Source: a virus | DNA: 35,130 nucleotides | Reading direction: 5' to 3' (one strand) | Virus record (IMG/VR): IMGVR_UViG_3300021599_000436 | Location: 1 to 35,130 of that record | Shown here: in pieces, positions 1 to 35,130 of the stretch | Numbering within the stretch: the first letter of the stretch is position 1 | How the letters are laid out: the number at the start of each line of letters is the position of its first letter | Position numbers and translations under genes: made by a program | Notes under the pieces: generated by a model | The model's database searches: none | What the model saw: only the letters and a program-made list of their open reading frames with translations | Told to the model about the DNA's origin: nothing

Positions 1-520
1 ACATCTTGACTGCGTGGGTCATATCCTTTGCTTCAGCGCCGATTTGCTTTGTATCTTGCAAATCTTTCATTTCATTTCCATCTTTTTCAAAATAAATTGC
101 AGGAAGTAATGCAGAAATTGAATCAACAACAATCATGTCAACTCCCGCTTCCATTAATTTAGTTGCAACATCAACCATGTCATTAACAGTTTTTGCTGGA
201 GAATAAATAAGGGAAGATGAATCTACTCCCAAAGACTCTGCCCAAGACTGATCATATGAAGCTTCAGCATCAATCCAAGCGCATGTCTTACCTTGCTTTT
301 GTGCAATAGCAATCATTTGTAAACAAAATGATGATTTTCCTGCGGACTTATTTCCCCATACAAGAACTTGTCTGCCGTAACCTAAACCGCCACGGAGCGC
401 AAAGTTTAGCCCAATACTTGGCGTAAGTTGTTTTTCAACTTGAACGTCTTGTGCTGACTGAACTCTTGCTCTTGTTTTTGGATCTAATTTTGATAGTACA
501 CTATCTATATCTATTTTCAT
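1..520 (-). CDS. recA: RecA-like recombinase, 3' end beyond window
   Basis: This is the N-terminal 173 residues of a RecA/RadA-type ATPase for homologous recombination. ATG at 518-520 is preceded by an AAGG ribosome site. Walker A is GNKSAGKS at about residues 55-62; the RecA motif IDAEASYD corresponds to the usual IDAEHAFD and carries the catalytic Glu; Walker B is MIVVDSISALLP at about residues 132-143. The frame stays open to base 1, so the C-terminal part of the ATPase core, including loops L1/L2, lies outside. It is the last gene visible in the replication block, downstream of the MazG-like gene, and a TGGTATACT extended -10 sits just upstream. Phage RecA-like proteins usually support replication and repair. 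The family call is firm; RecA versus a shorter phage RecA-like subtype cannot be decided from half a protein. Confidence 0.9.
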   Translation of the reverse strand, partial: MKIDIDSVLSKLDPKTRARVQSAQDVQVEKQLTPSIGLNFALRGGLGYGRQVLVWGNKSAGKSSFCLQMIAIAQKQGKTCAWIDAEASYDQSWAESLGVDSSSLIYSPAKTVNDMVDVATKLMEAGVDMIVVDSISALLPAIYFEKDGNEMKDLQDTKQIGAEAKDMTHAVKM

Positions 521-540
521 ATTTACCTTTTCTTTCTCCT

Positions 541-549
541 AGTATACCA
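541..549 (-). promoter_or_regulatory. Extended -10 promoter before recA
   Basis: The minus strand reads TGGTATACT, a TGnTATAcT extended -10, in the gap between the MazG-like stop and recA. No convincing -35 is present, which is common for extended -10 promoters. Transcription would start near 534, giving a leader of about 14 nt. Promoter activity is inferred. Confidence 0.4.
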
Positions 550-550
550 T

Positions 551-898
551 TTAAAATAAGTTCCCGTGAAGTCTTGGACGCTCTTTATTTATATTAATTT
601 TCTTGTCTAAAATTTCATCTAGGCTATGTGTTACAGATCCTTCATTCATCATTGCCGCATAAATGTCTAGAAGCCTAATAATTACATCGGCCATTTCTTC
701 TACAACTTCTTCAGAGCCTTTACTTTTTCTAATTGCTTCTAATACTTCAGTAACTTCTGAGTGTACTAAAGCCAGCTTGTTTCCAATCTTGTCATTAGAA
801 TATTCTCCATCCCAAAATCCTTTTTGTATTGCAGTCTCATGCAGCATAGCAGACAATGCATCTAACCCATACTCAGTTACAATTTGATTACTGTTCAT
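551..898 (-). CDS. MazG-like nucleotide pyrophosphohydrolase
   Basis: A 115-residue all-helical protein of the MazG/dUTPase-like superfamily, whose members hydrolyse (d)NTPs to (d)NMP and pyrophosphate. The metal-binding signature is visible as ExxE (E48, E51, in HSEVTEVLEA) and ExxD (E68, D71, in EEMADVIIRLLD). The length fits single-domain phage MazG-like proteins. Its start overlaps the stop of the upstream 66-residue gene by 11 bp, so it is probably translated from the polymerase operon. A role in nucleotide-pool sanitation during replication is inferred; ppGpp hydrolysis is another activity reported for phage MazG proteins and cannot be separated here. Confidence 0.8.
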   Translation of the reverse strand: MNSNQIVTEYGLDALSAMLHETAIQKGFWDGEYSNDKIGNKLALVHSEVTEVLEAIRKSKGSEEVVEEMADVIIRLLDIYAAMMNEGSVTHSLDEILDKKININKERPRLHGNLF

Positions 899-1088
899 TT
901 TTATCTCTCAAACTAAATGTAAATGATGGGCCATCCTCATCATAATCTATTACCAACTCTTTATTTTTTATATCTACATCTAAAAACTTAAGGGTTGGAA
1001 CTGTTAGCTTTCCATACTCTTCTAACAATGCCACCAAAACTTGGTTCATGCTTATTGATTGAACTAAGCTATCAATATCTTCTGTCAT
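888..1088 (-). CDS. Conserved small protein of unknown function, 66 aa
   Basis: A small acidic protein with an N-terminal helical half and a C-terminal beta-rich half (residues about 45-62, LVIDYDEDGPSFTFSLRD). I recognise no catalytic motif. It starts inside the polymerase stop through an ATGA overlap and overlaps the MazG-like gene by 11 bp, so it is tightly embedded between two replication genes. Small proteins of similar appearance lie next to phage dnaE genes, from memory; no function is assigned. Confidence 0.7.
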   Translation of the reverse strand: MTEDIDSLVQSISMNQVLVALLEEYGKLTVPTLKFLDVDIKNKELVIDYDEDGPSFTFSLRDKNEQ

Positions 1089-4000
1089 TTTATTTCCTTT
1101 ACGTTTAAAGTCCCATCATCTAGTTTTGACAAGACTAGCTTACATTTCATTCCTTCACGCATTTTTGCTAAAGACATTTTGTACATTGTTGGGAAAACAA
1201 TTACTCTAGTTAACTCTTTATTTTTATTAGATAAAACTATATGACTCATCATTTTCCCAGCTTTAGTTTTATATGGAGTAAAGTTTACAACAACATATTC
1301 ATCTTCTGCAATATCATATTCTTTTCTATACAAATAGTCTACAAACAAATCATTAGACTTTGGATCTATTTCTGAAACCTTAATATATCTTGCAATTCTA
1401 TTGTCTCCAACTAATACAAAATACATCTGGCCAGACTCAATTTGTGTTTGCTCTGTATGGAATAATCCTATAGAACCAGTCTCATCTACAATTTCTATTC
1501 TTGACCAACCATTACCTCTTTTAATTCCCTTGACCATTCCAAACATCACGAACGATCCTAGGTCATCAAATTCAGAGATAGGTCTTGCTTGAGATTTAAT
1601 TCTTGGAGGTAAGTCTAAGTTAAATGTAGGAATTCCTAAGAACTCGTAGTATCTTTCTTTTTCGTCACCTTGTCTTGGATTATCATCAAACGCCGCAGCG
1701 CCCACGGCATTAAGAGCAGAAACAGCCCTACTATTAATACCGCTACCTTTTTGCGATGCCCTTTCAATAAATTCAGCATAATTTTTATATGGTCCTTTCT
1801 CTATTATTTTATTAGCAATACTGTCTGAAATAAATTTAATTTCACATAAACCAAATCTAATTGCTTCCCCTTGAAGTGAAAAATAAAGCTTTGACTCATT
1901 AATATGAGGCAGGAGAATTTTTAATCCTAATCTTTTACACTCAATTAAATATTCTGTTCTGGCATCTTTATCATTTTCGTTTTTAAGAACTGAAAACATA
2001 AACTCAAGCGGGTAGTAAGTTTTAAGCCAAGCAGTATAATAACTAAGCATAGAGTAAGCAACGGCGTGAGAGCGATTAAAAGAATAACCTGCGTGAGCTT
2101 CAAAATCGTGCCAGAGCTCTTCTGCTTTTTTCTGAGAAATGTGTTTTGAAGCCCCAGTAATAAACTGATCTTTGAACTGGTCGAATTCTTTTGCATCTTT
2201 TTTCTTTCCAATAATCTTGCGGACCTTATCAGCCTCTGACCAAGACATACCACCTAGGTATACGCAGGCTTGCATTACCTGCTCCTGATATATAATAACA
2301 CCATATGTATTTTCAGTAAACTCCTTCATAATAGTATGGCTATAATCTACAGCTTCCTTGCCATTTTTTCTATTAATATAAGAAGCGCCAACAGTATTCA
2401 TAGCTCCTGGTCTAACCAAAGCATTTGATGCAACTAGATCTTCAAACTTATCAATACCCATCTTTATAAGAAGATTGGTGTACGGAGTTGCTTCTGCTTG
2501 AAACACGCCTTTAGTATATCCTTCGCTCAAATTCTTATAAACCTTTTTATCGTCCATTGGTATTGATGATAGATCTACATCTTTACCGCTGCGCTCTTTG
2601 ATTGATTTTAATGTATCAGATATTACAGAAAGTGTTTTTAGGCCGAGTGCATCAAGCTTGATAAGTCCAATATCTGCCACAGTGTCCATGTCATATCCAA
2701 CAACTGGAATTCTTCCAGAAACATCATCATTAGCATCTGCTCTAGATTCTACAGGAGCATAATTTCTAAGTTCATCTTTTGCAACAACAACACCAGCAGC
2801 ATGTACTCCTACAGATCTAATTCTTCCACGAAGTTTATCTGCCAACCATTGAACTTCTGGATACTTGGCTCTAAACTCTCTAGTATTTGGAGAACTTAAA
2901 AAATCTTCAAACGTGTCTATTTGTTTTGTTGCACGGTTAACTTCTTGAAGTGGAACCATAAATACACGAGCAGCATCACGAATTACACCCTTATCTTTAA
3001 AATAAGTATATGTTGAAATAGACGCAACGTGCTTAAATTTCTTTTTTAAATAATCCTTAACTTCTTTGCGACGACGATCTTCAAAATCTGTATCAATATC
3101 TGGAAAGTCATTACGCTCTGGATTAATAAATCTAAAAAACAGTAGGTTATATTCAATTGGATCTACATCTGTAATACCAAGGGCATAGCAGACTAAAGAG
3201 CCAGCAGCAGAACCTCGACCTGGACCAACCATAATATTTTGGCCTTTAGCCCAGTTAATCATATCTGCAACAACTAAAAAGTAGGACGCAAATGCCTTAT
3301 CTTTAATTATAGATAACTCTTCTTCAATTCTATCTAGGTAGGTCTGATCCTCGTCCCTGTTTAGCCTTTTAAGGCCTTCTAGGGCCATTTGGCGGAGCTT
3401 TTGGTCGGCATTGGTCTTAGGTACAGGCAATAGGTCTAGACCCCTGTTAAAATCGTATTCTTCAATTTTAGAGGCTATCTCCATGGTATTATCGTAAATG
3501 TCTGTTCGATTAATACCTGACTTATTAAAGTCTGCCTCAATTTCGGAACGAGTTTGAATAAACAAATTCATATCCTGAAATGATATTTTTCTATCTGGAT
3601 AAAGATAGTTTAATCTTTCATTAATGTCCTTTATATTTCTAGACATTTCAACATCTGCATCTTTATCTACTTTAGGAGATGTTGAAAGAATAAGCATGGC
3701 TTCTTCTAATACTCTATCTTCTTCTTTAGCAAAGTGAGCATCTCCAGTTGCCACCGCCTTAATTTTAAGCTCATCAGCAAGTTTAAGAAGAGCAGAGTTT
3801 ATTTCTGGCGGATTATGAGACTGTACTTCAACATAAAAATCTTCTTGAAAAGTTTTTTTAAAATCTTTGAGTATAAGCTTTGCTTCTCCCAATTCGCCTT
3901 TTTCGATGCACTTACTAATAAGCCCATTAAGGCATCCGCTAAGAACAATAATACCTTCCGCATATTCTTTTAAAACCTCTCTATCAATACGTGGCTTGTG

Positions 4001-4351
4001 ATAAAAACCCTCGTTCCAAGCAATTTCCTGCAAGACATTAATATTATTTAAACCAATTTGGTTTTTAGCCAATAAAATAATGTGGTTATACGCTTGTATA
4101 CTTTTATCTGTTTTAGAAGATCTATCAAATCTATCTGTTGAAGAGATATAAGCCTCTACGCCAAGAATAGGCTTTATGCCCAGTTCTTTTGCTGCTATTT
4201 GCATATCTCTATGTGAAGAAATTGTACCATGATCTGTGATTGCAATTGAAGTTTGACCAGCATCTAGGGCAGCTTGGCATAACTCTTTTGGAGAATTTAG
4301 TCCATCCATTAATGAATAGTAGGAGTGAACATGTAAATGTGTAAAATTCAT
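1085..4351 (-). CDS. dnaE: DNA polymerase III alpha subunit (DnaE-type, intact PHP)
   Basis: The phage replicative polymerase, family C, 1088 residues. An ATG at 4369 is possible, but the start at 4351 is preferred: AGGCGG lies six bases upstream, it overlaps the previous stop as TAATG, and the protein then begins MNFTHLHVHS as family members do. The PHP domain (about 1-210) keeps all nine ligands known from actinobacterial DnaE1: H7, H9, D16, H41, E66, H90, C140, D204 and H206. The polymerase core has the GPGRGSAAGS motif, the catalytic pair in PDIDTDF and the third Asp in KLDALGLKTL. VRPGAMN and the NRSHAVAYS finger/thumb motifs follow, and a C-terminal OB domain lies near FVMFGMVKGIKRGNGWSRI. 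The intact PHP implies built-in 3'-5' proofreading; no separate exonuclease gene is in the window. Confidence 0.95.
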   Translation of the reverse strand: MNFTHLHVHSYYSLMDGLNSPKELCQAALDAGQTSIAITDHGTISSHRDMQIAAKELGIKPILGVEAYISSTDRFDRSSKTDKSIQAYNHIILLAKNQIGLNNINVLQEIAWNEGFYHKPRIDREVLKEYAEGIIVLSGCLNGLISKCIEKGELGEAKLILKDFKKTFQEDFYVEVQSHNPPEINSALLKLADELKIKAVATGDAHFAKEEDRVLEEAMLILSTSPKVDKDADVEMSRNIKDINERLNYLYPDRKISFQDMNLFIQTRSEIEADFNKSGINRTDIYDNTMEIASKIEEYDFNRGLDLLPVPKTNADQKLRQMALEGLKRLNRDEDQTYLDRIEEELSIIKDKAFASYFLVVADMINWAKGQNIMVGPGRGSAAGSLVCYALGITDVDPIEYNLLFFRFINPERNDFPDIDTDFEDRRRKEVKDYLKKKFKHVASISTYTYFKDKGVIRDAARVFMVPLQEVNRATKQIDTFEDFLSSPNTREFRAKYPEVQWLADKLRGRIRSVGVHAAGVVVAKDELRNYAPVESRADANDDVSGRIPVVGYDMDTVADIGLIKLDALGLKTLSVISDTLKSIKERSGKDVDLSSIPMDDKKVYKNLSEGYTKGVFQAEATPYTNLLIKMGIDKFEDLVASNALVRPGAMNTVGASYINRKNGKEAVDYSHTIMKEFTENTYGVIIYQEQVMQACVYLGGMSWSEADKVRKIIGKKKDAKEFDQFKDQFITGASKHISQKKAEELWHDFEAHAGYSFNRSHAVAYSMLSYYTAWLKTYYPLEFMFSVLKNENDKDARTEYLIECKRLGLKILLPHINESKLYFSLQGEAIRFGLCEIKFISDSIANKIIEKGPYKNYAEFIERASQKGSGINSRAVSALNAVGAAAFDDNPRQGDEKERYYEFLGIPTFNLDLPPRIKSQARPISEFDDLGSFVMFGMVKGIKRGNGWSRIEIVDETGSIGLFHTEQTQIESGQMYFVLVGDNRIARYIKVSEIDPKSNDLFVDYLYRKEYDIAEDEYVVVNFTPYKTKAGKMMSHIVLSNKNKELTRVIVFPTMYKMSLAKMREGMKCKLVLSKLDDGTLNVKEIK

Positions 4352-4557
4352 TAGTATCCGCCTAAACATTCATTTCTAGTATGATAAAGTCTAATCTTTG
4401 TCATAGTCTTTCGGTTTGGAGCACTGAGTGGCTCACCACAACAACCACATTCCATGTCCCATTCGCCAGAAAAGAAATCGTATCGTAATCCTTTTGTGCG
4501 GTTGTATTTATCTATACGAAACTGCGTAAATGGGTCTGGTATGTCGTATGATTTCAT
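4351..4557 (-). CDS. Small Cys-rich protein upstream of dnaE, 68 aa
   Basis: Unrecognised 68-residue protein. The first 35 residues are polar and aromatic; the second half has C37, C39, C40, H59 and C64, which could form one zinc site, though the spacing matches no family I can name. Its stop and the dnaE start share one base (TAATG), so it is probably translationally coupled to the polymerase. It follows the strong hairpin that ends the SSB region. Function is unknown. Confidence 0.65.
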   Translation of the reverse strand: MKSYDIPDPFTQFRIDKYNRTKGLRYDFFSGEWDMECGCCGEPLSAPNRKTMTKIRLYHTRNECLGGY

Positions 4558-4570
4558 TTTGCTATTCTAC

Positions 4571-4614
4571 TATATGCAATGAGGCCAGTCAATAGACTGG
4601 CCTCATTGTATATA
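4571..4614 (-). terminator. Twenty-base-pair hairpin between SSB and dnaE operon
   Basis: A near-perfect inverted repeat: arms 4571-4590 and 4595-4614 pair over 20 bp with a single G-T wobble (4576/4609) around a four-base loop. The core is GAGGCCAGTC/GACTGGCCTC. There is no T tract on either side, so it is not a classical intrinsic terminator; it could be a factor-dependent terminator, an RNase barrier or a processing site. The current SSB reading frame ends inside its arm (4603-4605), whereas the out-of-frame SSB tail ends just before it (4616-4618). Confidence 0.6.
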
Positions 4615-5100
4615 ATTACCACTCCAAATTGTTGCTTGTTGAAGAGGCTTCTTCTTTATCCTGAGATTCGCCCATATAGAATGCTTCTTGTTCCGCATAT
4701 GAATTGTTTTACCGCTTGTACCTTGTGAAAGAATTGCTACGTATGGCTCTTCCTTACCGTCATCCACCAATACGTTAATATATAAACGTGTTCTAGCTTT
4801 CCAACCAGCCTTTGGGTCTTTACGATGTTGCTCGTTAGCCCAATCACGACCTTCTGTTTCCATTGTATCTAATGCTTTACGACGATAGTCTTTTGGATTA
4901 GTATGCTCTAACGCAATAAATCCACAACCTAGCTTATCGTTGTATGTTGGTGAGTCTGGATCCAACTCTTGCAAAAAGCGAATCTTTACGCTTTCTCCAT
5001 CTTCAATCTTTAGCCAGCGACCTTTATTGTCTTCTCCACCGCTATAAGTAGGCTTGTCCAATGCCTTGTTTAGGTCTTTTAGACCCTTTACTATACTCAT
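4603..5100 (-). CDS. Phage ssDNA-binding protein, C-terminus apparently frameshifted
   Basis: 165 residues, of which about the first 131 look like the ssDNA-binding protein of actinophages (recalled, not searched): a DGESVKIRFLQELD strand near the N-terminus, the central GFIALEHTNPKDYRRKAL segment, and RTRLYINVLVDDGKEEPYVA before LSQGTSGKT. After that point the frame becomes basic and unusual (IHMRNKKHSIWANLRIKKK) and its stop lies inside a hairpin. The -1 frame over the same DNA encodes a typical acidic SSB tail. The gene sits between primase and polymerase, has an AAGGAG ribosome site, and a TGATATAAT promoter lies upstream. The N-terminal call is good; the in-frame C-terminus is probably not the ancestral one. 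Confidence 0.75.
   Translation of the reverse strand: MSIVKGLKDLNKALDKPTYSGGEDNKGRWLKIEDGESVKIRFLQELDPDSPTYNDKLGCGFIALEHTNPKDYRRKALDTMETEGRDWANEQHRKDPKAGWKARTRLYINVLVDDGKEEPYVAILSQGTSGKTIHMRNKKHSIWANLRIKKKPLQQATIWSGNYIQ
4616..4708 (-). pseudogene. Out-of-frame acidic SSB C-terminal tail
   Basis: In the frame -1 to the SSB gene, 30 codons are open between a TAA at 4709-4711 and a TAA at 4616-4618. They read YAEQEAFYMGE, then a Glu/Ser-rich linker, and end LEW. An acidic tail ending in a hydrophobic or aromatic residue is the normal end of SSB proteins, where it recruits partners. The stop falls just before the 4571-4614 hairpin, as expected for the real gene end. From remembered homologues, some 50-60 codons that normally separate LSQGT from this tail are missing. 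The missing length is recall, not measurement. Confidence 0.6.
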
Positions 5101-5148
5101 TTATATCTCCTTGTTTGTAGTTGATGGTATATATCCATCTGTGTTTTC

Positions 5149-5157
5149 ATTATATCA
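5149..5157 (-). promoter_or_regulatory. Extended -10 promoter before the SSB gene
   Basis: The minus strand reads TGATATAAT, a perfect TGnTATAAT, overlapping the primase stop. A weak -35 (AATACA at 5172-5177) is 17 bases upstream. Initiation near 5142 would give a leader of about 42 nt with a small dyad (GATGG/CCATC) and an AAGGAG ribosome site. High SSB demand makes a dedicated promoter plausible. Confidence 0.5.
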
Positions 5158-6153
5158 CGAGTTCCAAGATCTGTATTCCATATCGGAAACAGAATTTTTA
5201 ATGCATATTTTTATTTCTTCATCGGTCATATCGCCAGCATCTTTTGCATCATGAGGATATATTCTACCATATTCATAGGAAGCCCACAATAGGTCTTTAA
5301 ACTTTAATTTTGAAGCAATACTTTTACCTAGCTCCCTGCCTGCAGTATCTGCATCTGTCATTATAGTTATTTTATTAAAATGCCTATTAAGCAAATTGTG
5401 TTGTTCCGTAGAAAGAAATCCTCCTAAAGTAGCAACAACATTTGGAAATCCTGCTTGATGAACACGAATTGCATCAAAGCTAGACTCAACAACTATTACA
5501 TGGTCTCCAATTTTTTTAGCACGGTGTATATTAAATAGCGTTTTACTCTTAGGCAAATTTGTACTATTTTTAAAAGTTTTACCTTCAATTGATCTAGCAA
5601 CAATACCGATAGGCATTCCATCTGGGCTATGTACTGGTACCGTTACCATATCCATATTCTTTGAATATCCTAAATTAAAGTATTTTCCAGACTCCATTTT
5701 AATGCCTCTGGACTCAAAATACTTTTGTGCTCTCCATTCTGTTACAAGGTCGTCGTTTAATTTTGCAAGAGTTTCTTTAGAGAACTCTTCAAAAGTTGGC
5801 TTTTCTTCTAGTGATTCTGCAAGTAGTTCATCAAAATTTTCTAAAGCTTCGGATTCTTTTGAAGATATAAATCTCATAGCTTCAAACTCATTTTTATTTG
5901 TAATTCTTTTAACTAGCTCTTGTAGTGTTCCAGCTTCTCCGCAGGATGGGTTAAAGCATATAAATGCACCCTTTTCACGACTAACGCTAAAACTTGAAGT
6001 ATGTCTATTAGAATGAAATGGGCAGTAGCAAAGAAAGTCGTTAGAAGTTTCTCCAGTTATACTAAGCCCTAAAGATTTTAGGACAGACTTGATGTGGGCT
6101 GGTGAGTAGCTCGTGGTATCAATTTGTTCTGTGTTGTACCCTCTAATTGCCAT
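5155..6153 (-). CDS. DnaG-type DNA primase
   Basis: 332 residues from the ATG at 6153; an upstream ATG at 6204 would add 17 unlikely residues. The N-terminal CHC2-type zinc finger has CPFH at residues 44-47 and ICFNPSCG about 25 residues later. A TOPRIM domain follows at about 205-290, with the acidic Glu in VIVVESSFDAIRVH and the DxD in IMTDADTAGRELG. It makes RNA primers for the phage replisome. There is no C-terminal helicase-binding domain of bacterial DnaG size, as expected for a compact phage primase paired with its own helicase (6361-7608). It overlaps the upstream 100-residue gene by 76 bp. Confidence 0.9.
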   Translation of the reverse strand: MAIRGYNTEQIDTTSYSPAHIKSVLKSLGLSITGETSNDFLCYCPFHSNRHTSSFSVSREKGAFICFNPSCGEAGTLQELVKRITNKNEFEAMRFISSKESEALENFDELLAESLEEKPTFEEFSKETLAKLNDDLVTEWRAQKYFESRGIKMESGKYFNLGYSKNMDMVTVPVHSPDGMPIGIVARSIEGKTFKNSTNLPKSKTLFNIHRAKKIGDHVIVVESSFDAIRVHQAGFPNVVATLGGFLSTEQHNLLNRHFNKITIMTDADTAGRELGKSIASKLKFKDLLWASYEYGRIYPHDAKDAGDMTDEEIKICIKNSVSDMEYRSWNS

Positions 6154-6380
6154 GCCTTCTTCTTTCCTACATAAACGCCATGAATGCTCATTAAGAACTT
6201 CCATGTTTCACCAGTAAATTCTACCGAAAAAGCTGGATCTATGTCAAGTACCCTGATGTATCCTTTGCCACGCATATCTTGAATTAACAAGTTTTCATAC
6301 TGAGGCCTTAAGCTTATAAGTTGAGAATTATCATGAAACTCAACCTGAACCTGAAATCTTTTAATTCTTCGATGAGTCAT
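6078..6380 (-). CDS. Small protein between helicase and primase, 100 aa
   Basis: A basic, beta-rich protein with an N-terminal MTHRRIKRFQVQVEF segment, a central QYENLLIQDMRGKGYIRVLD and an aromatic VEFTGETWKFLMSIHGVYVGKKKAWQ. Function is not recognised. It overlaps the helicase 3' end by 20 bp and the primase 5' end by 76 bp in a different frame, an unusually long overlap. The order helicase, small protein, primase suggests a replisome accessory role, which is only inferred from position. An alternative ATG lies two codons upstream (6386). Confidence 0.7.
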   Translation of the reverse strand: MTHRRIKRFQVQVEFHDNSQLISLRPQYENLLIQDMRGKGYIRVLDIDPAFSVEFTGETWKFLMSIHGVYVGKKKAWQLEGTTQNKLIPRATHQPTSSLS

Positions 6381-7608
6381 TTGCAAATGGGTTTTCGTAT
6401 ATTTCCTTTACAAGACCTCTGTTGATGTCCCAATCTAAATACATTCCAAATTCTTGTCCATGTCTATTCTTTCTAGATACAACCTCAATCATATTTGTAC
6501 CAGTATACTTATGAATAGCAATAGCCATATCTGCATCATATTCGATAGCCTTAGACCAAGCAACTTGGGAAAGCATTGGTGGATTATCTTGATCTGATAC
6601 ATCATCCATTGTCGCTGCAGTAATATCAATAATAGGAATATTGTTTGTCATTGCAAGCATTTTAAACTCACGAGATATATTCATATTACGCTCTGTTGCG
6701 CCCATACTCTTTTTATTATCAGAAAAAAGTTGGTGATAGTCTAAGATAACTAGGTCTGGTTTATGCTGATCAATTTTACCTTGAATGGTTGCTGGAGTTA
6801 CTTCTGACATTCCCTCATTTGAGACAAGAACAAATCCGTTTTTATTATCAAACTTCTTTTGTCCCCATGAACGAAAATCATCAATATTAATTTCTCCCTT
6901 TGATAAATCGCTAGCACGAAATAGTCCTGAACCCATCATTGTGTAAATGCGGTCACGCATATTTTCTGGAGACATTTCAAGAGAAACAATCATTGGCTTA
7001 AATCCTTGCTCCCAAGCTTTACATGCAAGGTAAGATGTAAACCAAGTTTTTCCTCGTCCTGGCCAACCAATAGCAACAATTAAATGTCCTGGAGCCATAC
7101 CAGTTGGATACGCTAAATCAATTGCTTCAAACCCTGTTTTAATTCCTGGGGACCCACCCATTGTTGCAGAGCGAAGTTTAACTGACTCAAAGTGCTTAGT
7201 AGCATTTTCAATATCTGTAACTTCTAGGTCTCTAACATTATTTGTAAATTTACTAAGCATAGAAAGCTGACTTTGCATTTGAGACAAAACTCTTGAAGCA
7301 GCATCTTCTTTTAGCATAGAGCCACCCTTAAGAATTATATTCTTAATTCTGCTAGTAAGATATTCATTCTTTAACTTATCCAAGTAGTATGCGGTTTCGC
7401 CTTTAATGTTTGTGTCTGGATCAAAGTCTTTAAACTTTTCTTGAAGAATACCAACTTCTGGAACTGCTTTAAACTTATAATAATAAGACTTTAAGCCCTC
7501 CCAAATATCTCTATGTGATGTAAAAATTTCATCAACATTATCAGCAAGAAGTACACTGATGTCTTTATTCTTACATACTGCAGAAATTAATGTTGCCTCA
7601 GTATTCAT
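6361..7608 (-). CDS. dnaB: DnaB-family replicative helicase
   Basis: 415 residues. The N-terminal helical domain (about 1-140) resembles the DnaB N-domain. The RecA-like motor has Walker A GWPGRGKT at about residue 180, MIVSLEMSPENMRDRI (motif H1a-like), Walker B LVILDYHQLF, and a C-terminal SRKNRHGQE arginine-finger region, all in DnaB order. It unwinds DNA at the phage fork and would work with the primase and DnaE just downstream. It starts within the stop of the 107-residue gene by a 4-bp ATGA overlap. Confidence 0.92.
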   Translation of the reverse strand: MNTEATLISAVCKNKDISVLLADNVDEIFTSHRDIWEGLKSYYYKFKAVPEVGILQEKFKDFDPDTNIKGETAYYLDKLKNEYLTSRIKNIILKGGSMLKEDAASRVLSQMQSQLSMLSKFTNNVRDLEVTDIENATKHFESVKLRSATMGGSPGIKTGFEAIDLAYPTGMAPGHLIVAIGWPGRGKTWFTSYLACKAWEQGFKPMIVSLEMSPENMRDRIYTMMGSGLFRASDLSKGEINIDDFRSWGQKKFDNKNGFVLVSNEGMSEVTPATIQGKIDQHKPDLVILDYHQLFSDNKKSMGATERNMNISREFKMLAMTNNIPIIDITAATMDDVSDQDNPPMLSQVAWSKAIEYDADMAIAIHKYTGTNMIEVVSRKNRHGQEFGMYLDWDINRGLVKEIYENPFANDSSKN

Positions 7609-7928
7609 TCTATACCGCCTTTTTCTACTAACGTTTTAGTTTTTTCTAGCAAGGCTTTCCTTGCCTCTTTATCTTTTTTAATAGCAATAATAGCAGCTTC
7701 CATTTTATCAAAATTATAGAAAAAGAAATTTAGTGGGTGCCCAGATTTTTGCAGACTAAAGTAATACTCTAATATCTCTATTGCACGTTCTAGACCTACG
7801 CTATCTATAACATCTTGCATAGCCCACTTTTCTCTAAACTTATTAATTTTAGGAGCAGTGTTATATTTTTGCTTGTATAGGTTTTGATATAAAGTCAGCA
7901 TTATGTAAGGCTCTTTATTATTTGCCAT
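7605..7928 (-). CDS. Small helical protein upstream of helicase, 107 aa
   Basis: Predominantly helical: residues about 10-60 contain LYQNLYKQKYNTAPKINKFREKW and a YYFSLQKSGHPLNFFFYNFDKM segment, followed by a basic helix (AIIAIKKDKEARKALLEKTKTLV). No motif is recognised. Its position directly before, and overlapping, a DnaB-type helicase is where phages often carry a helicase loader or replication-initiation factor. That role is a guess from context only: no AAA+ motif is present. Confidence 0.75.
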   Translation of the reverse strand: MANNKEPYIMLTLYQNLYKQKYNTAPKINKFREKWAMQDVIDSVGLERAIEILEYYFSLQKSGHPLNFFFYNFDKMEAAIIAIKKDKEARKALLEKTKTLVEKGGIE

Positions 7929-8121
7929 CTTTTAGCTCTTTCTCTATCTCAGTTGTCTTTTCAATTAGTTTATTTTCAACAAACTTATAGACACGCTCTG
8001 TTGCCGCATCAACATTTTCTCCAGATCTTACATCATCTTCTATGCCGACACCAATCTTAATGCTTTCATAATTGCCTAGATTACGTGTAAATGAAAGGTC
8101 TACCTTAACTCTCGTTGTCAT
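7918..8121 (-). CDS. Small conserved protein, 67 aa
   Basis: A short charged protein: a beta-rich start (RVKVDLSFTRNLGNYESIKIGVGIEDDV) and a C-terminal amphipathic helix (YKFVENKLIEKTTEIEKELK). No known domain. It has a good AAGGAG site and overlaps the zinc-finger gene by ATGA and the next gene by 11 bp. Function unknown; expressed with the helicase operon. Confidence 0.7.
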   Translation of the reverse strand: MTTRVKVDLSFTRNLGNYESIKIGVGIEDDVRSGENVDAATERVYKFVENKLIEKTTEIEKELKDGK

Positions 8122-8228
8122 TTATGCTCCTTTTTAATATGGTTAGATAATGTTAGGTGTGCAAAATCAGATCTAACTTCAAGCTCTTTGTTACAATCTG
8201 GGCAAATTACAATTCTGCTACTTGCCAT
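8118..8228 (-). CDS. Micro-protein with C2H2-type zinc finger, 36 aa
   Basis: A 36-codon gene easily missed by length filters. It begins with ATG at 8228 sharing a base with the previous stop (TAATG), has a GGCGGAG ribosome site, and its TGA overlaps the next ATG (ATGA). It contains CPDC at residues 9-12 and a later LTLSNHIKKEHK with His residues, so a single C2H2-like finger is plausible. Perfect nesting between two real genes is the best evidence that it is coding. Nucleic-acid binding is inferred from the finger. Confidence 0.7.
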   Translation of the reverse strand: MASSRIVICPDCNKELEVRSDFAHLTLSNHIKKEHK

Positions 8229-8707
8229 TACTCCGCCTTCCATACTGGTACGAATCCGTTATCGGTCTTAGTATACAATATAATGTTGTGTTTGAGAAGA
8301 GCTAATAATTCTGAGCGTGATGGCAACTCTAAAGAATGTCCAGAGTCTAAAATAAATTCATGTATGTCTAAAATGTCTTTTTGACTAAACATATACTTAG
8401 ACCATTTACTACCTGGATTTCCAATAGGGTACACCTTCTGAGGAGCAGATATTTTTCCTTCTAATATATAATCTATTATTGTAACTTTGTGCTTGTTAAG
8501 CATAAATCCAACTTGATTAATATCGTAAGCGTTTTCCATATTCTTTTTAACTTGAGAATAAGAATATAAATATCTTTTTTTATCTGGGTAGCACCAGGAA
8601 ACTAGTTCGTCTTTTGCTCTAGATAACTTTAAAACTTTATGTATTTTATCGTTTAAGAAGAAATACCGTAAGCTTTTTGATTTGCTGTTTCTTTTCTCTC
8701 TAGCCAT
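8228..8707 (-). CDS. Basic protein, possible DNA-binding, 159 aa
   Basis: A Lys/Arg-rich 159-residue protein. The N-terminal 35 residues are strongly basic. The central DINQVGFMLNKHKVTIIDYILEGKISAPQKVYP segment resembles a helix-turn-helix with a wing, as in MerR/excisionase-like phage regulators, followed by an aromatic tail (SKWSKYMFSQKDILDIHEFIL). The resemblance is weak, so a regulatory role is only a suggestion. It overlaps the zinc-ribbon gene upstream by 55 bp and touches the micro-protein start. Confidence 0.7.
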   Translation of the reverse strand: MAREKRNSKSKSLRYFFLNDKIHKVLKLSRAKDELVSWCYPDKKRYLYSYSQVKKNMENAYDINQVGFMLNKHKVTIIDYILEGKISAPQKVYPIGNPGSKWSKYMFSQKDILDIHEFILDSGHSLELPSRSELLALLKHNIILYTKTDNGFVPVWKAE

Positions 8708-8838
8708 TTTCCAAACGCACTCGTTTCTTTATTAATCATATTACGTTTTCCGCAAAGTATACAGAACACTTCTACGTGAAGCTTTTGTGAAAATACTCGA
8801 TCAACGAATACTCTTCCACCACATTTTCCGCACCACAT
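8653..8838 (-). CDS. Zinc-ribbon protein, 61 aa
   Basis: Starting at the ATG at 8838, which shares a base with the phosphoesterase stop (TAATG), the protein is 61 residues with CxxC pairs at C3/C6 and C26/C29. This is a classic zinc ribbon followed by a basic helical tail. A start 11 codons upstream (8871) is open but lies inside the phosphoesterase gene and is less likely. Function is unknown; small zinc ribbons often bind nucleic acid or RNA polymerase. Confidence 0.7.
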   Translation of the reverse strand: MWCGKCGGRVFVDRVFSQKLHVEVFCILCGKRNMINKETSAFGKWLERKETANQKAYGISS

Positions 8839-9638
8839 TATAGAGTAAACACCTTTCCGTCCACAACGCAAGAGTAGTCTGGGGACACATGAATCATTTG
8901 AATGTGAGGATAATCATTTACAATATGTGCAATAGCAAAACCTTTTTGCCAGTCGTGGTGCTGGGTATACTTCATCCCTGGCCCCTTTTCATCACACATG
9001 TGACCAATCTCATATCCACGAAGGGTTTCTCCTTCGCCATTATTTCTTAATTCATATGTTACCATGTGTGAGGCAATTCTGTGTGAGTGTCCTCTAATTA
9101 AAGATACCTGAAGATCTTCCATATCTTTTCTTACTGATCCAGTTGCAGATATTGAGATTCCATGGTGGACATGCACGTCACCAAAGCGACGCTTTGGCAA
9201 AGAGTCATAATATATATATTCATAACCTAATGAGTCTAAATTCCAAAGAGTTTCTGGTGTTACTTCTTTTAAATATTCTGGAAGCTTTGCATCCATGTAA
9301 TTAAAAATTCTAATATCGTGATTTCCTAAAGCAGAAAAAAGCTGAGCATCTGGTAACATCTCTCTAGTCTTTGCATAAAAATCTCTTGCTCCCTTTGCTT
9401 CATGACGCATCATTGGAACAATTAAATCCTTACTGTCAGTCTTATGCAATGCAAGAAATTCTGAGGACAAGCCTTCATTATATTTGCTGTAGCATGCTTG
9501 ATCATCTGTGTCTCCCAAATAATCTACTACATCTGGCTTAAACCACTTCATAACCTTAAACCATAGAGCTATCATCTTGTCATCTTGATATGGGAATTGC
9601 TGGTCTGATGACAGCATCCACTTTAAGTCGTTACTCAT
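8838..9638 (-). CDS. Calcineurin-like metallophosphoesterase
   Basis: 266 residues. Motifs in order: SDQQFPYQD at about residue 11 (DxQ where the family usually has DxH), DYLGDTDD (GDxxD) at about residue 40, GNHDIR (GNHD) at about residue 107, then HHGIS and RGHSHR metal-binding histidines. This is the phage subgroup of metallophosphoesterases with DxQ in motif I, which I recall in other actinophages. Substrate unknown; nucleic-acid or nucleotide phosphodiesters are possible. It is first in the early-looking operon and has an AAGGG ribosome site behind the 9657-9722 control region. Confidence 0.85.
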   Translation of the reverse strand: MSNDLKWMLSSDQQFPYQDDKMIALWFKVMKWFKPDVVDYLGDTDDQACYSKYNEGLSSEFLALHKTDSKDLIVPMMRHEAKGARDFYAKTREMLPDAQLFSALGNHDIRIFNYMDAKLPEYLKEVTPETLWNLDSLGYEYIYYDSLPKRRFGDVHVHHGISISATGSVRKDMEDLQVSLIRGHSHRIASHMVTYELRNNGEGETLRGYEIGHMCDEKGPGMKYTQHHDWQKGFAIAHIVNDYPHIQMIHVSPDYSCVVDGKVFTL

Positions 9639-9656
9639 TAAATCCCTTAAATATGT

Positions 9657-9681
9657 AAAAAAGTCACGGGTACGTGACTTT
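9657..9681 (-). terminator. Hairpin plus T-tract in the phosphoesterase leader
   Basis: On the minus strand a 9-bp stem (AAAGTCACG/CGTGACTTT, arms 9660-9668 and 9673-9681) with a GGTA-type loop is followed by a run of six T. This has the form of an intrinsic terminator for the tail operon. It also lies only a few bases downstream of the likely start point of the promoter at 9694-9721, so it would fall in the 5' leader of the phosphoesterase transcript. Confidence 0.65.
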
Positions 9682-9682
9682 G

Positions 9683-9703
9683 ATGTTACAGTAATTGTAA
9701 CAT
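9683..9703. promoter_or_regulatory. Perfect dyad over the -10 region, probable operator
   Basis: ATGTTACA-N5-TGTAACAT, two perfect 8-bp arms. It covers the -10 box (9694-9699) and the expected start point near 9687 of the leftward promoter. A dyad in this place is the typical position of a repressor operator. No repressor gene is identified in the window. Confidence 0.5.
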
Positions 9704-9721
9704 ATGATTAAAAATTGTCAA
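9694..9721 (-). promoter_or_regulatory. Strong sigma-70-like promoter for replication block
   Basis: TTGACA (9716-9721), a 16-base spacer, then TGT-TACAAT with the -10 at 9694-9699. The consensus -35, a five-of-six -10 and the TG extension make it the best promoter in the window. It begins three bases after the stop of the 140-residue tail gene and points at the phosphoesterase and replication genes. Confidence 0.75.
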
Positions 9722-9723
9722 TA

Positions 9724-10146
9724 CTAATAGCAGATAGCTAGCCAAGTAATATATACTGTGTGTGTGGGGGCACTTGACGGCATATATACTACTGCGGTAA
9801 AACCGTCTTTTGTAATAGATTGAGTTTTTGTATTAATTTGTGGATGCCAGCCAGTACCGCTTCCGCTATGCCTAGATGTAATTATAACGGCTCTAGGCAC
9901 ACTATTAACTGTCCCATTAAAAGAAAAATATTGTTCGTTAACCTGCCCAGATTTTAACTCAAACTTTGTACCAGGAGCACTTGCTACAATTTGTGGAATA
10001 TTTGCCTGTTGAACTGTATTATTAGTTACAGTAACATTTGTAGTTGATGCACCAATCTTTGGAATACTAGACGCAAGGTTATTTACCTGTAGCTCTAAGG
10101 CTCCGAGTTTTGCTGCGTCTAAAGGCTCTCCATCATTAAATGCCAT
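9724..10146 (-). CDS. Tail-module protein, 140 aa
   Basis: A 140-residue protein with a helical N-terminus (MAFNDGEPLDAAKLGALELQVNNLASSI) likely to trimerise, then a Thr/Val-rich region and beta strands ending ITWLAICY. It recalls small proteins at the end of actinophage tail modules; a fibre tip or chaperone is possible. It is the last gene of the tail block. Its ATG shares a base with the stop of the broken gene upstream (TAATG). Confidence 0.7.
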   Translation of the reverse strand: MAFNDGEPLDAAKLGALELQVNNLASSIPKIGASTTNVTVTNNTVQQANIPQIVASAPGTKFELKSGQVNEQYFSFNGTVNSVPRAVIITSRHSGSGTGWHPQINTKTQSITKDGFTAVVYMPSSAPTHTVYITWLAICY

Positions 10147-10341
10147 TATAAGTTTTCTCCTAAATCGTGTGCCAAAATTTCTTTTTCTGACACTTCAATT
10201 AATTTTGACCTATCTAACCCATATCTGTCAAAAGCAAGACTGGGCAGCCCTATCAGAAATTAATTTATACCTTTTACCATCTTTAATCCAGTATGTATCT
10301 TTGTCTGTTTTAACAGCAATACCTGAAGGGAAATTAGTTGG
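10146..10341 (-). pseudogene. Remnant of a small tail-module gene, start lost and frameshifted
   Basis: Two recognisable pieces remain. From about 10341 to a TGA at 10228-10230, one frame reads NFPSGIAVKTDKDTYWIKDGK and on to RAAQS. From 10232 the +1 frame reads FDRYGLDRSKLIEVSEKEIL and ends GENL with a TAA that overlaps the next ATG as TAATG, the normal junction of this genome. From memory the intact domain carries about 50 further residues between these pieces. No ATG, GTG or TTG begins the first piece at the expected place: an ATA (10348-10350) stands where ATG would fit. Both an internal deletion and a lost start are therefore likely. Confidence 0.6.
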
Positions 10342-10519
10342 TTGTGATATTATCGAGATGGGCTTCGAACGACTTCGTAGCTTCAACCTTTGCGTCCTTT
10401 TCTTCTACCAGCTTTGTAAGATCTGCTCTTAATATTGCAATTTGAGTCTCATAATTTGAGACTAACTCACCGATTCTTTGCTGCAATGCCGTAATTACTA
10501 GTTCTGCTTTTTCAGCCAT
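10334..10519 (-). CDS. Small coiled-coil tail-module protein, 61 aa
   Basis: A continuous amphipathic helix (ELVITALQQRIGELVSNYE, then ILRADLTKLVEEKDAKVEA), predicted coiled coil. It follows two other small helical genes in the same operon. The last residues overlap the opening of the remnant downstream. Function unknown; short coiled-coil proteins near tail fibres may be fibre-assembly helpers. Confidence 0.65.
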   Translation of the reverse strand: MAEKAELVITALQQRIGELVSNYETQIAILRADLTKLVEEKDAKVEATKSFEAHLDNITTN

Positions 10520-10520
10520 T

Positions 10521-10751
10521 TTATTCCTCTGATTGTTCTACTGGATACTTTGCAAGCTCAGTTGTTAGAGCAGCAATTTGAGCATTAATATCAGATATAG
10601 ATGTAGTTATTGTTGAAATAGCACTGGCAAGTGGTGCTGCCTTAGTGTTTTCAACAAGCAGGTCTAGATCATAATTATACTTAGTATAGTTCAAATTTTT
10701 AATTCTTTGATTAATAACTTGAGCTTTTTCTGCATTTGATAGCGTTGTCAT
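10521..10751 (-). CDS. Small helical protein, paralogue of the next gene, 76 aa
   Basis: Helical protein with LSNAEKAQVINQRIKNLNYTKYNYDL at the N-terminus and a C-terminal ISDINAQIAALTTELAKYP helix. It resembles the neighbouring 78-residue protein in pattern: about a 25-residue N-terminal helix, a KYxxxL turn, a linker, and a final helix with IxAL. An AAGGAG site precedes the ATG. Function unknown. Confidence 0.7.
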   Translation of the reverse strand: MTTLSNAEKAQVINQRIKNLNYTKYNYDLDLLVENTKAAPLASAISTITTSISDINAQIAALTTELAKYPVEQSEE

Positions 10752-10763
10752 TTTATCTCCTTT

Positions 10764-11000
10764 TTATTCTGGCAAAGCCAAAACTTTTTCTTTCTCAGCC
10801 TCTAAAGCTGAAATTCTTAAATCATATTGGGTAACCATATCTGCTATTTGATTATAAAGAAGCTGATCAATATTTTCTGATCCAGCAGCATCAAATTCTA
10901 TAATTCTAAGTTGATGACTATATTTCTCAGCATGTAAATCTCTAATATGAGCTGTTACAACATTTAGCATATCTTGCTTACTTAAATAATTATTTGTCAT
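10764..11000 (-). CDS. Small helical protein, 78 aa
   Basis: Helix-rich protein (LSKQDMLNVVTAHIRDLHAEK at the start, YDLRISALEAEKEKVLALPE at the end). It is the probable paralogue of the 76-residue protein downstream. It has a GGAGG site and its own extended -10 (11019-11027), so this small-gene group may be transcribed separately from the large fibre gene. Function unknown. Confidence 0.7.
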   Translation of the reverse strand: MTNNYLSKQDMLNVVTAHIRDLHAEKYSHQLRIIEFDAAGSENIDQLLYNQIADMVTQYDLRISALEAEKEKVLALPE

Positions 11001-11018
11001 TTATCCTCCATTTTTCCA

Positions 11019-11027
11019 AGTATATCA
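11019..11027 (-). promoter_or_regulatory. Extended -10 promoter before small helical genes
   Basis: Minus-strand TGATATACT in the 29-bp gap after the fibre gene, followed about 12 bases after the likely start point by GGAGG and ATG. No clear -35. It matches the motif found at six other junctions. Confidence 0.4.
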
Positions 11028-11029
11028 TA

Positions 11030-14000
11030 TTATAAGAATCCTGTATAGCCACTTGGATAGGTAGTTCCGTTTGTTCCTGTTACCCTACATATTGCTCTAG
11101 CCCATGAAAAATTGGTTGAGGCTGTAATAGTTGTTCCGTTTGTTCCTGCATAAGAAGAACCCCTTGCCATTGTTCTATAGTTTGGAGTTGAATTTCCGCT
11201 CAAGTTATATGTCTGTCCATTTGATACTGGAGCTGATGAACCAGAAGATCCGAATGTAAGTAGTGCGTCTGGGGTTCTTGTTGTTGAAGGAGGCGTTGTT
11301 GAGTTAACATTATGCCACTCTAAAGTATATATAACATAACTGTAACTTCCCATACCACTTGATACGTTCCATCCCCAGTTACGTCTAGTTGAAGATGTAG
11401 CTCCATTTAATCCTCTTGAAAATACAAAGCTTGGTGGTGTTGTTGGTGCTGGTGTAACAAATGCTACTGTCCACTTTGCATAAAGTGTTATATCTGCAGT
11501 TGGTGTATATGAAGATCCAGCATTATAATTTGTTCCAGTGCCAGAAGTATTAGTATTCCATCCGCCAAAAGTATAACCAGTTCTTGTTTGAGCTGCCGCA
11601 AGGGTTACTGATCCTCCTGCGGTAGTCTGAGTAACAGATGCAGGATTAGTTCCTCCAGAGCCATTAACGTTAAATGAAACCGTATAAAAGCTATCGTTAT
11701 TTGTTGAGGCAGAATTATATGTCGACGGTCCAGGACCATCAGCATTTGTGCCTCTAACATGCATATAGTATGTTGTATTTTTTGTTAAATTAGAAACAGT
11801 AACGCTTGTTCCAGTTTGAGCTGTCCATGATGTTGGAGTTGCTGTACTTTGTGTGTGAGCATATTCATATCCAGTAGCAGCATTATTTGATGTTGTTACA
11901 GTTGGAGCAGTCCAGCTCCAAGCTATACTTGTATTGGTTTTAGTGCCAGCTGTTATTGATTGTACAAACCCTGGTGGTTTAGCTGCTGTAGTAGTAAATG
12001 TAGTAGTTAAAGTGCTTGAATAAAGCTTATCATAATTTAATGCTCTATAATAAAGAGTGTACGTTGTACCAGATGTCAACCCAGTAAAATCGTATGGGCT
12101 AGTAAAATCATTATTAAACGAAATGCCATCTAATGAAAATTGAATCCAGTCAATTGTATTTGATCCAGTATTTGATGGAAATGTATAAGGTATAGAAGCT
12201 GTAGTTTTTGTTACAGTTATGGTTCCTAATGTTGGGGTTCCTGGAGCAACTCCTGGTATTTCATAATATGCTAATGAAGTAGATGTTCCACCATTTGAGT
12301 AAGCAGCATTTTCTGAATCAAGGGACGAGTTTCGTGCTCTTGCTGTTGCACGATAAAAATATCGATAATCAACGTTTGTAAATGTTGTAGAGTTTGATGT
12401 AAAATATGGTGAAGATAATAAATTTAATGTTTGCCGTACAGTTCTTGTTTCAAATGTACCAGTCACTACAGACCATGTAGTACCATCATCACTTCCTTCT
12501 AGTTGAACTTCATAGTTTGGACCATTTGTAGAAGTTGTCCATCCTACAGTAACTGTTCTGTATCCGCCAGAAGGAATAGCCTTACTTCCACTATTTACGC
12601 TAAATGGTCCAGGAGCATTTGTTGTTGCTTGACTAAATTGAACTGAATCACCTAATTGAGAATATGCATTAAATGGTGTTAGTGTTACATAATATGTTGT
12701 TCCACTTGTAAGTCCAGATTGAGAATATGAACCAGCAAAAGATGATCCAGAAGCTACAAGTGTTCCAAAGTGTGAACCTGTTCTAATAACATAATTAAAC
12801 CCATTATATCCTCCGCCAGTAGTAAATGAATTAGTAGATATACTTGTGCCAGTTCCAGAAGATGTTAATCCAGATATAAATGGCTTAGTATATTGATTTG
12901 TTGATGTAACAACAGAAAAGTAGCCGTCATCTGCGCTACCAGCAGTTATTGATATTGGAACCATTGAGTCTGTAACAATTTCAGTAAAGCCTACAGATTG
13001 AGTAGGCTGACTTCCACTATAGTATACTCTAAATGTTTGTCCTGCTATATACTGAGCAATTGGGCCTGCAACCGCTGTTCCAAATACAGCGTCGTCTTTA
13101 TACATAGCAACAGTTTTACTTCCAGGCCCTGTACTGCTTCCCCATCTAATTATTTTAAAATCTGCATAATTTTGATTTGTATAAAATCTCATTTGCCATG
13201 TTGCTCTGAAAGCTGTTGTTGATTGATTTAATTTATATCCATCATAATGCAAAACAAACTCTTCTCCGTTAGACCATTTATATCCAACTGGATTCCAAAA
13301 ATCTTGAAGAGATACTGGAATAGAATATCCATTTGGTAGAGTTGTAAAGCTAGCACTAGGATTATCTAGAGACACAAAGCAGTTTGTGCTCATATGTAAA
13401 GTTTTACCCATTGAAAAAGAATAAACAGATGAAACATTTACTACAACAGAATAAGCAGTTGTAGCGGATCCACCAGTATTTGTTCCAGTTACTGCAACTG
13501 CTATAGTGGTATTGTTGTCTGAAGGCTGAATTAAATAGCTTGAAGAAGTACCTTCTTGTAGTGGAGGTGTTTGTGTAATACCTGATACTATTCTAGACCA
13601 AGTATAAACAAATGTATCTGGTGATGTATCCCCAGTATTTGTTGTTGTTGCTTTCCATGTACCGACTTGCTCAACTGCAGTTAATGTTCCACCAACAACT
13701 GGCGATCCAGTTATCGTATAAATTCCATTTGCTACTGGACTATATTTGCTAACATATATTGGATTTGATGCTGCTGAATTAGAGCCCAAAGCATTTGTTG
13801 CAGTTACTTGGCAAATTATGTATTTACCATCGTCTGCAGCTGTTGTTACATATGTGCTAGATGTTGCTCCTGTTATATTAGAATAACCTTGAGGTTCTCC
13901 GCCTCCTGCTGGAGGAGTTCCCCTTCTCCATTGTCTAGTATAAGATGTTGGAGAATTTGTCCATGTACCTAAGCTATTGTTTGTTAAAGTGCTATATAAA

Positions 14001-14188
14001 TATCCTGTTCCAGTTATTGTTGGTGCTACTGTATTGCCTGGTATTTTTGCGGCTGCAAAAACTTTAGTCCATGTACCACCAATTTTTTGAAATATATTTA
14101 ATATTTCAACCCATGTACCGCCCTGTTTTTGAAATACAGAAAGAATTTCTGACCATGTACCACCACGCTTTTGAAATAATCTAGGCAT
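11030..14188 (-). CDS. Large adhesin-like tail fibre with Ig/FN3 domains and InlB-type repeat
   Basis: A 1052-residue Ser/Thr/Gly-rich surface protein. It opens with three tandem 14-residue repeats (FQKxGGTWxxI/V, residues 5-46). Two Ig-like modules follow, then a beta-sandwich near residues 250-420, at least three fibronectin type III-like modules, and a segment matching the Listeria-Bacteroides/InlB B-repeat (from YTVSFNVNGSGG through GYTFGGWNTN to ITLYAKW, coded at about 11467-11690). The last 150 residues are Gly/Ser-rich and may be the receptor-binding tip. Adhesive domains and location at the end of the tail genes indicate a receptor-binding or carbohydrate-adhesion role. Residue limits are approximate. 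Confidence 0.8.
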   Translation of the reverse strand: MPRLFQKRGGTWSEILSVFQKQGGTWVEILNIFQKIGGTWTKVFAAAKIPGNTVAPTITGTGYLYSTLTNNSLGTWTNSPTSYTRQWRRGTPPAGGGEPQGYSNITGATSSTYVTTAADDGKYIICQVTATNALGSNSAASNPIYVSKYSPVANGIYTITGSPVVGGTLTAVEQVGTWKATTTNTGDTSPDTFVYTWSRIVSGITQTPPLQEGTSSSYLIQPSDNNTTIAVAVTGTNTGGSATTAYSVVVNVSSVYSFSMGKTLHMSTNCFVSLDNPSASFTTLPNGYSIPVSLQDFWNPVGYKWSNGEEFVLHYDGYKLNQSTTAFRATWQMRFYTNQNYADFKIIRWGSSTGPGSKTVAMYKDDAVFGTAVAGPIAQYIAGQTFRVYYSGSQPTQSVGFTEIVTDSMVPISITAGSADDGYFSVVTSTNQYTKPFISGLTSSGTGTSISTNSFTTGGGYNGFNYVIRTGSHFGTLVASGSSFAGSYSQSGLTSGTTYYVTLTPFNAYSQLGDSVQFSQATTNAPGPFSVNSGSKAIPSGGYRTVTVGWTTSTNGPNYEVQLEGSDDGTTWSVVTGTFETRTVRQTLNLLSSPYFTSNSTTFTNVDYRYFYRATARARNSSLDSENAAYSNGGTSTSLAYYEIPGVAPGTPTLGTITVTKTTASIPYTFPSNTGSNTIDWIQFSLDGISFNNDFTSPYDFTGLTSGTTYTLYYRALNYDKLYSSTLTTTFTTTAAKPPGFVQSITAGTKTNTSIAWSWTAPTVTTSNNAATGYEYAHTQSTATPTSWTAQTGTSVTVSNLTKNTTYYMHVRGTNADGPGPSTYNSASTNNDSFYTVSFNVNGSGGTNPASVTQTTAGGSVTLAAAQTRTGYTFGGWNTNTSGTGTNYNAGSSYTPTADITLYAKWTVAFVTPAPTTPPSFVFSRGLNGATSSTRRNWGWNVSSGMGSYSYVIYTLEWHNVNSTTPPSTTRTPDALLTFGSSGSSAPVSNGQTYNLSGNSTPNYRTMARGSSYAGTNGTTITASTNFSWARAICRVTGTNGTTYPSGYTGFL
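14051..14176 (-). repeat. Three 42-bp tandem repeats in fibre gene
   Basis: Three in-frame copies of a 42-bp unit encode FQKxGGTWxEILxx-type repeats at the fibre N-terminus (residues 5-18, 19-32, 33-46). The copies differ at several positions, so they are old or diversifying. Similar GGTW repeats begin other phage fibre proteins, from memory. Confidence 0.75.
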
Positions 14189-14193
14189 TTATA

Positions 14194-16143
14194 TCACGCT
14201 GTACTAAAGTAAAAATCGCCATTTTGAGAGTTCGCTGCGTACGCTCTATTGTTAATATCTGTATTAATTGCTGAGTTTGTAGTTGCCGTTCCGCTAAACA
14301 ATCTTTGTCCAAGAGTTTGCTCTCCAAACGGAGTTACTCCAAGAGGCCTAAACTCATCCCCAAACCTTGTTGAAACGCTATTATTGTTATATGCATAAGA
14401 ACCTGTAACGTAAAGTCCAGATGTCCAGGTTATTCCAAGTAGTGAGTTTGTATAATTTACTAATTGACTATTATAAATATATTGAGAAAAACTTACTGGA
14501 GCTGACCCAAATATCGATCCTTGGAAGTATCTCACTCCTCCTGGCCATAGCTCTGTTGAAGATTCGCTATTTAGCAAACTTATGTAGCTTCCGCTGCTGT
14601 TATAAATATTTCCAGTACTAGATAAAGTAATGTTTGAATTATATCCAAGTGTCGTTGTTCCGTTAGCCCCAGACATTCTAAAACTAGTGTTATCTAATAT
14701 AATTGTATTTCCACCAACTTCATTTTGAAAATTAGCTTTTGTTGCAGTCATTGATCCGTCCATTGCAACTGTAAATGCTGGACTACTAACTGATCCAATT
14801 CTTAGTCCAGTGGTAGTATCCATTTTAATATAGTTACCTATGTCACTTCCACCAGGACTTCCCCTTAATTCTATCTTAGAGCCAACTGGGTCTAGTTGTA
14901 TAGAAGGAAATGTTACTGCTGAGCTTTTTAGTGCTTGACTATTTATTACCCATCCACCAATTGATCCAGCAAGTGCAGTTACTATGCCGCTTCTTACTGT
15001 AAAGTTTCCTCCAGAAGCTCCAAGATCTCCGTCAAATTGACCGCTAGCTCCAGTAATACTTCCAGTAAAAGAACCTTCTCCAGTTACAGATAATTTGTTT
15101 CCAGCAGCATTATATGATAAAAGAGATGTTCCGCCAGTTCCAAATATTTCAAATGAGTTACCGCTTCCACGTAATTCTACTCTTTTGCCGCCTGGTGCAC
15201 CAACAGTTATTGTTTGTGTTGATATTGTTCCAGTTCTAATTTTATCTGCTGTTATTTCTACAATGTCGCCATTACCAACTTGCCCAATTCTTACTGGGCT
15301 TCCGCTAGCTAAAACTGCTGCTGAATCCTGAGCAGCATTTCCATTAGTTGTTTTTATTTTTATAAAATAATCTACGCCATAAGTTAATGCAGTTCCATTT
15401 ACAACTGTGCCAACTGCTATATTTAATGTGTTTTGGCCGTTAGCAAAATTTAAAACATCTACTTGATTAGCTCCTGCAGAGCCAGTATCTACTGGAGTAA
15501 ATCCAGAAGTTGTTCCTACATAAACTTTTGCAGCAACGAACCCTGAAGGTTGATCTGATCCAGTTGAAGTTTTTCCATTCCATGAAAGTTGTATTGCTCC
15601 AAGTGTGGAAGAAGCTGTTGGAGTAGAAGGTGCAGTTGAAGGAAGTACAACAATATCAGCAGAAGATACTGTAACAGTAAATGTTGTTCCAACTGTACTT
15701 GTTACTCCAGTTGGCGATATTGATCTTAACTGTACTTGATATGTTCCAGCTGGCGCAGCAATAGTTGTTGTTCCTGCTGTAGTAAATGAATGTGCAACTG
15801 TACTTGTTCCAAAAATACCGCCAGTTATAATTACATCTACTCTTTTAGCATTTGTGGGAAATGATGAAAGTGTAACAGGAATACTGCCGCTTGCTGTAGA
15901 TGGAACTGTAACTCCAGTTGGCACTGCTGGAGCAACCTCGTTTGATGTAGTAAAAATAAATCCTGGGGACCAAGACCCAAGCTTTCCGTCTAACTCTACC
16001 CACTGAAATTGAATTGCATATGCTTTATTTATTTTAAGGTCTTTAACTGTTACATTAAAATAATCTTTATTAATATCTGGTTGAGCCACTAAAGCTAAAT
16101 CAGATGGAACAATTCCCTTTCCAGCGTCTTGAGTATTTGTCAT
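14194..16143 (-). CDS. Minor tail / central fibre protein
   Basis: 649 residues. The N-terminal half has two Ig/FN3-like modules. Then comes GDIVEITADKIRTGTISTQTI, a motif common in central tail fibres and tail-spike stems, followed by repeated short beta-helix-like units (VELRGSGNSFEIFGTGG, LDPVGSKIELRGSPG, GSIGGWVINSQAL). The C-terminal part is Ser/Tyr/Asn-rich and lacks a recognised chaperone domain. It is likely a trimeric fibre shaft. It starts one base after the upstream gene's stop and lies 5 bp before the adhesin gene. Confidence 0.75.
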   Translation of the reverse strand: MTNTQDAGKGIVPSDLALVAQPDINKDYFNVTVKDLKINKAYAIQFQWVELDGKLGSWSPGFIFTTSNEVAPAVPTGVTVPSTASGSIPVTLSSFPTNAKRVDVIITGGIFGTSTVAHSFTTAGTTTIAAPAGTYQVQLRSISPTGVTSTVGTTFTVTVSSADIVVLPSTAPSTPTASSTLGAIQLSWNGKTSTGSDQPSGFVAAKVYVGTTSGFTPVDTGSAGANQVDVLNFANGQNTLNIAVGTVVNGTALTYGVDYFIKIKTTNGNAAQDSAAVLASGSPVRIGQVGNGDIVEITADKIRTGTISTQTITVGAPGGKRVELRGSGNSFEIFGTGGTSLLSYNAAGNKLSVTGEGSFTGSITGASGQFDGDLGASGGNFTVRSGIVTALAGSIGGWVINSQALKSSAVTFPSIQLDPVGSKIELRGSPGGSDIGNYIKMDTTTGLRIGSVSSPAFTVAMDGSMTATKANFQNEVGGNTIILDNTSFRMSGANGTTTLGYNSNITLSSTGNIYNSSGSYISLLNSESSTELWPGGVRYFQGSIFGSAPVSFSQYIYNSQLVNYTNSLLGITWTSGLYVTGSYAYNNNSVSTRFGDEFRPLGVTPFGEQTLGQRLFSGTATTNSAINTDINNRAYAANSQNGDFYFSTA

Positions 16144-17049
16144 TTAGAATCCTAACAAAATCTTATATTCTATGTCTACTGTTCTGCCAGACTTTTTTTC
16201 TAATGGAGTTGTTAGTAAAGACCTGCTTATTAATCCATAGGTTGGATCAAATGTGTCTTCGTCATTTATTCTAACTCCGTCAAAATATACCTGTGTGGCT
16301 CCTCCAGAAGTTGAATAAACTTCAACTCCTAGTTTTGTAATTAAAGTTAAATCTGGACTATTTATAGAATTAGCAAATAGTGTGGAAACCGATTGAGATT
16401 GTATTCTATCTCCTGTTCCAGATGTTGGAGTAAAATCAACAAAGCAATATGCTGTGTCTGAACTATAAAGCTTTACTCTAATTTTGGATAAATTGTTATC
16501 CATTTTTTTGTAAGCAAGTGTCACTGTGTCATTTACACTATACCCAGATATATCATAAGAAATTAAAGAGTTTTTATATTCTTTAGATGAGCTAGCAGAA
16601 TCAACATCTACTTGCACCATATTTTCTCCAATTTTTGCTTTAAATAAATCAGAGTTTGGTCTTAGCACTGGGTTAAAGGAGCCATCAGACCATAGTAAAT
16701 TATTTTCAAAGTCAGTTAAAAACTTGCTATCAAAATTATTTTTTGACGATTTAATTCCAGGATACAGTCCAACTTCGGATATAATTCCAGCAACATCTTG
16801 CGGTATTGTTGCTTGGTATATTACACTATAAGCAAATACGGCTTCACCGTCTCCGTCAACTCCTGTTTGTTCTATATTAATACTTCCAATAGATGCTGGA
16901 AGTCTATAAAACTCAAACTCTAATCTTGTGTCTTTACCTTTAGCATTTGGAGTTGTTGAGCCTATGCCCAAAGCAATATCTTTATTTCCAAATGGGACAT
17001 TACCTGCTAAATAGTTTGTTAAAAATCTTTTTCCAAATTTTGTTATCAT
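16144..17049 (-). CDS. Minor tail / baseplate protein, 301 aa
   Basis: A 301-residue, mainly beta protein with a start resembling baseplate wedge or fibre-attachment proteins (ITKFGKRFLTNYLAGNVPFGNKDIALGIGS), a central GEAVFAYSVIYQATIPQDVAGIISEVGLY segment, and a later beta-sandwich (VTLAYKKMDNNLSKIRVKLYSSD). No catalytic motif. It overlaps the upstream 127-residue gene by ATGA. It probably links hub and fibres; the exact role is unknown. Confidence 0.7.
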   Translation of the reverse strand: MITKFGKRFLTNYLAGNVPFGNKDIALGIGSTTPNAKGKDTRLEFEFYRLPASIGSINIEQTGVDGDGEAVFAYSVIYQATIPQDVAGIISEVGLYPGIKSSKNNFDSKFLTDFENNLLWSDGSFNPVLRPNSDLFKAKIGENMVQVDVDSASSSKEYKNSLISYDISGYSVNDTVTLAYKKMDNNLSKIRVKLYSSDTAYCFVDFTPTSGTGDRIQSQSVSTLFANSINSPDLTLITKLGVEVYSTSGGATQVYFDGVRINDEDTFDPTYGLISRSLLTTPLEKKSGRTVDIEYKILLGF

Positions 17050-17429
17050 GCTGATTGAACCCTCACATTTATTCCCTTTAGCTCTCTTCCGCTAGAATTT
17101 TTAATTTTAAATACTGCAGTTACACTAGGATTCCCAGATGCATCATAGATAACAGAATTTGATACTAACTGTATATCAGATAATTGCGGTACCCCATATA
17201 AAGGATTTGGGTTGGCCACAACAACTGCTGGGTCATCTTCTGGAACTATTTCAAGGTTTACCTCGTCGGAGTCTAGCTCAGCAGATGCAACCAACATAGG
17301 ACCAACAACATTGCCTGGAAGAACAACCTTAGAGTTTGGGCTAAGATCATTATTTTCTTTGGAATTAGAATAAACAGTTACTGGAGCAACATTGCCAATT
17401 CCAGTAGTTGATATTTTTTTGCTAGTCAT
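17046..17429 (-). CDS. Minor tail protein, 127 aa, possibly leaderless start
   Basis: 127 residues, with an acidic central linker (EDDPAVVVANPNPLYG) and a C-terminal Ig-like strand pattern (VTAVFKIKNSSGRELKGINVRV). No good ribosome site sits before the ATG; instead TGGTATAAT ends six bases upstream, which would place the transcript start at the ATG. It is coupled to the next gene by ATGA. Function is probably structural. Confidence 0.7.
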   Translation of the reverse strand: MTSKKISTTGIGNVAPVTVYSNSKENNDLSPNSKVVLPGNVVGPMLVASAELDSDEVNLEIVPEDDPAVVVANPNPLYGVPQLSDIQLVSNSVIYDASGNPSVTAVFKIKNSSGRELKGINVRVQSA

Positions 17430-17435
17430 TTTATT

Positions 17436-17444
17436 ATTATACCA
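17436..17444 (-). promoter_or_regulatory. Extended -10 promoter, likely leaderless transcript
   Basis: Minus-strand TGGTATAAT, a perfect TGnTATAAT, separated from the ATG at 17427-17429 by six bases. A start 6-7 bases downstream would be the ATG itself. No -35 is visible. Confidence 0.5.
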
Positions 17445-17449
17445 TTTCC

Positions 17450-19282
17450 CTAAACATATATAGACCTTGCAGTTATAGATGTATCTAGGCCCTGATTAAA
17501 TGATTGATTTACGTTTGTAACAATGTACTTTTTAGTTCCATCTAATCCATTGTCTGGATAGTTTACAGAAATGACGTCTCCTACACTGATCAAAGGATTA
17601 CTAAATACATTCATGCTTAAAATAACCTGTTGTTTTGACCACTGGGTTTTAATCCAATCAGATAGTTTTTTAGCATCAGATTCTGTTTGAATCCATACAG
17701 ATTCAAATATTGCTGGCTCTGGAGTACTGAATTCATTTATTGTACTGTCTGTATACTCGTGTTGTCCAGTAGGAACCACATAGTTTCCTATCACGTTAAA
17801 TGAATTAAATTGACCATCGCTTAAAGGTACAAAGGTGCCTGAATTATTTAATAGATATATTTCAGCCCCAAAACTTGTAAGTCTTTGTCCTAGTATTTGA
17901 ATAAATTTATTAATACCAACAGTTGAATATAAAGGTTGTGCTGGCCTATCTTGATATTTTACAGCAACCTTTCTAAGCTCTCTAGCAACCGTTCCAAATT
18001 CCTCTAGTTTACCTCCAGGAATTTCTGCTTTATTAAAATTGCTTAGTACCTTTTCTCCATATAAAAAGTCTAGGGTGGTTGTTGCAAACTGGCCGTTGTA
18101 TACGTTTTGAAGAACTCCAGTAGTATATTGACTTTCACTAATTGGAGCAGCATAAACATAGTCAAAGTTTGATGATCCAACTGAGGAAACAAGAGCAACA
18201 TTTGATGTTACTGGTAAAATTAATTTTGTTGGATCAGTAGTATTTGGCGTATTAGTGTCAACTGCAGATATTTTAAAGTTATTAATATAAATATCTATAA
18301 CATTAACTGTAGCACTTGCCTTTACCTTAATATCAATTTTATAATTTTTTGCCCCCACAATACCATTCATTGTAGAAGAGCTGCTATTTTGACTGTCACT
18401 TAATATTGTTTTTTTACCGCCAACAACCTTTAAAATCTTTACTTCTTTTTCTCCATGAATAGAAAGATTGGATGTAGTTTCCATCATAACATAGTATCCA
18501 TCCATACCATTACTACTTGTAAAAAATCCAAATCCTCCTGAAGCATCCGTATTTGTTACGCTGCTCTGAAAGAACAGAGCTGCTCCAAAAGTATAGTAAG
18601 AAGATGATGTAGATATTCCAAGATTTTTAACTGCAATGGAGTATGCATCTTTATCTTTTGAGTTATTTGTAACCTTAAAGAGCGATCTAGTTACTTGTCT
18701 ATTTCCAGCAACTGCGTTGTAGCTTCCAGTTGGCACTGGAGTTAGAGTTTCATTTGAGTCTCCAGCATCATTAGCATTATTCTCTACGTTACCAGAAGCA
18801 GCTTGTATTCCAGACAAAGTTGTTGTATCAACATACGATGGCTCTGGAGGTACATTTCTTGGAACTGCAACTCCATTAGCAGTAGAACTAACAGAACCTA
18901 CATTTGCTGCTTTAGGCATTGTAAATGTATGATATTTATATGCTCCGTATATTGATGGATCTGCTGCGTGACATGCTGCTCTAAGCCTATATTCTTTTCC
19001 TGGAGTTAATCCTGTTAATGTAAAAATTCCATCTACATCATTAAACGTTCTTACTGGGCTGCTAAACGATGTAGACTCTGAGACATCTCCCCTATAACTT
19101 CCTGGAGTAACAGACGGAGTCATTATAATAACCTGAACATCTGTAGAATTTATAATTGAAACATGTATCCAAGGAATAGCTAGTTGAGCTGGTGTTGGTG
19201 AAGTTGCTGGTCTATCAACATCATAAAAGTTGCCCCATGATGCTGCCATGATTCCTGCTAGTGTTGTTGTATTAACTGTCAT
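17450..19282 (-). CDS. Minor tail protein with FN3, lectin-like and hub-like domains
   Basis: 610 residues from the ATG at 19282, which shares a base with the upstream stop (TAATG); a GTG three codons upstream is less likely. An FN3-like module occupies about residues 30-125 (FTLTGLTPGKEYRLRAACHA). Residues about 190-380 form a laminin-G/carbohydrate-binding-like beta sandwich (FGFFTSSNGMDGYYVMMETT). The C-terminal 200 residues resemble tail-hub proteins (AIFESVWIQTESDAKKLSDW, SVGDVISVNYPDNG). It may present a glycan-binding face at the tail tip. Fold assignments are by eye. Confidence 0.7.
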   Translation of the reverse strand: MTVNTTTLAGIMAASWGNFYDVDRPATSPTPAQLAIPWIHVSIINSTDVQVIIMTPSVTPGSYRGDVSESTSFSSPVRTFNDVDGIFTLTGLTPGKEYRLRAACHAADPSIYGAYKYHTFTMPKAANVGSVSSTANGVAVPRNVPPEPSYVDTTTLSGIQAASGNVENNANDAGDSNETLTPVPTGSYNAVAGNRQVTRSLFKVTNNSKDKDAYSIAVKNLGISTSSSYYTFGAALFFQSSVTNTDASGGFGFFTSSNGMDGYYVMMETTSNLSIHGEKEVKILKVVGGKKTILSDSQNSSSSTMNGIVGAKNYKIDIKVKASATVNVIDIYINNFKISAVDTNTPNTTDPTKLILPVTSNVALVSSVGSSNFDYVYAAPISESQYTTGVLQNVYNGQFATTTLDFLYGEKVLSNFNKAEIPGGKLEEFGTVARELRKVAVKYQDRPAQPLYSTVGINKFIQILGQRLTSFGAEIYLLNNSGTFVPLSDGQFNSFNVIGNYVVPTGQHEYTDSTINEFSTPEPAIFESVWIQTESDAKKLSDWIKTQWSKQQVILSMNVFSNPLISVGDVISVNYPDNGLDGTKKYIVTNVNQSFNQGLDTSITARSIYV

Positions 19283-21165
19283 TATACCCACTTCACCTCA
19301 TACCCCGACCAGGAGTCTAATATATCTTGCGCTGCAGCATAATGATTATCAATTGTTGTACCAAATGCCCCTCTTGTTTTAATTCTAACTCTTCCAGTTC
19401 TAATATATTTATCAGAACCAATTGCACCAAGTCCTAGGAACTTTAACACATCGGAATCGCTTTGAACAATAACTAAAACTTTATTTCCATTTTCTTGTTC
19501 ATATTGATATTCAACAGCATCATATTCTATAATTTCAGAATCAATAACTAAATATCCACTGTATTCAAAAAGTATTTGGTTTGCTGCATACTCATTTGTT
19601 TCTACAGCTTTTAATGAAACAAATGAACCTGTTCCTGCTGTAGTTAATAAATTTTGTTCTAAAGAAAGTGCTCCCATAAAACTATTGCTAGATGACCAAA
19701 TTTGTTGAGATCCTCCAGCATATTGATTAGTTGTAACGCTATTCCATAAAATCTTTATTTGGTTTGCAGATGGAAGATCTGTTTTATTTAAAGACAAAAT
19801 GTTTGCTAAGTTTAAGCCATCTGAAGCATATCTAAACGTCCAATCAACTGGTCTAGTTGGGCTAAATATATAATCTCTAGTGTAAAATTGAAGTATATTG
19901 TTTTCATCACAAACTCCTGTAATTTGTGCATCCCTACAAATTTCTTGAAGCGCTTGCCATACAGTTTTTGTGTCATCCGACCACCAGTATTTTGGACTTA
20001 ATGGTGAAGTTTCTGTAGATAAAAGATTAATATTATAAGACGTAAAACCTACTGCATCTAACAATCTTCTTATAATTCCAGGAACAGAATACCCTTCACA
20101 AACAATATTTGGGCACATAGTTTCTTGCAAAAGCTTGGCAGAATCAAGGGCCTCTAGTTCTATTTCTCCAAATTCTTGTGTGCTCCAATTGTCGCAGAAA
20201 AAAACTCCTTGCTCTATCTTTTCATAAGATCCTTCTGAGTCTGTTAAATTTCCACCAGAATGATAAACTTTAATATAAGGATGAACTTCAATTTGTTTAT
20301 ATATGTATATTTTTGAAGAATCAAAGTTGTTTGTTTTATCAAATGTCTGAACAACTCTATTATCTTCGTAAGAAACCAAGGACAACGAAAGTGAGTTTGC
20401 TGTTATTTTTCCAACTGGAAGAATTTCATCTGCTCCAGTAGAAGACTCTTTAGACATTGAAAATTCTGTTATTCTATCTGAAACATCCACTACCCATTTT
20501 GGACAGAGCTCTATGAGACCAATATATTTATTTGTAACTCCAGGAGTTGAAATTCCTATGCTTGTAAGGCTAACTGGTGCAGATATAGTTGATGGCTCTG
20601 TTGTGGACCATGAAGTACCGTTCCAATATATTGTTAAAGTTCCTGCATTGCTAGTTCCAAATGCTGCAATACTTGCTGATGTTCCAGTTGCTAAAGTTGA
20701 TCCATTTCCAGATATTGTCCATGTTGCTGGTGTTGAATGAGCAAGCTCAAACCTTGCCACTATCTTATTTGTTAAGATTGTTTTTGGATAAGTTAATGTA
20801 ACAGAAAGACCAGAACCTTTTGGAGAAATATAATATTTATATAGTGTATCTGCTCCAGGATAATACGTTCTATAGCTTATAGGGTAAGAAATTGATTTAG
20901 GATTTCTATAACTATTTTGTGATACGTCTCCGCTAATTGCGTACTTAATTCCTGCCGATAGCGGTCTATTTGGTTTAATAACTGAATCTACTGGAAACAA
21001 TTTTTTAAATGGTTTGCTTCCATCTGCGGCAACATACTCTGTACCAGAAGCAACAATATTATCTACTAATCTATTCATATTATACTCAAATGTGCAGCCA
21101 GACTTTAATCTTAAAGAAGCACTTTGATTAATATTTGTTTTAGTAGACTCCAGAGCAGATATCAT
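19282..21165 (-). CDS. Baseplate hub / tail-associated protein
   Basis: 627 residues. The N-terminal third is beta-rich with an Ig-like insertion. From about residue 235 (DVSDRITEFSMSKESS) it follows the pattern of siphovirus hub proteins that form the trimeric tail tip: FDKTNNFDSSKIYIYKQIEV, FFCDNWSTQEFGEIELEALD, then a helical AKLLQETMCPNIVCEGYSV and WQALQEICRDAQITGVCDE. It sits after the putative distal tail protein, the position of Tal/gp19-type proteins. No peptidoglycan hydrolase domain is visible. Start and stop touch neighbours by TAATG. Confidence 0.75.
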   Translation of the reverse strand: MISALESTKTNINQSASLRLKSGCTFEYNMNRLVDNIVASGTEYVAADGSKPFKKLFPVDSVIKPNRPLSAGIKYAISGDVSQNSYRNPKSISYPISYRTYYPGADTLYKYYISPKGSGLSVTLTYPKTILTNKIVARFELAHSTPATWTISGNGSTLATGTSASIAAFGTSNAGTLTIYWNGTSWSTTEPSTISAPVSLTSIGISTPGVTNKYIGLIELCPKWVVDVSDRITEFSMSKESSTGADEILPVGKITANSLSLSLVSYEDNRVVQTFDKTNNFDSSKIYIYKQIEVHPYIKVYHSGGNLTDSEGSYEKIEQGVFFCDNWSTQEFGEIELEALDSAKLLQETMCPNIVCEGYSVPGIIRRLLDAVGFTSYNINLLSTETSPLSPKYWWSDDTKTVWQALQEICRDAQITGVCDENNILQFYTRDYIFSPTRPVDWTFRYASDGLNLANILSLNKTDLPSANQIKILWNSVTTNQYAGGSQQIWSSSNSFMGALSLEQNLLTTAGTGSFVSLKAVETNEYAANQILFEYSGYLVIDSEIIEYDAVEYQYEQENGNKVLVIVQSDSDVLKFLGLGAIGSDKYIRTGRVRIKTRGAFGTTIDNHYAAAQDILDSWSGYEVKWV

Positions 21166-21638
21166 TATACCTCATCCAATGTCAGAGAAACATTCCAAAA
21201 AGGCTGGGAGCCTCTTTTAATAAGTGTAAAATTACATGAGCTAAACATTACTGTTGCTGATTCGTATCCAGAAGAAGATTGATCTGATCCAGTTTTTGCT
21301 AAATTAATTCTAATATTAAATGGAGATTTTCCAGCATCAGATAAATAAAATGATCTAATGTCTTCTGCTCCCCATGCTCCGTCTACAGTAAAAGTTCTAT
21401 ATGAAGGAAGCATGTCCCAAGATGTAGAAAAAATTCTTTTATCAGCAATATGGTTTTTTCTAAGTGTGCCATTTGATGTTCTAACAACTTTTTCTATTCT
21501 TTCAATAGACATATTAAACTCAGATCTATTATGCTCTGTAACCTTATTCCAAATAAGAGTGGTGCCAGCAGGGGTTGCCAATAAATCTTTTGCCTCTATT
21601 TGTAATATTGATCCTCTAGGCAACTTTACTGTTGTCAT
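21165..21638 (-). CDS. Putative distal tail protein
   Basis: 157-residue beta-rich protein directly downstream of the tape measure, where siphophages place the distal tail (Dit-like) component that starts the baseplate. Motifs are weak: RIFSTSWDMLPSYRTFTVDG in the middle and FTLIKRGSQPFWNVSLTLDEV at the end. It overlaps the tape measure stop by 4 bp (ATGA) and the hub start by one base. The call is mainly positional. Confidence 0.65.
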   Translation of the reverse strand: MTTVKLPRGSILQIEAKDLLATPAGTTLIWNKVTEHNRSEFNMSIERIEKVVRTSNGTLRKNHIADKRIFSTSWDMLPSYRTFTVDGAWGAEDIRSFYLSDAGKSPFNIRINLAKTGSDQSSSGYESATVMFSSCNFTLIKRGSQPFWNVSLTLDEV

Positions 21639-24600
21639 ACTACACCAGCTCCAATTGTTTTAATTCTTCCCTCTTTAGCTCCCATTCTTGAAAGCTCTTG
21701 CTTAAATCTCATTACAACCTCATCAACGCTTACATTTGTTCCGTTGAGAGCTATGTTAACATTATACACACAATTTGAAGAAGATGCATTATTTGATACG
21801 CCGCTCATTCCATTTATGCTATTTGAAGGAATATTATATCTTGGAGAAGTGTTAATATTAGGATATATGGTTCCAGGCATATCAAACCTAATACCTTCTG
21901 TTTTCATTCCATCATTTATGGTATATGTTTGTCCAGGGGTAAATCTTCCTCCGCCAGCTCTTTTTACAGCCTTAGCATCATGAAGAATAGCATCTTCTCC
22001 TATTGTGACTCTATATTCATCTTCCCCATATCTAAAGACATCATCTTGCTTTAACTTAAATTTATTTATAAGTCTTGTTCTAGCTATGTCTGTAAGGTCA
22101 CCATTCTTTTTAAACAAGTCGCTAAGTTTTTCTGAACCCTTTAAAATAGAACTTAAATTATCGGCTGTAATGTTTCTTGTTACTGGAGCTTTACCACCCA
22201 TTGCTCTTACAACGTCATTTAAAGTTGAACCCCCACCAAGGTCTTTAACCATCTTGTCATAGTTGGTGCCAGCCTGTTTTTCCATTTCTTGAACAAGCTT
22301 ATTAAATTCAGAATCTGCTCCGCCACCCCACTTAGCAACACCCTTTAATTTTTTACCAGTTGAAGGGTCAACATAATTGCTAAAAAATTCTCTTACTTCT
22401 TTAGACTCTTTGCCAAGATTTTCAATTAAAAGATTTTTTTCTCCAGTTACAGCATCTACAGATTCTTTTCTTCTTGTTGGATCTTTTAATCTTTGAGCAT
22501 TAGACATTCTTTGTGCAAGAGCTGTAAGCTTTGCAAGGTACTCGTCTACCTTGGCTTTTGTCTCTACCGCTCTATTGTTTCCTTTATTTGCAGCATCAAC
22601 CTTATCACCTTGTCTATCTTTCTTTTCTTGATCGTCATCTAGCTTCTTTCTCCACTTGTCTTCTTCTTTTTGAGCAAGTTCATCAACTTTTTGCATAGCC
22701 TTTTTAGCTTGGGTTTCATTTACCAATTGTTTAATAGCAAGCTGTGTCTGTGCATAACCATCTCTGTCTCCACGAGCTAGTTGAGCCTGTGCTTCTAATT
22801 GAAGTTTTTGTAACTCTAATTCTGTATTTTCTGATTCAAGGGCATCTGACATTGCTTTCTTTTTTGCATCTGCCTCTTTTCTTATTGCAGCAATCTTGTC
22901 ATTAATTCTTTTAATAGCTGCCCTATCCATTCCTATTTGAGCATCTTCTGCCTTTTTAAGAATATCAGAATTCTTTTTAATTTCTTCGCCAAGTTTTTTG
23001 GATCCCGCTGCTGCTTTTCCTAATGCATCTGAAACAACTTCTCCAGATTCTATTTGATCGCCTGCTTGCTCTAAAGCATCTTGGTAAAGAGAAAGAGATA
23101 TTGCTAGTTCAGAGCTCATGTTTTTTAAATTAACATTAACTCCAGCAGTCTGTAATCTTACCTTTGCCCACATTCCTCCAACAGTATCCGTTGACTTTAA
23201 TATGCTTGCTAGCAAAGGATTTTCTTTCTTTAAATTATTTAGAGCGGTTTCTCCAATTTGAAGATTTTTTACCCCTAGAGTATTAAGCTTTTCGTATTGC
23301 ATAACTAATGCTTGAGCTTCTGTTATTTTTTGCCCACTAGCATCTCTTGTTCCAACTAAAGCATTTACTGCTCCTTCTAAAGAATTAATAACTGAATCAA
23401 CATTGCCAGAGAAAGCTGCAGAATCTACGTCTCTAATTCCTTTTTCAAAATCTAAAATATTTCCCTTTAATGTTTCTATAGTAAAGGATGCTGCAGACCC
23501 TTTATCTACAATTTGCTGAAAACCCTTTTGAGCTATTGCATTAAATCCTTGACCAGCCTTATTAGATGCCTCAATTAATGCATAAATTTTATTTGTAGCG
23601 TCTTGTGCACTCATTCCGCCTGCAACAAATTGTGCTTTTAGGTTAGCAGCTAAATCATTTACCTTAGAAGAATCAATGTTATTAAATGTTGCATACAGCG
23701 TAGGCATAGTTTCTTTTGCAGTTTCTTTAAGCTTTTTTAACTCTGCAATTGTTAATGTTAATCCAGATACTCCAGAATTTGTTGTTGCTTCATAGGCAAG
23801 CAATCCTTTTTCTCTTTGAAGCTTTAGTTCAGCGTTAACACGCTTTAGCTTTTCTGTCATTGTTTCATAAGATATTCCAGCTTCTTTTGCGCCTTCTTTT
23901 GTTATTCCATTTAACAAAGCTGTTTCTCTTCTTTGTTCTGCTATTTCTTTTTTAATTAATTTATATGCTGCAACTAAACCACCTACTGCAATTATTGCTA
24001 GTCCAACAGGGCCAGTAAAGAATTTTACTGCTGCTCCAGCTATTCTAAACGCTGATCCAGCAATTCTTCCAAATAAACTTACTGCCCCAGTAATATTTTT
24101 TAATTGTCCCATTGCTGGCTTTAGCATTTGTAACATAGGCAACATTTGAAGAGCAGTTCCTGAAGCCATCATTCCAGTTCCAAGGCTTCCTCCAGTATAC
24201 ATGCCAGCCATTTGCAAGCCCATACCTAAACCAAATTGTCCCATTCCTCCCATTTCGGAAGGCTCTCCTCCAGATTTTCCAGCACGTCCCTCGCTAAATC
24301 CAGATCTTAATGAAGGTATTATTCCTCCCTTGTTTGCATAAACCATTCCGCCCTTATTCATTCCGCCAGCAGAAGCCATACTAAATAATCTTCTTCTTGA
24401 AGATGCACCAATTATTGCTTTAGCAATTCTGGTACTTCTAGAAGGAGACATTGAAACTGCTTTTGGATAAGATATATTTCCACGCTTAGCTCTCATTTGT
24501 TTCTGCACTGATTCTGCAGATGATGTTGTTAACGGCACGGCATTTGGAACAAGGCCTCTATTTCCAAGAGTGTTGTGCAATCTATTAATATTAGACTCGC

Positions 24601-27600
24601 CAGCAATTGCCTGCATATAATTACCTGCAGCATTATATCCCCAGTTTCTAAAGCCAGACTTGTCTTTTGGAGAAACGTGTTCTGATTCAAAAAGATTTCT
24701 ACTTGTTAAATCTGATAGTCTAATTTTAGAAGGGTCTACGTCTGGGAATAATCTAGGGAAAACCCTTGCCGCCATTTTTGGATCTGATGCTTCTAGTAAT
24801 CTTAAAAGTTTTACAGAATCTTGATTTGCTTGTTTTGCAGACAAAGCCTGCAGACCGCCAGCATTTTTTGTAAGCAATGATCTTCCATATTTTTGTTTAA
24901 TATATCTGTGTCTAGCTTGAGTTACTTTTCTTGCTTGCTCTTTAAATAATCTTCTATCAATCTCACCTTGCCCGCCACGTAAATCTTTTCTAAAAGAATT
25001 TCTTAAAGCAGTATCTACGTCCGCTGTTGCCATAGCAATTGCATCTGACGGATCTACGCCAAGAGGCACTAGTGCGCTAGCATTATTCATTATAGCTCTA
25101 AATCTAGCCTCATCTCCCCAGTTTGGAGATGTTGCATATCTTTCTTCAATAGACAATATTTGTCTGTATAAATCTAGATCTGTGGCTGTTCCTCCGCCAT
25201 TAAAGTTTGGACCTGTTCCTCCAGCGCCACCATTAATAGCCATAAGCAATGGTAGGTTTTGTTTTGTTGCCTGAGCATTTACAACGAATTCTCCTGGTGT
25301 AAGCATTGCTGGAACAACATCTGCATTTATGTTTGGCCCAGGAACTATGCTTCCATCATTTGCTGTATATACATATCCACCATCATTGAAATTTTTTGGC
25401 TTAGTAGTCTCTATATTATAACCAGCACCTGATGTTCTTACTCCTAAATTTCTAGCAATACTATCAATAAAGTTTTTTGTTTTGCTTTTCTTAAAAAGCT
25501 CACGCATATTAGACTTACCAGTAGCCGTTACAACTGGCTGATTTAATGTAGGAATTACAGTTGGATTTAAAGTCCTACCCATTCCCTTTGCTTGTGCCAT
25601 AGTTGTTTCTGCAATAAGAGCTTCTGTCCTAGAGTTTAGTGCCATAATTTCTGCTCTAGCCTGTTGAACATTCATTGCTCCTGCTTCAAGTTGTGCTATG
25701 ATTGCTCTTGACTCAATTGCTGCATTTTTAGTAATAGCTTGAACTGCTGGCAAAACATCGTCAAACACTTGCATAAATTCTGCGCTTGCTAATCCAGTAG
25801 TAGCAATAGATTTTTTAAGTGCAGCAATTTCTGCTTTTGACTGCATGCCTAATGTCGCCATCATTGCATGCCATTTTCCAGCTTCAGAGGCGACTATGCC
25901 AGTAGATGCTCCATTAACTCTTGTAAGTCCTGGTATATTTGGTAATTCTGACTCTGCATAAATTTGTGGGTTCTGACCAATTCTTTGATTTACTGGAATA
26001 GATCCAGGAACCATGCCGAACATTGTTTGATTAAGTCTTTCTGTTGTTGACATAACTCCACGAGGATTCATGTGAGAACTTGCCCTTGAATAAGCTGGTC
26101 CTACAAGTGGGTGATTTTTATCAACTACTCTTGCTCCTGCGCCTGCTCGTTGAACTAAATTTCCAGCCATAGTGTTAACTGCTGGGGCTACAGATATTGA
26201 ACCAGTTGCTGCTTTTGCTTCTAGAACACTAAACTCATCAATAAGATTTCTTAATGCTAGCTGTAAAACTCCTGCTGCTTTAGCATCGCTATAAAGAGTT
26301 TGTTCAATTAAACTTCCAGCTTTTTCTGCTGCTAAAATTTCTGGAGTTAAATATTTCCATCCTTCTCCGCCTTTAAACAGAGCCTTCATATGGAATACAC
26401 CCTTTACTATATATCCAAAGAAGTTTGCAAGTACACCAGTTAACATAATAAGTGGTCCAGCTACAGCTGTTAGCCCTCCAAATAATGTTAGTACTTGTTT
26501 TAATGGCTTAGGTAAATTATCTACAAATTCTAATATTTTTGTAACAACATTAATTAATGTTGTGTTAATTGCTAAAAATTGATTTCCTACTGTGGCCAAC
26601 TCAGCCTTTAATCCTTCTACAGCTCTATTATATCTTCCAGAAGCAGATTCTGTAACAGCCTTTAATTCTCGATCAGCCAATGCTCCCAAATCGCCTGTGC
26701 TTGCTTTCATTAAGTCTAAAACTTGTAGTGTCTGGCTTCCTTGTTTTCCTAGATTTTCAAATAGGGCATTCATTCTAGAAAACTGGAATTTACCAAATAA
26801 ATTTTCAATTGCTTGTTGCTTTTTTAATGGATCAAGCTGATCTAATGCTGCTTGCAAAGCAAGTAAGGTATCTGTGGTGCTTCCAGCATTGTCATTTACA
26901 ATTCCTAAAAGATCTATTCCAAATCCCTTAAATTGTTCTACAGCTTTATCTGTAGGGTTAATTAAAGATGCAAGACCTGATTTTAGTGCGTTAGCACCTT
27001 CAGATGCATTAATTCCACCTTCACGCATAGCTGTTAAATAAAGAGCTAAATCTTTTACGCTTCCGCCTAAACCTTGAATTACTGGTCCAGCCTTTGGAAT
27101 TGCTTCCACCAAATCATTTAGACTTGTTGATGTTTGGTTTTCAACTGCGTTTAAAAAGTTAATTGATTCTGATAGTTGATCTGTATTTTGTTTAAATGCA
27201 GATTGAATTGCTAATGTTGCTTTCATTGCTTCTGCTCTATCAACTTCTCCAAGCACTGCAAGTCTAGTTGTTTCTTCGATTGAAGCAATAAGCTCCTGTC
27301 CAGTTTTTCCTGTTGCTGCAATATCTGCGCCTAGCGCTAAAGTTTCTCTATATGACGCACCTAAATTTTGAGATAAAGCTTTAGCTGTTGCCTCAACCTC
27401 TTGTCTTACCTTACCTAATTCTTCTGTTGTAGTTCCAGCAGTATCTCCATAAACCTTTACAAGTCTTGTTAACTCTGCATCTGCCGTTCTAAAAGCATCT
27501 GCTGCAGCTTTTCCAAATGCTGCTAGAGGAAGTGTAAGACCTACAGTTAACTGACGACCTGCCCACTGTGTATTTTTACCCCAGTTAATAAGTTGACCAG

Positions 27601-28105
27601 CGCCCTGCTGAACAACTTTATTCATAATCTGAAGTTCTTGTCTTGCAATTGCAGTTTTATTTTTTACTTCGTCAAGGCCTCTAGGCACCTGTACGTTAAA
27701 TTGCATTAGCCCCTGAGCATTTCTTCCCAGAGGCTGTATAATTGCGTTTTGCAATGCTACTTGTTGTTTTGCAAGATCTCTAATAAGTCCGCCAGATGTT
27801 TTGGCGTGATTTTGCATAGTCTTATAATATTGATTTAACTTAAGCTGTCCTGAATCTAAATTTTTTCCAAATTTTTCTACATCAGAATTTAAGCTTACAA
27901 AGTGTGTTGAAAATTGGCCTGTGCTTCTTAAAGTGTCCGAAAAGGACCTATTCATTACTGCAATTTGATTTGCAAACATCTTGTTTGATGATGCAATTTT
28001 TTCTTGCAGTTTAGATAGGGATGCGGTTACTTTATGAACATCTGCAATGAGTCCCGAAAAATCCGCATCTGCGGTAATTCGGGTTCTTACTTGTTCATCA
28101 GCCAT
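21635..28105 (-). CDS. Tail tape measure protein, 2156 aa
   Basis: Sets tail length and is ejected with DNA. Helical N-terminus (about 1-180), then the TP901-type tape measure domain (about 190-520; ADAELTRLVKVYGDTAG, MREGGINASEGANALKSGL). Hydrophobic segments lie near 545-575 (GPLIMLTGVLANFFGYIV) and 1365-1385 (GPVGLAIIAVGGLVAAYKLI). The VPAMLTPGEFVVNAQA motif near 930 is a common feature of actinophage tape measures. Residues about 965-1240 form an Arg-rich inserted region between GG-rich linkers. A long charged coiled coil runs at about 1690-1840. At roughly 0.15 nm per residue the tail would be about 320 nm. No lytic domain is recognised. Confidence 0.93.
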   Translation of the reverse strand: MADEQVRTRITADADFSGLIADVHKVTASLSKLQEKIASSNKMFANQIAVMNRSFSDTLRSTGQFSTHFVSLNSDVEKFGKNLDSGQLKLNQYYKTMQNHAKTSGGLIRDLAKQQVALQNAIIQPLGRNAQGLMQFNVQVPRGLDEVKNKTAIARQELQIMNKVVQQGAGQLINWGKNTQWAGRQLTVGLTLPLAAFGKAAADAFRTADAELTRLVKVYGDTAGTTTEELGKVRQEVEATAKALSQNLGASYRETLALGADIAATGKTGQELIASIEETTRLAVLGEVDRAEAMKATLAIQSAFKQNTDQLSESINFLNAVENQTSTSLNDLVEAIPKAGPVIQGLGGSVKDLALYLTAMREGGINASEGANALKSGLASLINPTDKAVEQFKGFGIDLLGIVNDNAGSTTDTLLALQAALDQLDPLKKQQAIENLFGKFQFSRMNALFENLGKQGSQTLQVLDLMKASTGDLGALADRELKAVTESASGRYNRAVEGLKAELATVGNQFLAINTTLINVVTKILEFVDNLPKPLKQVLTLFGGLTAVAGPLIMLTGVLANFFGYIVKGVFHMKALFKGGEGWKYLTPEILAAEKAGSLIEQTLYSDAKAAGVLQLALRNLIDEFSVLEAKAATGSISVAPAVNTMAGNLVQRAGAGARVVDKNHPLVGPAYSRASSHMNPRGVMSTTERLNQTMFGMVPGSIPVNQRIGQNPQIYAESELPNIPGLTRVNGASTGIVASEAGKWHAMMATLGMQSKAEIAALKKSIATTGLASAEFMQVFDDVLPAVQAITKNAAIESRAIIAQLEAGAMNVQQARAEIMALNSRTEALIAETTMAQAKGMGRTLNPTVIPTLNQPVVTATGKSNMRELFKKSKTKNFIDSIARNLGVRTSGAGYNIETTKPKNFNDGGYVYTANDGSIVPGPNINADVVPAMLTPGEFVVNAQATKQNLPLLMAINGGAGGTGPNFNGGGTATDLDLYRQILSIEERYATSPNWGDEARFRAIMNNASALVPLGVDPSDAIAMATADVDTALRNSFRKDLRGGQGEIDRRLFKEQARKVTQARHRYIKQKYGRSLLTKNAGGLQALSAKQANQDSVKLLRLLEASDPKMAARVFPRLFPDVDPSKIRLSDLTSRNLFESEHVSPKDKSGFRNWGYNAAGNYMQAIAGESNINRLHNTLGNRGLVPNAVPLTTSSAESVQKQMRAKRGNISYPKAVSMSPSRSTRIAKAIIGASSRRRLFSMASAGGMNKGGMVYANKGGIIPSLRSGFSEGRAGKSGGEPSEMGGMGQFGLGMGLQMAGMYTGGSLGTGMMASGTALQMLPMLQMLKPAMGQLKNITGAVSLFGRIAGSAFRIAGAAVKFFTGPVGLAIIAVGGLVAAYKLIKKEIAEQRRETALLNGITKEGAKEAGISYETMTEKLKRVNAELKLQREKGLLAYEATTNSGVSGLTLTIAELKKLKETAKETMPTLYATFNNIDSSKVNDLAANLKAQFVAGGMSAQDATNKIYALIEASNKAGQGFNAIAQKGFQQIVDKGSAASFTIETLKGNILDFEKGIRDVDSAAFSGNVDSVINSLEGAVNALVGTRDASGQKITEAQALVMQYEKLNTLGVKNLQIGETALNNLKKENPLLASILKSTDTVGGMWAKVRLQTAGVNVNLKNMSSELAISLSLYQDALEQAGDQIESGEVVSDALGKAAAGSKKLGEEIKKNSDILKKAEDAQIGMDRAAIKRINDKIAAIRKEADAKKKAMSDALESENTELELQKLQLEAQAQLARGDRDGYAQTQLAIKQLVNETQAKKAMQKVDELAQKEEDKWRKKLDDDQEKKDRQGDKVDAANKGNNRAVETKAKVDEYLAKLTALAQRMSNAQRLKDPTRRKESVDAVTGEKNLLIENLGKESKEVREFFSNYVDPSTGKKLKGVAKWGGGADSEFNKLVQEMEKQAGTNYDKMVKDLGGGSTLNDVVRAMGGKAPVTRNITADNLSSILKGSEKLSDLFKKNGDLTDIARTRLINKFKLKQDDVFRYGEDEYRVTIGEDAILHDAKAVKRAGGGRFTPGQTYTINDGMKTEGIRFDMPGTIYPNINTSPRYNIPSNSINGMSGVSNNASSSNCVYNVNIALNGTNVSVDEVVMRFKQELSRMGAKEGRIKTIGAGVV

Positions 28106-28108
28106 TTA

Positions 28109-28474
28109 TTACTCCTTAGAATATCCTAAACCTGCTCCAATTCCAAATCCTGCTTCTGCAGCAAATTGTCCTTGTAGTGAAACTATGTCAGATCCGTCTG
28201 CTTCAATTCCTAATGCTTTTCTTCTGACATCTTCAAAGGTAGGACCTTCGTTTTTTTCTTCTTCGATGTTAAGATCGATACCTTGCATTCCTGCAAGAAA
28301 CTTTCTTTCCTCCGACTCTTTCTTTTTAATAGATTTCAATGTTTGCAATAACTCTGGCATTGAAAGACTTTCTTCTAGTTCTTCGTAATTTTTCCAATGA
28401 CCTAAAAGAAAAACTTCTCCTAATAAAGCGGCTAAGTCTAGTTCTGACCAGCCAGAACCGCTGCCGCTAGTAGG
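28109..28474 (-). CDS. Tail assembly chaperone, -1 frameshift extension
   Basis: The downstream frame of the two-product tail assembly chaperone (lambda G/GT type), 121 codons after the slip. It has no good start of its own: the first ATG (28360) would drop the conserved first 38 codons, which read SGWSELDLAALLGEVFLLGH and then WKNYEELEESLSMPELL. Entry is expected by -1 frameshifting at CCCAAAC (28474-28480). The C-terminal part has DLNIEEEKNEGPTFEDVRRK and ends AGFGIGAGLGYSKE, typical of actinophage GT proteins from memory. It precedes the tape measure, which this chaperone family binds during tail assembly. Confidence 0.8.
   Translation of the reverse strand, partial: PTSGSGSGWSELDLAALLGEVFLLGHWKNYEELEESLSMPELLQTLKSIKKKESEERKFLAGMQGIDLNIEEEKNEGPTFEDVRRKALGIEADGSDIVSLQGQFAAEAGFGIGAGLGYSKE
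28441..28458 (-). promoter_or_regulatory. Stem-loop downstream of the slippery site
   Basis: GTTCTG and CAGAAC form a perfect 6-bp stem around a six-base loop, 15 bases after the CCCAAAC heptamer and just before the zero-frame stop. Three more pairs are possible with a bulge. The spacing is longer than the usual 5-9 bases, so a stimulatory role is uncertain. Confidence 0.35.
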
Positions 28475-28480
28475 TTTGGG
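28474..28480 (-). promoter_or_regulatory. Programmed -1 frameshift heptamer CCCAAAC
   Basis: The zero frame reads GAC-CCA-AAC, giving C CCA AAC, an exact X XXY YYZ slippery site. Shifting to CCC AAA joins ...KLDDPN to PTSGSGSGWSELD. It lies in the region where both chaperone frames are open (between the TAA at 28490-28492 and the TAG at 28438-28440). Confidence 0.75.
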
Positions 28481-28582
28481 TCGTCCAACTTAATACCACC
28501 ACATACTTCAAGTATGCGGTGATTTCTTCTACATTATATACTGTTGTTGCCAATTTAATCCTCCTAGGATCTAGTCTCATTT

Positions 28583-28611
28583 ATTATAACATATAGGTAT
28601 TATCACCACAA
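28583..28611 (-). promoter_or_regulatory. Promoter for chaperone/tape-measure operon
   Basis: TTGTGG (28606-28611), 17 bases, then TATAAT (28583-28588) with the TGT extension. It follows the terminator of the major tail protein. Start near 28576 would place the TTG-initiated chaperone gene behind a leader of about 23 nt. Confidence 0.55.
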
Positions 28612-28637
28612 ACAGAAGACCCCCCATTTCTGGGGGG
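28610..28637 (-). terminator. Intrinsic terminator after major tail protein
   Basis: CCCCCC (28620-28625) pairs with GGGGGG (28632-28637) around a six-base loop, followed on the minus strand by a T-rich TCTTCTGTTT. Placed 22 bases after the major tail protein stop, it would limit read-through from a highly expressed gene into the chaperone operon. Confidence 0.7.
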
Positions 28638-28658
28638 CCCTGTTAATTAATAAATTAA

Positions 28659-29372
28659 TTACGCAAGAACTCGGTCAATAATCTTACCATATTCTGAACC
28701 AGTGTAATTAGCGTCTGGAAGCAGACGGAATGTTACTGGGAAAGTTGTTGGTGTATTACGTGCTAGTGAGAACTGTGACTGTTGTACAGAAAGAACACGA
28801 CGTGCATAATATACACGCTCTGTTGTTGCTGCTACTTCTGCCGATGCACCCTTTGCAAGAGTTGGTGCTTGACCAACTGCAAACAACTGACGCTCTGTTG
28901 GCTGAACACCAAGTGCTCCAGCCTCAAGGCCAAGTGTTAGAGACTTATCGTCTGCACCTGTTGCGCCCTTTGTAGGGTATGCATCTGTTGATGCTACGTT
29001 ATCCTTTGTGAGAGTTGAAGCTCCCTGTCCGAATACCAAAAGAACGTTTGCAAGTGTTCCTTCAGACATTTCGGTTGCAATCATAACTTCCATCGCTGAC
29101 TTGAAAAGCTTAGCTGTATCAAGAAGCTGATCTACTGTTACTGAATCATATGTTGGGTTGTAAGTGATCTGAAGACCATTGTTGGTGAAACCAACGTTAC
29201 GAACTAGATTAGATGCTGCAAGTGTAGTTGCGGCTGATGTTCTTGGAGCAAATGAAACTCCTGAACCTGAATCTAGAATATTTTCAACGTATGATGGATC
29301 TGTTGAATCCTTGACTGATACATATAGTGGTGATGCACCAACAAGAATATTCTTTGCATTATTAAATGCCAT
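28659..29372 (-). CDS. Major tail protein
   Basis: 237 residues, forming the stacked rings of the tail tube. It lies between the tail terminator and the chaperone/tape measure genes, the invariant position of the tube protein. The sequence is beta-rich with balanced composition, a VGFTNNGLQITYNPTYDSVT strand pair near residue 70, and a C-terminal VTFRLLPDANYTGSEYGKII typical of actinophage tube proteins (recalled). It has the strongest ribosome site around (AGGAGG-type), its own promoter and its own terminator, consistent with very high expression. No C-terminal Ig decoration is attached. Confidence 0.85.
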   Translation of the reverse strand: MAFNNAKNILVGASPLYVSVKDSTDPSYVENILDSGSGVSFAPRTSAATTLAASNLVRNVGFTNNGLQITYNPTYDSVTVDQLLDTAKLFKSAMEVMIATEMSEGTLANVLLVFGQGASTLTKDNVASTDAYPTKGATGADDKSLTLGLEAGALGVQPTERQLFAVGQAPTLAKGASAEVAATTERVYYARRVLSVQQSQFSLARNTPTTFPVTFRLLPDANYTGSEYGKIIDRVLA

Positions 29373-29441
29373 TGTTATACCTCCTGTTTTTTAAACATAA
29401 TATTAAGTTTTTGTGGCTGGCTAGGCCGTTCCTCTTGTCTA

Positions 29442-29470
29442 ATTGTAGTGGATAAACGACCCAAAGGCAA
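29442..29470 (-). promoter_or_regulatory. Promoter for major tail protein
   Basis: TTGCCT (29465-29470), 17 bases, TACAAT (29442-29447): four of six and five of six matches to the sigma-70 consensus with ideal spacing. It overlaps the end of the tail terminator gap and gives a leader of about 63 nt before the ATG. Fits the need for many tube subunits. Confidence 0.5.
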
Positions 29471-29473
29471 ACT

Positions 29474-29986
29474 CTATACAAACCTGCCATTTACGTCAGA
29501 TATCCTGGCATACTTAACTTCAAGGATTACATCTGAAGACAAAAATCCCTGGATTTCTTCAGAAGGACTAGTTGGGGAAATCTCTGATATAAAAATGCTG
29601 TAGAACTTAAACTTATCAGATACTCCACCCCACAAATTTAGATCCCTTGCTGAGTCATCCATTCTTCTAAATAAATCTGTCATAAAATTTCTAAGCTGAT
29701 TTATCTCAGAAACGTCTGTTGAATAAATAGTAAAAAGTATTTGTTCGCAACATATTGCCCAATTCTCTTCATACGACATACCAATCTTGTCATACACAAT
29801 ATGGGTTTTGCCACTTAAAAATTGATTCATCTCTGGAGACTGTTGAACTGGAATAATGGGAACAATTGATGAACCAAGGCTGTCTGAGTAATAATCGTCT
29901 GCTTCTAATAGACCTATTGTTAAAATTTGATCCCACAAATATTTTCTTATTTCTATTGAGGCATCTAACTTATAGTCTGCTGTCAT
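29474..29986 (-). CDS. Tail terminator protein
   Basis: 170-residue protein with alternating helices and strands: an N-terminal helix (DASIEIRKYLWDQILTIGLL), a central IVYDKIGMSYEENWAICCEQILFTIYSTD beta region, and a helix (NQLRNFMTDLFRRMDDSARDLN) before the final strands. This is the order seen in tail-terminator/neck proteins that cap the tube. Position just before the major tail protein supports it. The ATG overlaps the upstream stop by ATGA. Confidence 0.75.
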   Translation of the reverse strand: MTADYKLDASIEIRKYLWDQILTIGLLEADDYYSDSLGSSIVPIIPVQQSPEMNQFLSGKTHIVYDKIGMSYEENWAICCEQILFTIYSTDVSEINQLRNFMTDLFRRMDDSARDLNLWGGVSDKFKFYSIFISEISPTSPSEEIQGFLSSDVILEVKYARISDVNGRFV

Positions 29987-30774
29987 AATGACCCTCCAAA
30001 TGCCTGAGTAAGTGCAGAGTCCGCCTGTGAACGAATATAATTTGGAGAAAATGAATATTGAACTCTTTTAATATTTGATGGAACGCTTAATGCTTTTGAA
30101 ATAGAACTATTAAACATTTTTTGAAATCCTGATTTTTTAATTGAACCGCTTACAAGTTGGCCACTAAAAAATCTAGAATATTGTAGGTCAAAGGAGTTCT
30201 TTACAGAGGGTCCTCCAGGCCTTCTAACGGTCACTGAAGCCCCTTCTGGCATAAATACAGTAACTCCATCCATAGAAAAAACAAGTCGCTTAGAGGAGCG
30301 TGGAGAGATTATTAGAGGCTCTCCTTTTTCCATAATAAAAGCTTTATCTCTAAACACATGCTTTTTGCCTGGCATTCTAGTTGGTACACCAACCTTAGAT
30401 GGCAAAAATTCATAATTAATTGCAAATGAAAGTCCATCTTGAGATACTTTATTTATCTTAAATAATCTAGAGCTAGCATCTCCAGTCTTTTTCCATTCAT
30501 ATACATGGTGAAAAGATTTTGGCTTAATTCTTGATTGAGAATCTATATATTCTGGAAAATCTTTGTTTATTTGATCAAAGATTACTTTAGTGAATTTGTT
30601 TTGAAATGTTTTATTAGTAGTCAATTTGGCAATGACGTTTGCTTCGTAATAAACATATGCAGATACTTGAGCAACTGTGCTATCTTTAAATATTGTCTTA
30701 TCACGACTATTACTGCCTACGGCTAATCTTTCTAGGCCGCTGGCTGCTTGAAGTAACATTCCATTATAGTCCAA
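29983..30774 (-). CDS. Neck protein, HK97 gp10-like
   Basis: 263 residues. The helical N-terminal region (ASAYVYYEANVIAKL-like, residues about 35-85) is followed by KSFHHVYEWKKTGDASSRLF, the signature I associate with HK97 gp10-type neck or tail-completion proteins in actinophages, and then a beta-rich half. It joins the head-closure and terminator genes in the conserved order. The start overlaps the head-closure gene by 11 bp. Larger than typical gp10 (about 140 residues), with extra C-terminal 90 residues. Confidence 0.7.
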   Translation of the reverse strand: MDYNGMLLQAASGLERLAVGSNSRDKTIFKDSTVAQVSAYVYYEANVIAKLTTNKTFQNKFTKVIFDQINKDFPEYIDSQSRIKPKSFHHVYEWKKTGDASSRLFKINKVSQDGLSFAINYEFLPSKVGVPTRMPGKKHVFRDKAFIMEKGEPLIISPRSSKRLVFSMDGVTVFMPEGASVTVRRPGGPSVKNSFDLQYSRFFSGQLVSGSIKKSGFQKMFNSSISKALSVPSNIKRVQYSFSPNYIRSQADSALTQAFGGSL

Positions 30775-31192
30775 TTTGCTGATTCTCCGATCTCTTTACA
30801 GATGTGTTGAATCCAATAGGTTTTCCAAAAGGATCTGTTATTGGTGTCGTTCCTATAATTTCAAAAACTGTGGGGGTCTCATTTGGATAATTTATTTCAG
30901 TCCAAATTGGCCTATTTGAAGAATCACGAATATTGCTTATTTTATCTCTAGCTGTTAATCTCTCTAAAGTTCTTATTTGTAGAACCTGTTCATTAGAATA
31001 CTTATTTGAAAATACTTGTCTGTCGCTGCCTCTTGAAGTTGCCGAATTACTTATAACCCCCTTTGCATGGCAATTCACCGTTTTATAAAAGATCCATTCT
31101 TTTTTAATGGCGCCAGTATTTGCATCCTGAGAATCTATTTGTCTGTATACATCCAACTTCATAGAAAGTAGGGAGTCTATTAAATTGTTCAT
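30764..31192 (-). CDS. Head-closure (stopper) protein
   Basis: 142-residue beta-barrel type protein: LDVYRQIDSQDANTGAIKKE at the N-terminus, then the AKGVISN and QIRTLERLTARDKISNI segments, and a C-terminal TVFEIIGTTPITDPFGKPIG. The arrangement matches SPP1 gp16/lambda FII-type stoppers that close the connector after DNA packaging. Its ATG shares a base with the adaptor stop (TAATG). Call rests on pattern and position. Confidence 0.7.
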   Translation of the reverse strand: MNNLIDSLLSMKLDVYRQIDSQDANTGAIKKEWIFYKTVNCHAKGVISNSATSRGSDRQVFSNKYSNEQVLQIRTLERLTARDKISNIRDSSNRPIWTEINYPNETPTVFEIIGTTPITDPFGKPIGFNTSVKRSENQQIGL

Positions 31193-32175
31193 TAAATTAT
31201 TACCGACTGAGTTAAGACATATTCTGATAAAAGCTGATCTGCATAGGCGTTTCCAGTACCAGTATAAGCTTGTGAATCAAACTCAAAGTTCCAGTCAAAC
31301 GTCTGTATTGTTTTTAAGTACCTGTTTCTCCATTCTTTATCGTTAGAGAAGAAATCTTTAATAAGCTCAATACATGCTAAATCAACTTGGGCTGGCACTT
31401 TATTCCAGCCAAATTTACCTATAACCTTATATTTTACATTTGGTATAAATGCACCAGTCCCATAATCATTAAATGATGGAGGCACCATTCCGTTTGCAAT
31501 ATATGTTGAGTTATCTAGTAGATTTGCTCTATTAACTTTAATTCCGTATCCAGTTTCAGATACTTCTAGGCTAAGGCCCCAGTTGTTTATAGAATTTAAA
31601 CTATCATAGAGAAGAACATCATTTACATATAGCTTATATATTGTATTAATTTTTTGTTGTGTTGGTAGAACATCTGACCCAGAACCATAAACTAGCTCTA
31701 CATCATCGTACAAATAAAACGACTGTCCAGTATAGTCTTCAATTTTTCTACGTGCATAATTTTCTGCAGCTTTTAATTCTTTATAAGACCTATAAGATGG
31801 ATCTGAGGGATCTGAACTTATACCAAGCTCTTGGTACATCTGAGACAAATCGGTATATGGAGTAACAACAGAGACGTCGTGAGTTTTAGAAACAGCAGAA
31901 GAGTTTACGGTATAATTCCACTCTAATTTTAAAACCCTGTTTCTTGTTGTTATATTTAAAGGAATATAAACATTGTACAAACCAATATTTGTTTCATCTT
32001 TAACTGAAGTTAATGTTGTTAAAATGGTAGTAGGGCTTATTGATGGAACAATAGCGGGGTCTTCTGTAATATCATAAACTTTTACAGTTGGGGCAGAATC
32101 TGAGTCTACTACCTCTCCTTGCCAAAATACCTGATGAGATATTGGCGAGTTGGTACCTATCAATACTTCTGCCAT
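31192..32175 (-). CDS. Head-tail adaptor with N-terminal Ig-like domain
   Basis: 327 residues. The first about 110 residues are a beta-sandwich (FWQGEVVDSDSAPTVKVYDI, IGLYNVYIPLNITTRNRVLK). The remainder has the helical adaptor pattern of HK97 gp6/SPP1 gp15: SYKELKAAENYARRKIEDYT near residue 130 and a C-terminal helix (VDLACIELIKDFFSNDKEWR). The Ig-like front may decorate the neck. Adaptors bind the portal, so a portal gene is expected to the right of this window. Confidence 0.75.
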   Translation of the reverse strand: MAEVLIGTNSPISHQVFWQGEVVDSDSAPTVKVYDITEDPAIVPSISPTTILTTLTSVKDETNIGLYNVYIPLNITTRNRVLKLEWNYTVNSSAVSKTHDVSVVTPYTDLSQMYQELGISSDPSDPSYRSYKELKAAENYARRKIEDYTGQSFYLYDDVELVYGSGSDVLPTQQKINTIYKLYVNDVLLYDSLNSINNWGLSLEVSETGYGIKVNRANLLDNSTYIANGMVPPSFNDYGTGAFIPNVKYKVIGKFGWNKVPAQVDLACIELIKDFFSNDKEWRNRYLKTIQTFDWNFEFDSQAYTGTGNAYADQLLSEYVLTQSVII

Positions 32176-32198
32176 TGACCTACTCCTTCTTATTGCTT

Positions 32199-32600
32199 TT
32201 AGTTATAAAATTCCTGAACTTCCTTTGGAGTTGCAACTCTGAAACCTTCTTCTACGTCAAAAATCTTTTGAGCTTCTGCTTCAGTTAGTGCTACAAAAGG
32301 GTGCTCCTTTGTAAATGTATGCCCTTGAATATCATATCTAAAATTATCTCTAGTCATTCTTACTAGGACAGTTCCAGCCGCCTGCTCTTTTTTGTGATCA
32401 AACTTAGGCAATACTTCAATCGTGTCTTCTTCTGATACATCTTTCATTGTTTGTAGTGTTTTTTGATATACAGACCATGTTACGCCTTCTTCTGATAATG
32501 CTGCTATTACGTCTGCTTTATTCTTTAAGGTTCCTGTATCTACGCCAAAATCTTCGGCAAGTTTCTTTAGTTCGGTTACCTTTAATGTGTCAAATGACAT
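32199..32600 (-). CDS. Head protein with SAP/Rho-N-like N-terminus, 133 aa
   Basis: 133 residues. The N-terminal 38 residues (TLKVTELKKLAEDFGVD then NKADVIAALSEEGV) match the helix-extended-helix pattern of SAP/Rho-N domains, which bind nucleic acid. The C-terminal half has TRDNFRYDIQGHTFTKEHPFVALTEAEAQKIF, a segment I recall in small head-module proteins. It lies between capsid and connector genes and has its own promoter and an AAGGAG site. DNA-binding in the head or a decoration role are both possible. Confidence 0.7.
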   Translation of the reverse strand: MSFDTLKVTELKKLAEDFGVDTGTLKNKADVIAALSEEGVTWSVYQKTLQTMKDVSEEDTIEVLPKFDHKKEQAAGTVLVRMTRDNFRYDIQGHTFTKEHPFVALTEAEAQKIFDVEEGFRVATPKEVQEFYN

Positions 32601-32625
32601 ATTGTCTCCTTTTTCTAGGTATTTA

Positions 32626-32654
32626 ATTATATCATTGTTAAATTCAAATGAAAA
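32626..32654 (-). promoter_or_regulatory. Promoter for connector/neck operon
   Basis: TTTTCA (32649-32654), 17 bases, then TATAAT (32626-32631) with a TGA extension. The -35 lies in the descending arm and tail of the capsid terminator. Leader about 18 nt to the ATG at 32600 with AAGGAG in between. Confidence 0.6.
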
Positions 32655-32683
32655 GCCCCCAAAAATAAATTTGGGGGCTTTTC
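32650..32683 (-). terminator. Terminator after major capsid protein
   Basis: A perfect 14-bp stem (GAAAAGCCCCCAAA/TTTGGGGGCTTTTC) with a six-base loop. The minus strand ends the stem with TTTTC and continues ATTTGAATTT. It also works on paper in the other direction. It sits 15 bp beyond the capsid stop. Confidence 0.75.
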
Positions 32684-32698
32684 AAGCCTATTTCCTAA

Positions 32699-33748
32699 TT
32701 AGGAAGCGACCTTAACGTTCTTTACAACTACCCATGCATCAGCTTGTTCAATCTGAACGCCAACACGAGTAAACATTGTGTATTCGATAGAGTCCTTCTT
32801 TGGCCAGAAGAAGCGATATACAGTTACATCACGCTTGATACCAATAACTACGTTATTTGGGAATGTCAAGTGTACGTCTCCGTGATCGCCAGTCTCACCA
32901 GAGTAGTCACCGTCTTGTGCCTCTTTTAGAAGAGGAACTTCAACGATTGGAATACCGAATGCGAATGGTGCAACGAATCCAGCTGGACCACCAAGACCTG
33001 GTTGATCTCCACGGATAATGCTTGAAGCAATATCTTGTGGGTTTACGTTCTGGATGTTTTGTGATGTTGAGTACAAGTAGTCCTGGATCAAGTTAGATCC
33101 TGCAAGGAATCGAAGATCCTGGCGACGTTGCTTGTACTTGCGTGGAAGTGCCTTCAACGCTGAGTTGAATACTGCACGAGAAATATTAGCACCTGCTGCG
33201 TCAACTACGTGTCCGCTAGCCTTTGCCTTCTTTACAACACCGTCAAATGACTTGTATAGGTTGTCTGAAGTTAGAGCTGTATTTCCGTTAAGAACTACAT
33301 CTTCAATATCATTACCTGCCTGTGTTGCCATCAAACGTGCAATGTGATCTTCTAGATCTGCACCTTCAATGTTGTCTTCAAGTGCTTCTGTTGAAAGCTC
33401 CCAGTCTAGGCGAAGCTTCTTTGTTGTTAGAGAAATCTTTGAGAAAGTCACTGCACTGTTTGTGCCTGTGTTTTCACCTTCTGAAGCAAGCTTCATTAGT
33501 TTCTCTCCGACTGACATACGGTCAATCTCTGTTGTATCGGCCTTCATTCGGACTGTACGGGCGACCTTACCAATTACGGTAGCATCGAACATATAATCTA
33601 GAAAGCGGGCTGATTGTTCTGGGTTTAGAAGTCCACCGTTTCCGTTTTCGGAAGCTCTGTGTACTCCTGTACCACCTGTTGAGGAGCCAAAGCCTGTTGA
33701 TACTGTTGTACCTGCTTCTGCTGCCTTTTCTAATAGTTCATTACTCAT
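32699..33748 (-). CDS. Major capsid protein, HK97 fold
   Basis: 349 residues. After a short disordered Gly/Ser-rich N-terminus comes FLDYMFDATVIGKVARTVRM, then the long-spine-helix region with LEDHIARLMATQAGNDIEDVVLNG, the usual signature of HK97-type capsids (helix ending in DxxxxxG). The C-terminal half has the P-domain DVTVYRFFWPKKDSIEYTMF and VQIEQADAWVVVKNVKV end. It follows the protease/scaffold gene directly, has an AGGTGA site and is followed by a strong terminator. A high level of expression is expected. Confidence 0.9.
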   Translation of the reverse strand: MSNELLEKAAEAGTTVSTGFGSSTGGTGVHRASENGNGGLLNPEQSARFLDYMFDATVIGKVARTVRMKADTTEIDRMSVGEKLMKLASEGENTGTNSAVTFSKISLTTKKLRLDWELSTEALEDNIEGADLEDHIARLMATQAGNDIEDVVLNGNTALTSDNLYKSFDGVVKKAKASGHVVDAAGANISRAVFNSALKALPRKYKQRRQDLRFLAGSNLIQDYLYSTSQNIQNVNPQDIASSIIRGDQPGLGGPAGFVAPFAFGIPIVEVPLLKEAQDGDYSGETGDHGDVHLTFPNNVVIGIKRDVTVYRFFWPKKDSIEYTMFTRVGVQIEQADAWVVVKNVKVAS

Positions 33749-33762
33749 TTATTTCACCTACC

Positions 33763-35085
33763 TTATTTGATTAATTCTTGTACGGAACCGAGGAAAGAAC
33801 CGTTCCATTTAGATTTGGATTTTTGTAAAACTTCCTGAGACCCGCCAAGGTCACTGGACTTCTTAATTGCAGTGTCTGATTCTACTGCGTCTACACGCTT
33901 CTCAACTGTGTTGATTAGTGTGTTAATTTCTGCAACTGCCTTTGATAGCGCTGCATTTTGTTCTGCCAATTCTGTAATCTTAGCTTCTACATTCTTTGCA
34001 AAAGACTCTACTGAATCTTTGATTGCTGAAACTTCAGCAGACTTTTGTTCTGCTGACTTTGCTACAGTTTCTGAGAAAAAGTTCTTAATTTCGCCAAGCA
34101 TCTTTGCAAAATCAGGTTCATCAACCTCAACTTCTGATACGTCGGCTGCTTTTTCCAGAGTTTCGGCAGGAGCGTCTGCTACTGCATCTGCAGGAGCTTC
34201 AGCTGGTGCTTCTTCAGCAACAACTGATGTTTCTTCTACGGCTGCTTCTGGTGCTACTGCATCTTCTGCAACTACGTTTTCTGTGTTTTCTGACACTTCA
34301 TTACCTCCTTCTGCGTTTGCCTGTTTTGCAATTGTTTGTGTTTCAGGCAACGACACTCTTGATTGCTTGTACGCATCAAGAATTTTATCTATCTCTTTTG
34401 CTTTATTTACATCATTACTTTCTACCCAACCTATTAATTCTGCTGGTTTATTTGTAACTGGTGATACATAAGTTTTGTCTGTTGAGATAAAAACAGAATC
34501 ACTTTCTGCACAATAAAAAATATTTTCCATTTTAACATCTGCTGCTATTCCTTTAAAAACTAACTGTCCGTTAACTTTTGAAATAGACAAAATGTTACAT
34601 AGTTCATTTGCTGGTGAGTCAACAATTGAAAGTTCAATTAAATCATAGTCTTTAATAAATCTAACAGATTGACCAGTAGCTTTATTTACTTCATTGTCAG
34701 ACTCATTAATTTTTCCGCCGATTGAAAATCCTGAAAGAGTACCATCTAGAACTTTTTCCCATGTATCTTGTGCACCCTTTGAAATGTATGCATCAACATA
34801 CACTCCGCTATAAAAAGATTTTGTGGTTGGATCATAGAATGTTTCTGGTTTAAAAGAAACAACCTTTCCAACAGCAAGAGGTGTGTGCATCTCACGAAGG
34901 TTGCCACGGAAATTTTCAAAAGCTTTTAGGCTTGCTTCTGCTGTAACAACATCACCAGTTTGATCAACGTTATCTAGTGTTGCAAATCCAGAAACAGTTC
35001 TTTTCTCACGGTTAACCTTTGTAAAAGGAACTGAGAGATGAATGCTTTCGCCATTGGCAGACCAATAGGATTTTTCTATATTCAT
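33763..35085 (-). CDS. Prohead serine protease with fused scaffold-like region
   Basis: 440 residues. Residues 1 to about 180 match HK97-type prohead proteases: H67 in LREMHTP and S121 in LSGFSIGG (catalytic His and Ser), then LIELSIVDSPAN. Residues about 260-325 are an Ala/Pro/Glu-rich acidic linker, and about 325-410 a coiled coil (IKDSVESFAKNVEAKITELA), resembling a scaffolding/delta domain. The product would cleave itself and the capsid N-terminus during maturation. No ribosome site precedes the ATG; TAAAAT lies seven bases upstream, so leaderless translation is possible. Confidence 0.85.
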   Translation of the reverse strand: MNIEKSYWSANGESIHLSVPFTKVNREKRTVSGFATLDNVDQTGDVVTAEASLKAFENFRGNLREMHTPLAVGKVVSFKPETFYDPTTKSFYSGVYVDAYISKGAQDTWEKVLDGTLSGFSIGGKINESDNEVNKATGQSVRFIKDYDLIELSIVDSPANELCNILSISKVNGQLVFKGIAADVKMENIFYCAESDSVFISTDKTYVSPVTNKPAELIGWVESNDVNKAKEIDKILDAYKQSRVSLPETQTIAKQANAEGGNEVSENTENVVAEDAVAPEAAVEETSVVAEEAPAEAPADAVADAPAETLEKAADVSEVEVDEPDFAKMLGEIKNFFSETVAKSAEQKSAEVSAIKDSVESFAKNVEAKITELAEQNAALSKAVAEINTLINTVEKRVDAVESDTAIKKSSDLGGSQEVLQKSKSKWNGSFLGSVQELIK

Positions 35086-35092
35086 ATGCTTA

Positions 35093-35098
35093 ATTTTA
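35093..35098 (-). promoter_or_regulatory. -10-like box immediately before protease ATG
   Basis: TAAAAT on the minus strand, seven bases before the ATG, fits the TANNNT-N7 spacing of actinobacterial leaderless genes. No ribosome site is present. The -35 is unclear (TTGCGT is too close). Only 45 bases of upstream sequence are available. Confidence 0.35.
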
Positions 35099-35130
35099 TA
35101 CCGTTATACTATATAACGCAAATAAGTAGT

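Follow-up and report, generated by a model that had tools for sequence, protein, structure and literature searches.

Frame-breaking losses in three conserved genes of an uncultivated tailed phage record are very probably false joints of assembly

The 35,130-base IMG/VR virus record IMGVR_UViG_3300021599_000436, which was analyzed over its whole length and is called here the window, is part of a tailed phage. Three of its genes, encoding SSB, a small tail-region protein and the tail assembly chaperone, start as conserved proteins and then continue in another frame. Are these genes broken in the phage, or only in the contig that represents it? Our results indicate with high confidence that all three lesions are false joints of technical origin in the assembled contig and not changes of the phage, and they are almost certainly no real biological feature.

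In a protein search, the capsid protein of the window matched its counterpart in Streptomyces phage Faust (NC_070783) along its entire length at 58.5% identity. The window has the same order of capsid, head-tail genes, Ig-domain major tail protein, two-piece chaperone and tape measure as Stanwilliamsviridae such as Faust. However, it represents an uncultivated relative, and the three lesions are no feature of the family. Megablast with positions 1-25000 of the 35,130 gave no match to cultured phages, and no relative turned up when genome contigs were scanned with the capsid protein. We call the phage freshwater and presume a lake setting for the metagenome series discussed below, an assumption on which nothing rests.

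Scans with the SSB and chaperone pieces retrieved a longer record, IMGVR_UViG_3300008267_000009 (100,563 bp, hereafter G001), that is identical to the window over the matched stretches but holds extra DNA at the suspected joints. End-to-end comparison showed that the window corresponds to G001 31047-66738, except for eight substitutions (743, 11425, four between 11453 and 11468, 14243 and 16261) and three clean losses. This confirmed the original prediction that three genes have suffered an internal loss that leaves their 3' part out of frame. The alignment to relatives that it proposed for finding the missing part gave 187, 158 and 217 bp. None of these is a multiple of 3, and all three break the frame, while G001 encodes intact proteins at all three sites. 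Since the window differs from G001 by only eight substitutions outside the losses, its large genes are all intact, as had also been proposed.

The SSB gene (4616-5100, minus strand) lacks 187 bp at the first joint (4701/4702), where no base is shared between the two sides. The loss corresponds to G001 61851-62037 and takes out codons 133-195 of the 223 that encode the intact protein of 223 aa. The true stop at 4616 is thereby shifted out of frame, and the apparent stop lies at 4603. The window form matches phrog_9721 (SSB) over profile positions 1-174 (E 7.6e-30), and the intact G001 protein aligns by its residues 1-216 to positions 1-223 of the 246 in the profile (E 6.1e-47), which places it in this family. 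A strong, terminator-like inverted repeat lies just past the SSB stop (4571-4614; G001 62125-62168), outside the lesion.

The small tail-region gene (10146-10386, minus strand) lacks 158 bp at the second joint (10234/10235), with 1 bp shared. The loss runs from G001 56160 on and covers codons 50-103 of 132. The intact protein of 132 aa in G001 matches phrog_9616, annotated as of unknown function, with E 3.8e-34, against 6.2e-5 for the window form. The stop of this gene overlaps the next start (TAATG, at 10146). Together with the SSB stop beside the hairpin, this agrees with the earlier observation that the retained 3' parts end at sensible features. A second lesion suspected in this gene at 10340-10350 was not borne out: the window and G001 are identical there, and the gene has one joint only.

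The third gene lies between the major tail protein and the tape measure, as in Faust, and was therefore named tail assembly chaperone. Its first reading frame, ORF1 (28438-28553, minus strand, with its stop at 28438), lacks 217 bp at the third joint (28517-28520), with 3 bp shared. The loss corresponds to G001 37660-37876, codons 21-93 of 119 when counted from an upstream ATG; the intact protein of 119 aa, from the same ATG, matches phrog_10504, also of annotated unknown function (E 3e-33). A third record, 3300008448_000207 (G003), is intact here as well. Its alignment to G001 spans 40,100 bp with 6 mismatches and is free of gaps. Because of this agreement it backs the intact chaperone with data from a different metagenome; the SSB and tail genes lie beyond its range. 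Near-identical independent assemblies thus carry the missing DNA, G001 at all three places and G003 at the chaperone.

The second chaperone frame, ORF2 (28109-28480, minus strand), which would be the frameshifted extension of ORF1, is intact. Among 80 relative loci it lies in the -1 frame in 78, in another frame in one, and one has no ORF1 match. The motif CCCAAAC, located in the window at 28474-28480 (minus strand), occurs within 45 nt upstream of the conserved ORF1 end in 74 of the 77 relatives where that end was found. It fits the canonical slippery heptamer class X XXY YYZ, and programmed -1 frameshifting of phage tail assembly chaperones is a known class of system. Because ORF2 is in the -1 frame in the relatives and a heptamer precedes the ORF1 stop, its out-of-frame position looks like ordinary, putative programmed -1 frameshifting from ORF1 to ORF2. 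Such a shift would account for the frame of ORF2 in intact relatives, but not for the loss of 217 bp from the ORF1 of the window. The out-of-frame chaperone end had been counted as a lesion; the missing 217 bp stand, but the second frame is naturally at -1 in the relatives.

Cuts of the same kind are present in other contigs. In total 15 joints were resolved in 8 contigs, with losses of 45-329 bp, 9 of them frame-breaking. These include the three of the window and two of its near-twin 3300008262_000552 (G002), while the others come from near-identical pairs of other phages. The contig 3300008110_002846 (G004) has lost 45, 139 and 329 bp, 3300021599_000985 (G007) 61 and 158 bp, 3300008114_001280 (G010) 222 and 125 bp, and 3300008107_002501 (G017) 177 bp. 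In 3300008266_000343 (G008) a loss of 93 bp takes out codons 557-588 of DnaE, 31 codons in the middle of a protein that has 1088 aa in its partner. In 3300008110_000772 (G006) 278 bp are lost and 5 extra bases are present, and this joint entered the frame test as a net loss of 273 and the shared-base total as 0. At the 201 loci no N was present, and each joint runs straight from one side to the other. Three differences are not among the 15: a gap of 20 bp between G008 and G009, a messy one between G016 and G017, and one of 348 bp by which 3300044733_004742 (G011) is shorter than G001. The last is the one clean length difference seen in a contig outside the metagenome series described below. 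Here G011 lacks one whole gene of 104 aa and its neighbors are intact, which is what a natural change would produce and is unlike the joints.

The number of in-frame joints (6 of 15) is close to the 5 expected (P 0.59). The shared bases at the 15 joints total 14, against 11.6 for random cuts of the same size in G001 (P 0.30). By these two values there is no selection for frame and no sign of repeat-driven deletion. The original prediction had proposed a recurrent assembly or consensus collapse at short repeats. Collapse is favored here, but the short repeats are not, given 0, 1 and 3 bp shared in the window and the P of 0.30. Against the false-joint reading, 3 bp are shared at the chaperone joint and 4 bp at one joint elsewhere.

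The joints are tied to one metagenome series. We compared contigs matched over at least 2 kb to a partner at no less than 97%. Metagenomes 33000081xx-84xx together with 3300021599 contributed 14 such contigs (124 kb), 4 of which carry joints (8 in all), whereas none was seen in 139 contigs (1.21 Mb) of other metagenomes (Fisher P 4.6e-5); the grouping was drawn after the joints were seen, and most of the 139 were compared over matched stretches and not whole records. Metagenome 3300021599 was placed in the series because its contigs are near-identical to contigs of 8107 and 8110. The window itself was left out of this table, and the joints of G006, G010 and G017, which come from whole-record comparison, are outside the 4 of 14. 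Ten of the 14 series contigs were without a joint, and three of these, from 8107, 8110 and 8114, had one or two in the whole-record comparison. With the caveat of a grouping made afterwards, the joints follow datasets rather than phage lineage. Deletion chimeras made during library amplification, and not by a computing step, would also be technical and also be tied to a data series. However, they would be expected in only a minority of reads and mostly form at short homologies, while the joints show no homology beyond chance, and we consider this origin improbable.

A different question is whether the joints are real. They could belong to a subpopulation of defective genomes with internal deletions, sustained by helper phages in the same cells, of which the assembler took the deleted form. 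A deletion mutant or a defective genome should yield the same joint independently more than once, and this was not seen. The original prediction had named the same joints as fixed alleles in related genomes as the observation that would speak against an artefact, and exact-flank scans of viral_contigs, in which the window's own record was possibly left out, found no second record with any of the three. The SSB flank was found in 14 records, all 14 intact, and the tail-gene flank in one, G001, also intact. The chaperone flank was found in three: G001 and G003 are intact, and G002 is cut differently. The latter has two substitutions in common with the window, and the ends of the two coincide at G001 31047. 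It lacks 220 bp that overlap the chaperone interval, with edges unlike those of the window, and a further 66 bp at 32213-32279 of the window, which is complete there. Defective genomes would thus require three linked deletions on an otherwise near-unchanged lineage whose near-twin has different ones, and the concentration of the joints in one series would be an accident. The shared bases, which are not in excess, also argue against them. On the other side, joints recur in the same small genes of separate contigs, and the missing frame preference is also expected of non-functional genomes.

Cuts return in particular genes, in separate contigs and across phage species. The chaperone is hit in the window, G002 and G004, the gene after the capsid at its end or boundary in G002, G004 and G007, and the next head-tail region in G004 and G007. 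In addition, an independent contig of this strain, 3300031784_003400 from yet another metagenome, stops at G001 62003, within the part of SSB that is missing in the window. Of 35 contigs that end in the 10 kb upstream of DnaE, 11 do so within the SSB gene, where 2.35 would be expected (P 1.2e-5), and 4 within the exact missing interval, where 0.65 would be (P 0.004); the test assumes uniform ends, and the contigs are not fully independent. By eye, contig ends showed no clear pile-up around the chaperone or around the gene that follows the capsid. A purely random error would not give the recurrence in the same genes, and we read these as places that are hard to assemble. Hairpins were considered as the cause of the breaks and rejected: only two strong ones (score of at least 10) are present in the G001 stretch that matches the window, one of them 88 bp from the SSB interval and none at the tail gene. 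The missing stretches were also considered as the most shared or the most diverged parts between strains, but k-mer sharing and identity profiles gave no common pattern. A version of the defective-genome explanation holds that freshwater relatives of the Streptomyces phage type naturally carry many recurrent short deletions in the chaperone, the gene after the capsid and SSB, as a complemented defective pool. We regard it as very unlikely, and give the helper-dependent subpopulation in the window itself an equally small chance.

True decay, in which the lineage has lost SSB, the tail-region protein and the chaperone and is supplied with them by the host or another phage, has in its favor that the genes are really broken in the window sequence. 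However, three large lesions in conserved genes stand against eight substitutions in 35 kb, no second record with the same allele was found, and the lost stretches are conserved coding DNA. All 80 loci retrieved in the SSB scan have SSB at full length. In a wider set of 361 loci plus the window, 175 entries match SSB, several of them from one record; 167 are full and 6 are cut by a contig end. One more (L187) is cut only by the end of the extracted stretch and has a full SSB in its record, so that the sole internal break is that of the window. For the tail gene, 48 of 49 loci are full and the remaining one is cut by a contig end. Chaperone ORF1 is full in 128 of 136 matching entries, a count that the cut chaperone of G004, being of insufficient length for a match, does not enter. 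Of the remaining 8, five are overlapping G002 loci, two are the window (one of them as L001) and one is cut by a contig end. Decay of these genes is therefore highly improbable, and from the same data defective genomes and decay with complementation are both unlikely. Restoration of the proteins from the present DNA by decoding or RNA joining, to which the putative -1 frameshift site downstream of the chaperone joint might seem to lend itself, was rightly ranked least likely in the original prediction and is already refuted for the missing codons, because about 52 to 72 codons per place are absent from the DNA itself, though present in G001, and nothing here could supply them.

False joints in the assembled contig are favored because an intact near-identical twin exists, each joint is confined to a single contig, frame is not preferred and the joints are concentrated in one series. 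In the simplest account, the assembly failed to bridge a short stretch at each of the three places. The flanking pieces were then set end to end, by a scaffold gap closed to nothing or by an equivalent local assembly error, with 158-217 bp lost per place. That the joints lack spanning reads is an inference and not an observation, as is the step that produced them. Similar damage has been described: in the passages of the paper used here, local assembly errors and gaps at scaffold joins are reported to leave incomplete or incorrect protein-coding genes in databases, and the authors suspect that such errors are particularly prominent in the output of IDBA-UD (Genome Res. 2020, PMC7111523). As in the window, those errors are false sequence where the assembly broke, with genes that are incomplete or incorrect. 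However, the passages describe sequence without read support and gaps of N, while the window has no N and its sides are joined directly.

These results call for caution with this series. In IMG/VR, its contigs can contain clean losses of 45-329 bp, free of repeats, that mimic gene decay or unusual decoding. Claims of gene loss, pseudogenes or recoding made from such contigs need a second assembly or reads.

The frameshifted extension of the tail assembly chaperone, ORF2, lies in the -1 frame at 78 of 80 loci. Ahead of the end of chaperone ORF1 there is a putative slippery heptamer, CCCAAAC (28474-28480, minus strand in the window), which was seen in 74 of 77 relatives.

The SSB gene (window 4616-5100) is enriched in contig ends of independent assemblies, with 11 of 35 found there against 2.35 expected. 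A strong inverted repeat, with a 20-bp stem containing one mismatch and a 4-base loop, is located directly past the SSB stop (4571-4614). The stretch at 32213-32279, where the gene after the capsid ends, is undamaged in the window, while the window's near-twin 3300008262_000552 (G002) lacks 66 bp there (at its position 19149). Two further phages, 3300008110_002846 and 3300021599_000985, carry cuts in this gene as well, at its end or boundary. In another contig, 3300008266_000343, DnaE lacks 31 codons through an in-frame loss at about position 5366 of locus L028 (about 2643 of the contig), and DnaE is whole in its partner, 3300042691_004758.

The window (at 35130) and G002 share their terminal base, position 31047 of the near-identical intact genome IMGVR_UViG_3300008267_000009 (G001), despite differing cuts. 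Five of the eight substitutions between the window and G001 are packed into 44 bp (window 11425-11468). This cluster sits in the large gene at 11030-14188, and G002 also departs from G001 in that gene (G001 52508-53332).

Beyond the window, internal repeats about 76-79% alike were found in G001 (about 21.3-21.8 kb) and in 3300008448_000207 (18276-18786). G001 also harbors, again beyond the window, a gene of 104 aa (82853-83200), which is present in 3300031784_003400 and missing from 3300044733_004742, with the flanking genes intact. This looks like a natural presence/absence difference.
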